Virus record (IMG/VR): IMGVR_UViG_3300028840_000745
Span: 1-43,562 of that record
Source: a virus
Direction: 5' to 3' (one strand)
Length of the DNA: 43,562 bases
Part shown: positions 1-43,562 of the stretch, one piece after another
Layout of the letters: each line of letters begins with the position of its first letter
How positions within the stretch are numbered: position 1 is the first letter of the stretch
The notes under the pieces: model-generated
Database searches by the model: none
Seen by the model: only the letters and a program-made list of their open reading frames with translations
What the model was told of the DNA's origin: nothing
Translations under genes and position numbers: made by a program

Positions 1-39
1 TTTTCGAGGTAAGGGTAGAAAAAAAAAAAAGAAAAAAAT

Positions 40-89
40 AAAAGAACAAATAAAACCTCTTCCCCTCTCTTCTGAGCTGGGGGAAAAGG
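40..89 (-). terminator. Intrinsic terminator, minus-strand orientation
   Basis: Read on the - strand, bases 89-80 and 65-56 pair as a 10-bp stem with one G-U wobble and a 14-nt loop, followed by a long U-rich run (55 down to about 40). On the + strand the wobble becomes a C-A mismatch and no T run follows, so the structure suits - strand RNA. It would stop antisense transcription arriving from the early genes. Confidence 0.5.
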
Positions 90-150
90 GCACCATAGGT
101 AACACTATAACATCATAACATTATAACAATAGAAAGGAGGCAAGTAAACT

Positions 151-582
151 ATGAGAACAGTTCACCGGCTAAACCAGGATGAACTGAAAGGGATCAAATT
201 CTCGGTTAGATTTATCTGCGATCGACAGGAGCGACCAGGCTATTTACAGCCAGGTGTTGGTCACTTCGAACAGCCATACTGGGGCTTCCACAGACGTGAT
301 ATGTACTGGATTACCTGCGAGTATGCTGGAGTTGATCTTGGGTCACTGTCGGTAGATCCGAGCATGACTAATCCTGAGGAGTTCTCTATCAGTGAAAACT
401 GGTGCAAAGCAGAGCCAATAAGAGAGGTAATGCGACTCGCTAAAGATTGGTTCTACAGACAACCAGAGTACAACGTACAGGTAATGTGGGCTGCGGCGCT
501 AATCAGAAAGATTGCCGAAGACCGAGCTAACAACTACAGAACCAAACTGGTCAAGCCACGGGGCATGAGAGGGACACAGTAA
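151..582 (+). CDS. Hypothetical early protein, 143 aa
   Basis: This is the first gene of the rightward early block. The ATG follows a strong AAAGGAGG ribosome site at the usual distance. The protein is soluble and rich in Trp, Tyr and Arg, with an aromatic stretch around residues 35-60 (YWGFHRRDMYW) and a basic C-terminus. I see no signal peptide, membrane segment or known motif. Its position ahead of a run of miniproteins fits a host-takeover or accessory role, but that is inference only. Confidence 0.75.
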   Translation: MRTVHRLNQDELKGIKFSVRFICDRQERPGYLQPGVGHFEQPYWGFHRRDMYWITCEYAGVDLGSLSVDPSMTNPEEFSISENWCKAEPIREVMRLAKDWFYRQPEYNVQVMWAAALIRKIAEDRANNYRTKLVKPRGMRGTQ

Positions 583-611
583 AACTATAAAAAGAAAGGA
601 GGTGATTAACT

Positions 612-734
612 ATGTTAACGTTGCTAACACTGATAGTTCTTATTCCATCCAGTGTGTTTGTCCTGTTACTGTTGCTCGGCAAAGTAATCGTGGACGCAGA
701 GCACGCAAAAATCAACAAGGAAAGACCGTGGTAA
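612..734 (+). CDS. Small membrane peptide, 40 aa
   Basis: An ATG-TAA frame is preceded by AAAGGAGGTGATT, a near-complete complement of the 16S rRNA 3' end, which makes translation very likely despite the short length. Residues 2-23 are almost entirely hydrophobic (a single transmembrane helix) and are followed by a charged tail. It may be an inner-membrane effector such as a superinfection-exclusion or host-inhibition peptide; the sequence only supports a membrane peptide. Confidence 0.6.
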   Translation: MLTLLTLIVLIPSSVFVLLLLLGKVIVDAEHAKINKERPW

Positions 735-765
735 TGGAACTGAGTTCCAGGAAGGAGGTGATTAA

Positions 766-1035
766 ATGAGAGGTTATATAAACGATCGTGGCTTCCTGAT
801 TATCTACAGACCACGAAGACCCGGAGACGCTGAGATGTTCATGGAGTGCGGTCATCTCACTCAACCAACTGAAGAAGGAATAGTCTACTGTGGAGACTGG
901 TGCGTATTGTTCGGCGAGCCTAAGGAGAATCCGTTCTCCAAAGACATGGAGATATGTCTCTGCGACAAGTGCTTGGAGTTCAAAGAATTCGAAGACCGCA
1001 GAACATTACCAGGAATACGCGACTTTCAAATGTGA
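766..1035 (+). CDS. Small cysteine-rich protein, 89 aa, probable zinc binder
   Basis: The start has a full AAGGAGGTGATT ribosome site. The protein has Cys/His pairs (ECGH near residue 28, YCGDWC near 42-46, CLCDKC near 64-69) that would suit zinc binding. The last codons (PGIRDFQM) come from a 23-bp sequence repeated in the next gene but read there in another frame. In the alternative frame the DNA encodes EYATFKCDR, matching EYATFKCNR of the next gene, so the present C-terminus is probably the product of an old frameshift or recombination. Confidence 0.7.
   Translation: MRGYINDRGFLIIYRPRRPGDAEMFMECGHLTQPTEEGIVYCGDWCVLFGEPKENPFSKDMEICLCDKCLEFKEFEDRRTLPGIRDFQM
1011..1033 (+). repeat. 23-bp direct repeat, copy 1
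   Basis: This is identical to 1178-1200; similarity continues for about 6 more bases (ACAGA after one mismatch). It overlaps the 3' end and stop codon of the gene at 766-1035. Confidence 0.85.
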
Positions 1036-1107
1036 CAGAATCGTTAACCGTTATAGACACTGGGATAGCTCTTTGCAAGAGCTGCTTGGATAAGGAGAAG
1101 GATAACT

Positions 1108-1257
1108 ATGCCACGCAACTGTAAATGTGGTGGTCGGCTTGTTCCACAGGGAGCCTTGCTAGACCTCGAAACACTCGAGGAATACGCGACTTTCAAATGT
1201 AACAGATGTGGAGTAGTGCGACACCAAAAGAAGAGGAGACCAAAGAAAGGAGAATAA
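1108..1257 (+). CDS. Zinc-ribbon miniprotein, 49 aa
   Basis: The start follows AAGGAGAAGG. Two cysteine knuckles, CKC (residues 5-7) and CNRC (31-34), are spaced as in a minimal zinc ribbon, and the tail is strongly basic (KKRRPKK). Such proteins usually bind nucleic acid or host RNA polymerase. The central EYATFKCNR stretch is encoded by the second copy of the 23-bp repeat. The next gene begins three bases after its stop. Confidence 0.65.
   Translation: MPRNCKCGGRLVPQGALLDLETLEEYATFKCNRCGVVRHQKKRRPKKGE
1178..1200 (+). repeat. 23-bp direct repeat, copy 2
   Basis: This is identical to 1011-1033 but lies inside the zinc-ribbon gene, where it is read in a different codon phase from copy 1. Confidence 0.85.
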
Positions 1258-1259
1258 CT

Positions 1260-1502
1260 ATGAAATTAGGAGACGCGACCAAACTCGCGCAAGAATCACG
1301 TGTATCCATGCAAGACGAGATACGCCAACGTACGCACGTAAGTTTGACAAAAGAGGCGGCTAAGGTCTTGGCCAACATTCTGCTTCGCACAACTGTGCAC
1401 GAGGTAGATCAGCAGGTCAAGAAAGTGTTGAAATCCTATCATGAAGAATCTCAAGGATTCTACTTCCAAGAGATCTTTGATTTTATCAGAATAAATAAGT
1501 AA
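1260..1502 (+). CDS. Hypothetical protein, 80 aa
   Basis: I chose the ATG at 1260 because it sits behind AAAGGAGAATAACT and directly after the preceding stop; an upstream in-frame start would run back into the zinc-ribbon gene. The product is a mostly helical, charged protein with no Cys. Residues 21-60 look amphipathic. No family is recognised. It is followed by a hairpin and the first copy of the genome-wide palindrome, so it probably ends a transcription unit. Confidence 0.65.
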   Translation: MKLGDATKLAQESRVSMQDEIRQRTHVSLTKEAAKVLANILLRTTVHEVDQQVKKVLKSYHEESQGFYFQEIFDFIRINK

Positions 1503-1513
1503 CAGCGTTACTG

Positions 1514-1558
1514 TAGGGTGTAGGCTACTCGAGGGTCTACACCCTATGGTTAATTTTT
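1514..1558 (+). terminator. Hairpin, possible intrinsic terminator
   Basis: TAGGGTGTAG (1514-1523) and CTACACCCTA (1537-1546) form a perfect 10-bp stem with a 13-nt loop. The T-rich run TAATTTTT begins a few bases downstream but lies within the 23-bp palindrome, so the element could be a terminator or part of a compound regulatory site. Confidence 0.45.
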
Positions 1559-1566
1559 AAACATAG
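1544..1566 (+). promoter_or_regulatory. 23-bp palindrome, site 1
   Basis: This is the first of seven intergenic copies of an imperfect palindrome whose ideal form is CTATGGTTAAT, one base, then the reverse complement. Here the left half matches exactly; the right half has A for C at one position. It ends 11 bases before the ATG at 1578, with the ribosome site (GGGGAG) starting at its last bases. Confidence 0.7.
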
Positions 1567-1577
1567 GGGGAGTAAAG

Positions 1578-1697
1578 ATGAAGAAAACCCTCAAAGCCTT
1601 CAGTAAGGATGAACTGAAGGAGCTTAAACTTAAATATGAAAGAATGAAGAAGCGTCGCAAATTCCAGCGACAAAAACCACGTAGAAGGAGGTACTAA
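1578..1697 (+). CDS. Highly basic miniprotein, 39 aa
   Basis: The frame sits immediately after palindrome site 1 with GGGGGAG as ribosome site. About half the residues are Lys or Arg, ending in RRRRY, so it is likely a nucleic-acid-binding or RNA-binding peptide. Its stop codon directly abuts the ATG of the next gene, whose AAGGAGG ribosome site lies within this gene, implying translational coupling. Confidence 0.55.
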   Translation: MKKTLKAFSKDELKELKLKYERMKKRRKFQRQKPRRRRY

Positions 1698-2207
1698 ATG
1701 ATTGATAAGAATATTCCACCAGATGATGAATTGGGCTACGACCCAGACGAAACACGTAATAACTACAACAAAAACGACGAAGAAGGCGAGCGCCTTGAAA
1801 AGTCTATCAACCAAGCTCACAATAGACAGCGGTCTATTCTTCACTTCTTTCAAATCAATCCGAGAAAAACATTCGCAGTGTTTGAGATTATGGATCTCGT
1901 CTTTTTCAGTGATGTTGCAAGATCCTCTGTCGGCAGTGCTCTCACGAACCTCTCTGACAGAGGTCATCTTGAAATGACTCCCATTCAAAGAATGGGGCCT
2001 TGGAGTCGGAAGGTTTATACTTGGTGTCTCCGCGGCACAGTCGAGTGGCACCTTGTTGAGGGAGAGAAGGATCTCTATATCAAATACTCTGACGTTAATA
2101 AAGACTGGGTGTTCCAGAAGATCACACGAGCTATCTTTAAAAGATGGTCAGGGACTAAGAGCGAAGCCCAGCAGAGGAAGGAGGATTTAAACAATGTCCG
2201 AAAGTGA
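1698..2207 (+). CDS. Putative winged-helix DNA-binding protein, 169 aa
   Basis: The N-terminal 45 residues are acidic and probably disordered. Residues 45-100 read like a winged helix: a helix (RSILHFFQIN), a second helix (FEIMDLVFF), a recognition-type helix (ARSSVGSALTNLSDRG) and a hydrophobic strand (HLEMTPI). The pattern of SSVGSAL.NL.DRG is typical of MarR/replication-initiator wHTH folds. It lies directly downstream of palindrome site 1, so it is a reasonable candidate regulator of that site. It overlaps the next gene by 14 bases. Confidence 0.6.
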   Translation: MIDKNIPPDDELGYDPDETRNNYNKNDEEGERLEKSINQAHNRQRSILHFFQINPRKTFAVFEIMDLVFFSDVARSSVGSALTNLSDRGHLEMTPIQRMGPWSRKVYTWCLRGTVEWHLVEGEKDLYIKYSDVNKDWVFQKITRAIFKRWSGTKSEAQQRKEDLNNVRK

Positions 2208-2820
2208 TTTCTATGAAGTAGAGAAAAGAAACAAGAAAGGTCTTCCCTATACTGTTAAAAGGGCAAGAACTCTCTTGGGCGCTGTTCGATATAGGCCAGA
2301 GGCTGTTGCGTCTCTGGCGAGTTATCTAATCTCGCTCGGAGAAATACATCAGTCAGTAAGCTCAGTATTAAAAAGATGTCTTGAGTTACACACTTTATTC
2401 ATCAAAGAAAACTTCCCAGAGCATTACATAGCTGATGTAAATGAGGCTATTGAGTTCCTTCAATCAAAAGGAATAATTAAAGAGGTCAGTGATACTAACA
2501 AACCTCGTGTACATTCTGCAGTGTCTGGACAATCACTTATGATTGCAAGAGGTAAAGAAGATATAGAGGAAGACGCCTTCTATAGAGCAATGTACGTGAG
2601 ATACCAGAACCTCGATCAAGAATTATATGATGCTTATCCAGACTTCGAGGACTATTACAAAGCACAAAAGATGATACGTGATGCGGAGATAAAACGAAGA
2701 GAACCGCCGGTAGTGCTTCCCAAGGAACAAAACTGGTCAGTGGATAATCTCCACGATCAACTCTCAAAGGTTCCAGATAACGTTGAAATCGTGGATTCAA
2801 AAAATGAAAAAGATGAGTGA
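2194..2820 (+). CDS. Hypothetical protein, 208 aa
   Basis: The start has AAGGAGGATTTAAACA upstream and lies inside the end of the previous gene. The N-terminal half (residues 15-105) appears helical; the C-terminal half is acidic, with an aromatic stretch (YPDFEDYYKAQ, near 146-156). No catalytic motif or membrane segment is evident. It shares a transcript with the winged-helix gene and may work with it. A sigma70 promoter begins 16 bases after its stop. Confidence 0.65.
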   Translation: MSESDFYEVEKRNKKGLPYTVKRARTLLGAVRYRPEAVASLASYLISLGEIHQSVSSVLKRCLELHTLFIKENFPEHYIADVNEAIEFLQSKGIIKEVSDTNKPRVHSAVSGQSLMIARGKEDIEEDAFYRAMYVRYQNLDQELYDAYPDFEDYYKAQKMIRDAEIKRREPPVVLPKEQNWSVDNLHDQLSKVPDNVEIVDSKNEKDE

Positions 2821-2836
2821 AATTATCAGAGATCAC

Positions 2837-2865
2837 TTGACATCTAATGAATTTTTTGGTATAAT
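2837..2865 (+). promoter_or_regulatory. Sigma70 promoter P1 (early)
   Basis: TTGACA (2837-2842), a 17-bp spacer, and TATAAT (2860-2865) are perfect consensus boxes. TGG just upstream of the -10 gives an extended -10. It would start transcription near 2872, ahead of the gene at 2909, and is a near twin of the promoter at 5217. Confidence 0.85.
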
Positions 2866-2908
2866 AGTTGGTAGAGAATCGAGGACTAACAACGAAAGGA
2901 GAAAACGA

Positions 2909-3172
2909 ATGACTGAAGAAGATTTAAAATCTAATCCACATTGCGAAGAATGTGGAGCACTTCCGGAAACCCGGCCTGAAATCGGCCCACCTAAGCCAGT
3001 CTACTTCGGCAAAAACAAAGGTAGGTTCTTCTACCTAAGACCATTCAGTTGGAAGAAACTCTGCTCTTGGCATCGGCGAGAAGAAGAACGTATCAAACGT
3101 GAAGAAGCCGAGAGTAAGAAGAAAGGAAGAATCAAATTAGATAGACTCCCAGATGTAAGGTGGGAGCTATAA
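2909..3172 (+). CDS. Small zinc-finger-like protein, 87 aa
   Basis: The start at 2909 has AAAGGAGAAAACGA and lies downstream of P1; an upstream in-frame start would read across that promoter and is rejected. The protein has CEEC near residue 11 and CSWH near residue 58, separated by a basic aromatic region, followed by a Lys/Arg/Glu-rich helix. This C-x2-C...C-x2-H layout suits a treble-clef or HNH-like zinc site, but no HNH catalytic residues are clear. It is transcribed by a host promoter, so it is an early gene. Confidence 0.65.
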   Translation: MTEEDLKSNPHCEECGALPETRPEIGPPKPVYFGKNKGRFFYLRPFSWKKLCSWHRREEERIKREEAESKKKGRIKLDRLPDVRWEL

Positions 3173-3175
3173 GAC

Positions 3176-3360
3176 TTAAGCCCTCAATGATTGAGAAAAC
3201 TAATGATACTTGAAGTCAAAACTTACAAAGTCGCAGTTGTCAGCTGCGCTATTTGTTGCAAGGCAAATACTTTAACCGGATGAATACTGACTTCACAGGG
3301 TTCTGCGGGGTTCCCTGCCGCTGTATCGTTGGTCTGTCATGTAGCGCATTGAGGGCTTAA
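3176..3360 (+). ncRNA. Candidate structured RNA, about 185 nt
   Basis: A 206-base gap between genes folds into a compact multi-helix element. P1 is a perfect 14-bp closing stem (3176-3189 with 3347-3360). P2 is 8 bp (3211-3218 with 3288-3295). Inside P2 is a three-way junction: AAAGT/ACTTT (3227-3231, 3269-3273) enclosing CGCAG/CTGCG (3232-3236, 3244-3248) and ATTTG/CAAAT (3251-3255, 3264-3268). P3 is CAGGG/CCCTG (3296-3300, 3313-3317). P4 is CGCTGTAT/ATGTAGCG (3319-3326, 3339-3346, two G-U pairs). P2, P3, P4 and P1 abut with at most one free base, so they could stack coaxially. AACC (3274-3277) may also pair with GGTT (3309-3312). I do not recognise the class; it could be a free small RNA or a cis element for the gene at 3379. 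Confidence 0.6.
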
Positions 3361-3378
3361 CAAAAGAAAGGAGAAAGC

Positions 3379-3840
3379 ATGATCTTATTAAGTAGCCCGA
3401 ACCTTCGGGAGAGACTTGGAAAAGAATGGAAAAAGTACAAGAGGATGAAAGAGTTTCATCTGTCCGCGCAAAAACAGATTGACTTTGTTCTTGAGAACAA
3501 GTGGCTAAACCGCCAGCCGTGTAAAATCTGGTATCACACCGATTCCCTCTTCGGGAATAAGCTTATCTTCAACGTCCAGAACGTAGATATCGAGAAATTT
3601 ATCGAAAACGTTCTCGGCCCATTTCACCTTAAGTTTGATAAACTTTGGCATTTAGAGCTCAGTGGTGATGAGGAAGAACCAGTGTTCGAGTTTTCTGACA
3701 ACTCATCTCCTCTCTGGGCAAAATCAGTATTCTTTGTCAAAGAAGGTGAGTTTAGACAATGTACAGTCGTCAAGGAGTTCTCGCACGTTAGAGAAGGGAA
3801 CCCAGAACCAGTCTACAGACTAAGATTGGTCTGCGAATAG
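3379..3840 (+). CDS. Hypothetical protein, 153 aa
   Basis: The start follows AAAGGAGAAAGC, 18 bases after the structured RNA closes, so translation could depend on that fold. The protein begins with a basic helical segment and continues as an alternating hydrophobic/charged pattern suggesting beta strands (residues 50-150). No Cys cluster, membrane segment or catalytic motif is seen. Its stop codon lies in a small hairpin (TAGGGA...TCCCTA, 3838-3854). Confidence 0.65.
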   Translation: MILLSSPNLRERLGKEWKKYKRMKEFHLSAQKQIDFVLENKWLNRQPCKIWYHTDSLFGNKLIFNVQNVDIEKFIENVLGPFHLKFDKLWHLELSGDEEEPVFEFSDNSSPLWAKSVFFVKEGEFRQCTVVKEFSHVREGNPEPVYRLRLVCE

Positions 3841-3871
3841 GGACGTCATCCCTAAACGAAAGGAAAAAAGA

Positions 3872-4201
3872 ATGGATAAAAATACTTCTATGTTAGAAGC
3901 CCATGAAACTATTTGCTTGTTCTTAGACAATAAGCTAAATCAAATTAAAGAATCAGCTATGCCGGATAAGTACAAAGAAGATGCTTTAGATTTTGGAGAA
4001 GGACTCAGGGAAACTCTTAACATAGTTTCGAAACACGTCCAGCTCCTGGACCTCTATAGCCTTATTCTGGGTCTAACAACAGTTTTCATAACTACTCCGT
4101 CTGATTACTTCAAACTCTTAGATGTGTTCAACAGGGGAATCCGTAACTATGCAAAGTGCGCTTTAAAAGAATCCAGTGGAAAATTTAAGGAGGAAAAATG
4201 A
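3872..4201 (+). CDS. Hypothetical helical protein, 109 aa
   Basis: The start has AAAGGAAAAAAGA. The product is predicted largely alpha-helical, with a hydrophobic stretch near residues 63-78 (LYSLILGLTTVFI) that could be a buried helix or weak membrane segment. No recognised family. Its end overlaps the next start by four bases (ATGA), indicating coupled translation with the two following genes. Confidence 0.6.
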   Translation: MDKNTSMLEAHETICLFLDNKLNQIKESAMPDKYKEDALDFGEGLRETLNIVSKHVQLLDLYSLILGLTTVFITTPSDYFKLLDVFNRGIRNYAKCALKESSGKFKEEK

Positions 4202-4467
4202 GAGAAGAAGAAATCCACGAGAAGACTTTCCAGGAGATCCTGGATCTGACGATTACAGGTGAAGCCGACTCTGTAATGTTGATCGTAACTTTTAAGGATG
4301 ATATATTCATCGGCGGAAGTGGAGACAGAGCTGTTTCTCTGGCGGCTATAGCTACGGTTTTAGAAACAGTTCCACAGAAGGTCTTAGTGCCTTTGTTTGC
4401 GTCTATTCTTAAAAGACAGGGGACTGAAGTAATAAGTCCAGAGACAGATAACGAAACGATACATTAA
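4198..4467 (+). CDS. Hypothetical protein, 89 aa
   Basis: The ATGA overlap with the preceding gene and AAGGAGGAAAA support the start. The middle has two hydrophobic strands (SVMLIVTFKDDIFIGG) and a helix (AAIATVLETVP), giving a small alpha/beta pattern. No catalytic motif is seen. It belongs to the operon read through from promoter P1 and the structured RNA region. Confidence 0.6.
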   Translation: MREEEIHEKTFQEILDLTITGEADSVMLIVTFKDDIFIGGSGDRAVSLAAIATVLETVPQKVLVPLFASILKRQGTEVISPETDNETIH

Positions 4468-4474
4468 AGGTAGC

Positions 4475-4840
4475 ATGGATAAACTATTACTCGAGGACTT
4501 GCGTGGAATAGTTGCCCTGCTCGAAGATCCACGTGAGATCTATAAAAGACAAAGGTGGTCATATTACTTGGAGATTAAGCGGCTCCTTAAGCTTCGCAAT
4601 CTCGCAAGGCAGATAGCTACTAAGTATGACTTTAGACTGACACGAACAAAGCTTCTACATAATCGGATAGATCGTAAACTTGCGGAGATGGATGGGAGAT
4701 ATAAGGTCGTTGAACCTCACTATCATCGCTCCGAGGATCGCCCGATAGACGCAAAGCGTCTCGTAAAGAAGCTCTCGCAGAGTGAGAAAGAAAAGCTCAT
4801 CGATGAACTGATGAAGCACTTCGAAAGGAGGAAAGCATGA
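4475..4840 (+). CDS. Hypothetical basic helical protein, 121 aa
   Basis: The ribosome site is weak (AAAGGTAGC), so translation probably depends on the upstream gene seven bases away. The protein is rich in Lys, Arg and Leu and probably all helical. A His pair at YHYHR-like positions (residues 83-86) has no clear zinc partner. It overlaps the next gene by four bases (ATGA). Function unknown. Confidence 0.6.
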   Translation: MDKLLLEDLRGIVALLEDPREIYKRQRWSYYLEIKRLLKLRNLARQIATKYDFRLTRTKLLHNRIDRKLAEMDGRYKVVEPHYHRSEDRPIDAKRLVKKLSQSEKEKLIDELMKHFERRKA

Positions 4841-5199
4841 AGAGCATAGAACTCTTAAAAGAAGCAAAGGAGATCCTTGATAGATATTGGTTCTCTGACT
4901 TAGGACAAACCAACAACGATGATGTTATAAACATGTGTGAGAAGATCAAGGAGTTCCTTGGGTCTGAAAAGATGTCAAAACTTAACGGTAGTCATCAAGA
5001 ATTGATAGAACAGCTAATGCTCTTAGTTCCAGCTGTTCTGCGAGACCAAGGAGAGGATATTCAGGACTTCAAAGATTGGGCTATAGATTATTATGGCGAG
5101 AACCATGAGGGTGAGATTGAACTCGATCTTGCAATCCACCGCATACGAGGTATGCTGGAAGATATTCGCAAGAATATAAGAGATTCAATTATGCGCTAG
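4837..5199 (+). CDS. Hypothetical acidic helical protein, 120 aa
   Basis: The start lies in AAAGGAGGAAAGC at the end of the previous gene. The protein is helical and acidic, with a likely coiled-coil C-terminus (LDLAIHRIRGMLEDIRKNIR). No known family. It closes the first early operon; the second sigma70 promoter begins 18 bases after its stop. Confidence 0.6.
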   Translation: MKSIELLKEAKEILDRYWFSDLGQTNNDDVINMCEKIKEFLGSEKMSKLNGSHQELIEQLMLLVPAVLRDQGEDIQDFKDWAIDYYGENHEGEIELDLAIHRIRGMLEDIRKNIRDSIMR

Positions 5200-5216
5200 C
5201 ATATACCAAAGACTAC

Positions 5217-5245
5217 TTGACAACTGGCCATTTTTTTGGTATAAT
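5217..5245 (+). promoter_or_regulatory. Sigma70 promoter P2, flanked by inverted repeat
   Basis: TTGACA (5217-5222), a 17-bp spacer and TATAAT (5240-5245) match consensus, with TGG ahead of the -10 as in P1. TATACCAAA (5202-5210) and TTTGGTATA (5235-5243) form a 9-bp inverted repeat that brackets the -35 and overlaps the -10, so a regulator could block this promoter. It drives the leader peptide and the gene at 5385. Confidence 0.85.
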
Positions 5246-5288
5246 GGTTTTTGTCACTGGGAGTCTTAAACTGGTAAAGGAAGGAGTG

Positions 5289-5327
5289 ATGCTTAAGGGA
5301 CAACGTCCCACTTTGTTTAATTATTAA
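5289..5327 (+). CDS. Candidate leader peptide, 12 aa
   Basis: AAAGGAAGGAGTG precedes an ATG that opens a 12-codon frame, MLKGQRPTLFNY, about 40 bases after P2. It contains a small hairpin (GGGAC/GTCCC, 5297-5309) and its stop codon lies inside palindrome site 2. The ribosome site is as strong as those of real genes, so it may be translated and act as a leader for the gene at 5385. Confidence 0.4.
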   Translation: MLKGQRPTLFNY

Positions 5328-5333
5328 CCATAG
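5311..5333 (+). promoter_or_regulatory. 23-bp palindrome, site 2
   Basis: The right half (ATTAACCATAG) is perfect; the left half reads CTTTGTTTAAT. Unlike most copies it is 51 bases from the next main start codon (5385), but it overlaps the stop of the 12-codon leader. Confidence 0.7.
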
Positions 5334-5384
5334 GACTCAAATTAACTAGAACTTAATCAATCTAATGAATGAAAGGAGATTCAA

Positions 5385-5720
5385 ATGGGAACACCGATCG
5401 AAGTAAAAGCAAGTAATCCGAAAACAGACCAAGAATGTGCAGTAATGTACGATTTCGGCGACACCATCGAGGAAGCCGTCGATAATTTCACCGGAGACGT
5501 GGTTCACTCCCTTTACGTAGCGCAGGCAAAAGTTGTCCTGCAAGCGGCCCTACGCCGTTGCATGGAACAGGGGCGTGATCCCGGAGACTTCGCCGCAAGT
5601 TGGAAACCCGGAGTAAAGGCTCCTTCCATCGCCGCAGATCCTATTGCTGCTGCGAAGGCCGCGTTTGCGAAGATGTCCGACGAAGACAAGGCTGCATTCC
5701 TTCAATCTCTGAAGGGATAG
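5385..5720 (+). CDS. Conserved-type phage protein, 111 aa
   Basis: The start follows AAAGGAGATTCAA. The N-terminal 60 residues form an alpha/beta segment (IEVKASNP..., DFGDTIEEAVDNF, then a long helix). A proline-containing linker (WKPGVKAPS) leads to a short alanine-rich helical tail. It has more G+C than its neighbours, and sits as the first main gene behind P2, followed by a clear terminator, so it is a monocistronic, strongly expressed early gene. I recall similar small proteins in phages but know no function. Confidence 0.7.
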   Translation: MGTPIEVKASNPKTDQECAVMYDFGDTIEEAVDNFTGDVVHSLYVAQAKVVLQAALRRCMEQGRDPGDFAASWKPGVKAPSIAADPIAAAKAAFAKMSDEDKAAFLQSLKG

Positions 5721-5740
5721 AGATTCGAACTCAGGCCACT

Positions 5741-5769
5741 GAGAGGGGGACTATGTCCCCTTCTCTTTT
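5741..5769 (+). terminator. Intrinsic terminator
   Basis: GGGGAC (5746-5751) pairs with GTCCCC (5755-5760) around a TAT loop, with outer GAGA/CTCT pairing possible, followed by TTCTCTTTTA. It lies just after the gene at 5385-5720. Confidence 0.65.
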
Positions 5770-5802
5770 ACCCAATATGGACACCATCAGGAGTCGATAA
5801 GC

Positions 5803-6027
5803 ATGAAAAAACCTACCGAGAAACAACTGTTTCAAAGACACAGACAGTTTCAGATCAAAGGTCGTTTGAAAGCCGTTCTAAGTCTAGTGATAGGTATAAG
5901 ACACTCGAGATACTTAATGCCTTACGAGGGACACTGCCTCGATTCGGTTATTGATTCTCTCGAGTATTTGCTCTTCAGTTTTGACTGTCACACTGATGAG
6001 CTAAAGGAAAAAAGAGGCATGAAATGA
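5803..6027 (+). CDS. Hypothetical protein, 74 aa
   Basis: The start is behind CAGGAG. The protein has a basic N-terminus, a central hydrophobic helix (LKAVLSLVIGI), and His/Cys residues near the C-terminus without a clear pattern. Its last four bases overlap the ligase start (ATGA), so it is translationally coupled to DNA ligase. Confidence 0.55.
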   Translation: MKKPTEKQLFQRHRQFQIKGRLKAVLSLVIGIRHSRYLMPYEGHCLDSVIDSLEYLLFSFDCHTDELKEKRGMK

Positions 6028-6929
6028 GCAGAAGACAAGGAATCTTACTTTGTTATCCCTTCGAAGAAAAGAGGCTAAGTCGCTGGGACAGCCAGATCGT
6101 TCTTGTCCAACCTAAGTTGGATGGGGAGAGATGTCGGGCGATTCTCGAAGGGCCATTCAACGATCCGATACTACTATCAAGTGAAGCTGAGGTTAAGAAC
6201 TTTGCCGTTCCGCATCTCGTGCGCGAACTTAAGCGTCTGGCCTTAGCTCTTGGCTTTCCAATCGAACTCGATGGAGAACTCTATCTCCACGGTGAAGATT
6301 TCGAGGAAATCCACTCAGTAGTATCCCGCACTAAAAATCTGCACCCTCTTCACGAACGTATAGAATACCACGTATTCGACATCGTTCGTACCCACCCGCA
6401 ACATCAAAGGATAAGAGATCTATTGGAGATCGCAAAACTATTTCCTCCGCACGTCAAACTTGTCCCAACCAGGGCGGTTGAGGATCTCAACGGTATTCGG
6501 AAAGTATTCGATGAATACGTTGGCGACGGATATGAAGGTATCATTGTACGTCATATTGATGGTCTTTATGTCCGTAAGCGGAGCGTTCACGTTATGAAGT
6601 TTAAGCCTGCAAAGCAGGACATTTATCAGATTATTGGCTACGTTGAAGGCAAGGGCAAATATAGTGGAACCATTGGAGCTATTGAATGTCGTGGGAACGA
6701 CGGCTCAACTTTCGAGGTTGGTTCGTTCTCTATGACAGATGAAGAGAGGAACCGTCTCTGGAATATGCGCGGTGAGTTAACACGCTACGCCTGTAAGGTT
6801 GGATATCAGCATATGACAGGTAAGAGCGGCGTTCCGAAGAGTGCCGTGTTCCTTGAACTCGAGGAATACCGCAAGACCTTCACAATCGAGTCCTTCAACA
6901 TGGTAGAAGATGTTAACCCTTTATTATGA
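6024..6929 (+). CDS. ATP-dependent DNA ligase
   Basis: It seals nicks in phage DNA through a ligase-adenylate intermediate. The nucleotidyltransferase motifs are in order: motif I PKLDGER with the adenylated Lys31, motif III ELDGEL (81-86), VFDI (117-120), motif IV YEGIIVR (170-176) and motif V MKFKP with Lys192 and Lys194. An OB-fold region follows to residue 301. The length suits a minimal phage ligase without extra domains. Residues 279-287 (LEEYRKTFT) are encoded by a 27-bp stretch that recurs, with one mismatch, in the nuclease gene at 8146. It opens the replication module. Confidence 0.93.
   Translation: MSRRQGILLCYPFEEKRLSRWDSQIVLVQPKLDGERCRAILEGPFNDPILLSSEAEVKNFAVPHLVRELKRLALALGFPIELDGELYLHGEDFEEIHSVVSRTKNLHPLHERIEYHVFDIVRTHPQHQRIRDLLEIAKLFPPHVKLVPTRAVEDLNGIRKVFDEYVGDGYEGIIVRHIDGLYVRKRSVHVMKFKPAKQDIYQIIGYVEGKGKYSGTIGAIECRGNDGSTFEVGSFSMTDEERNRLWNMRGELTRYACKVGYQHMTGKSGVPKSAVFLELEEYRKTFTIESFNMVEDVNPLL
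6858..6884 (+). repeat. 27-bp repeat, copy in ligase gene
   Basis: It matches 8377-8403 at 26 of 27 positions, in the same codon phase, encoding LEEYRKTFT in both genes although the two proteins are otherwise unrelated. Confidence 0.8.
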
Positions 6930-6941
6930 AAGGAGCTTTCA

Positions 6942-7268
6942 ATGGAACTAGGAAGAGTAATGAATTATAATGTTAGCATAGAACCCTCGGACAACAAGGG
7001 ATTCATTGTCTTCGTAGGTTGTGGAAGGTTTGCTTATGAGACTAAGGAGTCCTTGCTCGCTGACTTGGATAAGTATTTATCCGATCCAGATATGTGGGAA
7101 GATAAATACAATTCAGAGGGGCCGAGACCAAGCATTTCTGCTGGATTCACTGAATACCCAGACGCTCCAAGATCAGGACGTGCCCCTTTGGTAGCAAGGG
7201 AAAGAGATGATAGAAGATCAAGATATGAGGATGAAGAACTGCCTCAGGGCGAATCCGTACGAGTCTAA
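6942..7268 (+). CDS. Hypothetical protein, 108 aa
   Basis: The start is behind AAAGGAG, twelve bases after ligase. The first 65 residues look folded (alternating strands and a helix, FIVFVGCGRFAYETKESLLADL); the rest is a Pro/Arg/Asp/Glu-rich disordered tail (RDDRRSRYEDEE). No known family recognised. It could be an accessory to the ligase or the following genes. Confidence 0.65.
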   Translation: MELGRVMNYNVSIEPSDNKGFIVFVGCGRFAYETKESLLADLDKYLSDPDMWEDKYNSEGPRPSISAGFTEYPDAPRSGRAPLVARERDDRRSRYEDEELPQGESVRV

Positions 7269-7280
7269 GGAGGTGATAGT

Positions 7281-7691
7281 TTGAGGAAAAAGGTCTTCGT
7301 AGTGAACCGTAGTTCACATGACTATAGTGGCGCAGAGGATTTTGGAGATCTGATTTTTATGACTGATGGTAGTCTACGAAGATTCTCCGTCTCCCGAATG
7401 TGCCGACTCTTTGAGCCGTTTATTCGACGTAGCGAGCCTTATGACTACATACTGCTAAGCGGCATGACAGTCATGTGCTCAGTAGCTTGTGCTATGTTCG
7501 CGGCGAAACATGGTAGATTAAATCTGCTTATATATAAACCAGATCCTCGTTCACCTTCTACCTACGTTGAACGGGTATCTATATTTAAGGAGACTAAAGG
7601 TGGGACGAGATATAAAGAAAGCAAGGATGCAACAAGCAAAAGCTCAACAGGCTTTAGCAAACGAAGCCGTGGCGAACTCTACGATCTATAA
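7281..7691 (+). CDS. Hypothetical protein, 136 aa, TTG start
   Basis: The frame opens with TTG behind AAGGAGGTGATAG, a very strong site. Residues 1-100 are well-formed alpha/beta (KKVFVVNRS, DLIFMTDGSLRRFS, YDYILLSGMTVMCSVACAMFAAKHG, LNLLIYKP), resembling a small Rossmann-like fold; no catalytic motif is certain. The last 30 residues are polar and low-complexity, where the DNA is shared with the next gene for 92 bases in the +1 frame. It begins a chain of overlapping genes. Confidence 0.65.
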   Translation: MRKKVFVVNRSSHDYSGAEDFGDLIFMTDGSLRRFSVSRMCRLFEPFIRRSEPYDYILLSGMTVMCSVACAMFAAKHGRLNLLIYKPDPRSPSTYVERVSIFKETKGGTRYKESKDATSKSSTGFSKRSRGELYDL

Positions 7692-7962
7692 ATGCAAGTG
7701 CGGGAGCGAGATATTTATACAGGTGTATGGTATGAGGAGAATCTCTCCTTTATACACTCCCGACAAACAACCGAGGTTTGTCCCGGTACCAACTTACAGG
7801 TGTATGGCCTGTGGAAGTGAGGTGAGAGACTATGCCAATGAACCAGAAGACATTAAGGAGAATAACGAGTCTGAGGAACGAAGGACTCCCGCTGAAGAAC
7901 ACGTTCCTGTTGATAATCCAGATGGCCAAGAACCCGGAAGACGCAGCGACAGCGATAACTGA
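7600..7962 (+). CDS. Zinc-ribbon phage protein, 120 aa
   Basis: I chose the GTG at 7600 because it sits behind AAGGAGACTAAAG; a TTG at 7567 lacks such a site. A basic, Gln/Ala-rich helix (residues 1-30) precedes a zinc ribbon with CKCG (near 32-35) and CMACG (near 69-73) around RRISPLYTP and a VPVPTY strand. This layout fits a small ribbon protein common in phages, function unknown. The acidic tail is overprinted for 131 bases by the next gene. Confidence 0.65.
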   Translation: MGRDIKKARMQQAKAQQALANEAVANSTIYKCKCGSEIFIQVYGMRRISPLYTPDKQPRFVPVPTYRCMACGSEVRDYANEPEDIKENNESEERRTPAEEHVPVDNPDGQEPGRRSDSDN

Positions 7963-8059
7963 AATCTATGAGATGGAAGCCAGCAGAATCAGAGAAATTC
8001 AATCATCCGGTGCTAAACAAAATAGCGACCCTAAGAGAGTTGGGTCTGAAAAGACGTGA
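7832..8059 (+). CDS. Small helical protein, 75 aa, duplicate copy A
   Basis: The start is behind GTGAGGTGAGAG. Residues 7-46 (an ITSLRNEGL segment, then IIQMAKNPEDA and ITEIY) align closely with residues 18-54 of the next gene (IATLRELGL, IIALAEGLEDA, IELFY), so these are tandem duplicates of a two-helix domain. Its front is encoded inside the tail of the zinc-ribbon gene and its own polar tail overlaps the next gene for 92 bases. Confidence 0.6.
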   Translation: MPMNQKTLRRITSLRNEGLPLKNTFLLIIQMAKNPEDAATAITEIYEMEASRIREIQSSGAKQNSDPKRVGSEKT

Positions 8060-8210
8060 AGCTGTTCAGATGATTATAGCTCTGGCCGAAGGCCTGGAAG
8101 ACGCTTCGGAACTAATTGAACTATTTTACCGAAAGGAAAATATGAATGGAAACAAACAATCCGATAAAAGCAAAAAGCCAAAACGTTATCGACAGCTCAA
8201 AAATCGTTGA
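7968..8210 (+). CDS. Small helical protein, 80 aa, duplicate copy B
   Basis: It is homologous to the preceding gene over about 40 residues (shared pattern LR-x2-GL...II-x2-A...EDA...I-x-x-x-Y), and then has a Lys-rich tail (KSKKPKRYRQLKNR) overlapping the nuclease gene for 65 bases. No clear ribosome site precedes the ATG at 7968, so it could be made by reinitiation or by +1 frameshifting from copy A. Function unknown; it possibly binds DNA or a partner through a helical hairpin. Confidence 0.5.
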   Translation: MRWKPAESEKFNHPVLNKIATLRELGLKRREAVQMIIALAEGLEDASELIELFYRKENMNGNKQSDKSKKPKRYRQLKNR

Positions 8211-9117
8211 TTACATGAGATGTCCGAGATACTTCTTTTTTCGGCACATTCTCGGATGGCGAACTGAGTCACCGAATAACCACTTGGTTTTTGGAACTGC
8301 TTGGCATCTTGCCATGGAGCACTTACTCCTTCATGGTTATGGTGATAAGGCCATTATTGATGCCTTCAACTTGTTCCTCGAGGAATATCGCAAGACCTTC
8401 ACAAGTGAAACCGATGAGCTATTCGCCCCGAAGACTCCAGACAATGCTTTCCTCGTTCTGGCAAAGTATGCTCAGCATTATGACGGGGAGCTTGAGGATC
8501 TCGATGTGCTATATACAGAAATCGCTGGAAGTGTAGCGGTTGATGAAACTCACTCACTTGCGTTTAGGATGGACAGTATTATCCGCAACAATGTTACTGG
8601 TCGAGTGTTTTCACGAGAACATAAAACGGGCAGTCGTTTGTGGATGTGGGATGAGCAATGGTTGTTAGGAATCCAGCCAGCTACATATTCCCACGTTTTG
8701 TATTGCTTATATCCTCGTGATGAGGTCGACTGTGTCGAAATGAACGGTTGTTTCTTCATCAAGAGAAAGAAAGATCCATATGATTTTCATCGTTACGAAG
8801 TGCGGAAGCGCAAGGATCAGATGCAAGTATGGATGGACACCGTCAGGTATTACCTATGGGAGATTGATCGTGAATATGAAATGCTTGAAGACTACGACGA
8901 AACGCAAGAGGTTCTCCCAGTTTTCCCTATGCGCCCGACTAATTGTATCGACTATGGTCGAGTGTGCGAGTATCAAGACTTCTGTCTGGCTTGGTCAAAT
9001 CCGCTCCGCAGAATGTACGAACCTCCCATCGGGTTTGTTAAGGAATACTGGGATCCGATGGAGCGTGAGGCTAAACACAAGTTCGACTTTGAGAAGAAGA
9101 ATTATGCTGATAATTGA
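8146..9117 (+). CDS. PD-(D/E)XK nuclease, Cas4/AddB-like with Fe-S cysteines
   Basis: It is a RecB-family nuclease that probably resects or trims DNA for recombination with the Sak4-like ATPase two genes on. Motifs: GTAWHLAMEH (His in the family's motif), MDSI with Asp143, and EHKTG with Glu158 and Lys160. Four cysteines (26, 267, 274, 280) are placed as in the iron-sulphur nucleases of the Cas4/AddB type: one near the N-terminus and three near the C-terminus. The length is typical. Residues 78-86 carry the LEEYRKTFT stretch shared with the ligase. It is not CRISPR-related: no array or other cas genes are present. Confidence 0.88.
   Translation: METNNPIKAKSQNVIDSSKIVDYMRCPRYFFFRHILGWRTESPNNHLVFGTAWHLAMEHLLLHGYGDKAIIDAFNLFLEEYRKTFTSETDELFAPKTPDNAFLVLAKYAQHYDGELEDLDVLYTEIAGSVAVDETHSLAFRMDSIIRNNVTGRVFSREHKTGSRLWMWDEQWLLGIQPATYSHVLYCLYPRDEVDCVEMNGCFFIKRKKDPYDFHRYEVRKRKDQMQVWMDTVRYYLWEIDREYEMLEDYDETQEVLPVFPMRPTNCIDYGRVCEYQDFCLAWSNPLRRMYEPPIGFVKEYWDPMEREAKHKFDFEKKNYADN
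8377..8403 (+). repeat. 27-bp repeat, copy in nuclease gene
   Basis: It matches 6858-6884 with a single silent difference (C versus T in the Tyr codon). Confidence 0.8.
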
Positions 9118-9181
9118 GATATTCATCAGCGTGGTGGTGTTAATCTATTTAATAATCGAAATTTATCAGGAGCTAAAATGA
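9104..9181 (+). CDS. Membrane micropeptide, 25 aa
   Basis: The ATG at 9104 follows GAGAAGAAGA inside the end of the nuclease gene. The product is almost wholly hydrophobic (residues 1-20, Ile/Val/Leu) with a short polar tail, so a single membrane helix. Its stop overlaps the next gene's start (ATGA) and contains that gene's ribosome site (CAGGAGCT). Overlaps at both ends support real translation or at least coupling. Confidence 0.45.
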   Translation: MLIIEIFISVVVLIYLIIEIYQELK

Positions 9182-9996
9182 CAGAAGAAAAGTTCTTAAA
9201 AGTTCAGAAAGAAGTACAAGAGCTACAACAGATGTACGCATCTGATCCGAAGACCGAGTCTTTCAATGCTCTCGTACTGGGAGAGAGTGGGGCGGGCAAG
9301 AGCTTCTTGCTTCGTACTGCTCGGAAGCCCGTTCATGTCGATATATTCGATCCGGGCGGAGCCACTAACCTTATTGACCTCGTAAAACGAGGAGAGATTG
9401 TCGTAGACGATAGATGGTCAAAGGAAGATCCACTTTCACCGAGAGCTTTCCGAGATTGGGAAGTCGAGATGAAAAGAAGGATAAAAGAAGGGTACTTCGA
9501 TTACTTCGCTACATATGCTTTAGATAGCTCAACTACATGGAGCGATGCGATAATGAACCAGATCTTAAAAACTGAGGGACTAGCCGGGCAACCTCCGAGA
9601 TGGGCCCACGATTATGTACCGCAGAAAGTCAAGATCCAAAACTGGATCAAGATCATGCTACAGATCCCCTGCGATTTCATACTAACTGGTCATCTCGAAG
9701 CGTCTAAAGATGAAGTTTCTGGAAGAGTATCGTATCGCTTCATGACCACTGGAAAAGCCAGTGTAACTATCCCTCTGCTGTTTGATGAGATCTATGTAAT
9801 GGATCCAAAATCAACATCAAGCGGCACGGAATATCGGGTGCTAACCCAGTCAACCGGGATGCACATAGCTCGTTCCAGATTAGCCCGTGAGGGTCTTCTT
9901 AAGCAATACGAAGAGCCGAATATAAAGAAGATTCTGGCTAAGTGTGGCTTTGGGACGAAAGACAAACAACTATTCAACATGAAAGGAGGTGGCTAA
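9178..9996 (+). CDS. Sak4-like RecA-fold ATPase (AAA_24-type)
   Basis: It is a probable single-strand annealing or strand-exchange recombinase of the phage Sak4 type, working with the nearby nuclease and ssDNA-binding protein. Walker A is GESGAGKS (35-42). A Walker B-like strand is YFATYALDSSTTW (about residues 111-123), and a later strand (CDFILTGHLEA) resembles the sensor region of this family. The N-terminus has a short coiled-coil segment. Length and neighbours agree with Sak4-like proteins; an alternative label is 'phage nucleotide-binding protein'. Confidence 0.8.
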   Translation: MTEEKFLKVQKEVQELQQMYASDPKTESFNALVLGESGAGKSFLLRTARKPVHVDIFDPGGATNLIDLVKRGEIVVDDRWSKEDPLSPRAFRDWEVEMKRRIKEGYFDYFATYALDSSTTWSDAIMNQILKTEGLAGQPPRWAHDYVPQKVKIQNWIKIMLQIPCDFILTGHLEASKDEVSGRVSYRFMTTGKASVTIPLLFDEIYVMDPKSTSSGTEYRVLTQSTGMHIARSRLAREGLLKQYEEPNIKKILAKCGFGTKDKQLFNMKGGG

Positions 9997-10058
9997 CTCT
10001 AACCAATCGGCAAGAACAACCAACAACAACTATTAATCATTAGATAAGGAGAAAACTT

Positions 10059-10469
10059 ATGGCTGAAGATTTTGTTGATCTATCATCAGTAGATCTTGAC
10101 GACGTTCATGAGGAAACTATTATTCCTGCCGGTACCGAAGCCAAGCTTCGCATCGTGTCTTTTCTAAAAGACAAGAACAAAAACAATGAGGATTATATCA
10201 TGCCCTTCTACGAGGTGCTTGATGATCCGTATTGCAAGGAGTTCGGTGATTACATGGCTCTGCCAAATGACTCTATGAGTCCCAAAGAGCAGAACCGCTC
10301 GAAACTCCGAATCAAGACATTCAAGGATACCTTTGATATTAGCTTCAGTGGTACTCTTGATATCAAAAACGATATTATCGGCAAGGAAGGTTGGGCTATC
10401 CTGGGTGTGGGCAAAGACCAGGATGGTAACGAGATTAACCGCATACGTAGGTATGTGAGTGGAGCCTAA
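10059..10469 (+). CDS. Putative ssDNA-binding protein, 136 aa
   Basis: The start has AAGGAGAAAACTT. The acidic first 20 residues precede an OB-like run of strands (EAKLRIVSFLKD, YIMPFYEVLDDP, FDISFSG, EGWAILGVGKDQDG). The 62-base gap before it holds nothing I can identify. Position directly after the Sak4-like gene and the DUF669-like pattern suggest an SSB that loads the recombinase; this is family resemblance plus context, not a motif proof. Confidence 0.55.
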   Translation: MAEDFVDLSSVDLDDVHEETIIPAGTEAKLRIVSFLKDKNKNNEDYIMPFYEVLDDPYCKEFGDYMALPNDSMSPKEQNRSKLRIKTFKDTFDISFSGTLDIKNDIIGKEGWAILGVGKDQDGNEINRIRRYVSGA

Positions 10470-10473
10470 CCAA

Positions 10474-10496
10474 CTCTGGTTAATTTTTAACCATAG
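10474..10496 (+). promoter_or_regulatory. 23-bp palindrome, site 3
   Basis: CTCTGGTTAAT and the perfect right half TTTAACCATAG differ from ideal at two positions. It lies just after the SSB-like gene and eight bases before the hairpin element at 10504. Confidence 0.7.
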
Positions 10497-10503
10497 GTAA
10501 ACT

Positions 10504-10566
10504 AAGCCCTCCGTTGAGACAGGTTTTTACACCACCTTTTTCCTGTCCCCCACCTTCGGAGGGCTT
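10504..10566 (+). promoter_or_regulatory. Structured leader element
   Basis: AAGCCCTCCG (10504-10513) pairs perfectly with CGGAGGGCTT (10557-10566); inside, GACAGG (10518-10523) pairs with CCTGTC (10542-10547) around a pyrimidine-rich 18-nt loop. No T run follows, so it is not a plain terminator. It ends a few bases before the AAAGGAG ribosome site of the gene at 10583. The outer stem shares AAGCCCTC/GAGGGCTT with the RNA at 3176-3360. Confidence 0.55.
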
Positions 10567-10582
10567 TATCAAAGGAGATTAT

Positions 10583-10819
10583 ATGGACTCATATAGATAT
10601 CGTCCAAGGTTGTCTATCGATATCAGTGAGGAGATGAAGGCTAAGCTCGATCGATATTTTCCAGAAAGCGGTAGGAAGAAAGAAGTCTTTACTGTTATTC
10701 TGGAAGACCTATTTCGTCTGTTCGATGAACACGGGCAGGCGATAGTTGTTGGCGCGCTAGTCGAGCGTGCTATAACCCTGAAAGAGATTTGTAAACTCAA
10801 TCTTGATAAGGAGAGATAA
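10583..10819 (+). CDS. Ribbon-helix-helix-like DNA-binding protein, 78 aa
   Basis: The ATG at 10583 follows AAAGGAGATTAT; a longer frame from 10514 would pass through the hairpin and is rejected. RPRLSIDIS looks like the DNA-contacting beta strand and EEMKAKLDRYFP plus KKEVFTVILEDLFRLFDEHG like the two helices of an RHH or RHH-like fold. It may regulate its own operon, which also encodes the ParB-methyltransferase, or bind the nearby palindrome. It overlaps the next ATG by one base. Confidence 0.65.
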   Translation: MDSYRYRPRLSIDISEEMKAKLDRYFPESGRKKEVFTVILEDLFRLFDEHGQAIVVGALVERAITLKEICKLNLDKER

Positions 10820-11055
10820 TGGCTCAAATCGACGATTTGAACGTATCCATTTCTAGCATGAACCCGGAGGAAGCTTTCGCGTTGGTTAAAAGCCTACGTG
10901 AGTCGCGAAGGATAAAGAAGAAAGTTACGAAGCCCAGAGGATCAACCTCCTCAGGAGCTTCGAGAGCTAAGCCGAAAGACCCACTGGCTAACTTAACCCA
11001 AGAGCAGAAAGCTGTTCTTATAACCATGCTAGAAAAGGAGTTAAACGGAAAATGA
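10819..11055 (+). CDS. Small basic protein, 78 aa
   Basis: The start lies at the previous stop (TAATG) behind AAGGAGAGATA. A first helical segment (NPEEAFALVKSLRESRRIKKK) is joined by a Ser/Lys/Pro-rich linker to a second helix (LTQEQKAVLITMLEKEL). Its four-base overlap with the ParB-methyltransferase gene and constant coupling suggest a partner or adaptor, but no function is known to me. Confidence 0.65.
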   Translation: MAQIDDLNVSISSMNPEEAFALVKSLRESRRIKKKVTKPRGSTSSGASRAKPKDPLANLTQEQKAVLITMLEKELNGK

Positions 11056-12440
11056 TTAAGGAAGGAACATTGGCTGTAATTCCACTGGGAGATATAGATT
11101 ATGGAGATCGGGGACGTCAAGATTACAAAGACATTGCGGCACTTGCCACCTCTATCAGAGAACATGGACTCGTACATCCGATCGCAATTATGCCGCATCC
11201 AGAAGCAAATGGAAAATACCTGTTACTTGCCGGAGGGCGTCGCCTACGGGCCTGCGAGCACCTTAACAGCGAGAGAATTGAGTGTAAGATTTTCCCAGGT
11301 AGGTTATCGGAGCTTGAAATTAGATCCATTGAGTTACTGGAGAACATTCAACGAGAGGATCTCGAATACCACGAGAAAGTTCGGATGGCCAAGAAGATAC
11401 GAGATCTTATGGTCGAAATACATGGTCGTAAGAAGTCCACATCACCTGACGCGCCTGGCGTTAGCGACCGTGACGTAGCTAAGATGATTGGCATTACTCA
11501 TGGCAAACTGTCACAAGATATCGGTCTTGCGGAGACCATGGAAAAGTTTCCAGATGTTCCCTGGGAACAGTGTAAGAACAAGGCCGAAGCCATGAAGCTT
11601 AAGGAAAACATCAGTCGGGTATTTATCCGACAAGAAGCTGCTAAACAGTTTGAAGAGGCTATCAGAGAAGACAATGGAGCACTGACGTTGAGAGATGCTC
11701 AGAGACAGAAGCTTGCCTCGTTTTACCTTGTCGGCGATTTCTTCGAGATGGTTAAGAAAGTCCCCTCCGAACTATTTAATCTCGTTGAGGTTGACCCTCC
11801 CTATTCCATCGATCTTGGAAAGATCAAGAAGAAAACGGGTTTTGGTAACTACAGTTACAGTGAAAAGGGTTATAACGAGATCCTCAAAGAGGATTATCCG
11901 AAGTTTATCTTCGAAACCCTTTCAGAGTGTTATCGTGTGATGAAGAAAGATTCCTGGCTGATCTTCTGGTTTTCGCCAGACCCGTGGTATCCCTTCATCC
12001 TTGAAGCTATGCGGAAGATCGGCTTCAACGTTCGTGGTCTGCCATGTGTTTGGGCCAAGGGAGAAGCGGAAGAGGGTGAGCTCGTAGAAACCACAAGCGG
12101 TCAGACCAACACGCCGATTCGGCACCTGGCAAGCTCCGTAGAGTTTTTCTTCTATGCTAAGAAAGGAGACCCTAAACTCAACAAGATGGGTCGGACAAAC
12201 CATTTCGGTTTCAAGCCCGTCCCACCAAGTAAGAAGATCCACCCGACAGAAAGGCCACTCGAGCTAATGGACGAGATCCTGACGACCTTCGTCATGGAAG
12301 GCTCACGGGTGTTAGTACCATTCGCAGGAAGTGGTAATACGTTAATCTCAGCTTATCGGAATAAGATGCTTCCGATAGGTTATGATCTCGGTGAAATCCA
12401 CCGGGAAGGATTCCTAACAAGGATTAAGGAGGTAATATGA
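11052..12440 (+). CDS. ParB-like/DNA methyltransferase fusion
   Basis: Residues 1-110 are a ParB/Srx-type domain, with AGGRRLRAC (60-68) and ENIQREDL (about 97-104); a helical HTH-like region follows (VAKMIGITHGKLSQDIGLAE). The C-terminal part is an amino-methyltransferase with DPPY (248-251) ahead of the SAM-binding FAGSGNT (424-430), the beta-class order for N6-adenine or N4-cytosine methylation. It probably methylates phage DNA to resist host restriction, the ParB part giving DNA or CTP binding. No restriction nuclease is adjacent. The length is normal for this phage fusion. Confidence 0.9.
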   Translation: MIKEGTLAVIPLGDIDYGDRGRQDYKDIAALATSIREHGLVHPIAIMPHPEANGKYLLLAGGRRLRACEHLNSERIECKIFPGRLSELEIRSIELLENIQREDLEYHEKVRMAKKIRDLMVEIHGRKKSTSPDAPGVSDRDVAKMIGITHGKLSQDIGLAETMEKFPDVPWEQCKNKAEAMKLKENISRVFIRQEAAKQFEEAIREDNGALTLRDAQRQKLASFYLVGDFFEMVKKVPSELFNLVEVDPPYSIDLGKIKKKTGFGNYSYSEKGYNEILKEDYPKFIFETLSECYRVMKKDSWLIFWFSPDPWYPFILEAMRKIGFNVRGLPCVWAKGEAEEGELVETTSGQTNTPIRHLASSVEFFFYAKKGDPKLNKMGRTNHFGFKPVPPSKKIHPTERPLELMDEILTTFVMEGSRVLVPFAGSGNTLISAYRNKMLPIGYDLGEIHREGFLTRIKEVI

Positions 12441-12787
12441 CTAATGATCAATTCTTAAAGGTTGTAGAAGGGCAGTATAAAAGATGTACAAATATGCTGG
12501 CCGTTAAAGCCGAGCATTATGCTTGGGGTACCGAAGATAGACTTGCTCAGTTCAAACGAGCTGCTGCTCTCCTCAAGCAGACACCACATGAAGTATGTCT
12601 GGCTTACATGAGCAAACATACTACAAAGCTTGTAGATATGATCTATAAGTATGCTCGTGGAGAAGAGGTTCCCATAGACGAGTGGAATGAGGTGATAACC
12701 GATCACATCAACTATCTAATCCTCGCAAAGGCTCTTGTTTTTGAGGAGGAATGTTCATTCGAGGAGGATACCAATGGCGACCAGTAA
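12437..12787 (+). CDS. Nmad1/DUF1599-like protein, 116 aa
   Basis: The start overlaps the methyltransferase stop (ATGA), with AAGGAGGTAAT ahead. The helical pattern RC.NMLAVKAEHYAWG..DRLAQFKRAAALL followed by SKHTTKLVDMI resembles the DUF1599 / nucleotide-modification-associated domain 1 family found in phages. Its exact activity is unknown to me. Position between a DNA methyltransferase and a dCMP deaminase agrees with a link to base modification or nucleotide metabolism. Confidence 0.65.
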   Translation: MTNDQFLKVVEGQYKRCTNMLAVKAEHYAWGTEDRLAQFKRAAALLKQTPHEVCLAYMSKHTTKLVDMIYKYARGEEVPIDEWNEVITDHINYLILAKALVFEEECSFEEDTNGDQ

Positions 12788-13241
12788 CTTTGGAAAAATT
12801 AGGGACACGATAAATAAGATCCAAAAATCCAGGCGGAGCCAACACGATGGAATAAAACTTGCGCTTCGTATGCTATGCGATGAAATCGAGAAGCTTTCAG
12901 GAACAGCTCCAACTCAGACAATAACCCATAGGTCAATCAGTATCCCTGAAGCTATCAAGACTAAGCTCGGCGGAGAAAAGTTGAACATTCCTCTGGAGAA
13001 GCCATCCCCCATCGGAGATCACGAGATAAGAATTACAGAGGACAAAATTGAAGCTGGTTCGATGGTAGAAGGAGCCATCGATGATCTACTTAACGGTCTA
13101 ACGAAAGGAGAAAAGAAGAATGAACTGGGACACGTACTTCAGGAACGTAGCGACGACAGTGGCGAGCAAGAGTCCCTGCCTGTCGAGGAAGTTCGGAGCG
13201 ATACTGGTAAGGGATCAGTCGATAATAGCGACGGGGTATAA
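12774..13241 (+). CDS. Hypothetical protein, 155 aa
   Basis: The ATG at 12774 follows GAGGAGGATACCA; an upstream in-frame codon at 12735 lacks a comparable site. The first 50 residues are basic and helical, the remainder acidic and probably disordered. The last 41 codons share DNA with the deaminase gene in the +1 frame, and their low-complexity content (SDDSGEQESLPVEEV) suggests that the deaminase was there first. Function unknown. Confidence 0.6.
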   Translation: MATSNFGKIRDTINKIQKSRRSQHDGIKLALRMLCDEIEKLSGTAPTQTITHRSISIPEAIKTKLGGEKLNIPLEKPSPIGDHEIRITEDKIEAGSMVEGAIDDLLNGLTKGEKKNELGHVLQERSDDSGEQESLPVEEVRSDTGKGSVDNSDGV

Positions 13242-13659
13242 CGGTCCTCCTCGTGGTCATGTTCACTGTGGCTTGGATCGTTACAACTCAGATCCTCGAT
13301 TACATAGAGAACTTGAGGGCTTTCCTAAAGAAGACCTCGCTACCGTCTGTCCAAGACAGTTACTTGGATTTGATAGTGGGCGTGGTCTTCATATCTGCCA
13401 CGCAGAACATGCGGAACGTAATACTATTGCCAACGCCGCACGAATGGGAGTGGTTGTTAGAGACGCTAGTCTGTATCTGGCCATGATCGGAGGCAAAGCT
13501 CCTATGCCATGCAAATCTTGTATGTCCCTGCTCATTAACGCTGGAATCAGTGAGATTGTAGTAGATGAAGCTACATTCTACGACGATGCAGGAGCATTTA
13601 TCTACTATGAATCCAACAACATAAACGCAAGAACTTACTTTTCTAAGGAGGTGATTTGA
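13120..13659 (+). CDS. dCMP deaminase (cytidine deaminase family)
   Basis: It converts dCMP to dUMP, feeding dTMP synthesis, in the cytoplasm. The zinc-dependent site is visible: HAE (94-96) with the catalytic Glu96, and PCKSC with Cys131 and Cys134. An N-terminal start MNWDTYFRN and YNGPPRG near residue 40 are classical for phage and bacterial dCMP deaminases. An insertion with extra Cys/His (near residues 50-80) may hold a second zinc. It follows AAAGGAGAAAAGAAGA within the previous gene. In this phage it may also supply unusual nucleotides. Confidence 0.9.
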   Translation: MNWDTYFRNVATTVASKSPCLSRKFGAILVRDQSIIATGYNGPPRGHVHCGLDRYNSDPRLHRELEGFPKEDLATVCPRQLLGFDSGRGLHICHAEHAERNTIANAARMGVVVRDASLYLAMIGGKAPMPCKSCMSLLINAGISEIVVDEATFYDDAGAFIYYESNNINARTYFSKEVI

Positions 13660-13877
13660 TGGAAGAGGAGAACACGGCTTCGGAAAGAGTATCCACATTG
13701 TTTGGGGTTATCGACATCTATGAGAAGCTAAGAACGGTTAAAGAAGAAGGCTTCTTCATCTTCAGCGAACTCACTGTCATTGATAGTGTCTTAGGGTCAC
13801 TGAGTGATCTGATAGATAACTATAACAACATAACTCTCAAGCTAACCGAATCACCCGAAGATAGGTGGGAAATGTAG
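13659..13877 (+). CDS. Hypothetical acidic protein, 72 aa
   Basis: The ATG at 13659 overlaps the deaminase stop (TGATG) behind AAGGAGGTGATTTG. The protein is acidic and helical with many Leu/Ile in heptad-like spacing. No motif recognised. Lying between nucleotide metabolism and proofreading genes, it may be a small replisome partner, but nothing in the sequence proves it. Confidence 0.6.
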   Translation: MEEENTASERVSTLFGVIDIYEKLRTVKEEGFFIFSELTVIDSVLGSLSDLIDNYNNITLKLTESPEDRWEM

Positions 13878-13888
13878 AAAGGAGAACC

Positions 13889-14470
13889 ATGGAACTATTC
13901 TTTGATACGGAAACTTCGGACAAGATCAACTTCAAAACTCAACTCTATACCGATGATGACTTTCCCTGGGTAGTGCAGTTGGGAGCTGTTCTGGCAGAGG
14001 AAGGGATAGCTTTTGCCGAGGTCAATGTTCTTGTTCAGGCCGACGGCAGAACTATCTCAGATGGCGCAGCCAGGGTGCATCAGATAGACACTGAAACTGC
14101 TGATCGTTGCGGGATTGCTGAGCATCTTGTAGCCACGTTATTCACCAGTCTAATGAACCGTGCGGATATACTTGTCGCACACAACTTTGACTTTGATGTG
14201 CAGATGATGGCTGCTATGCTCTTGAGGAATAACCTTAGTCAGAGAGCCAAGATTCTCATGTACGAGAAGCCATACTATTGTACCATGAAAGAAACCACAG
14301 AGCTTTGTAATCTACCTGGGCCCTATGGCCCTAAGTGGCCTAAGCTCTCGGAACTCCATGAGTTCCTATTTGGCGAAGGGTTCGTCGGTGCGCACGATGC
14401 GATGTATGATATACGTGCAACGATGAAGTGTTTCTATAAACTGAAAGAGGAAGGACATATAGAGCTATGA
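13889..14470 (+). CDS. DnaQ-like 3'-5' exonuclease (DEDDh), 193 aa
   Basis: I chose the ATG at 13889 behind AAAGGAGAACC; an upstream in-frame start runs into the previous gene. Exo I is FDTETS (Asp6, Glu8), Exo II is AHNFDFD (about 104-110), and Exo III has His and Asp in HDAMYDIRAT (near 169-178), the DEDDh type. It should degrade single-stranded 3' ends or proofread. The adjoining polymerase has its own intact exonuclease domain, so this may serve recombination or nucleotide salvage. It overlaps the polymerase start by four bases. Confidence 0.87.
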   Translation: MELFFDTETSDKINFKTQLYTDDDFPWVVQLGAVLAEEGIAFAEVNVLVQADGRTISDGAARVHQIDTETADRCGIAEHLVATLFTSLMNRADILVAHNFDFDVQMMAAMLLRNNLSQRAKILMYEKPYYCTMKETTELCNLPGPYGPKWPKLSELHEFLFGEGFVGAHDAMYDIRATMKCFYKLKEEGHIEL

Positions 14471-16911
14471 GCACTTACGTACGTCCAGAAGGTGATCCCG
14501 ACAGGGCTAAGATAATTATCGTCGGCGAACAGCCCGGGAAGACTGAGGTACAATCCGGTCGGCCGTTCGTCGGACCTGCAGGGAGAGAACTAAACGAGTG
14601 TCTTAAGGCCGCTGGCGTCATTCGCCAAGAGTGTTACATAACAAACTTTGCTAAGGATTTCGATCAACACGTTAGTGAGTACCTGAACCTTTCAACTCTA
14701 ACGTTCAGTGAGAAGGGACTCAAGTATCGAGATCTTTTGATCGGCGAGATCAATGATGCCAAAGCGATAGCAGTCATTGCGATGGGAAACTATTCTATGA
14801 CTGCTCTTACTAACATTAACAAGCCTGGCATAACCAAGTGGAGAGGTTCGGTATTAACTGACGATCGAATGCCAGGAAAATATATCATACCTACAATCCA
14901 CACTTCAACAATACTCCCGCCCAAGTTCGTTTATTTAAACAAGTTCCTTATCCAACTAGACATCAAACGAGCGAGAGTTATTGCAGATAACGGACATACA
15001 CCAAAGTTCCGTAAACTTATTATCAAACCGACTTACTTTGAGATTATGTCTTATCTCGCCAAGATTGAAAAGGAGGGAACTGATGGCAAGATTATATACT
15101 TCGATATTGAGCTTCTCAACGAGGAAGTTTCCTGCATTTCATTTGCGTATCGGGACGATGAAGCATTATGTATACCTTTTGTTGCGGCGGATGGAGATTA
15201 CCTCACCATCGAGCAAGAAACAAACGTCTTCCAACACGTGGCAGATATTCTTGAAGATGGTGCTATCAGGAAAGGTGGACAAAACCTCGGTTTTGATACG
15301 CACTTTCTACTTCGTCGTTACGGGATCAAAGCTAAAAATTTGGAAGACACGATGGTTGCTCAAAGAATCATCATGCCAGACTATCCGATCGGACTTGACT
15401 TCATTACCTCAGTGTGGACTGATCATCGATATTACAAGGATGAAGGAAAAAGGTACTTCGGTACAGGTGGGGAACAGCTATGGAAGTATAACGCTACCGA
15501 CTCTATCATGTGCGCCGAAGCTTTCCCGAAACAGATTGAGAAGTTGGAGCAACAGGGCAATATCGAAACTTACTATCGGCAAGTCAAGCTAATCCCACCT
15601 CTAGTATATATGCAAGAGCGTGGTATCAAGATGGACATGGACGGCATACGTCAGAAACGAGAGGACCTGGCAAAGGAAGCCGAGCAACATCAAGAGAAGC
15701 TGAACAAGATCGCAGGGTTCCACTTAAATCCTAACTCACCCAAACAACTGAAGGAATACTTCTACGGTCGGCTGAAGTTTCCAGCATATAAGAACCGCAG
15801 AACCAAAGCACCTACCACTGATGACGATGCGATGAAACGTCTGGCGAAGAAAGGAGTTAAAGAAGCGAATCTCATTCGCAAGATCCGCAAGTGCGTCAAG
15901 CTCTCAGGTACTTACCTGAATGAAGATAAGTTCGACCCTGATGGTCGTGTTCGTTGTTCGTTCAACCCAGTTGGTACAAGGTTCTCACGACTTTCATCGT
16001 CTGCCAATATCTTTGGTACAGGTATGAACCTGCAGAACGTACCACACGAGCTGTTGAAGTTCTTTCTATTTGACGACAATTATGTCGGCTATCGTATTGA
16101 TCTATCTCAGGCCGAAAACCGTATCGTTGCTTATGTCGGCAACATAACACCAATGATTGATTGCTTCGAAAGGAAAGACGATGTACACAAACTCACCGCA
16201 TCTCTTATATTTCAAAAGCCTGCGTCCGACATTACGACTGAGGACGGCACTTGTTCTTTGGGAGACGGTTCCCACAATGAAAGATTTTGGGGCAAGAAGG
16301 CAAATCATGCTCTTAATTACGATCTAGGCTATAAATCATTTGCACATATCTACGAAACTACTGAGAGGGAAGCGCATTTCATTGTCGAACGTTATCACAT
16401 GGCATATCCTGGAGTGCGTAATAACTTTCATGTTTATGTTCGTAAGTGCCTTCGGGAGAACCGGATCATTACAAATCTTATGGGACGCCGGACCCTCTTT
16501 ATGGATCGGTGGGGAGATAAACTGTTTAAGGATGCTTACTCTTGTATCCCCCAGGGAACGGTTGGAGATGTTATTAACGAGCGCGGAGTTATTGAGCTTT
16601 ACTATCAAGAAAAATATGCGCTATCTGAACTGCTCCTCCAAGTCCATGACGATGTAACATTCCAGATCCCTAAGTCTGTACCTTACGAGGAACATGCCAA
16701 GATGATCCTCGATGTCAAGTCTAAGCTCGAGATTCCATTAACTACCCACTATGGCAGGGAATTTATAATTCCTGCGGACGTTACTATTTGTCCCCGAACA
16801 CTGGCCAAGGAAGATGGCAAGGACCTTAAATCCCACGAGGTTCCTTCAACTGCAGTTGAACTTGCTGAAATTATTCGCACCACGGTGGAGTCTTATGAAG
16901 CGAGAGCTTGA
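14467..16911 (+). CDS. Family A DNA polymerase with N-terminal UDG domain
   Basis: It is the phage replicative polymerase. Residues 1-180 form a family 4-like uracil-DNA glycosylase fold (GEQPGKTE, GRPFVGPAG, and HTS where HPS is usual); few cysteines are present, so no Fe-S cluster and doubtful activity. The exonuclease (about 205-390) has DIE, NLGFD and YNATD. The polymerase has motif A DLSQAENR (Asp545), motif B GKKANHALNYDLGY and motif C VHDD (Asp728). Tyr618 occupies the position of E. coli Phe762; published surveys link Tyr/Phe there with lytic phages. A His seems to stand where E. coli has catalytic Lys758, as far as I can align. The C-terminal 15 bases overlap the helicase gene. Confidence 0.93.
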   Translation: MSTYVRPEGDPDRAKIIIVGEQPGKTEVQSGRPFVGPAGRELNECLKAAGVIRQECYITNFAKDFDQHVSEYLNLSTLTFSEKGLKYRDLLIGEINDAKAIAVIAMGNYSMTALTNINKPGITKWRGSVLTDDRMPGKYIIPTIHTSTILPPKFVYLNKFLIQLDIKRARVIADNGHTPKFRKLIIKPTYFEIMSYLAKIEKEGTDGKIIYFDIELLNEEVSCISFAYRDDEALCIPFVAADGDYLTIEQETNVFQHVADILEDGAIRKGGQNLGFDTHFLLRRYGIKAKNLEDTMVAQRIIMPDYPIGLDFITSVWTDHRYYKDEGKRYFGTGGEQLWKYNATDSIMCAEAFPKQIEKLEQQGNIETYYRQVKLIPPLVYMQERGIKMDMDGIRQKREDLAKEAEQHQEKLNKIAGFHLNPNSPKQLKEYFYGRLKFPAYKNRRTKAPTTDDDAMKRLAKKGVKEANLIRKIRKCVKLSGTYLNEDKFDPDGRVRCSFNPVGTRFSRLSSSANIFGTGMNLQNVPHELLKFFLFDDNYVGYRIDLSQAENRIVAYVGNITPMIDCFERKDDVHKLTASLIFQKPASDITTEDGTCSLGDGSHNERFWGKKANHALNYDLGYKSFAHIYETTEREAHFIVERYHMAYPGVRNNFHVYVRKCLRENRIITNLMGRRTLFMDRWGDKLFKDAYSCIPQGTVGDVINERGVIELYYQEKYALSELLLQVHDDVTFQIPKSVPYEEHAKMILDVKSKLEIPLTTHYGREFIIPADVTICPRTLAKEDGKDLKSHEVPSTAVELAEIIRTTVESYEARA

Positions 16912-18109
16912 TGACTGGATAACTGGCTATCTGCAATATACTAGCAACACTGAGCCGACCATGATGTACCACCTTTGGTCGGCTATTTCAGTGATAGCTG
17001 CAGTGCTACAGCGCAAGTGCTTCCTGGAGTGGGGTACCCTTACCTTCTATCCGAACATGTACGTAGTTCTGGTTGGCCCTCCAGCCGCACGCAAAGGCAC
17101 TGCTATGAATATGGCTCGGCCGTTTCTCGAACAACTTAGCGTTGGAGTAGCCGCCGAGGCAATAACCCGCGAAGCTCTTATCCGTGAGCTGAACAACTCA
17201 GGTAGTACCGAGATAACTTCAGACGGTTCTATGATCTTCCACGCATCACTAACTATTTGGTCGCAAGAGCTAACTGTTTTTCTCGGCTACCAAAACCAGC
17301 AACTCATGAGTGATCTCACAGATTGGTACGATTGCCGAGACAAATGGATCTATCGTACCAAGCACGAGGGAGTTGACGAAATAGACGGTGTCTATGTCAA
17401 CCTGTTCGGTGCAACAACCCCAGATTTAATTAAATCTACTTTGCCATTAGATGCTATTGGCGGTGGCTTGACAAGCCGAATGATCTTCGTGCATGAGAGA
17501 AATAAAGGAAAGGTCGTTCCTTATCCCGACCTTGGTCCGACAGGATATGAGTTGGAGCCCAAACTACAATCAGACCTCGCCCGTATACATGCCATGAATG
17601 GCCGATTCAGAACCAACAGTGCTTTTATGGAGAAGTGGGTCAAGTGGTATCCATCACAAGAAGGCAGACACAAGTTTGAGGACACTAGATTTGAGGGCTA
17701 TCTTGAGCGTCGGGCCAACCACGTTATGAAACTATCTATGATCGTCAACGCTTCACGTACTGAAGACATGGTAATAACAGAGGGTGATCTCACCCGAGCT
17801 ATCGCTATCTTAACAGAGACCGAGGAGAACATGGCTAGCACCTTCAGTGGTGTTGGTGAACTATCTTACTCCACAGTGATGGAGAAAATCTCCAGAGATA
17901 TTGTAAGCAATAGAACTATGCTGGCAAGTGAGATACTCCGTAAGTATAGGTCCGATGTAGATAAGTGGAGACTGGACACTGTACTTGAAACGTTTTCAGC
18001 TCAGAAGAGATTTAAAATCATCTCTCTTCCAGATGGGGATATTAGAATAATAAGTGTCCTTGCTCTGGAGAAGAACCAAGTAGATATGGAAGGTAACTTG
18101 TTGGATTAA
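16895..18109 (+). CDS. DUF3987-like replicative helicase/ATPase, 404 aa
   Basis: I chose the ATG at 16895 behind GGTGGAG; upstream starts lie within the polymerase. A P-loop VGPPAARKGT (near 61-70) follows a helical start with WSAISVIAAVL. Later residues (about 110-185) contain SQELTVFLG and LFGATTPDLI-like strands of the DUF3987/YfjI family, which phages use as a DNA helicase, often in place of DnaB or a primase-helicase. The C-terminus looks like a winged helix (RDIVSNRTMLASEILRKY). It directly follows the polymerase, fitting a replisome helicase. Confidence 0.8.
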   Translation: MKRELDDWITGYLQYTSNTEPTMMYHLWSAISVIAAVLQRKCFLEWGTLTFYPNMYVVLVGPPAARKGTAMNMARPFLEQLSVGVAAEAITREALIRELNNSGSTEITSDGSMIFHASLTIWSQELTVFLGYQNQQLMSDLTDWYDCRDKWIYRTKHEGVDEIDGVYVNLFGATTPDLIKSTLPLDAIGGGLTSRMIFVHERNKGKVVPYPDLGPTGYELEPKLQSDLARIHAMNGRFRTNSAFMEKWVKWYPSQEGRHKFEDTRFEGYLERRANHVMKLSMIVNASRTEDMVITEGDLTRAIAILTETEENMASTFSGVGELSYSTVMEKISRDIVSNRTMLASEILRKYRSDVDKWRLDTVLETFSAQKRFKIISLPDGDIRIISVLALEKNQVDMEGNLLD

Positions 18110-18132
18110 CTATGGTTAATAATTAACCAAAG
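18110..18132 (+). promoter_or_regulatory. 23-bp palindrome, site 4
   Basis: CTATGGTTAAT is perfect; the right half ATTAACCAAAG has one mismatch. It begins right after the helicase stop and ends 14 bases before the ATG at 18147, running into GGGAGGAAA, the ribosome site. Confidence 0.75.
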
Positions 18133-18146
18133 GGAGGAAATTATCG

Positions 18147-18500
18147 ATGAGTCCTGAGAACATTGCAATGACCTTACACCTTTTACTGTGCAAGAAACCG
18201 CACGCAGATAACTGGGATGCCCACGAGAAATATCCAGGTAGTTGTACCTACTATCTCGAGGGTCAGCTTGAAGATCCCTGGTCTCAACCCTGCCGAGCTG
18301 AGTGGTTAGAGAAAGCTAAAAATATATTTGCTTTATCAGGGTTCGAAAAAGAAGAAGACCTCCAGTTTATGATGAATAAACTTACGGAGGTCTTGAGAAA
18401 GATAGAGTTTCTACTCGTTCAATACAAGTCACTGAACGATGTGGTTATTACTATTATATCAGAGGCCCTCGAGTCCCTCAAGTCCAGGGAGTCCGGTTAA
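18147..18500 (+). CDS. Hypothetical protein, 117 aa, last + strand gene
   Basis: The start is behind GGGAGGAAATTATCG directly after palindrome site 4. The front has several Cys and His (CKKPH, SCTYY, PCRAEW) without a clear zinc pattern; the rest is helical. The last 14 codons overlap the 3' end of the converging 1613-residue gene by 42 bases, and no terminator separates them. As the only gene behind site 4 it may be separately controlled. Confidence 0.6.
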   Translation: MSPENIAMTLHLLLCKKPHADNWDAHEKYPGSCTYYLEGQLEDPWSQPCRAEWLEKAKNIFALSGFEKEEDLQFMMNKLTEVLRKIEFLLVQYKSLNDVVITIISEALESLKSRESG

Positions 18501-21500
18501 TCCCTTGCTTTTGGGTTCGTACTTTTTACCTATTAGTATGTAATAAGGATTAGTCTCACCACGTTTAATGGCTCGGCGGGACTTGCCAAGTTGCTGTGCG
18601 CCAGGGATTCCAAGGTATTTCATCCCATACTCCCAAGCTGGTCCTACCTTGTCATACAAATCACGATCAAGAGGATCAGTTAATAGTGATGTAGCCAGCT
18701 TATCCAAGGTCTCGTAAACTGCCCCGCCGAGTGCCACGTTATATCTTGCCTTACCACCAATACCTGGAACTGGCTCAAGGAGTTCACCCAGAGTCTTGCG
18801 CACAACAGCTGAAATTTTCTCTCCATCATTGATAGCATCAATCATAGTTCTTATTGGCGTCGGGAACGGAGAACTAGTTCCAAGTAAATCTTCAAAGAAC
18901 ACGTTCACTAAAGCTGTAGCTACCATAACATCAAATACTGCTCTGGCTCTTTGTTTCGGCGACATCTTCTTACCCTTACCAGCCCCAAAAACATCTTTGT
19001 ACATGAAGTTCCAATCGTTTATAGTAAAGGTCTGGAGAGTAAAGATCGCACGACCAAGTGCCGCTCTCTGAATCGGAGGTATATCTCCTGTCAACGCCGT
19101 ACCTTGAGTTTTAGCTACGACAGAGTCTGCGTATCTTCTAATAACTTTAGGATCAGTGATTCCTTGACTCTTTGCAAACCTCTCCGATGCCAACCAAGTT
19201 GCAATCGCCGGAGCTTGGTCAAACTTCTTAAGCATCCACAGACTCTTATCAGTAAACCCCTCACGAGAGATCGCACGACCTAAGAACTCCTGCTTCCTCA
19301 GCTTCAACACTCTTGATTCTCGGATAGCCCTCTTAGCTTCGCCCGGATTCATCATATCTGTAATGCCTTGAAGAGTATGAATCCAGCCATTATATCTTGG
19401 CGAACCACGAAGTGCTGAGAGCTGGACAAATGGAGATCTTAACAGAAAACCGAGTATGGAGACGGAAACGTTTCTGGATCTTTTCTTTAACCAGCTCTCC
19501 ATTGCTTTGCTTCCAAGGTTTAGAGGATTCTCCACATCTCGGCCAGCCAGCTGGTTAGCCCATCTTCTGAACCACGTAGCAAGCTCAGGCTTATCCTTAT
19601 CCAACCTATAGTATTTCTGTTTTCCTTCAGCATCAAAACCATCTTTCAATGGCTTGCCAAGCTCATACAGCTTAGCAATAAAAGGAGTCATATGCTCGTG
19701 TCGGAAGGAATCAAAGATATACTGATCAAAGATCTCAAAAGCATTAAGCTTCATTTCCTTCTTCAGGCCCTCCTTACTTCTACGTCTAGAAAATTTAAAG
19801 GGCTTTTCTTTGAAGTTAACATATCGACCTTCAACTATATGAGGTTTGTCAAACACCGTGTTAGGTCCTAGTCCAAGCTTCTGTGCAAGAGTTTCTGAAT
19901 ACATTACAGTGAAATAGTTTTCCAGCAGTTTCATCGGTGCTAAGTTGTTAAGCTTTCTCATCTGATTAATAATAGGACCACGTGCGTCGAGAATCCTCCG
20001 CATGAACTCATAGACCTTCATCTCTTGCGGTGTCAACTCGGGGATATCCTCTACTTTCCAACCATCCCTTTCCATCCGCGCTCGGATATCTTTCTGTTCC
20101 CACATAGCATATGTTCCAATCCTTCTTCCAGATCGTCTATTTAAACCTTTCGATAGTTCTAATCGTTGCTTTACAACTCCTTCAGCACCATCTTTGATCA
20201 TCCCCTCACGTTCCCAGTAGTTCTCTCGGAAAGCTCGTCCAAGTCCTTGCTGCTCGAGAGGAAGGTGTCCTTCAATCTCATCTATCATAAACTCAGTTGG
20301 GACAAACTCGCGAGTAATCCTTGTAGCTCTTAACGATCTTTTTGGCTCAGCCAAACGCTTCAAAGCATCCAATACACCCGCATATATTTTTGGTCTTTTA
20401 ATTACTTCAGTTCCAACAGTTCGCTCCATCTTACCTGAGTTGACAACTTCCCCAGTCTCGAACTCTTCCAACCCGAACGAGGTCTCGCCCATCTTCATAC
20501 TCTGAGACATTTCGTCAGCCATCTTCTGAGCGGCTCTCGCTTGCTTCTCAGTATACCCACCAATCTTCATTACATGTTCGTAGACTGAATCACCAGCTTG
20601 AGCAGCCATGGTAACCAGCCTTCTCAAGCGCTCACGTTTTGCAGGATCTAAGTCCCTGAAACTTATCGAACCCCGTTCATCCAGAGTGTCTTTAATCGAA
20701 TCAATTACTTCCTTCAGGATTTTCCTAAACTCGAATATCCTGGCCTCTCTCGCAGCATACTCCGGGCTGACCTCCTTAATTTTCCGAGCAGTTCCTACTT
20801 CAGGTTTCGGTTCAATAGATTCAGGTTTTATCTTCTCAATAACGAAACCGTCAAGTTTAGGTACAAACTCAACGATACCCTCGATGTTATTCTCCTTAAG
20901 AACTTTCAGAGCTGATTGGGGATCCACAAAGGGCCGTCCATTACCATCGAGTACAATATCGACTAATAGTCCAGCCTTAGATTTCTCTCCTGTCTCAGGA
21001 TTCCATCTCTGCCAAGGATGTTTGCCCTCTGTCATGCCAGGATTCTCTGTGGGTTTAACTTGTTTGTCCAGGAAATCTTTCCGCTTCCTCAGCCACTCAA
21101 GCATCTTACTGCCACGCTCCGCAAGTTCGTAATGCTTGGCCATCTCAGCATTATCAGTCACCACTTGCAAGTTGTCTGCAATAAGCTCGATATCTACCGG
21201 CTCTCCTTTCTCCCACGCTCCAAGTCTTTCGTAAAGACCCTCTAATTGATTACTGATCGTACCTTCGTCGAACTCACCAACAGCTTCTTCGATCCTCGAA
21301 CGTCGTTCGGTATGATATTTCTTAATTCCCTCATCTATCATTAGGGCTTCTTTGTCGGTCATAGCCAGTGGTTCAGCAACCCTGTACTTATCACCTACCT
21401 TGATGATCTCAAGATCCGATCCCCGACCTTCTTGAAGCTTCCTTCTCTTACCCTTAGCTCTTGGCCCTGTACGATAAGCCTCAGCTTCCGCAAAGGTATC

Positions 21501-23300
21501 AAACTCCTTACCTCCCCAAAGATCATAATCGAAGTTCGTTTGTATTCCTTCTTCTTCCACGAACTCAGCTTTAGTAAACTCAGGAACAGTAGGTTCTTCA
21601 ACCTTCGGAGCTTCTACGGGTTTCTCCTCTATCCCCTTAAAAGCTCTCAATCTCTTAGCTGGAGTATCACCAGAAGCCATGTACTCTTTTAGAGCAGAAT
21701 TAGGAACACGAATATCACCAGCTTCTTTCGTTCCACCTAACTCATACAGCATATCACTAACCCAATCGTTAAGTGGAGAGGTCTTTAAATCCTTTCCTGA
21801 CTCAGCGATCACTTGCAGAACGTTGTCCAGTTTCCGCATCAGGTATCTGTTCTTACCTATACCTTTACCTTCTTTTCCAACCACGTTCTCAACAACTACA
21901 TGAGTTCCCTCATCATTTAGAAGAATATCATATCCGTGATCGTGAACGTCCTTCTCAATCTTAAGAAGCTTCTCCTGCAGCTCGCCGGTTCTAACTTTCT
22001 TGTCCATCTTACGAATAGCTTCACTTGCCCGAACTTTGACATTTCCTTTCTCATCAAAGAATGGTTCGAAGTGAGCTTCGGTTAAGCCTTCATCAACGGG
22101 AGGAGCTTCTTCAAATCTCTTCTTTACCTCCTGTACCTTTCTACTTATGTTCTCGGGAGTAACATCTTTAGCCTCCAGCTGAAAAGAAGCCCTTCCACGA
22201 CCACCAACATCTACATCGAAGCTATACCAACCGTAACCTGCCTTACGAAACTCGGCGTCTTCAATACCTTCAGCTATCGACTTAGCTTTCTCAACTACTT
22301 TGGGGTTCACCCCGTCTTCCGCAGCGTCCCGTACACGTACCGGTCTTTCGCCTGCGATAGGCTCTCCCCCTTCCGCCGCTTCAGCTTCCCGGACTTCGCC
22401 AACTGGTTCGCCTGCTTCTTCAATTTTCTCTCCAGCTCTTCTGGCATCTTTAGGTACCTCCTCTGTTTTTAGTCTTTCAAGAGCACTCTGAATTTTCTGA
22501 GCGTGGCTTGCACCCTCGGCCCGAGCTCCTTCCTTCTGCTCTTCAATAACCCTCCGAAAAGGCTCGTAAACTCCTGGCTCTTCAGCCATTGGTTCTGGTC
22601 TCGCTCGACCCTCAAACGCTTCGATTTCAGCTTGACGTTGCTCACCCGTACCCTTAGTCCATCGGTTCATCCAATTCTGTTTTTCCTGAGGAGTACGGAG
22701 ACTCTTAAACTCCCCGATAGCTTCTTCTGAAAGGTCAAGATCTTCAAAGAACTCATCAATAGCCTTAACAGTATCAGCTTTATTCCCAGCATCAGCAGCT
22801 TCCTTAATACTTTTATACTTACGAAAAACTCTTCGTCCGCCAAGACCAAGAGCACCAAGAACAGCAAGCTCAGATACAAAACCACCTATTAAGCCCAGCC
22901 TCGGGTCGAGCTTCGAAAGCTGTTCATCAGTAAAGTGTCCCACTGCTTCAACAGGCTTGAATAACGTACCAATAGTCTCAGCAAACTTTTCACCTGCTGG
23001 GGTAAACGGTTGAGCTAATGCTCCAGACATAAGTTCCTGGAAATCCTCAGTGGCCGCTCTTGTTGTCGCCGGATCAGCTCCCATCATTCCACCAATAACT
23101 GGCCCAAGAAGGGAAGCCAGACCAGAGGCACCAAATGCTAATCCCATACCAGGAATCTGTCCACCTATATCTAAACCAGCCTTGGCTATACCCTTGGCGT
23201 AATCAGCGTAACCACTCTCGTTAAATGGGATAGGAGCAAATCCGCCAGTCTCTTCACCAGAACCAGCCTGCAACTTCTGTAAAGCAGATTCAAGACTCAT
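18459..23300 (-). CDS. Large internal virion / polyvalent protein, 1613 aa
   Basis: It is probably packaged in the head and ejected with DNA, as in podoviruses. The N-terminus has glycine-rich hydrophobic stretches (residues 40-75 and 125-155) that could insert in membranes, followed by long charged helical segments. A compact region near 330-560 and long coiled coils lead to a C-terminal 600 residues with hydrophobic runs (VSILGFLLRSPFVQLSALRG, YADSVVAKTQG, FTLQTFTINDWNF) typical of C-termini of giant phage polyvalent/ejection proteins. I see no lysozyme or transglycosylase motif. It ends in a GLEGLEGL repeat. It is the last gene of the late operon. Confidence 0.75.
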   Translation of the reverse strand: MSLESALQKLQAGSGEETGGFAPIPFNESGYADYAKGIAKAGLDIGGQIPGMGLAFGASGLASLLGPVIGGMMGADPATTRAATEDFQELMSGALAQPFTPAGEKFAETIGTLFKPVEAVGHFTDEQLSKLDPRLGLIGGFVSELAVLGALGLGGRRVFRKYKSIKEAADAGNKADTVKAIDEFFEDLDLSEEAIGEFKSLRTPQEKQNWMNRWTKGTGEQRQAEIEAFEGRARPEPMAEEPGVYEPFRRVIEEQKEGARAEGASHAQKIQSALERLKTEEVPKDARRAGEKIEEAGEPVGEVREAEAAEGGEPIAGERPVRVRDAAEDGVNPKVVEKAKSIAEGIEDAEFRKAGYGWYSFDVDVGGRGRASFQLEAKDVTPENISRKVQEVKKRFEEAPPVDEGLTEAHFEPFFDEKGNVKVRASEAIRKMDKKVRTGELQEKLLKIEKDVHDHGYDILLNDEGTHVVVENVVGKEGKGIGKNRYLMRKLDNVLQVIAESGKDLKTSPLNDWVSDMLYELGGTKEAGDIRVPNSALKEYMASGDTPAKRLRAFKGIEEKPVEAPKVEEPTVPEFTKAEFVEEEGIQTNFDYDLWGGKEFDTFAEAEAYRTGPRAKGKRRKLQEGRGSDLEIIKVGDKYRVAEPLAMTDKEALMIDEGIKKYHTERRSRIEEAVGEFDEGTISNQLEGLYERLGAWEKGEPVDIELIADNLQVVTDNAEMAKHYELAERGSKMLEWLRKRKDFLDKQVKPTENPGMTEGKHPWQRWNPETGEKSKAGLLVDIVLDGNGRPFVDPQSALKVLKENNIEGIVEFVPKLDGFVIEKIKPESIEPKPEVGTARKIKEVSPEYAAREARIFEFRKILKEVIDSIKDTLDERGSISFRDLDPAKRERLRRLVTMAAQAGDSVYEHVMKIGGYTEKQARAAQKMADEMSQSMKMGETSFGLEEFETGEVVNSGKMERTVGTEVIKRPKIYAGVLDALKRLAEPKRSLRATRITREFVPTEFMIDEIEGHLPLEQQGLGRAFRENYWEREGMIKDGAEGVVKQRLELSKGLNRRSGRRIGTYAMWEQKDIRARMERDGWKVEDIPELTPQEMKVYEFMRRILDARGPIINQMRKLNNLAPMKLLENYFTVMYSETLAQKLGLGPNTVFDKPHIVEGRYVNFKEKPFKFSRRRSKEGLKKEMKLNAFEIFDQYIFDSFRHEHMTPFIAKLYELGKPLKDGFDAEGKQKYYRLDKDKPELATWFRRWANQLAGRDVENPLNLGSKAMESWLKKRSRNVSVSILGFLLRSPFVQLSALRGSPRYNGWIHTLQGITDMMNPGEAKRAIRESRVLKLRKQEFLGRAISREGFTDKSLWMLKKFDQAPAIATWLASERFAKSQGITDPKVIRRYADSVVAKTQGTALTGDIPPIQRAALGRAIFTLQTFTINDWNFMYKDVFGAGKGKKMSPKQRARAVFDVMVATALVNVFFEDLLGTSSPFPTPIRTMIDAINDGEKISAVVRKTLGELLEPVPGIGGKARYNVALGGAVYETLDKLATSLLTDPLDRDLYDKVGPAWEYGMKYLGIPGAQQLGKSRRAIKRGETNPYYILIGKKYEPKSKGLTGLPGLEGLEGL

Positions 23301-23305
23301 CGTTA

Positions 23306-24043
23306 CTATTTTCCTTTTTGACTTAAGTAATAGGCACGAAGAAGTTCAGACACAGTAACTCCTTCACTCGCAGCAATAGCCCTTACTTGATCAAGATTTT
23401 TCCCTGCAGGTAATTGAACTCTAACGGCTTTTCTTAAAGCTGGTAGCGCAGCTGAATCGTCCCACACATAGCCGTACGAACCTTTGCCGTAATCGTTGAA
23501 CTGTTGAACATAAGAAATCGCCCTATCGTCATGTGGACTCTCAACGAGAAAAGCTTCGGCCTGTCTCGCATCGTCAGCTCGTGCTCTCTGCTCAGCATCG
23601 GTCATGCCACTATCAACTTTCTTGTTAAGGATAGCATAATCAGCTTCAGTACCTTCACCAGCAGCAATTCTCTGCATAGCTTTTAGCTGCTCTTCCGCAA
23701 GATTAGCCTGCTGATAATGTAAATACGCAGCGGCATTACTGCCCTCACGCAGAGCACTACGATAGAGGTTCATACTGGATTCCTTGATAACATCAAGCTT
23801 GAACTTCAGCTTATCCAGCCCTTCCTTGGACTTCATGTTCTCGCCGAGATTATTGTAGTAATCAGCCAATGCTTCAGCACTGAACTTCTTAATCTCACGA
23901 TCAGCGTCCTTACCTTCCATGTTCTTGATAGCAGTCCAGCGATCAGTGATAGCTTTGTACTCATTGATATCACCAGTTCTGGCTGCTTGCGCTGCGGAAG
24001 CTTTAGCGGCTTCATCAAGACGAAGCAGGTCAGCTATCTGCAT
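23306..24043 (-). CDS. Internal virion protein, downstream half of probable frameshift fusion
   Basis: From the ATG at 24043 the product is a 245-residue, helical, alanine-rich protein with coiled-coil character. Yet the same frame stays open upstream to about 24176 and reads as normal protein (PSADLTGLAPEQINAIAGQ), with no ATG, GTG or TTG and no ribosome site before 24043. That and the slippery site at 24154 indicate that it is chiefly made as a -1 frameshift extension of the gene at 24151-24654, giving about 449 residues. It follows the order of internal core proteins of podoviruses. Confidence 0.7.
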   Translation of the reverse strand: MQIADLLRLDEAAKASAAQAARTGDINEYKAITDRWTAIKNMEGKDADREIKKFSAEALADYYNNLGENMKSKEGLDKLKFKLDVIKESSMNLYRSALREGSNAAAYLHYQQANLAEEQLKAMQRIAAGEGTEADYAILNKKVDSGMTDAEQRARADDARQAEAFLVESPHDDRAISYVQQFNDYGKGSYGYVWDDSAALPALRKAVRVQLPAGKNLDQVRAIAASEGVTVSELLRAYYLSQKGK

Positions 24044-24150
24044 CCTATTACGATCTCTCGCTATCTCCTGCCCAGCTATAGCGTTGATTTGCTCCGGAGC
24101 TAACCCTGTCAGGTCGGCGCTGGGTTCGCCGCCTCCCCCTAACAGGGCAG

Positions 24151-24654
24151 TTAAAAAGGGGCGTTCGGACCGTAGAACATGCTACTCATATCCATGTAGC
24201 GTGGTTTACTTCCACTCCCCGTTTCCCTTGGTTGAGTAAGATTAAAGGTCATCTCATCAGACCCGATGTTCCCCTCTCCATCAGGCTTTCCAGGCTTCAG
24301 GGTCATCGATGTAGGCCCAGCTACTCCTTGGGGAGTCAAGCCACCGGAGAACAAGCTGGCTAACATATTCCTCGTATCCAACTGTCCCTGGCGTTGCTCC
24401 TGCAAAGCCTTGTTAGCCAAACTACTCTGACCCATAGCCGTACCAATCCCAGCAAAAGGATTGTCCGGAGCAAACCCTCTCCCAAGCATATCTCCCATAA
24501 TCTGGAACATCTCAGGATTATTTTTGTACATACTACCTAACTTCTGAAACCACCCACCGCCTTGCGGAGCATTCTGCAAGTCCATCTGGTTGAAACCAGC
24601 TAGGGCATTACCTATGTCCAACGCATTAAAATCGAAACCAAAACCAGCCATCAT
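24151..24654 (-). CDS. Virion-associated protein, 167 aa; frameshift upstream half
   Basis: The start follows AAGGAGGTA; either of two adjacent ATGs (24654, 24651) may be used, the second having better spacing. The protein is Gly/Met/Gln-rich with short helical segments (WFQKLGSMYKNN, FQIMGDMLG) and a Pro/Gly-rich tail, as in small internal or linker virion proteins. Its stop directly follows CCCTTTT, and a fraction of ribosomes should continue into the next gene. It sits between the glycine-rich protein and the ejection protein. Confidence 0.65.
   Translation of the reverse strand: MMAGFGFDFNALDIGNALAGFNQMDLQNAPQGGGWFQKLGSMYKNNPEMFQIMGDMLGRGFAPDNPFAGIGTAMGQSSLANKALQEQRQGQLDTRNMLASLFSGGLTPQGVAGPTSMTLKPGKPDGEGNIGSDEMTFNLTQPRETGSGSKPRYMDMSSMFYGPNAPF
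24154..24160 (-). other. Slippery heptamer CCCTTTT, probable -1 frameshift site
   Basis: On the - strand the codons CCT TTT TAA end the gene at 24151. The heptamer C-CCT-TTT fits X-XXY-YYZ, so a -1 slip keeps pairing at CCC and TTT and bypasses the stop into the open downstream frame. A stem CCCTGT/ACAGGG with an inner GGCG/CGCC begins about 10 bases after it and could stimulate slippage. Confidence 0.6.
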
Positions 24655-24661
24655 TACCTCC

Positions 24662-25543
24662 TTAAATAAAAGCGCTTAAAAGTCCAATGCCAGCTCCTAC
24701 ACCAGCACCTATTCCACCAAAAGCAGCCCCTGCAGCAGCACCACTTAACGCACCACCAATCGCCGATTGAGCGGTAGATGGTTGACTCTTTCCAGTTCCA
24801 CCTGTACCACCCGCAACAGCGCCGAGCATATTTGCACCATATTGAAACGTCTTCAAGTCCCAGAGAGCATCAGCTTCATCTATCGCAAGATTCTGATCAG
24901 TTTCCTCCTTAACAGCCACAAGAGCCAACCGATTGAACTCAATGGTATAGTGCATCACGTCTCTTGCATAATCCACGTGTTTGAGTTGCATCTCGGTGAT
25001 TCTTCCGGCCTGTTGAAAGATCAACTCAAGTCTCCCGAGAGATAGCTTGGCCCTCAAACTCGCTTCGTAATTAGCCACATCACGGTTCCTGAAAGCCCAG
25101 ATGATAGCCTTTCCAGACTGGAATGAACTCGACATAACAGCGTTAATATCTCGCATCCCACCCTCAAACTGCGGAAGAACCTTGTTTTGAATCTGATCAT
25201 CCAAAACATCCGCATACGCAGCTACCTCGCCATCGATGTAGGTATCATCTATAACCCCATCAACTCCAGACTCCGCCGCATCAACTGCCGCTTGCCAATC
25301 AGCCTCGTGATCCAACGCTGCAACTATCGCATCAAACGCAGTAACTGCTGTATCCCACTCAGTGATATAGCTGTCAGGATCAGCAGCTGCCGCAGCGGCA
25401 AACGGACTCGCAGCTTGCGCCGCAGTCATAGCTGTACCTACGTTTGTCAACCACGTTGAGTGCCAAGTTTCAACATAAGCAGGATACGCTATTCTACCAG
25501 CAGAGCCACCCCCGCCACCTCCGGAACCACCGCCACCACTCAT
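24662..25543 (-). CDS. Glycine-rich virion protein with C-terminal glycine-zipper, 293 aa
   Basis: The N-terminus is a run of Gly/Ser (residues 2-15), followed by Ala-rich helical segments and a long helix (residues 130-230) with coiled-coil character. The C-terminus is a glycine-zipper-like hydrophobic run (GGALSGAAAGAAFGGIGAG and onward) resembling membrane-inserting segments of ejection proteins. It is probably part of the internal core or translocation channel. It is preceded by palindrome site 5 and TGGAGGTGTAAG, so it probably heads a control unit with the three genes after it. Confidence 0.65.
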   Translation of the reverse strand: MSGGGGSGGGGGGSAGRIAYPAYVETWHSTWLTNVGTAMTAAQAASPFAAAAAADPDSYITEWDTAVTAFDAIVAALDHEADWQAAVDAAESGVDGVIDDTYIDGEVAAYADVLDDQIQNKVLPQFEGGMRDINAVMSSSFQSGKAIIWAFRNRDVANYEASLRAKLSLGRLELIFQQAGRITEMQLKHVDYARDVMHYTIEFNRLALVAVKEETDQNLAIDEADALWDLKTFQYGANMLGAVAGGTGGTGKSQPSTAQSAIGGALSGAAAGAAFGGIGAGVGAGIGLLSAFI

Positions 25544-25555
25544 CTTACACCTCCA

Positions 25556-25578
25556 CTATGGTTATTTTTTAAACAAAG
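25556..25578 (-). promoter_or_regulatory. 23-bp palindrome, site 5
   Basis: Read on the - strand the halves are CTTTGTTTAAA and ATAACCATAG. It contains the stop codon of the gene at 25562-26005 and ends 12 bases before the start at 25543, with the ribosome site beginning immediately after. Confidence 0.65.
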
Positions 25579-26005
25579 GAAAAGAAATATATCTATACGA
25601 AGTATCTCCACCAAACTCCTCGGCCATCTTAACGACATGTGGATTAGCAGAGTACGCCGTAACCTTCGCACAGCCCATGGACTCAGCAAACTTTGCAACA
25701 GTACCAAAGGCTATCGCCCAACTATCCTTATCTAACGGTTCTACCCCGTAAAGACTATATAGCAAAAGGTGCATCTCTCCTGAGATATCATCTACCACAA
25801 TCTGCGTGGTTGCTATAGCGTTGATCCTTCCTGATTTACTATTTGTATTTACCCAACAGTGCATCTTTTCAGTCAACATATCTTCCAGGATATTTAACAT
25901 TCTCCGGTTTGAGTTACCTGTCACTGGTGGCAAGGCCCTCTCGATAGCCTCCTTTAAAAAGTCCCAGTGTTTTGAAATTTGCTCAGGCAAAAGTTTTATT
26001 AGCAC
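25562..26005 (-). CDS. GNAT-like acetyltransferase-fold protein, 147 aa
   Basis: I chose the GTG at 26005 because GGGAGAG lies six bases ahead; the longer frame to 26086 would overlap the upstream gene by more than 100 bases. The pattern of strands around INAIATTQIVVDDISGEMHLLLYS, a helix (AFGTVAKFAESMGCAKV), TAYSANPHVVKMAEEFGG and a final strand matches the small GNAT-fold proteins in podovirus structural modules (T7 gp13-like position). Whether it acetylates anything or is only structural is not clear; a Q/R-x-x-G-x-G/A acetyl-CoA loop is not evident. Confidence 0.6.
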   Translation of the reverse strand: MLIKLLPEQISKHWDFLKEAIERALPPVTGNSNRRMLNILEDMLTEKMHCWVNTNSKSGRINAIATTQIVVDDISGEMHLLLYSLYGVEPLDKDSWAIAFGTVAKFAESMGCAKVTAYSANPHVVKMAEEFGGDTSYRYISFPLFKK

Positions 26006-26483
26006 CCATCTCTCCCAAGTTTGGGCCGAACGTAACCTCGCCCAGTTCGGCAATTTCCTCATCTTCTCCACGAGGTGAGAAGTCAAACGATAAACTTAGC
26101 AGTCCCGACTCTGCTTCCTTCTTCGAAGTAATAGCAGGTTTTCCACTCTCCTGCATAGGTTGTGGCGCCACTATAGGTTGGTCAGTTCCACCCTTCTTCT
26201 GCGATGCCGCCTGTTGAGCGTCAGATTGCTGTGAAGATCCACCCCTCTGTATAACTGTAGCTCCACCCTTATCCTCTTCTTTCCAAGGCTCAGGAACAAC
26301 GGAATCTCTTTTAATCCTCGGTTCCAAGCCACGATTTTCCCTGATCCTATCTTCTCTCATCTTAACAAGAGGAGGTCTATTATCACCAGTAATCCCTATC
26401 TGGCTAGGATGGCTTTTATACTTCTCCCTAAGATTAGCTTGCTGCTGATTCCATGCGCTAGCTACTTCTTGCGGTGTTGGCAT
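25983..26483 (-). CDS. Disordered virion-associated protein, 166 aa
   Basis: The start overlaps the stop of the nozzle gene (TAATG). The product is rich in Gln, Lys, Pro, Glu and Ser with little hydrophobic content, so mostly unstructured; the last 35 residues (LSLSFDFSPRGEDEEIAELG) may bind a partner. Its end overlaps the GNAT-like start by 23 bases. Such linkers often connect nozzle and internal proteins, but no family is recognised. Confidence 0.6.
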   Translation of the reverse strand: MPTPQEVASAWNQQQANLREKYKSHPSQIGITGDNRPPLVKMREDRIRENRGLEPRIKRDSVVPEPWKEEDKGGATVIQRGGSSQQSDAQQAASQKKGGTDQPIVAPQPMQESGKPAITSKKEAESGLLSLSFDFSPRGEDEEIAELGEVTFGPNLGEMGANKTFA

Positions 26484-27832
26484 TAGATCCCCCTTATTAG
26501 ATGCTTATCAGTAACCTTGATCTTCAGATCTATAGAGTCCAGCAACAACTCTGAACTACGATAATCTGTACCCTTAATTCCCACCTTAAACTGCTGCGCG
26601 GTGATTATCGGAGCCAGTGCACCTTGTGGGTTTAGCTCTTTCCAATCACTGGCGCTATAAGTAACACTCCCCACGTCGTTCTTATACTTAACCCTCAAGT
26701 AAGGATTATAAGTACTTTTGACATAGTGCCCCTGAAGCACTGCGTGTTGCAACGTCTTAAACCCAGCCTGATTGAAATTCATCGGAGCAGTTTCAGCTCG
26801 CCACTCATAGTCTGCCGTTTCTTCAAAAAACCCACACAAGACCTTTCCCCTATAGTCTCCAGCAGACGTCACATTTTGGTGACAGGTGTATAGGCCGTAC
26901 TCAGTCAGTACATAACAGTCATTTCCATTCGAGAAGTAAAATCTCTTTTTACTCGGCACATACGTTGCTAGTGTACGATAGTCGTTACTTTCATGAGTAT
27001 ATGTTAAAAGGTCTTGAAACCATTCTCTATACCCAAGTTTCCGGGGCTTCATACTTGAGTCAATGAGCCACAGATCATAGTTAGTATCAATCACCGCTTG
27101 AACGTGCTGATCACCAGCTATGTGGTTTCCGCTCCTTACTCCGGGGATCGGCAATCGCTTATACCCAAACGTAACCGCAGGACCTCTCCTTGGGATAAGG
27201 ACAGATGTACCCCCGTCACCAAAAACCACCACGTAATTCCCGAGCTTTCTAACCTTGTATACGATACCTTCTCCCCACTCACCCCAGTCCATATCACGGT
27301 ATCCAGCAGTTTGGTGTTCATCAGGCCGGAAGTCGAATTGTCCAATTCTGCTCCAACATACACTTGAAAGCCCCCTTTCTTCCCAGGTAGCATTGGTAGA
27401 GATAATCCCACCTATAACCGCCTGACCGTTAAAGTTACAACCTGTGATAAACTCAGGAACCTGACTCGTCTCCAACGAGGTGTACTGAGTCGATGGTTTG
27501 GAAATCCCAGGTAGCCGAATCAACCCTGTAATCGTCGGACTCCCACCACTATAGCCAAAAGCTGTAGCCGCATAGAAGCTGCCAAAGTCGATTATGTCAA
27601 CTTGGTTAATATTCTCAATAGCCCCGAAACTGGCGATGTAATCTCCTGTCCAAACATCGCTCGTAGAGCAATACAGTTCAAACAATATAAGGTCATCATC
27701 ACCCGCGGGAATACCCGCAGCACAGTCATCGGTATCAGCTACTGCCCAAGCCCAGGTATAGTAACTCCCAAAGATTGCTTGTGGCCATGGCCACGTCACA
27801 CTCCAGCTTCCACAATCAGCTGTTATTCCCAT
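26483..27832 (-). CDS. Tail nozzle / tubular protein B-like, 449 aa
   Basis: The protein is almost wholly beta with repeated aromatic and Gly-rich strands (DYIASFGAIENIN, GNYVVVFGDGGTSVLIPR, YDLWLIDSSMKPRKL, KRFYFSNGNDCYVLTEYGLY), the pattern of a beta-propeller nozzle as in podovirus tail-tip proteins (gp12-like). Near the C-terminus, repeated strands end in LDSIDLKIKVTDK. It lies downstream of the adaptor and before internal proteins, as expected for the tail nozzle. The identification rests on fold pattern and position. Confidence 0.65.
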   Translation of the reverse strand: MGITADCGSWSVTWPWPQAIFGSYYTWAWAVADTDDCAAGIPAGDDDLILFELYCSTSDVWTGDYIASFGAIENINQVDIIDFGSFYAATAFGYSGGSPTITGLIRLPGISKPSTQYTSLETSQVPEFITGCNFNGQAVIGGIISTNATWEERGLSSVCWSRIGQFDFRPDEHQTAGYRDMDWGEWGEGIVYKVRKLGNYVVVFGDGGTSVLIPRRGPAVTFGYKRLPIPGVRSGNHIAGDQHVQAVIDTNYDLWLIDSSMKPRKLGYREWFQDLLTYTHESNDYRTLATYVPSKKRFYFSNGNDCYVLTEYGLYTCHQNVTSAGDYRGKVLCGFFEETADYEWRAETAPMNFNQAGFKTLQHAVLQGHYVKSTYNPYLRVKYKNDVGSVTYSASDWKELNPQGALAPIITAQQFKVGIKGTDYRSSELLLDSIDLKIKVTDKHLIRGI

Positions 27833-27840
27833 CTAACCTC

Positions 27841-29247
27841 CTATACATTCCAATCAACGTGAAGCTCAGGATCTTCACTGCCAATATCTATTGACGAAGC
27901 AAACTGTTGATCCGAGTCAGTAGCACTACCATCAATGACGATCATTATATGATCTGCATAACTACCCCTATCCACAATCTCTTGAATAATACTCGTTATG
28001 TCAACACTATCATATTGTGTACCGTCAACCCAATTCGTGGTTATGTTCCACGTTTCATTAGCAGTGGTAAGAGTTAAAGCATGGACTTCTTCCTTAGTAG
28101 TTGGAGCACTTGGATCATCTTCATCGTTAGCGTATATCGTCAGATCAACATTGTCAACCTCTGACTGATAGCATGTTAACCTTAAGAAGGCAGAATTGAT
28201 GGTTGCTCCTTGAACCAAAGCGCTTGTAGAGAACCTGATAAAGACCCTATGCTTATAACCTGGAGTCGGACTCGAGGTATTTCCAAGGATAAGAAAGTCG
28301 GCACTATTATTAAACGATGCAGGATTAACTCCTGAGTATTGTACATAACCATCATCTCCACTGACACCCGGAACAAACTGTTCGTAAGACGAAGTCAACG
28401 TGTAGGACTCCGTCCTAATATCTGAAGGATTATAGCCACTCGCATAAGCTCTTGCTTTAACTGTTATCGGTGAGCTTGGTAGATATATTGGCGCAGTATA
28501 TTGTGTCGAACTTTCATTAGGCTCCGAGCCATCGAGGGTATAATATATCGTACTTCCACCCGTAGCACAGCTCATTGTAACTGCTTGACTTCCAGCTATT
28601 GCACCACTCGATGGACTCAACGTTGGAAGCGCACACTCAGGTACATAGGCATTGACACCCTTGGAAATTATACTTCCACAACTATCTGTAATAGTTATCG
28701 TTGCTCCATCCCCACTAGGTACGGCTATAGCTGTAAGATCGTTCGTCCTAACGCTAGTGGTAGCATGCGCAAAACTATAATCACTCCCAGTTACAGCCCA
28801 TGTGAAATCTGGACAACCACCTCTTATAGTTATAGCAACAGTTTCTCCTGCGCCAATAAGCTCGTAGTTAAAGCCATAATGAAAGAAGTAATCGTCCTCA
28901 TCGCAACAAGCAACATCAGCAAGTAGATCGTTAATAAACCCTTCACCTGCACCAGGATGTTTGATATACGCTGCGTACTTCTGCGAGTAGTCAGTCATGG
29001 TAAAAGTAGCCGATGCTACTGCACTATTAGTCCAACCACTAAGAATCCCAATCGCCTTAATAGTCGTCGTGCTTGTGATCTCTATAGGAGTTCCATCAGT
29101 ATAAAGATTATCAGTTGCATCTGGCGTTGTTCCGTCATCAGTGTAGTAGATGTTGACATTTGGTGTCCGACACTTAAGGGTCACCTCGATTATACCACGA
29201 TAGGTTCCAGCTACTGGAGATATTTGAGGAGTTTCAATAGTCGCCAT
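27841..29247 (-). CDS. Receptor-binding/decoration protein with chitobiase-like and DNRLRE-like domains, 468 aa
   Basis: Two chitobiase C-terminal-like repeats are visible: one at residues 1-85 (TPQISPVAGTY...NIYYTDDGTTPD) and one at about 205-285 (PTLSPSSGAIAGSQAV...IYYTLDGSEPN). The last 170 residues resemble a DNRLRE/carbohydrate-binding domain (RVFIRFSTSAL, AFLRLTCY, DSVDITSIIQEIVDRG). The architecture suggests binding of surface glycans, from tail or capsid. No catalytic residues for hydrolysis are evident. Confidence 0.7.
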   Translation of the reverse strand: MATIETPQISPVAGTYRGIIEVTLKCRTPNVNIYYTDDGTTPDATDNLYTDGTPIEITSTTTIKAIGILSGWTNSAVASATFTMTDYSQKYAAYIKHPGAGEGFINDLLADVACCDEDDYFFHYGFNYELIGAGETVAITIRGGCPDFTWAVTGSDYSFAHATTSVRTNDLTAIAVPSGDGATITITDSCGSIISKGVNAYVPECALPTLSPSSGAIAGSQAVTMSCATGGSTIYYTLDGSEPNESSTQYTAPIYLPSSPITVKARAYASGYNPSDIRTESYTLTSSYEQFVPGVSGDDGYVQYSGVNPASFNNSADFLILGNTSSPTPGYKHRVFIRFSTSALVQGATINSAFLRLTCYQSEVDNVDLTIYANDEDDPSAPTTKEEVHALTLTTANETWNITTNWVDGTQYDSVDITSIIQEIVDRGSYADHIMIVIDGSATDSDQQFASSIDIGSEDPELHVDWNV

Positions 29248-29672
29248 TATATAACCATAATGTAATCGTTATAAAGATCGTCAGCATCAGAGTCTGTATA
29301 CCCAGCCTTAGTGAGCTTAAGTGTATGACCTCCGATAGCAACATCTGCAATATCGAGTTCACCATTAGCATCTGTGGTACCTTCGAGTGAGCCATCAAGA
29401 TAAACAGAGACAGTAGCAACATCAGTCGTATCAACGTAGTCTCTGACATATATCGTAATAGTCCTCGTAGTACTGGCTGCCGCCTTTTGTCCCTCGCCAT
29501 CCCAGGAGACTCCACTCGCATTAAGGTCAGTAAGAATCTCATGGATCTCCAAGCCAGCCTCGGCAGGTGCCAGATTATAACACTCAACTAAAACCTCAGT
29601 GTTAATTGGCATACTCTCAAACGGTCTAAGGCCTTTACCAAGACCATCAAACTTCACCGAGAACTCTTTCAT
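29247..29672 (-). CDS. Carboxypeptidase-regulatory-like (Ig-like) virion protein, 141 aa
   Basis: I chose the ATG at 29672 behind GGAGGAAG; the longer frame begins with TTG at 29693. Residues 70-140 show an Ig-like/carboxypeptidase-regulatory pattern (ATVSVYLDGSLEGTTDANGEL...GGHTLKLTKAGYTD) common in phage adhesion and decoration proteins. The first half is similar to small tail proteins (EFSVKFDGLGKGLRPFE). It overlaps both neighbours, sharing one base with the adhesin gene, so the set is co-translated. Confidence 0.65.
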   Translation of the reverse strand: MKEFSVKFDGLGKGLRPFESMPINTEVLVECYNLAPAEAGLEIHEILTDLNASGVSWDGEGQKAAASTTRTITIYVRDYVDTTDVATVSVYLDGSLEGTTDANGELDIADVAIGGHTLKLTKAGYTDSDADDLYNDYIMVI

Positions 29673-30195
29673 CTTCCTCCATCCCCTCTTCAATCAGCTT
29701 ATCAAGCTCGTCAAATGAGATCTCTTGAATCCTACCCTCAGGCATGTCGATTACATAAAGCACCGAAGTCCAGATGTTGCTGGCCCTGAACTCCTCACCC
29801 TCAGCAGGAGTCTCCACCTTCAACGTCATACAATCACCGGTACCTACATGGAGATCAATGTTCGCTATCTCCACACTCTTGCGAGTCTCAAAGGTTCTCG
29901 TGAAAATCTGGCTGCCATCGTACTTAGCAAACTCAGCTTGGAAAGCCACCTTCTTATTGTCAGCATAGTTCGAAACAGCCATGCAGATTCTCGTTACATG
30001 ACCAGGCGCAGGGAACACACACCTAACAACCGAACCATCCGCAGCCGGCGTTTCACAGTATCCAAAGATCGGACTCGGGGGAAAAGCCACAGTTATTACC
30101 TTGTGAATCCTACGGCTTAATCTTTTCAAGATTACCTCGAGATGCTCGAACTTCTGCTCAGGAGTTCCCTCCCTTAACTTAAGAAATTTACTCAT
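29647..30195 (-). CDS. Virion protein, 182 aa
   Basis: The ATG at 30195 lies in an 8-base overlap with the adaptor gene stop behind CGGAGG. The first 35 residues are a basic helix, then a beta-rich domain (PSPIFGYCETPAADGSVVRCVFPAPGHVTRICMAV) with a carbohydrate-binding-like feel, and a C-terminal acidic helix. No known family is recognised; its place between adaptor and adhesin genes suggests a tail component or tail-fibre anchor. Confidence 0.6.
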   Translation of the reverse strand: MSKFLKLREGTPEQKFEHLEVILKRLSRRIHKVITVAFPPSPIFGYCETPAADGSVVRCVFPAPGHVTRICMAVSNYADNKKVAFQAEFAKYDGSQIFTRTFETRKSVEIANIDLHVGTGDCMTLKVETPAEGEEFRASNIWTSVLYVIDMPEGRIQEISFDELDKLIEEGMEEDERVLGEV

Positions 30196-30913
30196 ACTCA
30201 ATTACCTCCGAATCTTGAACGTCTTGCTCAACCACGTTCATCTCGAGATCTATGCCCTCGAGGTTTATTGCCGCTAACCAATCCTTCGCACCCTCGGTGT
30301 TCCGATAAGCAACCTCAAGCTGATAAAGTGCTGCCTTAACAAGGGTATCCGGTGCTCGGTTAGTCCAGAAGTTTTCATCCGTATTGTTAGACAGATCCGT
30401 ATGATAGAACCTGCCAATGATCTCAATGTTATACGCCTCATCTGCCGGAGGAGCAATGATTATTCCACTATATGTTCCGTCATCATCCGTCTTGACGTAG
30501 TCCAGGAACTCGCCCAGAGATTCAAAATCTGTGCCATCTACAGCCCTCACGTTTATCGGACTGTAGTATAGTGGAGCACCAGTATCGATATCACTCCGCA
30601 CGGTTGAATAAGACTCTTTAATCTTCTTCAACGAGTACTTCGCCAACTTCCACCTATCCTCATCATCAGTACACCATACTTCGTTAATTGATATACAGTT
30701 CTGGAAGGTCACGTAAAACGCATCAGCAGCGATCTCCTCGTAAATATGTCCCACACTCTTATGAGTGAAGAACCGGCGATCCAAGAATCTCATCCCAGCG
30801 TTAATATAATAGTCAGCTCCATTATCCGTATCAAAAGCCTCAACACCCGTTGTAGCTAAATCATACCTACCACTGAGCTGACAAAACTTAGTCCGAATAT
30901 CGTGCAGGTCCAT
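30188..30913 (-). CDS. Head-tail adaptor / tubular protein A-like, 241 aa
   Basis: It lies directly after the capsid gene and behind palindrome site 6. The pattern of an N-terminal helix (DLHDIRTKFCQLSGRYDLA), DYYINAGMRFLDRRFFTH, a beta core and a C-terminal helical region (DTLVKAALYQLEVAYRNTEGAKDWLAAI) matches podovirus adaptor proteins (gp11-like/gp4-like). It would form the ring between portal and nozzle. Assignment is by pattern and position. Confidence 0.65.
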   Translation of the reverse strand: MDLHDIRTKFCQLSGRYDLATTGVEAFDTDNGADYYINAGMRFLDRRFFTHKSVGHIYEEIAADAFYVTFQNCISINEVWCTDDEDRWKLAKYSLKKIKESYSTVRSDIDTGAPLYYSPINVRAVDGTDFESLGEFLDYVKTDDDGTYSGIIIAPPADEAYNIEIIGRFYHTDLSNNTDENFWTNRAPDTLVKAALYQLEVAYRNTEGAKDWLAAINLEGIDLEMNVVEQDVQDSEVIEYE

Positions 30914-30921
30914 TTTATTAC

Positions 30922-30944
30922 CTCTGTTTAAAAAATAACCATAG
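30922..30944 (-). promoter_or_regulatory. 23-bp palindrome, site 6
   Basis: On the - strand it reads CTATGGTTATT, one base, then TTTAAACAGAG. It ends eight bases before the adaptor start (30913), and its final AGAGG is the ribosome site. It lies within the 110-base gap after the capsid gene, where transcription could be re-set. Confidence 0.7.
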
Positions 30945-31023
30945 TTAGCGTTACATACGAAAAATTGCGTTATCTGGGTTTAGGATGCGCAGCCCCCTAA
31001 GTTTCAGTTAAATTACTCCAATA

Positions 31024-32316
31024 TTATGGAGTGCCGTTATCCTGATTAAACCCATTCAACCAAGCACACTTGGAAGGATGATGGAACTCCAACCCGCACT
31101 CAGTCAAGTACTCCTCATCCGTACCGTCAATCCTTCCACGCCCAGTGTTTTGCTTGTCCGGATCGGGATAGAAGGTCGTATCAGTAATATACCGATACGT
31201 AAGGTCAGCCGGATCAAAAACAACCATCGAATATCTATTCGTGGTTTCGTAGCTGAACAGAGGATGCCGCATGATATTGATCATCCCAAAAGGAGTATGC
31301 CATTCAGTTACCTGAATACCGTAAGACTTGGTCTTCGGCGTGAACTCGAAGTTCCCATACTCTTTGATCAGCTTGTTAATTGCCAGAATGACACCACTGC
31401 CGGCAAACGCAAGGCGTTCGTTGGAGCCATAACGGAAGATCTCTTCCAGCTCCATATCCAACCACTCCTCACCACTTGACAGCCAACTCGTATCCGTGAA
31501 ATCTGTTTGTGTGGTGAAGTCACTCACGTTACCACCGTTCGTGGTTATGTTGTAGATCAGCCCACCGGTGGTACGTTCCGGCTTACCATTGGCACCTGTA
31601 CCCTCGGTCGGAATGCCCCAGATAATCGCCTTCTCCATCTCAATCGAATGGAGTTGAAGGGCTTCCCTCTTCGCCTTTTTGTAAGCATCTCCGGTTCGCA
31701 GGCGAGTTAATCGCGCCGTTCTCGTGATGCTCAAAGGTGTCCGAAAGATCTGGGTGTAATTGTAGTACTTGGTCGGGTCGTACGCAATCGCCTCAGGCAT
31801 GGCAGCGCCCTCAGCGTTGATGTTTCCAATACCAAGCATTACGTCAGCATCACTCAGGTCGTAGCTTGCACTGTTATCATCAGCTTCCAACAGCTTCACA
31901 GCTACATACGAACTCGACCCGTTTTGAACCGACGCTTGAACTTTACCGTTGACATCAACAGTGTAGTCACTGGAGTAACGCAACAGCACCTGGTGACCTG
32001 CCCTGAACTCTTTCGAGTGGGCTTCAGAGCATTTGATATATAGGGTGTCACCAGCAGCACCACTAGATGTATACGCACTCGACAAAGCAGAATCCGTATA
32101 TGTTGCAGTGATCGTCGCACTTTGCTGCGGTAACCCCTGTGTCCACCAATAGAACTGAGGATCGTCAACCTTCTCCTCATCCATTTTCGATAAAATTGCA
32201 GTTAATGGAGCGTCACCGTTAGGATAGAGATATAATACCCCCTCCCTCCAGTTCTTCGGTCTCATGTCAGAATCTGACCAATCTCCATTTCCCCGCATTC
32301 CCATAAACGCAGCCAT
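31024..32316 (-). CDS. Major capsid protein, HK97-fold (SU10/DUF5309-like), 430 aa
   Basis: It has a strong TAGGAGGTCTT ribosome site. The N-terminus (PKNWREGVLYLYPNGDAPLTAILSKM...FYWWTQ) and conserved middle (YNYTQIFRTPLSITRTARLT, then a long helix KREALQLHSIEMEKAIIWG) resemble capsid proteins with the HK97 fold, SU10/DUF5309 type. The C-terminal region has alternating strands (GMINIMRHPLFSYE, YSMVVFDPADLTYRYI). The place between scaffold and adaptor genes agrees. No protease motif is present, so processing of the head is not obvious. Confidence 0.8.
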   Translation of the reverse strand: MAAFMGMRGNGDWSDSDMRPKNWREGVLYLYPNGDAPLTAILSKMDEEKVDDPQFYWWTQGLPQQSATITATYTDSALSSAYTSSGAAGDTLYIKCSEAHSKEFRAGHQVLLRYSSDYTVDVNGKVQASVQNGSSSYVAVKLLEADDNSASYDLSDADVMLGIGNINAEGAAMPEAIAYDPTKYYNYTQIFRTPLSITRTARLTRLRTGDAYKKAKREALQLHSIEMEKAIIWGIPTEGTGANGKPERTTGGLIYNITTNGGNVSDFTTQTDFTDTSWLSSGEEWLDMELEEIFRYGSNERLAFAGSGVILAINKLIKEYGNFEFTPKTKSYGIQVTEWHTPFGMINIMRHPLFSYETTNRYSMVVFDPADLTYRYITDTTFYPDPDKQNTGRGRIDGTDEEYLTECGLEFHHPSKCAWLNGFNQDNGTP

Positions 32317-32360
32317 AATAAGACCTCCTAAAATCTAAAAGTTAAAATCAAGAAGACAAG

Positions 32361-32474
32361 CTATTTCTTTGCCTTCTTCTTTTTCGGCATCTCAGGTAGA
32401 GGAGTACCACAAACAACACAAACATCTACCCAATCTGACCGAACCTTAACACCACAAGTTGGACACTTAGGCAT
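32361..32474 (-). CDS. Zinc-ribbon miniprotein, 37 aa
   Basis: Two CxxC knuckles (CPTC at 4-7 and CVVC at 19-22) form a minimal zinc ribbon, followed by a basic tail (KKKKAKK). The ATG lies in an 8-base overlap with the stop of the preceding DnaJ-like gene, whose last codons hold GGAACC-type ribosome sequence. Being just ahead of the capsid gene it may help assembly or be a small DNA-binding peptide. Confidence 0.5.
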   Translation of the reverse strand: MPKCPTCGVKVRSDWVDVCVVCGTPLPEMPKKKKAKK

Positions 32475-32649
32475 CGCCAGGTTCCTCCTCTCTCATTTGT
32501 CCCCAGAGAACTTCGCCCGTTCCGTTGCAGTCACTGCAATCAGTTTCCCCGGGCGGCCCAGGATCCTCAGGACTCTGGCCGCCACTCGGAACCTTACCAG
32601 TTCCTTTACAATTCGGGCATCTCTGGTATATGTTATAAGTATCAGCCAT
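32467..32649 (-). CDS. DnaJ-like cysteine-rich protein, 60 aa
   Basis: CPNCKGTG (11-18) and CSDCNGTG (about 38-45) match the CxxCxGxG repeats of the DnaJ zinc-finger region. A single such zinc module, without a J-domain, could act as a mini-chaperone for capsid folding, in keeping with its place next to the capsid gene. A Pro/Gly linker separates the two knuckles. The start has GGAGGTTTAG upstream. Confidence 0.65.
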   Translation of the reverse strand: MADTYNIYQRCPNCKGTGKVPSGGQSPEDPGPPGETDCSDCNGTGEVLWGQMREEEPGDA

Positions 32650-32665
32650 CTAAACCTCCTATCAC

Positions 32666-33577
32666 TTACTCGATAGAAGAACCTCCAATGTAGTTACCAC
32701 CAACGTTGACAGCAACACCCTGAATATCATCAGTGGCATTAATCCAGTTACCCCAAACACCGACAATGTCACTTCCGGTGTTATTATCGATACCAACAGC
32801 CAGGGTCTGGCCACCACCGTGAATAACGTTTCTGGTAACTGTTACTGCAGGAACTACCAAGTTAGCGCCCCAACGGATTCCAGCCTCTGAAATGTAGGTA
32901 AAGTAATTCTCTACAACCATCAATCGAGTACAAGAATCACCACCATCAGCATAGACAAAGTCCATACCACAATCGAGATACTCAAAACGGCAATCCTTAA
33001 CCGTGAGCATTACACTGTCATTCGTGTAGATACCAGCAGTGGAAGTTGTAGCTTCCGGAGCACCGGCAAAACGACAGTGGTAAAATTGAACATTATTAAG
33101 AATAGCGGCATCGAACACCCTGCTTGTATCTGCCGACTCAAAGCCAATATTAACACACTTCATGTTAATACAAGCATTAACATCAACCGGCGAACCACTC
33201 GCAGGTTTGATCCTCACACCGTTCTCACCGTCCGCATCCCAGCAATCACCATGACCGACCATAGTAACACCATACGGGAGTGAGGTTAAATTTTCAGCAT
33301 ACGAACCAGGGGCAATATGAATCTCATATCTCGGCGCCCAAGGACTTGCTGTCCAGTCGATCGCAGCATTGGTCACTGTAATCGCCTCAGCAATCGTCTT
33401 ATACGCGCCGCTCCAGTTGTTACCATTACCCGAAGCCGTGACCAGCTTATCAACAAATAGCTTGGTCATTGGGCTGGCAACTCCAGGAACTAAGTCCCCA
33501 TAGACGCTTCCCAAAAACGTGACGTTTGAACCGTCACTTACAATCCCTGCTTTCCGCAGGATTCCTCTCCAACTCAT
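32666..33577 (-). CDS. Right-handed beta-helix virion protein, 303 aa
   Basis: The N-terminal 50 residues look like an anchoring segment. From there the protein has regular short strands with polar turns (INMKCVNIGFES, AILNNVQFYHCRF, VMLTVKDCRFEYLD, LMVVENYFTYISEAG, VTVTRNVIHGGG), the pattern of a parallel beta-helix of the pectate-lyase type. It could be a capsid spike or decoration fibre. No catalytic triad is obvious. It is encoded between scaffold and capsid, unlike tail-spike genes. Confidence 0.7.
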   Translation of the reverse strand: MSWRGILRKAGIVSDGSNVTFLGSVYGDLVPGVASPMTKLFVDKLVTASGNGNNWSGAYKTIAEAITVTNAAIDWTASPWAPRYEIHIAPGSYAENLTSLPYGVTMVGHGDCWDADGENGVRIKPASGSPVDVNACINMKCVNIGFESADTSRVFDAAILNNVQFYHCRFAGAPEATTSTAGIYTNDSVMLTVKDCRFEYLDCGMDFVYADGGDSCTRLMVVENYFTYISEAGIRWGANLVVPAVTVTRNVIHGGGQTLAVGIDNNTGSDIVGVWGNWINATDDIQGVAVNVGGNYIGGSSIE

Positions 33578-33590
33578 TTACACCTCCTAC

Positions 33591-33624
33591 TTAGATCTTC
33601 GATCTAACTAAGGCCTAAGCCTTA
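33591..33624 (-). promoter_or_regulatory. Tandem hairpins in intergenic gap
   Basis: TTAGATC (33591-33597) pairs with GATCTAA (33601-33607) around three bases, and TAAGGC (33609-33614) with GCCTTA (33619-33624) around four bases. They occupy most of a 56-base gap ahead of the beta-helix gene, whose ribosome site TAGGAGGTG is next. They may slow transcription or set RNA processing. Confidence 0.45.
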
Positions 33625-33633
33625 CTAGGGGTT

Positions 33634-33972
33634 TTAGCCAAGTACACTACCCACAACGACCCAAGTTTCGCCAGTGCAAACCACCGCAATGGTATCACCA
33701 GCCGCATCCAGGTCACCGTAAGTAGAGATTTCCGTGGCGGTTTCCTTAATATTCACACTCACATCATTAGTTGCACCAGCAGGAGCGTAAATAGTATAAA
33801 CCATACCCGGAATCGCTTCAGCCATAGAGGGCAACGTAATAACAACAGCAGCACTTGCAGACTCCGCAATAATCTGGAAATCTCCAGCTTTCATGGAATA
33901 ATCAGCACTTTTGTGCAACGGCCCTCTTAGCAGTGTTTGAGCATCTCCTATCTTGCCCGGTAACTCACTCAT
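33634..33972 (-). CDS. Decoration/fibre-type protein, 112 aa
   Basis: The start is behind TAGGAGGAATTGTT. The protein is mainly beta and small-residue-rich, with segments (SMKAGDFQIIAESASAAVVITLP, GMVYTIYAPAGATNDVSVNIKE) typical of trimeric capsid-decoration or tail-fibre head domains. Position just after the scaffold fits a head decoration protein. No motif allows a firmer call. Confidence 0.6.
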   Translation of the reverse strand: MSELPGKIGDAQTLLRGPLHKSADYSMKAGDFQIIAESASAAVVITLPSMAEAIPGMVYTIYAPAGATNDVSVNIKETATEISTYGDLDAAGDTIAVVCTGETWVVVGSVLG

Positions 33973-33983
33973 AACAATTCCTC

Positions 33984-34841
33984 CTAAGAAAATAAAGTGT
34001 TATCAATGTCTTTCTGTAAAGCAGTTCGACCATCGCTCTGCTTTAACTTCTTCCCACCGGTACCTTCCACAAAGGCCGGACTATCTTTAGCATCACCTCC
34101 TTTATCTCCCTCAGGTGGCGGTACCTCTTTCTTTGCCACCCTCTTCAAGCCGAGAACCTTATACGCTCTCTCGGCGGTTTCATCTAAGACCTTATCCAAT
34201 GGCCAATCAGCATGTTCAGAAGCTACCTCAGTAGCTATCGCACCAACTGACCTCCGCACAGCCCTAAGTGGTTCATTATCTTCGAGAAACTTCTCGATAT
34301 TTTTCCGCAAATAGAGCTGTTGATTAACCTGCGCTAGAACCACCTGCGGAAGGCTTCTCATCGTCTTCTCTTCCGCAGCCAACGTAGCGGCATTGTGAAC
34401 CTTGAGTAATAACTCGTTGAGCTTCTCTCTACTTTCAAGCAAGTCATCCAGATCAACATCATCGTCCACAAACTTCAGATCTGGTTTCGCCGGAGGTTCT
34501 TCAACAGGCTTTTCCTCAACCGGCGGTTCAACAACCTTAGAACGAGCTTCGACATCCTCAAGTCTTTTAAGGAGAGCTTCATTTTGCTTGCGCAACGTCG
34601 TCAGCTCATCCTCTTCTGGCTCATCCTCCTTTCCTTCTACCGGCGGTTCTTCTGGTTTTTCCACTGGAGGAACTTCGTCCTCAAGCTTCGGTGGAGTCTC
34701 CTCTGGAGGAGCTTCCTCGGGCGTCTCAGCTGCCGGATCATCTGGAATTTCCGGAAGTTCTTTTTCTTCAGGCGGCTCCACAGGTGGAGTCTCCAGATCC
34801 CCAATCATCTCATCAATCTGCTCTTTCAAGTCATCTGGCAT
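33984..34841 (-). CDS. Scaffolding protein, 285 aa
   Basis: The N-terminal 110 residues are extremely rich in Pro and Glu (EEAPPEETPP-type repeats), then helices with coiled-coil character (LTTLRKQNEALLKRLEDVEARS; LLESREKLNELLLKVHNAATLAA), a typical scaffold composition. Its place between portal and capsid agrees. A basic short C-terminus (KKLKQSDGRTALQKDIDNTL) could contact the capsid protein. Confidence 0.75.
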   Translation of the reverse strand: MPDDLKEQIDEMIGDLETPPVEPPEEKELPEIPDDPAAETPEEAPPEETPPKLEDEVPPVEKPEEPPVEGKEDEPEEDELTTLRKQNEALLKRLEDVEARSKVVEPPVEEKPVEEPPAKPDLKFVDDDVDLDDLLESREKLNELLLKVHNAATLAAEEKTMRSLPQVVLAQVNQQLYLRKNIEKFLEDNEPLRAVRRSVGAIATEVASEHADWPLDKVLDETAERAYKVLGLKRVAKKEVPPPEGDKGGDAKDSPAFVEGTGGKKLKQSDGRTALQKDIDNTLFS

Positions 34842-34850
34842 TGTTACCTC

Positions 34851-35150
34851 CTATTCGTCTAAGTCATCAAAATCGAAACCGATATCATCCCTTGGTTTCT
34901 CGCCACTCCCTTTTACACTTTCATGCTCATCCTCAAGGGCTTCGAGTATCTGCTCAGGCAGAAGTCTCAGATCCCGTAAAACCTCTGCTCGCCCCTGGAA
35001 TCGATAGAACTCTTCTACATCCGTAACCGTTTCGAGGGCATCCCTAACCCCTTCTCGCATATCATCCATCTCCTGGAGTATATCGCCCCAAATAGTCCCT
35101 TCAATGAAATCCCTGAACTGCCCAGCACTTGATCTATAGAACTTATCCAA
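34851..35150 (-). CDS. Small acidic virion-associated protein, 99 aa, TTG start
   Basis: I prefer a TTG at 35150 because GGGAGG lies five bases upstream, within the final codons of the portal gene; a longer frame from another TTG at 35177 has no ribosome site. The start overlaps the portal stop by eight bases. The protein is helical (DKFYRSSAGQFRDFIEGTIW...MDDMREGVRDAL), with a strongly acidic tail (DDIGFDFDDLDE). Similar small proteins occur between portal and scaffold in podoviruses; function unknown. Confidence 0.6.
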   Translation of the reverse strand: MDKFYRSSAGQFRDFIEGTIWGDILQEMDDMREGVRDALETVTDVEEFYRFQGRAEVLRDLRLLPEQILEALEDEHESVKGSGEKPRDDIGFDFDDLDE

Positions 35151-37128
35151 ACATACCTCCCATCTTTGATTGATCAAAGGGAACTATATTCCCCTTGTCA
35201 GTTTGCTGTTGAACCTGTTCATCGGGCATAACCTCCACCCGTACAAAATCTTGCACATTCTTAGCTCCACTATTCCTTGCTATGTGCATAAATATCCTCG
35301 GAAGATCGAACTTCTGGTGAAGCTCAGGAGTCCCTGCAATGATCTGAAACATCCGAGTCCAAACGTCCGAGAAATTCCCGCCTGGGATACTTCCATCTCT
35401 CACTAACGTGTCATAGTTAATGGTCAAAGAAAACGGGTCGACTTTAAGTCTTCCCTTATTCTGCATCAACTGCTTAGCGCCGTACTCCTGTAACAGCACT
35501 GTCTGCCACTCGCCAGCCACCTTGACGTAAAGATCCTTGCTCATCAACTGCTGGGTATGCGCAGCAAAGAACTCCCCAATATCCTGCATAGCTTGAAGGC
35601 CAATGATCTTAGCCAATCTACCTAACCTGCTAAGCTGGCCCATTTGAGTTCCTTGAAATTCAGCTGAAGTGAGTCGCTCAGGGCCACCCTGCCGCAAGGC
35701 ACCCATTGCCACGTCATCAGCGGCTCCAATCTTTTGCATCCACTGCACGATCCAGCTAGAATCCTGTACGTGTTGCCGTGTAACATCATTAACTGGGAGT
35801 TGCATAACAGCATCTTTAACGCCTCGGCCCCAAGCTGGTCTGCGCATTCTAATACGTTTTCCAGCTTTAGGTGAGTTGATATCCTTGGAGTTGACCAAAT
35901 ATGGATCGTAGATAAGCATATCATTGATCGTTTTCCTTACGTTTGCAACGTGTGCGTTAAACATCCAGTCAAGGACTCCTTGAAGTCCATACAACATTTC
36001 CAACCTGGACATACTAAGAGCCGAATATCCGTCGAAGTCGGGAGCGGTTACTGCAACCGGGAATTTACCGTGATTCAGACCGAGAGGTTTAGCTCGAACA
36101 ATGACCGAATCAGCAGCCACGGAAAAGAACCACTTCTCAGGATATTCGGAGTTTCCAAGCCCCCATTCCCTTGGAATCAACTTAACATACATGTGGATAA
36201 GATCCACTGGTTTGGTAGACGTCCCCACGCCTCTAACCTGACCACCCTGACTTGGCTCAGTATGATATCTCGTCAGCTTGCCCGTCTGATATTTCTTCTC
36301 TCTATCACTCTTCTCCTCAGCATAGATAGAAGTAATCCTGTTGTGAACACTATCAACATACTTCACGTTGAAGTAATCCCCATCATTCTGCTCTCTTGAA
36401 AGCAGATCATGATAGTTAGTCCTCTCGACCCAACCAAAAGACTCACCTTCCTGGATCTTATGCGAAGACACGTTCGGGTCAGGTAAAGCAAGATAGGGAT
36501 CTATGTTCTCCAGCGCATTGCCCTCATAAACAATTCCCTCTTCAAATTCCCTACTCCTAATCCCAAGAATATTGCGCTTTACCACAGGTATCTTGCCCAT
36601 GTCTCGGCGCCAATAAGGGCCAACATAACCTACCCCATACGCAAGCGAGTCCCTGAACATCGTGTGAAGATCCAGCAGAATCTTGCTCTTATTACAGTGC
36701 AGAGCAATAACCTTCTCAAGCATAATCGACCCAATAACATCTTCCGGCCCATGTCCTTCAAACCTGAACACTGGATCTTGAAAGAAAGCAGCAACCAGAT
36801 ACGCAAGAATCGTCTCCATTATCGCATAAGTATAGGGAAACACTATGCTAACTGGCTTTCTCGGATCATTATACTTAACTTCCTGCTCACTGTCATCAGT
36901 CTCAATATATGCCGTAAGTGTTCGATCTATCTCATTCCACGCATCAAACCTCGTAGAAGTCGCCGAAGCACTTTCTTGAGCATATCCCATGATCTTCGTC
37001 TTTAGCTTTTTGTGAAAATCTCCCTTCGGATCGAGATTAAGTCCCTTTGGATAATCATAGTCAAAGTTCTTATCCTGAAGGCTTACCTGATTGTTCGAAG
37101 GATTGTCTGTCTGCGCAATGTAAGGCAT
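35143..37128 (-). CDS. Portal protein (head-to-tail connector), 661 aa
   Basis: It forms the ring through which DNA is packaged and ejected. A helical N-terminus contains KPVSIVFPYTYAIMETILAYLVAAFF, common in podoviral portals, followed by the stem and wing regions. The core (DPYLALPDPNVSS, FPVAVTAPDFDGYSALSMSRLEML..DWMFNAHVANVRKTIND) and RLTSAEFQGTQMGQLSRLGRLAKII fit the large portal family of T7-like and P22-like phages. Order TerL - small genes - portal - scaffold - capsid supports it. Confidence 0.88.
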   Translation of the reverse strand: MPYIAQTDNPSNNQVSLQDKNFDYDYPKGLNLDPKGDFHKKLKTKIMGYAQESASATSTRFDAWNEIDRTLTAYIETDDSEQEVKYNDPRKPVSIVFPYTYAIMETILAYLVAAFFQDPVFRFEGHGPEDVIGSIMLEKVIALHCNKSKILLDLHTMFRDSLAYGVGYVGPYWRRDMGKIPVVKRNILGIRSREFEEGIVYEGNALENIDPYLALPDPNVSSHKIQEGESFGWVERTNYHDLLSREQNDGDYFNVKYVDSVHNRITSIYAEEKSDREKKYQTGKLTRYHTEPSQGGQVRGVGTSTKPVDLIHMYVKLIPREWGLGNSEYPEKWFFSVAADSVIVRAKPLGLNHGKFPVAVTAPDFDGYSALSMSRLEMLYGLQGVLDWMFNAHVANVRKTINDMLIYDPYLVNSKDINSPKAGKRIRMRRPAWGRGVKDAVMQLPVNDVTRQHVQDSSWIVQWMQKIGAADDVAMGALRQGGPERLTSAEFQGTQMGQLSRLGRLAKIIGLQAMQDIGEFFAAHTQQLMSKDLYVKVAGEWQTVLLQEYGAKQLMQNKGRLKVDPFSLTINYDTLVRDGSIPGGNFSDVWTRMFQIIAGTPELHQKFDLPRIFMHIARNSGAKNVQDFVRVEVMPDEQVQQQTDKGNIVPFDQSKMGGMFG

Positions 37129-37136
37129 ATCATCTC

Positions 37137-37643
37137 CTAATTCTTTACGTAATGTCCAAAAGCCATTCCATGAACGTTAGCCACATCTCCCAAAGCGTCT
37201 TCACTAACATCTCTCGTAACAGCCACATGAAGACATACAATGTCAGCAGCAAGAGCATCTGCAGCAATAGTTATTAAAGAGCTTATTATTAACCCATCAG
37301 CAGTTCCTGAGCTTGTATAGAGCGCCCCGTTCGAGTCAGTCGCAGCCGCATCAGTATCGTCATCCACAGCTGTTTTAAGATAGCTAGCCAAAAAGTAACA
37401 ATCTCCGGAAATAACAGGACTCGACCAACCTACACAGATACTCGAAGGCAGACCTCTTGCCATATAAGTCGGTACCTTCAGAGCTGCTAAGAGAGTATTA
37501 TCAGCACTATCTGAAAGTTCCCAACAACCAGAAATACCATTACTCAACACAGCCCAAGTAGCACTATTAACTGGATGGTTACCAATGCCATTGGCAGGAA
37601 GCCACTCATACTCCAACTTATATCCGGGAATCTTCGTTATCAC
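37137..37643 (-). CDS. Beta-rich virion protein, 168 aa, GTG start
   Basis: The GTG at 37643 overlaps the previous stop (GTGA), with CGGAGATTAC ahead. The sequence is small-residue-rich with alternating hydrophobic strands (SATWAVLSNGISGCWEL, LIISSLITIAADALAADIVCLHVAV), as in capsid or tail beta-sandwich proteins. Encoded between TerL and portal together with two other small proteins, it is probably part of the head; no family recognised. Confidence 0.6.
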   Translation of the reverse strand: MITKIPGYKLEYEWLPANGIGNHPVNSATWAVLSNGISGCWELSDSADNTLLAALKVPTYMARGLPSSICVGWSSPVISGDCYFLASYLKTAVDDDTDAAATDSNGALYTSSGTADGLIISSLITIAADALAADIVCLHVAVTRDVSEDALGDVANVHGMAFGHYVKN

Positions 37644-37975
37644 GTAATCTCCGCACCAAACAACGTTATCGTTATAGCATTAGCTACGCTTGACCGATAA
37701 GCAAAATTGCCAGTCGAATCATTCATCGCAATGAAAACATCGAGTTCCATGAACTCATCCGCAAGCAGCTCAACATCATATGCTAGCGCAGTACTCTGGT
37801 CATATGTCGTACCATTATCATCGCAAAACAACCGAAATGTAGCATTAGCTCCACTTGTGTTCGCGAGAAAGATGGTCTTAATAATTGCCGTCGTGCTCGC
37901 CCCAGGTGAGTAAACGCTAACAGCATTAGTCGAGTTTTCCCTCGCTTGTGCTAATTGCTTCTCTTGAAAAGCCAT
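37640..37975 (-). CDS. Virion protein, 111 aa, fibre/decoration-like
   Basis: The start is behind AGGAGATACT. Residues 20-110 form a beta pattern (TAIIKTIFLANTSGANATFRLFCDDNG, AYDVELLADEFMELDVFIAM, AITITLFGAEI) like the small head-fibre/decoration proteins that trimerise. It is coupled to the next gene by four shared bases. The assignment is by composition and position only. Confidence 0.6.
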   Translation of the reverse strand: MAFQEKQLAQARENSTNAVSVYSPGASTTAIIKTIFLANTSGANATFRLFCDDNGTTYDQSTALAYDVELLADEFMELDVFIAMNDSTGNFAYRSSVANAITITLFGAEIT

Positions 37976-37983
37976 AGTATCTC

Positions 37984-38280
37984 CTAACTAAGTAAAAACA
38001 TATATCTAATAGGAAACTTCTTTCTTGCATCCCTAACTAACGAACTCCCGCCACCTGCAGACGGGCTTGCAAAGGTGGAATACCTCCTCGTATCCACCTG
38101 AAGCTCATCAATCCGAACCACTTCACCGGGGTTAGATGCTGGATCAGCCAGATACATCTGATTAGTAACAACTCCTTTCTGATTCTCACCAGCAAAATCT
38201 CCATCAGGATCATTTACTGTCTCAGTATCGTCAAAAATGAAAGGCCCAATAGACCCTATATAAACCTTCTGTTCAGTCAT
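37984..38280 (-). CDS. Hypothetical protein, 98 aa
   Basis: The start overlaps the terminase stop (ATGA). Short strands (KVYIGSIGPFIFDD, VVRIDELQVDTRR) and a Gly/Ser turn (SPSAGGGSSL) suggest a small beta domain with a hydrophobic end (FPIRYMFLLS). It may be a head or packaging accessory. No family recognised. Confidence 0.55.
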   Translation of the reverse strand: MTEQKVYIGSIGPFIFDDTETVNDPDGDFAGENQKGVVTNQMYLADPASNPGEVVRIDELQVDTRRYSTFASPSAGGGSSLVRDARKKFPIRYMFLLS

Positions 38281-39833
38281 ATTACTTCATAATCCTCGAT
38301 AATCTTTTCATCTTCTTCAAGAAGATCTTTAAACTCATCCTCATCATCTTCCGGGCCCAGATCCTGCGGATCAAAGTAATACGCAAACTGATCAAACACG
38401 TTAATAAGATGCGAAAGGGCATCCATAACGTCCCACAGTTTACTCCTCGGAAACATGGTCAGCTGACTCTCCAGCTTCTGACAACAAGCCATATTATGAT
38501 AGATATAACCAAGCTTGTAATAAGGCCCTAAAGCTGCAACTCTCTCGGCTTTCTTAGTAGCACTTGCACTCAGGCTATAATAGATTGGGAAAATACTCCG
38601 TACCCGCATCTCATTTTCAATAGGCTGAGAAATCCATCGCTCAAGCGATGTAGTTTCAACTGCCAGAATCATGGCCTTATACGTCTGAACTTCTTTAAAC
38701 ATAGCGTCTAACAACTGATCAGGTTCCATCTTGCCAGCAACTACGTTTCTGACGAATATAGCCCTATCACTTCGCTCAACGCCAATAGACAAAACGGCAC
38801 TATCGGCGCTTGACAGTTTAACCGTCTTCGCAGGATCAACTATAACTATGTTTAGAAGATTCCTCGTATAAACTCGCCGAGGCTGCGAATCTTTCTTGTC
38901 ATAAACAAGTAGATGATCCCCGTTCTCGACGAAGTATTTGAAGAACTCCGGTCGAAAGACAGCGTCTTCCTTAGAAATAGCAATATTACGATACTCCCTG
39001 TAAAATACATCGAGCTCGCCAGCATCCTTATACTCCTTATGTTCAACCTTTATCTGTTCAGTCGATACGAATTCCGGCGCATTTGAGTTTAAATCGTCAT
39101 CACAGATTTCTAATCTAATCGATTCCCACTCATCAGAATCCAGTAAGTTCTGCAGCAACGAATCCTCATGCTTCAGAGTATCGATATAAACCATTCTCCA
39201 GTTATCATCCACACGACTTACAGCTTTCATGAAATCAGCCATAAATCTACTTTTCAGCTTATGTCTAAGCTCTTCATTCTCGACCTCATCCGAATCTTCG
39301 AAGTCATCAAATATGAAGAAATCCGGCCGAGCATTAAGGTATAAGATACCACGAATCTGCTGGTTAGAACCTCTCGGGTAAACCAACGTTCCAACCGCAT
39401 CTTCCTGGAATCTAGCAATCCAACTTTTCTTAGAAAACGTCTTGTCCAACGCATCTGCAGCTGTTGTCTTAACACTGCCGAAAAGCTGTCGAATCAGCTG
39501 GTTCGAGCCAAGTTCGATCTTCAAATTCTCAGTCTGCAAAACCGACGAGTCAAAGCTCTTTGAAACGTAAGGAATAAACTTACTCTCTTGGAAGAGGATT
39601 CTTTTAGACGCCAGTGAAAGACCAACTATAGACGTTTTCCCGATACCACGAGGAGCAGCTATTGCTATCTTCTTGGCATCAGAATTATCTATAAGATCAA
39701 ATATCTGATCATGCAGCCTCGAAAAAGGCGCAGTGAATCGCTCAGGAAAAAATATCTTAGAATGTACCTTAGTCGAAAGGTAACAAGCTTCTAACATATC
39801 TTGAGCTTCAGAATCTTTTACTGCTGGAATCAT
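38277..39833 (-). CDS. Terminase large subunit (TerL), 518 aa
   Basis: It is the packaging motor ATPase and nuclease. Walker A is PRGIGKTS (61-68), the Walker B strand is FFIFDDFED (about 172-180) and a coupling motif-like IDTLK follows. The C-terminal nuclease has the acid residues IVDPAKT, ETTS and DVMDALSHL arranged as in RNase H-like TerL nucleases. Its length is usual. A small terminase subunit is not recognised nearby. Palindrome site 7 lies five bases ahead, its end forming the ribosome site. Confidence 0.9.
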   Translation of the reverse strand: MIPAVKDSEAQDMLEACYLSTKVHSKIFFPERFTAPFSRLHDQIFDLIDNSDAKKIAIAAPRGIGKTSIVGLSLASKRILFQESKFIPYVSKSFDSSVLQTENLKIELGSNQLIRQLFGSVKTTAADALDKTFSKKSWIARFQEDAVGTLVYPRGSNQQIRGILYLNARPDFFIFDDFEDSDEVENEELRHKLKSRFMADFMKAVSRVDDNWRMVYIDTLKHEDSLLQNLLDSDEWESIRLEICDDDLNSNAPEFVSTEQIKVEHKEYKDAGELDVFYREYRNIAISKEDAVFRPEFFKYFVENGDHLLVYDKKDSQPRRVYTRNLLNIVIVDPAKTVKLSSADSAVLSIGVERSDRAIFVRNVVAGKMEPDQLLDAMFKEVQTYKAMILAVETTSLERWISQPIENEMRVRSIFPIYYSLSASATKKAERVAALGPYYKLGYIYHNMACCQKLESQLTMFPRSKLWDVMDALSHLINVFDQFAYYFDPQDLGPEDDEDEFKDLLEEDEKIIEDYEVI

Positions 39834-39838
39834 ACACC

Positions 39839-39861
39839 CTCTGTTTAATAATTAACCATAG
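39839..39861 (-). promoter_or_regulatory. 23-bp palindrome, site 7
   Basis: On the - strand CTATGGTTAAT is perfect, then ATTAAACAGAG with two mismatches. It fills the 33-base gap between holin and TerL, and its end AGAGGG is the TerL ribosome site. Confidence 0.75.
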
Positions 39862-39866
39862 TGGGA

Positions 39867-40283
39867 CTAAAGTCCCTTTTTCTTATCCCACGCACTGCGG
39901 GCTACTGTGTAGCCAGTATAACCAATCCCAAACACAGCCCAAAGTTCATTAGGCACAGCTGAAAGCCACGCTTTCATACCTTCGGCAATCTGTACGGCCA
40001 TATCGGGCCTAAACACGCTCAATATTCCCATCGGAATAGAACTGAGAATCATGATATACATTACATATAAGAAACTCGGCCGAGCCCTACTTGTCCAAGG
40101 ATCTGAGGACTTTGCTTCAGCAATTATCGCGCTCATTCTCGTTTGAAGCTCAGTAAGTTCTCCTTGTTGCGCAAGTCTCTGGAGTTCAATCTGTGCCTTT
40201 GCCTTCTCAGTCGGATCAGGAAAAAACTTATCAATAAGCTTTCCACCTACATCCAACACCGCTGTAATAGGATCAAACGACAT
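39867..40283 (-). CDS. Holin (3-TM type), 138 aa
   Basis: The pattern FFPDPTEKAKAQIEL, a coiled-coil helix, then SSDPWTSRARPSFLYVMYIMILSS and GYTGYTVARSAWDKK matches the Holin_3TM family. Two hydrophobic helices (about 71-90 and 114-130) are clear, a middle helix (93-110) weaker. It should make the inner-membrane lesion that releases endolysin. The start overlaps the endolysin stop by one base (TAATG). Confidence 0.82.
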   Translation of the reverse strand: MSFDPITAVLDVGGKLIDKFFPDPTEKAKAQIELQRLAQQGELTELQTRMSAIIAEAKSSDPWTSRARPSFLYVMYIMILSSIPMGILSVFRPDMAVQIAEGMKAWLSAVPNELWAVFGIGYTGYTVARSAWDKKKGL

Positions 40284-40651
40284 TAAATAACTCCTTTCAG
40301 ATAAGTGTTATCATGTACTTGGATATGAAAGTGTATCCCTTCTCCACTATCATGCAAAACCGCCACGTTCATATCTGGCCTATCCGGATCATAAACCCAC
40401 GCCCTGTTAATCCTATTTGCAACCCACTCAGGATTATCAAAGACCCAACTTCTCAGATCAAAAGCCCTAAGTGGCGTGGTCGCATGAACATCTCCGGGCC
40501 GTCTCGGAGGTCGACTACCTTCGGTAATAACTACCCTATATCTCGTTTCAATCCAAAGCAACACCTCAACTAACTTTGGATGCCACGCTCTATCGAACAT
40601 ACTCCGAAACTCAACCTCTCCCTTAACCTCTATCTTAATAAGCCTAGACAC
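40283..40651 (-). CDS. Endolysin, peptidase M15-like (L-Ala-D-Glu or D-Ala-D-Ala peptidase), 122 aa
   Basis: Zinc-peptidase signature: His56 and Asp65 in HATTPLRAFDLR, then GIHFHIQ with His107/His109 at the C-terminus, and a Glu-containing preceding turn (SGEG). This is the M15 arrangement of phage endolysins that cut peptidoglycan peptide bridges. No signal peptide is seen, so export depends on the adjacent holin. The GTG start overlaps the upstream stop (TAGTG). Confidence 0.85.
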   Translation of the reverse strand: MSRLIKIEVKGEVEFRSMFDRAWHPKLVEVLLWIETRYRVVITEGSRPPRRPGDVHATTPLRAFDLRSWVFDNPEWVANRINRAWVYDPDRPDMNVAVLHDSGEGIHFHIQVHDNTYLKGVI

Positions 40652-41013
40652 TATTTATCCTTTCCGTTTTTTCTCTCACTCCTTATCTCTCTAAGTAAGC
40701 TCATAATAGCTTTTTCAAGCTTATCTTGAGAAATCACCAAACCTTCTACCCTTATTTTACACTCAGTAAAAGATTCCCTAAGTTCAACTATCCTCTCTTG
40801 GTTATCGTCGATCCTTTTAGATCTTGATCTAACCCCTTCTCCATGAATCCCATAACCAACTCCCCAGATAACACTCAAAATCGCTATGATAATAGTTAAA
40901 GTTTTCCACATTCCGGCTCTATCTACCTTTTTCCGTGCGCAGCCCTTGGCTTCCTCAATCTTTCCAAGGAGTTCTTCTCTACAGGTCGTCTCACATTTTT
41001 GAACAGGTGTCAT
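40651..41013 (-). CDS. Membrane/coiled-coil protein, candidate i-spanin, 120 aa
   Basis: A cytoplasmic basic N-terminus of about 35 residues precedes one membrane segment (TLTIIIAILSVIWGVGYGI) and a coiled-coil outer part of about 60 residues, as in inner-membrane spanins. The ATG overlaps the previous reading frame (TAATG), behind GAGGAG. With the lipoprotein gene upstream it may bridge membranes during lysis. Alternatively it is a hemolysin XhlA-like holin accessory. Confidence 0.55.
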   Translation of the reverse strand: MTPVQKCETTCREELLGKIEEAKGCARKKVDRAGMWKTLTIIIAILSVIWGVGYGIHGEGVRSRSKRIDDNQERIVELRESFTECKIRVEGLVISQDKLEKAIMSLLREIRSERKNGKDK

Positions 41014-41102
41014 TAAAACTCCTCAGGTTTTTTATCAAGTTCTTCGTCAAACGCTCTCGGGTCAGTCCAGTCAATCACGTGCCAGATTTCGAATCCCAGC
41101 GC
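41013..41102 (-). other. In-frame extension after TGA of lipoprotein gene
   Basis: Directly after the TGA of the lipoprotein gene (41103-41105) the same frame stays open for 29 more codons (ALGFEIWHVIDWTDP..., ending DEELDKKPEEF) and ends in TAATG, sharing a base with the next start. Its Trp/acidic composition and the coupled junction look like real coding sequence, so the TGA may be a recent stop, a readthrough site or a sequencing error. A lone GTG inside has no ribosome site. Confidence 0.5.
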
Positions 41103-41405
41103 TCAATAATCCCTTGGATAAACTCCCTTTTCTCGCCACTGCCAACCTCGGATATATATCCTCTGTTCCCTGCCATTAGTCCACCAAAGGCCGCTTTGGC
41201 GCCAATTCATCACGTCATTCTCTGGCCCAACCAACGTCAACGAAGTCTCTGGAATAATAAACGTATAATCCTTCTCCAGTGGAATCTGCGTTCCACCACA
41301 GCCACTAAGAAGCATCACAAGAATAATCGCCATAAGAAAAGCAATCACTCCAACTAAAACCTTAATCGTTTTCTCTGCGCCTTTCGGCGTAAACTTTAAT
41401 TCCAC
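41103..41405 (-). CDS. Lipoprotein, candidate o-spanin, 100 aa
   Basis: I chose the GTG at 41405 behind GAAAGGAGGGAGCG; a TTG at 41429 has no ribosome site. A basic N-terminus and hydrophobic segment (VLVGVIAFLMAIILVMLL) end in a lipobox LSGC, so the mature protein should be lipidated. The periplasmic part is Trp-rich (WRQSGLWWTN). It may be the outer-membrane spanin partner of the gene at 40651, in the reverse of the usual order. The stop looks premature relative to the open frame that follows. Confidence 0.6.
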   Translation of the reverse strand: MELKFTPKGAEKTIKVLVGVIAFLMAIILVMLLSGCGGTQIPLEKDYTFIIPETSLTLVGPENDVMNWRQSGLWWTNGREQRIYIRGWQWREKGVYPRDY

Positions 41406-41418
41406 CGCTCCCTCCTTT

Positions 41419-43562
41419 CTAATACCCAAAGTATTCTTCGTAATCTAAAGCTTCAGCTTCCTCGTTAGTTAAATAATCATCAAATATCAGAAGACCCGCC
41501 ACATAAAGAGGTCCTTCAAGTTGATAGCCAAGATGGATCTTCCCACTCCCAACATTATATCCATCATAGCTTTCATATGCTGTAGCCCAGTTAAACCCAG
41601 ATCCCTCATCGATTCCCATGTTATAGATAGTATTAGCTAAATCGCATTTTATAACTGCCTTCATCCAAGTGTTCTTAGTAAAAGCAGCAGCATAGTTAAC
41701 AGCGTGACCAATCGTAGAGTCATAAGTTTCCCACTCAGTGCTACTTTCATCATGATAAAAAACCGAACCAACTCTATCATCACAGCTAAGAACAGCTGAA
41801 TCGTCTGAAGCATCTGTCTCATCAAAGCCAAACGCAAACCATAAAGCTACTGTTCCTTTACTTCCAGCAACTTCTCCAAAAATCCCACTTGGTGCTGTCC
41901 ACGTGAAGGAGTCCTCTTCACTTAACCTCGCCTGGCCCATCTTCTTAATACTAACATCGTCAATCGTCCCAGCAAACGTTGCTCCGAAAACAATCTTCAG
42001 ATAATCATTATCTGTAGCTACAAGATAGTCGTAATACGTACCACTTGCACTGCGGGTTGCACCAGTGGCAGAACCAAGCTCAACCGCCATCGAACCAGCA
42101 CTTCGAGTAATGGTATACGCCACTTGATAGACATAATTTGCAACGGGCTTCTCGTAGATGGAGAGGTTTTCGATTGTGCCGCTCCAAGCTCTCCCAGAAT
42201 TACCATCATTATAAGATGCAACACCTATAAATTGAAAAGTATAATTTGCTGTAAGATCAACATATGACGTCCCAATATAATCGTCGGCAGTTCTGGTAGC
42301 TGCATCAAAAACATATACATACAATCTCCCATAAGTTCCTTGACTTGCGTCTAAAAATAAAGTAAGATAATAAGGCGTAGACAATGTTGCATTAACGGCT
42401 GTCCCTGCTTGCGGAGCTCCACTATTCAGCTCATAAGCATATATCTTTGTTCCTGTATGCCATATTCCAACAGCATCATCATCTGCACCACCAGCATCCT
42501 TAATATCGTAAATATCATCATTGCTTTTAGTTAAAATCAAAGGAAAAATCCCAGGCGTACTTGTAGCTGTTGTGCAAGCAACATCAATATAATGAGTAAA
42601 ATCACTCGTAGTTGCTATGGCACTCCCAAGTTGCCGGAACATATAACAATCTTCGTCTCGATCCAGATCAGTAACAGTTAACGTGTTCGCATCCGTAATC
42701 ACCATTCTACCAGCAGCATCAACCTTCGTTTCCCAACAAGGCTTCGTAAAATCCATCGAATCTTGCGCTAACGTAACGGTATCACTTTGTCCGCCAACAG
42801 TCACACTCTCAGCTGACCCTGTTGGCACAGCATTACCGTAATAAGTATTCCAATCATCGAGAGTAATCTCTTCAATCGAAACGTCATCCACTGTTCCGTC
42901 AAAGTCACTGGAAAACACCAGCTTGAGAACATCATTGTCGGTTGCTGTGATATAGTCCGTAGTTGTTGCACTGGCACTTACAGTTGCACCATCAGCAGAG
43001 CCATACTCAACATGGTAGCTCCCGGCACTAATCACTGAGGTATGTACTATCTTATACCGCTTACCTGCGGTGGGCTTTTCATAGATGGAGAGGTTTTCAA
43101 TCAAACAATTAATGCTGCTACCACCAGAACCAGCATTATAACTGGCCACCCCTATATGGTCGTGAGTGTGATTCATTGTGAGAGTTTCCGATATAGTTTC
43201 AACAAGAGTTTCTCTTGCAGCATCAGAATAAATGTCACAGTGCAGCACCCCCGGCGACCCTCCTACACACCTAATTGTTAAATAATATGTTGTATTCAGT
43301 GATAGCGCTGCTGAGATATTACTCGGAGTACTAAGAACTCCGTCGTCTATCTCATAAAAACTCAAATACTTCCCGCTTAAAAACAAGAATATTGCATGGT
43401 TTCCTGCCCCTGCATCTACAATATCTTTTAAATCATCATTGACAGAAGTCAAAGCCCATATACCTATGCCACCTGAAACTGTATAAGCCCCACGATAAAT
43501 ATCCACATAATGAGTAAAATCAGAAGTAGTATCAAAATAATCAGCAGCTCCCATGTCCCTGA
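41419..43562 (-). CDS. Repeat fibre-like/adhesin protein, at least 711 aa, cut by window edge
   Basis: The frame stays open past the first ATG at 43554 to the edge, and the preceding codons (RD) continue the repeat, so the start is outside the window. Two units of about 250 residues are visible: TTSDFTHY begins each, and IENLSIYEKP and DDVSI(E/K) recur in both. The last 160 residues (LWFAFGFDETD, YLTNEEAEALDYEEY) have a LamG/concanavalin-like jelly-roll feel. Probably a tail-associated binding protein upstream of the lysis genes. Confidence 0.75.
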   Translation of the reverse strand, partial: RDMGAADYFDTTSDFTHYVDIYRGAYTVSGGIGIWALTSVNDDLKDIVDAGAGNHAIFLFLSGKYLSFYEIDDGVLSTPSNISAALSLNTTYYLTIRCVGGSPGVLHCDIYSDAARETLVETISETLTMNHTHDHIGVASYNAGSGGSSINCLIENLSIYEKPTAGKRYKIVHTSVISAGSYHVEYGSADGATVSASATTTDYITATDNDVLKLVFSSDFDGTVDDVSIEEITLDDWNTYYGNAVPTGSAESVTVGGQSDTVTLAQDSMDFTKPCWETKVDAAGRMVITDANTLTVTDLDRDEDCYMFRQLGSAIATTSDFTHYIDVACTTATSTPGIFPLILTKSNDDIYDIKDAGGADDDAVGIWHTGTKIYAYELNSGAPQAGTAVNATLSTPYYLTLFLDASQGTYGRLYVYVFDAATRTADDYIGTSYVDLTANYTFQFIGVASYNDGNSGRAWSGTIENLSIYEKPVANYVYQVAYTITRSAGSMAVELGSATGATRSASGTYYDYLVATDNDYLKIVFGATFAGTIDDVSIKKMGQARLSEEDSFTWTAPSGIFGEVAGSKGTVALWFAFGFDETDASDDSAVLSCDDRVGSVFYHDESSTEWETYDSTIGHAVNYAAAFTKNTWMKAVIKCDLANTIYNMGIDEGSGFNWATAYESYDGYNVGSGKIHLGYQLEGPLYVAGLLIFDDYLTNEEAEALDYEEYFGY

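Follow-up and report, generated by a model that had tools for sequence, protein, structure and literature searches.

What reads a palindrome that recurs at the gene junctions of a phage genome, and what is it read for? The question is raised by a stretch of 43,562 nucleotides (IMG/VR virus record IMGVR_UViG_3300028840_000745, positions 1 to 43,562), called here the window, in which an initial annotation described seven copies of an imperfect 23-bp palindrome at gene boundaries. It suggested that these might be operators or a stoperator-like set bound by a phage regulator, promoters for a phage RNA polymerase, or RNA hairpins, and it put forward two encoded proteins, a wHTH (1698) and an RHH (10583), as candidate binders.

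Seven palindromes in the gene gaps

All seven copies were recovered at the coordinates first given, and no strand is assigned to any of them. They lie at 1544..1566 (CTATGGTTAATTTTTAAACATAG, a pattern match with a PWM score of 33.8), 5311..5333 (CTTTGTTTAATTATTAACCATAG), 10474..10496 (86 bp upstream of the ATG of the RHH-like gene), 18110..18132 (CTATGGTTAATAATTAACCAAAG), 25556..25578 (CTATGGTTATTTTTTAAACAAAG, PWM score 30.7), 30922..30944 (CTCTGTTTAAAAAATAACCATAG, PWM score 31.5) and 39839..39861 (CTCTGTTTAATAATTAACCATAG), the second, third, fourth and seventh being found by both pattern match and PWM. Mismatches were counted against the reference pattern CTATGGTTAATNATTAACCATAG, which is matched by five of the seven sites with at most 2 mismatches and by those at 25556 and 30922 with 4. 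The best place elsewhere in the genome of the window has 7, and dinucleotide shuffles gave no match at 3 mismatches or fewer, so that the series is confirmed as described.

Each of the seven lies wholly inside a gap between genes. Since a 23-mer fits in a gap at just 3.3% of positions, such placement would arise by chance with a probability of about 5e-11. The claim that no copy falls within a gene body thus holds in the window, but not strictly in the relatives, where strong copies occur inside the longest virion gene in G001 and G011, and G003 carries one copy near the start of its own longest virion gene. That five of the seven sites end 5-14 bases from a start codon is also correct (11, 14, 12, 8 and 5 bases). 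This nearness is a result of packing in a genome about 95% coding, where a 23-mer has to fit in after one gene's stop codon and ahead of the ribosome site of the next; gap placement spares coding sequence.

A candidate reader encoded by the phage

Relatives were recovered by means of the DNA pattern together with the ParB-methyltransferase described below; peptide patterns from TerL found none in viral contigs. They carry 5-21 copies each in the same 23-bp frame (7-21 strong copies in each near-complete genome), with lineage-specific cores such as GTTAA, TTTAA, TTCAA, TCCCAA, GGGGA, TTACA and TTGAT. Any one genome has one core common to its copies, and the cores differ between genomes.

This diversity bears on whether the palindromes act as RNA. 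An inverted repeat that ends 5-14 bases before start codons, its last G merging with the ribosome site, could form a hairpin controlling translation, or a hairpin promoter of the kind used by an N4-type virion RNA polymerase. Pairing is however not kept: among 250 sites there are 318 one-sided changes and 21 compensatory ones, against 53.6 expected, and G011 mixes GGAAAA and GGTTAA halves that are unable to pair. The halves vary independently or even avoid co-variation, which disfavours an RNA hairpin and points instead to DNA half-sites. As for a phage polymerase, the sites are symmetric and have no directional element, no RNA polymerase was seen among the proteins scanned (part of the 62 in the window), and the 1613-aa virion protein, checked as a possible virion RNA polymerase, has no Pfam match; a promoter for such an enzyme is, among the proteins scanned, without support. 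Both hairpin readings are therefore most improbable.

Which protein, then, binds the DNA? The gene best placed to answer encodes a 462-aa ParB-DNA methyltransferase fusion (11052..12440, plus strand). It was already recorded in the annotation as lying downstream of a site, although not named as a binder, and is now the best-supported one. Its layout comprises a ParB N-terminal (CTPase-type) domain, a helix-turn-helix and an N6/N4 adenine/cytosine methyltransferase with intact DPPY and FAGSG motifs. Pfam returns ParB_N (PF02195, above cut-off) and N6_N4_Mtase, and PDB profiles match Noc, ParB, KorB and CcrM. The AlphaFold model (pLDDT 86) is matched by Foldseek to Noc (7nfu/7ol9) and to methyltransferases. 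The C-terminal half, a beta-class methyltransferase according to Pfam and Foldseek, stands in place of the ParB C-terminal dimerisation domain. In the nucleotide boxes GxRR and ENxxR are invariant, and the Glu of Box II is replaced by Gly (GGRR, not GERR), so nucleotide hydrolysis may be lost; which nucleotide is bound is, according to a survey of ParB-CTPase folds, not readable from sequence (PMC12704722). In the model's secondary structure the helix-turn-helix spans residues 139-165 (11466..11546, plus strand; helices 139-146 and 150-165), the second helix being the recognition helix.

The core of the site co-varies with this helix-turn-helix, in the phage's own ParB-methyltransferase, and not with the RHH-like protein. 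Of 425 columns tested (363 from the ParB-methyltransferase and 62 from the RHH), ParB column 149, that is residue 150, ranks first for base 6 of the half-site. Base 6 is G in 14 of the 15 loci with His or Arg at this residue (Fisher p 7e-13). The 61 loci with an alignable helix divide into 14 with His/Arg and G, 46 with neither, one with His and T (L072, the exception) and none with G lacking His/Arg. Both loci with Gln have A (L082 and L217), and loci where the residue is not His, Arg or Gln have T. Two fresh sets of loci follow the same rule, L155 and L173 with His and G, L217 with Gln and A in nine copies; L163, whose broken frame was not aligned and which stands outside the 61, has His with G too. 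The residue aligns with the specificity residue of Noc/ParB (ParB 173) in 53 of 59 loci, and the published code at that position pairs Arg with guanine and Gln with adenine (PMC7383237). The codon of His150 in the window (11499..11501, plus strand) is thus the equivalent of that of Caulobacter ParB Arg173, as judged by the top co-varying column, the alignment and the published code, and His150 is predicted from these sequence comparisons to read the G at base 6. A second column, equivalent to ParB N178, has Arg with C9 in seven of seven cases. A tree of just the methyltransferase part gives 9 changes of the residue and 7 of the base; on branches with good support, 3.8 of 4 independent pairs shift in the same direction and none in the opposite one, four pairs being too few for significance in the sign test. 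A code for the outer bases was also considered, in which a helix ending in AIKRA would go with GAtYG ends. It fits 9 loci and fails in 4, but these come essentially from one clade, and the code is not claimed.

In all likelihood, then, the candidate site binder is the ParB-type domain in the fusion that the phage itself encodes. The annotation was right in seeing real, symmetric and phage-specific protein-binding sites, but neither of its two proposed binders stands: the other phages lack any relative of the wHTH (1698), and the RHH-like protein, despite being conserved, tracks the site less well. This 78-aa protein (10583..10819, plus strand), the first of the operon, occurs in almost all relatives, and is followed by a second 78-aa protein (10819..11055, plus strand) before the ParB-methyltransferase. 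It could be imagined as the binder, the ParB co-variation reflecting shared ancestry only, since its gene adjoins the ParB-methyltransferase in almost every locus, often with a site just ahead, and palindromes suit such dimers. Yet the strand with which it is predicted to contact bases, RLSIE, hardly varies over very different cores, its best column reaches z 4.9 where the ParB recognition helix scores 7.6 at base 6, and the ParB column and code equal those known from experiment. We consider this alternative improbable; the RHH-like protein is a probable partner or operon regulator. Its fold is not confirmed, Foldseek on the monomer model having given nothing useful.

Spacing of the sites along the genome

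Even spacing is seen in 19 near-complete genomes (CV 0.27-0.68, combined Fisher p 6e-19, for genomes that share ancestry), in which the largest site-free gap is 5.5-8.9 kb, and spacing in the window gives p 0.0007 against random gene junctions. A site is consequently within about 4.5 kb of every point of the genome. The junctions themselves are seldom retained: relatives carry a site at the same place ahead of TerL in 3/11, portal in 2/11 and adaptor in 5/9. Absence from the same boundaries, which the annotation had seen as telling against its proposal, thus weakens gene-specific operators and leaves the site family intact.

Could the ParB-methyltransferase or the RHH-like protein nonetheless sit at gene starts, as operators or stoperator-like roadblocks, and control the blocks behind? 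The sites lie just upstream of start codons in tandem genes, KorB, a relative of ParB, represses at a distance (PMC11790492), and the RHH/ParB-methyltransferase operon is headed by a site in 22 of 38 loci where 4.3 would be expected, the sole preferred place in the family. Against this, even spacing is retained while junctions are not, a combination that argues against gene-specific operators, and strong copies lie within the longest gene as well. A sigma-70 scan found a recognisable promoter near one site only (5217), and overlap with host sigma-70 operators was rejected as an explanation. Cluster A stoperators and cluster K SAS/ESAS are likewise many short copies by start codons or in gaps, but stoperators are asymmetric and oriented where the palindromes are directionless, and SAS are asymmetric and include the ribosome site, with the ESAS part conserved at the same gene families. 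Operators of this kind are unlikely, though they remain the strongest competitor; their distribution is that of a set covering the genome, not of gene switches, and loading genome-wide rather than gene-specific control is the reading we favour with some reserve.

A ParB-type binder with parS-like sites could also suggest centromere-like partition in a plasmid-like phage. No ParA was found among the window proteins scanned (part of 62), the sites are dispersed round the genome, not clustered, and relatives in bacterial genome collections are confined to phage-sized or fragment contigs, all of which make partition very improbable.

Probable loading sites and their known counterparts

Taken as a whole, it is likely that the palindromes are parS-like binding and loading sites for the ParB-methyltransferase fusion. 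The steps with sequence support are the reading of the 23-bp dyad as two independent half-sites, base 6 by His150, with which the recognition helix begins, and base 9 by the residue five further on, and coverage by evenly spaced strong copies, one of them preferentially before the encoding operon, where it probably also gives feedback control. The protein would then bind as a dimer, take up a nucleotide and close at the site as a clamp, which would spread along the DNA in the manner of ParB, Noc and KorB, carrying the methyltransferase, until it covers all of the phage genome and methylates or otherwise marks it. On the sliding of the clamp the balance tips just slightly in favour, and methylation as the purpose of loading is somewhat doubtful. 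It is a speculative and rather unlikely extension that the sliding enzyme would methylate no DNA other than that with the phage's private, evenly spaced and lineage-specific sites, self-marking being set by the loading site instead of the methylation motif.

Like ParB-parS and Noc-NBS, the phage system has a ParB N-terminal domain with a helix-turn-helix, dispersed palindromic sites and the same code at residue 173 (Arg/His with G, Gln with A); from one half to the other, the contacted bases lie 12 bp apart here and 13 bp in parS. Several features speak against the parS-like reading: a site of 23 bp compared with 16 bp or less for parS/NBS, a conserved outer CTn..nAG to which nothing in the ParB-parS structure corresponds, and a methyltransferase and GGRR in place of the dimerisation domain and GERR. 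The setting, too, differs, being a phage genome. In plasmid RK2, KorB-OB likewise joins a ParB-type protein to palindromic operators at several scattered places and to a small DNA-binding partner (KorA, here the RHH-like protein), but OB sites serve promoters, which most phage sites lack, and KorB has no methyltransferase.

The same architecture as in the window protein is found in the ParB-CTPase fold-N6_N4_Mtase fusions, described as one of the more frequent kinds of ParB fusion in phages, with a role given as unknown; the portion of that survey at hand reports no sites, DNA-binding specificity or function for the class (PMC12704722). What is new here is a set of candidate DNA targets for such fusions, together with candidate residues for reading two bases, and dozens of natural specificity variants. 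Many related phages very probably carry their own matched version of the site, making the class directly testable. The approach offers a bioinformatic route to such sites in other phages, and natural covariation opens ParB-DNA recognition at a scale unavailable for the nearly invariant parS.

A resemblance in register exists with the 17-bp palindromes (TGTTCGG-NNN-CCGAACA) of cluster O mycobacteriophages such as Corndog, which correspond to half-site positions 4-10 of the present sites and whose binder is given as unknown (PMC4351075). In these phages, too, a helix-turn-helix protein resembling ParB is encoded (Smooch gp92, Corndog gp90). The 34 copies of the Corndog palindrome are however uneven (CV 1.06), a third of them lie inside genes, and there is neither a fused methyltransferase nor an outer CTn, so that Corndog-type phages, despite the fit of register and residue, are only likened to the present system. 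Methylation accordingly cannot be what such sites serve in every case. Which protein binds the cluster O palindromes is a published question, to which Corndog gp90 becomes a candidate answer.

A palindrome family with phage-specific cores

The seven 23-bp palindromes that the initial annotation had located at 1544, 5311, 10474, 18110, 25556, 30922 and 39839 are borne out, the next best match genome-wide being far worse (7 mismatches) and shuffled genomes containing no copy. Gaps between genes able to hold a 23-mer make up only 3.3% of window positions, yet all seven lie wholly within them. Degeneracy in their half-sites (the two arms of the dyad) is seen at positions 3/21 and 6/18 and mostly affects a single arm of any one copy. 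GC-rich stem-loops adjoin the upstream side of three of the sites (1510-1550, 5297-5309 and 39863-39876). Two perfect TTGACA-17-TATAAT promoters, with an extended -10 and near-identical spacers, occupy 2837-2865 and 5217-5245 and are the only 12/12 matches in the scanned parts of the window; one sits 66 bp before site 5311.

When viral contigs were scanned with an IUPAC pattern, some thirteen further records with palindrome copies emerged, each from a relative of the window phage with PolA, portal, major capsid or TerL genes in common (roughly 40-60% amino acid identity by fragment). The best named relative, Desulfofustis phage LS06-2018-MD01 (TerL 44.5%), lacks the window motif and instead carries CTATGTCCCAAnTTGGGACATAG at 7684, 15470, 29966, 37109 and elsewhere. 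The site is therefore described as a 23-bp frame, CTnTG-core-NNN-core'-CAnAG, whose core varies between phages but is common to the copies of one genome (GTTAA, TTTAA, TTCAA, TTCAT, TCCCAA, GGGGA, TTACA, TTGAT, TCCAA, ATCAA and GTAAA were seen). Further families with different outer bases, among them GATtGTTTAAA, CTTGTTTCGAT and GTTAATTAAAT, came to light when recurrent 23-bp palindromes were sought without bias. In one clade of ParB-methyltransferase loci, whose helix-turn-helix ends in AIKRA (L142, L154, L165, L174), the outermost palindrome base is G, not C; being a single clade, it gives only a hint of an outer-base code. Four contigs of 45-50 kb under bacterial or archaeal MAG titles (L217, L218, L219 and L224; Clostridia, Nanohaloarchaea and others) have the appearance of complete free phages belonging to the same family.

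Half-site symmetry and even spacing

Could the palindrome act as an RNA hairpin controlling translation, as had been proposed? Over 250 sites in 19 genomes, 318 deviations at positions 1, 2 and 4-10 were one-sided and 21 compensatory, against 53.6 expected under independent halves, and GGAAAA and GGTTAA halves are mixed in the relative G011. This excess of one-sided changes, with the non-matching halves, rules out an RNA element. The sites behave as pairs of half-sites for a dimer that can cope with weakness in one of them.

An operator or stoperator-like set, another suggestion of the annotation, fares poorly at orthologous junctions, where, for the most part, only a minority of relatives have a site (TerL 3/11, portal 2/11, glycine-rich gene 4/9, adaptor 5/9). 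Spacing is even in all 19 near-complete genomes (CV 0.27-0.68, largest gap 5.5-8.9 kb everywhere), with a combined p of 6e-19 against uniform placement for genomes that share ancestry but not site positions; in the window, CV is 0.27 (p 0.0007 against random gene junctions). The annotated absence of copies from gene bodies holds for the window but not strictly for relatives: in G001 and G011 the longest virion gene contains a strong copy, and in G003 a copy lies near the start of that gene, as a need for spacing would predict. Judged by this distribution, the sites appear not to be gene-specific. One place is preferred, ahead of the operon encoding a ribbon-helix-helix (RHH)-like protein and the ParB-methyltransferase (22 of 38 loci, 4.3 expected), which suggests feedback control or cis-loading.

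Covariation points to the ParB-methyltransferase

Conserved candidates in all genomes holding the region included the RHH-like protein (10583-10819) and, two genes later, the ParB-methyltransferase fusion (11052-12440, + strand, 462 aa; helix-turn-helix at 11466-11546). Two profile scans with the latter gave about 110 loci. For 39 non-redundant loci of the first scan, site bases were compared with protein columns by mutual information, every comparison with 200 label shuffles. Among 363 ParB-methyltransferase and 62 RHH columns, the top rank for half-site base 6 falls to ParB column 149 (window His150) and the second, for base 9, to column 154 (Gln155); high-scoring columns elsewhere are scattered through the protein, as expected from shared ancestry.

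With the second scan the set grew to 62 loci sharing less than 90% identity, and in 61 of these the helix could be aligned: 14 combine His/Arg with G6, 46 have neither, L072 alone pairs His with T6, and G6 never occurs without His/Arg (Fisher 7e-13). The locus with an unalignable helix (L163) reads VSHATVV, with G6. Gln pairs with A6 in two loci, L082 and L217, of which L217 came from an independent third scan, and Arg at column 154 pairs with C9 in 7/7 loci of separate lineages (TTACA phages, the Desulfofustis phage, L155). In a tree built from just the methyltransferase part, the residue changes nine times and the base seven; where branches are well supported, 3.8 of 4 independent pairs agree in direction and none is opposite, four pairs being too few for a significant sign test. 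The annotation was right about the sites, but its RHH candidate gives way to the ParB-methyltransferase, which is predicted with high confidence to bind them.

Recognition helix, clamp model and known systems

Aligned to Noc, column 149 equals the Noc glutamine (ParB 173) and column 154 equals ParB Asn178 in 53/59 loci; the window's own short local alignment misses this register, which its motif GITHGKLSQD fits by eye. Co-crystal structures show a hydrogen bond from ParB Arg173 to parS guanine 1, with adenine 1 read by the Noc glutamine (PMC7383237). The covariation code, found blindly, is this same code. From the sequences, the spacing between the bases contacted in one half and in the other is 12 bp in the present sites and 13 bp in parS. 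An AlphaFold model (pLDDT 86) forms the helix-turn-helix from helices 139-146 and 150-165; its N-terminal half matches Noc/ParB, and its C-terminal half beta-class methyltransferases. Among ParB N-terminal residues, GxRR and ENxxR do not vary. Box II (residues 61-64) reads GGRR rather than GERR in nearly all relatives and, with Gly replacing Glu, nucleotide hydrolysis is doubtful, judging by ParB biochemistry.

Covariation and structural precedent support a dimer whose helix-turn-helix would recognise the 23-mer; ParB, Noc and KorB (PMC11790492) suggest by analogy that the dimer may go on to close into a nucleotide-dependent clamp and spread. Because loading sites recur every few kb, the whole phage genome could be covered and marked by the fused methyltransferase; coating, condensation or transcription control are other possible outcomes of loading. 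ParB-parS type recognition would extend to an unstudied phage protein class. A December 2025 survey describes ParB-CTPase folds fused to N6_N4 methyltransferases as phage-enriched and suggests anti-defence, its available text reporting no sites for them (PMC12704722).

In cluster O mycobacteriophages, TGTTCGG-NNN-CCGAACA occurs in 34 copies, with no binder given (PMC4351075). This palindrome equals positions 4-10 of the half-site described here. The ParB-like protein of cluster O carries, in its helix-turn-helix, Ser at the 173 position, which fits T6 (aligned by eye). However, it lacks a methyltransferase and the sites are not evenly spaced, so the two systems are likened rather than filed together. 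That protein, gp92 of Mycobacterium phage Smooch (L216:11374-12882), is a candidate binder of the 17-bp palindrome, a published open question. Cluster K SAS elements differ in being asymmetric and tied to the ribosome site (PMC3203893).

Elsewhere in the window, the DNA polymerase A protein (14467-16911) joins an N-terminal uracil-DNA glycosylase superfamily domain (residues 8-150) to a 3'-5' exonuclease and PolA, an unusual-looking three-part fusion.

Follow-up and report, generated by a model that had tools for sequence, protein, structure and literature searches.

The window, meaning the whole stretch of DNA analysed, is an entire viral record of 43,562 bp. Its early genes are oriented rightward and occupy 151 to about 18,500; its late genes point leftward. 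Both ends look cut: the right end probably falls within a gene, and the left end (1-110) looks like the 3' half of a long rod-like palindrome, which may be the reason that the contig breaks there. Within the early region, a noncoding gap at 3173-3378 separates ORF 2909-3172 from ORF 3379-3840 and contains an element of 185 bases, 3176-3360. The features on which our analysis draws are these:

2837-2865, plus strand: sigma70-type promoter of this early operon segment, TTGACA-17-TATAAT with extended -10, 12/12 match
2909-3172, plus strand: upstream gene, 87 aa, an orphan, its stop codon 3 nt ahead of P1
3176-3189, plus strand: 5' arm of P1, TTAAGCCCTCAATG, perfect complement of 3347-3360
3199-3209, plus strand: 5' arm of P2, pairing with 3323-3333 over 11 bp (2 G-U); mean pair probability 0.99
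3211-3218, plus strand: 5' arm of P3, TGAAGTCA, pairing with 3288-3295 over 8 bp; mean pair probability 0.78
3232-3248, plus strand: hairpin 1, CGCAGTT GTC AGCTGCG; mean pair probability 0.92
3251-3268, plus strand: hairpin 2, ATTTGTT GCAA GGCAAAT, with a GNRA-type loop; mean pair probability 0.78
3288-3295, plus strand: 3' arm of P3, TGACTTCA, pairing with 3211-3218
3296-3317, plus strand: P4 hairpin, CAGGG/CCCTG; mean pair probability 0.75
3323-3333, plus strand: 3' arm of P2, pairing with 3199-3209
3347-3360, plus strand: 3' arm of P1, CATTGAGGGCTTAA, perfect complement of 3176-3189, ending 18 nt ahead of the ATG of ORF 3379
3367-3373, plus strand: ribosome-binding site AAAGGAG of ORF 3379, mostly unpaired in the predicted fold
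3379-3840, plus strand: downstream gene, 153 aa, with homologs in related loci L103, L130, L133 and L134 that lack the element
10504-10566, plus strand: a further intercistronic element closed by a stem, AAGCCCTCCG...CGGAGGGCTT, ending 16 nt ahead of an ATG

The perfect 14-bp closing stem proposed by the sequence-only reading is indeed present, exactly at 3176-3189/3347-3360, and spans the noncoding gap. Inverted repeats of 14 bp are expected 7e-5 times in the gap and 0.047 times across the window at spans up to 350, and the longest in 60 shuffled gaps was 9 bp; P1 is thus far beyond chance. In the fold prediction, 13 of its 14 pairs have probabilities of 0.94-1.0 in isolation and of at least 0.94 in the mRNA context. 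The stem begins 3 nt past the stop of ORF 2909, and its 3' end lies 6 nt ahead of the Shine-Dalgarno sequence of ORF 3379, a region that is predicted to stay open (mean unpaired probability of 0.82 over 3367-3381). Scanning of the gap revealed neither a promoter of its own nor a U-tract past the stem. P1 closes a loop of 157 nt and is followed by CAAAAG, and so departs from the short-loop stem with U-tract of an intrinsic terminator.

The strong sigma70 promoter said to lie upstream does have perfect -35 and -10 boxes, but it precedes ORF 2909 and not the element directly; the gap is therefore most simply placed within a polycistronic transcript. Two strong extended promoters with a perfect TTGACA-17-TATAAT occur in the window as a 46-nt repeat of 76% identity (2824-2869 and 5204-5249). 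Other noncoding features were also recorded. A 17-bp terminator-like hairpin (1510-1550) follows ORF 1206-1502, with a dyad repeat directly next to it. The dyad CTATGGTTAATTNTTAACCATAG recurs at 1543-1567, 5307-5334, 10470-10497, 18110-18131, ~30922-30944 and ~39839-39861, in noncoding gaps of the early and late regions alike, and similar dyads occur in L041 (622, 3310), L058 and L083; the dyad has the look of an operator or of another protein site. Additionally, a single protein encoded at 11052-12440 fuses a ParB-like nuclease with a DNA methyltransferase. A structure model of the ORF 3379 protein (pLDDT 80) had no match in the PDB at E 0.001 or better and gave no RNA-binding clue. A reverse transcriptase match, which would point to a retron ncRNA, was absent from the ORFs neighboring the element in Pfam and PHROGs.

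The element folds better than its shuffles, with z of -4.7 over 200 shuffles and -4.3 over 1000. The antisense strand reaches z of -3.0 to -3.4, and the sense strand is the more stable by 11.6 kcal/mol. P1 supplies 20.5 of the 64.2 kcal/mol of folding energy, and the interior without it falls to z -1.66, a stability equaled by 6% of dinucleotide shuffles. The excess stability is confined to P1, and the claim that the helices nest more tightly than chance would allow is not borne out by these figures. Of the seven helices proposed, six are predicted (P1, P2, P3, hairpins 1 and 2, and P4), whereas the seventh, at the inner junction and taken by us as AAAGT/ACTTT in our reading of the nested three-way junction, has a probability of about 0. 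Pair probabilities are good for P2, P3, both hairpins and P4, but a prediction is in itself no evidence of selection. The interior probably consists of lineage-specific sequence on which little constraint can be detected. A competing 5' hairpin, CTCAAT/ATTGAG, had been put forward as a switch that turns P1 off; with a loop of 1 nt, and a best real form of -1.6 against -21.4 kcal/mol for P1, it is ruled out on geometry and energy.

Homologs were sought in more than 100 related loci, gathered through searches with the ligase, the exonuclease and ORF 3379. A single-sequence covariance model of the element, run on some 1.7 Mb of DNA from related phages, recovered only the element itself, with other matches at chance level, and blastn, nhmmer and the phages and plasmids collections likewise gave only chance matches. 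A 20-nt match in Pseudoalteromonas phage RIO-1 was set aside, the gap in question folding unremarkably (z -1.12). Rfam 15 returned nothing at gathering score in the window, the best sub-threshold hit being snoR639 (E 3.4). The description of the element as an RNA of unknown class thus holds in the trivial sense that no Rfam family matches. In the relatives fetched, neither the model nor comparison of DNA turned up homologs with compensatory changes, the mark of a conserved structured ncRNA.

Judged by DNA polymerase, a Desulfofustis phage is the closest named genome, at 41%. In L041, whose exonuclease is 64% identical, homologs of ORF 2194 and ORF 4475 flank an interval of other genes from which the element is absent, and no equivalent was seen in the gaps of L058 (65%). 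Viral scans found no relatives of ORF 2194 or ORF 2909; tblastn gave weak homologs of ORF 2194 in L041 and L058. Upstream of the ORF 3379 homologs the element is also missing, by structure model as well, and L103, L130 and L134 have there a terminator-like hairpin, a tRNA or plain sequence; the tRNA gene, slightly upstream of the homolog in L130, lies at 5682-5741 (Rfam, 51.8 bits). As far as these sequences were sampled, the element is private to one phage; records very near the window may lie outside the sequences searched, and closer homologs may exist.

Within its own genome the element has a partial counterpart. The outer 8 bp of P1 (AAGCCCTC/GAGGGCTT) recur in the element at 10504-10566, again just before a Shine-Dalgarno sequence, and AAGCCCTC occurs 5 times against 1.64 expected, a count reached in 2 of 100 shuffles. 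Local alignment of the two elements gave a score reached by 14.5% of shuffles, which is not significant. Terminator-like stems sit at the same site as the second element in relatives, and the stem common to both elements may represent two independent GC-rich terminator-like stems.

Across the phage group, 1449 gene starts preceded by a Shine-Dalgarno sequence were surveyed for stems with a 3' arm ending 8-30 nt before the start codon. Stems of at least 11 bp numbered 14 against 1.33 expected, and those of at least 13 bp numbered 7 against 0. Furthermore, 182 kb of noncoding gaps contained 42 inverted repeats of at least 13 bp at spans of 50-350, against 2.4 expected, a total in which some rods are counted repeatedly. 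These stem-closed elements are mixed, comprising terminators with expanded loops, long rods and tRNA-like RNAs. The plus strand is the more stable in 21 of 42, so that with no preference for the sense strand DNA-level palindromes stay in contention at the level of the class; the strand comparison gave no sign of RNA-level selection. That all of them, the present element included, form one functional class, in which sequence is free and a stem is kept beside the next ribosome-binding site, seems improbable to us; if true, the class would be a phage-specific system of mRNA punctuation. The rods are imperfect palindromes of about 210-330 nt (z -7 to -13), mutually unrelated in sequence, and were found at L004 3607-3868, L005 3011-3335, L007 1442-1650, L010 4389-4705, L011 4185-4515, L012 1-287, L018 4487-4710, L021 3991-4312, L024 406-720 and L027 4974-5233. 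Most lie upstream of the ligase gene, at a distance of 4-7 kb, and in several an A-rich strand faces a pyrimidine-rich part.

Our best reading is of a local mRNA punctuation structure rather than of a proven new RNA class. From the stem, its place and its recurrence, which are observed, we infer the punctuation step itself, and the placement of the stem beside a Shine-Dalgarno sequence predicted to stay open favors an action in cis. We tentatively regard the element as an intercistronic, cis-acting punctuation structure in an early polycistronic mRNA, a reading that we hold at somewhat less than even. On transcription, P1 would loop out the 157-nt interior and insulate the downstream ribosome-binding site. 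The P1 duplex might then punctuate the message as a putative RNase III-type processing site, as a protector of 5' or 3' ends, or as both, and would in this way uncouple the two cistrons. The predicted duplex at such a putative RNase III site comprises the 14 bp of P1 and the 11 bp of P2. The punctuation reading draws on a stem beyond chance with high predicted pair probabilities, on a ribosome-binding site predicted to be mostly unpaired, on the missing promoter and U-tract, on the second element and on the enrichment in the group. Against it stand the lack of a homolog or of covariation in the sampled relatives, the ORF 3379 homologs that manage without the element, a class with no preferred sense strand, and the possibly independent origin of the stem in the second element. 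Of what the sequence-only reading proposed, a cis element in the early mRNA is the likeliest part.

The main rival to punctuation, itself unlikely, is a MITE-like insertion just past the stop of ORF 2909, with a TTAA target duplication and 10-bp terminal inverted repeats GCCCTCAATG, whose RNA fold would be a by-product of these repeats, as with Correia/NEMIS elements. An insertion would explain both P1 and an unconstrained interior, with excess stability in P1 only; the 14-bp perfect repeat supplies the terminal inverted repeats of a MITE, the gap remaining after removal of one TTAA copy and 181 bp would be short and ordinary for a phage, and the size, terminal repeats and intergenic location suit bacterial MITEs (PMC2229807, PMC10969869). 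The TTAA at both ends also belongs to the stem, and the element at 10504-10566 has no such ends. Moreover, the genome holds one copy where a MITE should have several, or relatives elsewhere. The pattern GCCCTCAATG-N145..175-CATTGAGGGC matched one viral and 13 scattered genome sequences, which is near the estimated chance, and the two inspected look coding. Transcripts of bacterial MITEs fold and are open to cleavage by RNase III (PMC2229807; PMC10969869), and since an inserted unit with inverted repeats can turn into an RNase III site, as in NEMIS, insertion and punctuation need not be mutually exclusive (PMC2229807, PMC10969869).

A structured phage RNA that is free and acts in trans, or a new class of ligand-sensing riboswitch, would fit the compact predicted fold, the 11.6 kcal/mol advantage of the sense strand and the GNRA-type loop of hairpin 2; we consider it quite improbable given an interior indistinguishable from shuffles, no homologs, no promoter or terminator of its own, and its absence from the syntenic interval of L041 and, as far as seen, from the gaps of L058. 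Descent from the giant tRNA-Leu-like RNAs of related phages would account for the common size range (98-211 nt), the intercistronic place and the extended closing stem, and the element at 10504-10566 lies at a gap where L013, L027, L041 and L111 hold such RNAs. The element nevertheless has no D-arm signature and no T-arm signature of the GGTTCRANNCC kind, the window yielded no tRNA and no GGTTCRANTCC T-arm, and the best alignment of the element to the 11 RNAs had a score that 90% of shuffles reach, the members scoring 29-177 among themselves. With an alignment at chance level, a remnant of this kind is unsupported and very unlikely. Least probable is a coding gap, in which overlapping 26-aa ORFs (3203-3283 and 3280-3360) would be coupled through ATGA. 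The codon score of the first exceeds 98% of out-of-frame segments, yet set against real gene segments both score in the bottom 4-10%; a Shine-Dalgarno sequence, which nearly all 27 listed genes have, is missing from both, and neither matches a phage protein.

The tRNA-Leu-like RNAs were found in 11 relatives as intercistronic, sense-strand RNAs of 98-211 nt: L011 8284-8449, L013 4557-4708, L017 7360-7570, L027 13967-14064, L041 10832-11011, L074 2414-2602, L083 8155-8329, L085 3744-3864, L100 3426-3634, L104 12409-12608 and L111 7905-8050. Each has an intact 7-bp acceptor stem, varying in sequence with pairing kept, a Leu-type D-arm (TGGCGGAATTGG..GGTAGACGC) and a T-arm (GCAGGTTCGAATCCTGC). 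The inserts consist of a stem-closed D-loop helix of the GGCAAG/CTTGCC type, of a 36-163-nt anticodon/variable region, or of both. Among those scanned, Rfam scored only that of L011; ARAGORN gave one hit on a reversed-sequence control, and two of the 11 had no match in the phages collection. The same detection steps applied to our element gave nothing tRNA-like. With their large inserts, these RNAs may matter more than the element itself and merit their own study.

Taken alone, the element is an intercistronic structure private to a single uncultured phage; should the class reading hold, it would show a way in which some phages punctuate their long early mRNAs with no need of conserved sequence. 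Correia/NEMIS and other MITEs resemble it as intergenic units of 100-200 bp with terminal inverted repeats and a folding transcript (PMC2229807, PMC10969869), whereas the element is single copy and no family was found. Intrinsic terminators have a comparable GC-rich stem, AAGCCCTC/GAGGGCTT in this case, as do the second element and the terminator-like stems of relatives, but the element has a 157-nt loop and no U-tract. The giant tRNA-Leu-like RNAs are similar in size and in their intercistronic place before a Shine-Dalgarno sequence, and differ in their tRNA arms. Phage early mRNAs, as in phage T7, contain intercistronic processing hairpins of the RNase III type. These have a small loop, unlike P1 with its 157 enclosed nucleotides, and cleavage at the element is putative; what the two have in common is a double-stranded stem placed between cistrons of an early polycistronic mRNA.

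Follow-up and report, generated by a model that had tools for sequence, protein, structure and literature searches.

The window analysed here, a virus record of 43,562 bases, belongs by its gene set to a podovirus with an SU10-type capsid (SU10_MCP, PF17236, E 2e-37). Within its ejection module, on the minus strand, lies a gene split over two reading frames, with the following features:

24662..25543, minus strand: upstream neighbour of 293 aa with a Gly-rich C terminus, anchor of the survey; homologs lie in the same place
24151..24654, minus strand: 0-frame ORF, N-domain protein of 167 aa; its profile matches both split and fused relatives
24154..24160, minus strand: slippery heptamer C_CCT_TTT
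24149..24153, minus strand: 5-nt spacer between heptamer and hairpin, holding the stop TAA
24103..24148, minus strand: stimulatory hairpin, from folding and from covariation across loci
23306..24154, minus strand: C domain in the -1 frame, 282 aa after the slip, the frame being open from 24181
18459..23300, minus strand: downstream neighbour of 1613 aa; a similarly large ORF lies in the same place in two relatives (L002 and L031)

The upstream neighbour has a weak Pfam match to P22_gp7 (E 0.029) and is probably a gp14/gp7-like ejection protein, and the downstream neighbour is, by position and size, probably the gp16-like one. The order of gp14-like gene, split gene and gp16-like gene is kept in relatives. 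From this synteny only, the product of the split gene is presumed to be the middle (gp15-like) ejection protein, an internal virion protein; its packaging and ejection are inferred, no cultured member of the group having turned up. The protein found no match in Pfam, PHROGs, PDB or BFVD, with the reservation that such proteins diverge fast and that the models are of modest confidence. The C domain is modelled as mostly helical (pLDDT 72) and fold searches with this model returned nothing below E 0.3, while the full-length model of a fused relative (L009) has a mean pLDDT of 57.5. Matches of the C profile to TAL repeats covered 21 residues of helical motif only and were dismissed.

Some other genes of the window deserve mention. 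The gene at 25562-26086 (minus strand), between the tail-tube-like and gp14-like genes, is kept in many relatives and has no Pfam family; the listed TTG probably lies upstream of its real start, because the similarity of relatives begins near residue 25-28. Judged by eye, 14467-16911 (plus strand) seems to encode a family A DNA polymerase with a uracil-DNA-glycosylase-like N part, and 11052-12440 (plus strand) a DNA methyltransferase joined to a ParB-like domain; a Desulfofustis phage has a "ParB-like partition protein" at the place matching the latter.

Anatomy of the proposed slip site

The 0-frame ORF (24654-24151) ends in CCG AAC GCC CCT TTT TAA, with the heptamer C_CCT_TTT at 24160-24154 and the stop TAA immediately 3' of it, and thus has the X_XXY_YYZ heptamer in the 0 frame that is the mark of canonical bacterial -1 programmed ribosomal frameshifting. 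The -1 frame, whose translation begins LTALLGGGGEPSADLTGLAPEQINAIAGQ..., passes through the heptamer and has no stop from 24181 to 23306; fusion of the N and C parts would yield a protein of 449 aa. The sequence-only reading, which had described the ending CCT TTT TAA, a -1 frame open to 23306 and a fusion of about 449 residues, is borne out on these points. It was also right that no start or ribosome site precedes 24043: the earliest ATG, GTG or TTG of the -1 frame is the ATG at 24043, 107 nt beyond the stop of the N ORF and 3' of a conserved DLxGLxPE motif, and no well-placed Shine-Dalgarno (SD) sequence is present upstream of it. In close pairs of sequences, substitutions in the -1 frame 5' of any ATG avoid the second codon position. 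With no stop in its way, conservation as protein and no separate start, the -1 frame has what a frameshift requires.

Relatives of the split gene

Single-protein searches of viral contigs returned nothing, and it took alignments of two proteins, the capsid and the gp14-like neighbour, to collect 235 viral loci. The analysed set comprises the 131 distinct IMG/VR loci, window included, in which the neighbour is present and followed by 400 nt or more. Neither DNA searches nor tblastn detected a relative of the split gene in named phages. The best pointer from the window's portal was Desulfofustis phage LS06-2018-MD01 (40%), with weaker ones to Vibrio, Microcystis, Caulobacter and PaP2-type phages; the positional counterparts in Desulfofustis phage LS06, VS-ABTNL-3, Kuura, Mel-JY34 and PaP2 aligned poorly and gave no convincing signal. 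Six loci (L243-L248) are capsid homologs in GTDB MAGs labelled Clostridia, Nanohaloarchaea, WOR-3, Brevinema and Micrarchaeum. Because several of them are whole-phage-sized, they probably represent phage DNA that was binned with unrelated genomes, and the labels probably say nothing about hosts.

A short first ORF followed by a second one was found in 53 loci, with the second ORF in the -1 frame in 39, in the +1 frame in 10 and in the same frame in 4. An in-frame CCCTTTY lies in the overlap of 21 of the 39 -1 splits, the window counted, and in none of the 14 pairs of other relation. At the rate found in 329,352 codons of other genes on the same contigs (8.8e-5 per codon), 0.05 would be expected in the 598 overlap codons. 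One further -1 split has CCCTTTA and four have AAACCCT or AAATTTT, so that a canonical heptamer marks the split in 26 loci in total, window included. These loci are related and not all independent; many are very divergent, though, and the N parts of many relatives are only 13-30% identical to that of the window. Candidate heptamers in L163, L207 and L071 were dropped, since they are not at a hairpin-bearing junction. One -1 split (L054:14440-14530) has a strong hairpin (CCCCGTC/GACGGGG) without a canonical heptamer, its sole slip candidate being C_CCC followed by TGG TAG.

The N and C profiles match the single-ORF relatives collinearly, N before C. The existence of such fused frames, together with the proneness of homopolymers to indels, could suggest that a base is simply missing from the CCCC TTTTT run through a sequencing or assembly error or a fresh indel, and that the gene is a plain single frame, which would have refuted the sequence-only reading. 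No raw reads are available to check this. However, the heptamer-bearing break recurs in 25 other loci from many metagenomes, and it also occurs at AAACCCT and CCCTTTC, where there is no long run; the arms of the downstream hairpin (see below) would moreover have no reason to covary. With relatives breaking at this place at different heptamers, we regard a missing base as very unlikely.

The second ORF might also be a gene of its own, translated from ATG 24043 or by ribosomes that re-initiate once past the N stop, with no fusion made. About two dozen relatives do have separate ORFs, although some are counted so by default, as the label "separate" was given to every split locus without a signal (24) and an own start is not proven for each. 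In many of the split pairs without heptamer an SD sequence and an ATG lie at the junction (L015, L030, L086, L121 and the MAG-derived L245), and these are separate genes. Relatives of this kind were what the sequence-only reading had named as evidence against itself, but those with a clear SD and ATG lack the heptamer. The first start of the window, in contrast, is 107 nt past the stop, behind DLxGLxPE and without a well-placed SD, and that of another relative (L055) is 224 nt past the stop of its N ORF. For the window, two independently started genes therefore have very little in their favour, and a -1 frameshift remains the better reading.

A covarying hairpin downstream of the slip site

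The stem that had been proposed 3' of the slip site is present. Its 11 bp begin 5 nt 3' of the heptamer, as expected of a downstream RNA structure, with the 5' arm at 24148-24138, a loop of 24 nt at 24137-24114 and the 3' arm at 24113-24103 (minus strand; arms GCCCTGTTAGG/CCTGACAGGGT). With an MFE of -27.7 kcal/mol (z -2.7), which was equalled by 2 of 200 shuffles, the window's own hairpin is only moderately unusual. Its 3' arm codes for DLTGL.

Stronger evidence comes from the comparison of loci. At 49 junctions of both polarities, that is, with the long or the short product made by the shift, the hairpin usually starts 5-6 nt downstream. Compared with other windows along its gene, its MFE ranks in the best 5% in 21 of 26 long-by-shift candidates and in 16 of 26 short-by-shift candidates, the latter including three discarded false junctions. 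For 44 junctions, base pairing was assessed between a 5' region positioned by the heptamer and a 3' region positioned by the DLxGL codons: arms of one and the same locus gave a mean of 9.3 contiguous pairs, as against 6.5 (sd 0.25) for swapped arms, and none of 20,000 permutations reached the observed pairing. The same outcome was obtained in each polarity class separately. Upstream, 24 of the 49 junctions have an SD-like stretch that ranks in the best 10% of positions along the gene; this optional stimulator of frameshifting is absent at the window's own junction.

One might also consider slippage of the RNA polymerase at the C/T run, producing mRNAs with one extra base, and the window does have a short homopolymer (T5) there. 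In relatives with AAACCCT or CCCTTTC no run is of sufficient length, however, and the hairpin at 5-6 nt, the frame-specific codon choice and the upstream SD-like stretch fit a ribosome. Transcriptional slippage is thus the least credible of the explanations considered. The programmed -1 frameshift that the sequence-only reading had put forward is supported by the heptamer, the covarying hairpin, the conservation in very divergent relatives and the collinear fused relatives; the comparison yielded both single fused frames and a heptamer kept in many -1 splits.

Fused relatives with a probable slip site of opposite outcome

Our initial view that the fused relatives have no recoding had to be abandoned, as slip sites are found in frame at their joints. 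In 23 to 28 single-frame relatives, an in-frame slippery site at the same junction is followed by a hairpin and an early -1 stop; many fused ORFs have (T/C)TA AAC CCT or CCT TTY in frame at the joint. Asn-Pro pairs are written A_AAC_CCT in 16 of 16 cases at the joint and in 2 of 116 elsewhere in the same genes. The -1 stop comes within three sense codons in 21 of 23 fused relatives, compared with a background of 40%, so that a shift there would release a short product. A slip site with the outcome opposite to that of the window was unexpected and is not visible from the window alone.

Less canonical sites also occur. A few fused relatives combine a plain tetramer with the same hairpin (C_CCT in L101 and L107, T_TTT in L134 and L160). 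YTC CCT CTT with the same kind of hairpin, in a +1 or -2 relation, was found in L023 (near 18930-18990), L090 (codon 155) and L020 (codon 203), giving a long product once and a short product twice; the direction of the shift and the tRNA pairing were not worked out. The cassette is not universal, since about 42 of the 72 single-ORF relatives, with the label of L157 corrected, lack a recognised signal.

A quick tree built from the gp14-like neighbour (129 rows, many weak forks) requires at least 12 changes between the long-by-shift and short-by-shift states. Even the rows nearest the window are mixed: L014 and L009 are fused, with a slip to the short product, and in L023, L008 and L087 the slip leads to the long one. 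The labels on the tree are automatic and include non-canonical sites, and the near-duplicate L157 was wrongly scored as having no signal.

Discussion

No other explanation of the split gene comes close to a programmed -1 frameshift that joins the two ORFs, although there is no protein or reporter evidence. Anatomy of the site, conservation and covariation of the arms are direct observations; that both products are made is inferred from them, and so is the efficiency of the shift. We are highly confident that the gene is expressed in this way, with most ribosomes making the 167-aa N protein and some the protein of 449 aa. Most ribosomes would read the 0 frame to TAA and release the N-domain protein. 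Some would pause at the hairpin (24148-24103), where the Pro and Phe tRNAs on CCT TTT may re-pair with CCC TTT, and would then continue in the -1 frame into the mostly helical C domain of 282 residues. C_CC.U_UU.Y is among the efficient frameshift motifs in E. coli (PMC4066793). The likely purpose would be a fixed ratio of free N to N+C protein from a single initiation site, serving the middle ejection protein of this podovirus. Relatives would obtain the same two products with reversed polarity, the 0 frame giving the long product and a -1 shift to an early stop the short one, or from two separately started genes. Since all signal-bearing arrangements and the separate-gene form allow a free N domain, we infer that its ratio to the C-domain protein matters in the virion core, which is not shown.

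Tail chaperone and coat genes are the best-known sites of frameshifting in phages. With the lambda G/GT tail assembly chaperone and its kin, our case shares a phage morphogenesis gene, a -1 extension and two products at a ratio. Those, however, are chaperones of long-tailed phages that stay outside the virion and are not homologous by position; the split gene of the window does not lie before a tape measure gene of a long-tailed phage. We know of no short-by-shift form of a G/GT-type frameshift. Reviewed phage frameshifts concern tail chaperones and coat or tail proteins, and at the tail-chaperone position several phages shift in other directions (PMC5009743). Virion proteins of two lengths made by recoding are described for gene 10 of T7 and T3, Lactobacillus phage A2 and Listeria phage PSA (PMC5009743), but these are major coat or tail proteins and not part of an ejection module. 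The one precedent that we found is gp39/gp40 of Alteromonas phage vB_AspP-H4/4, for which a single sentence describes a putative -1 frameshift, also annotated as such, in an internal virion protein of a podovirus (PMC5658483; MF278336). It concerns a different gene of the module, in an Autographiviridae phage, where the N part is endolysin-like and the protein to which it is joined is very large and gp16-like, and it rests on a single genome, without comparative or experimental support in that paper.

The bacterial dnaX (tau/gamma) likewise has a slippery heptamer, a 3' hairpin and an upstream SD-like stretch, the last found at about half of the phage loci. As expected for our fused relatives, its shift soon meets a stop and gives a short product, whereas a shift of the window's type makes the long product, and polarity reverses among the phage relatives. 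The gene is different, too, as is the heptamer (AAAAAAG versus CCCTTTY or AAACCCT).

T7 gp15 and P22 gp20 share with the split gene the position between gp14/gp7-like and gp16-like genes, but no sequence or fold match to its protein was found. The fusion of 449 aa, with its C domain predicted mostly helical, is within the size range of gp15-like proteins (P22 gp20 471, CUS-3 gp20 449; PMC8954989). A review of ejection proteins mentions no frameshift (PMC8954989), and we found no earlier description of one in a gp15-like gene in the open-access literature, although an earlier report elsewhere is possible. While the mechanism of -1 frameshifting is known, its occurrence in a gp15-like gene and the repeated reversal of polarity appear to be new.

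Taken together, we consider it reasonably likely, though well short of established, that in a whole group of uncultured podoviruses the stoichiometry of the ejection apparatus is set through a recoding cassette conserved in the gene of the middle ejection protein, that this cassette has flipped between long-by-shift and short-by-shift at least 12 times and was sometimes replaced by two genes, and that selection keeps a free N domain beside the C domain and not a particular frame. Both polarity forms would provide the same pair of products from opposite defaults, and their repeated reversal is a natural experiment on what the frameshift is selected for. The 3' arm of the hairpin doubles as code for the conserved DLxGL motif, with RNA and protein constraints sharing the same bases. 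The frameshift also explains "split" genes that annotation will call two ORFs or errors, and its conservation among the ejection genes suggests that the DNA-ejection machine follows a dosage rule.
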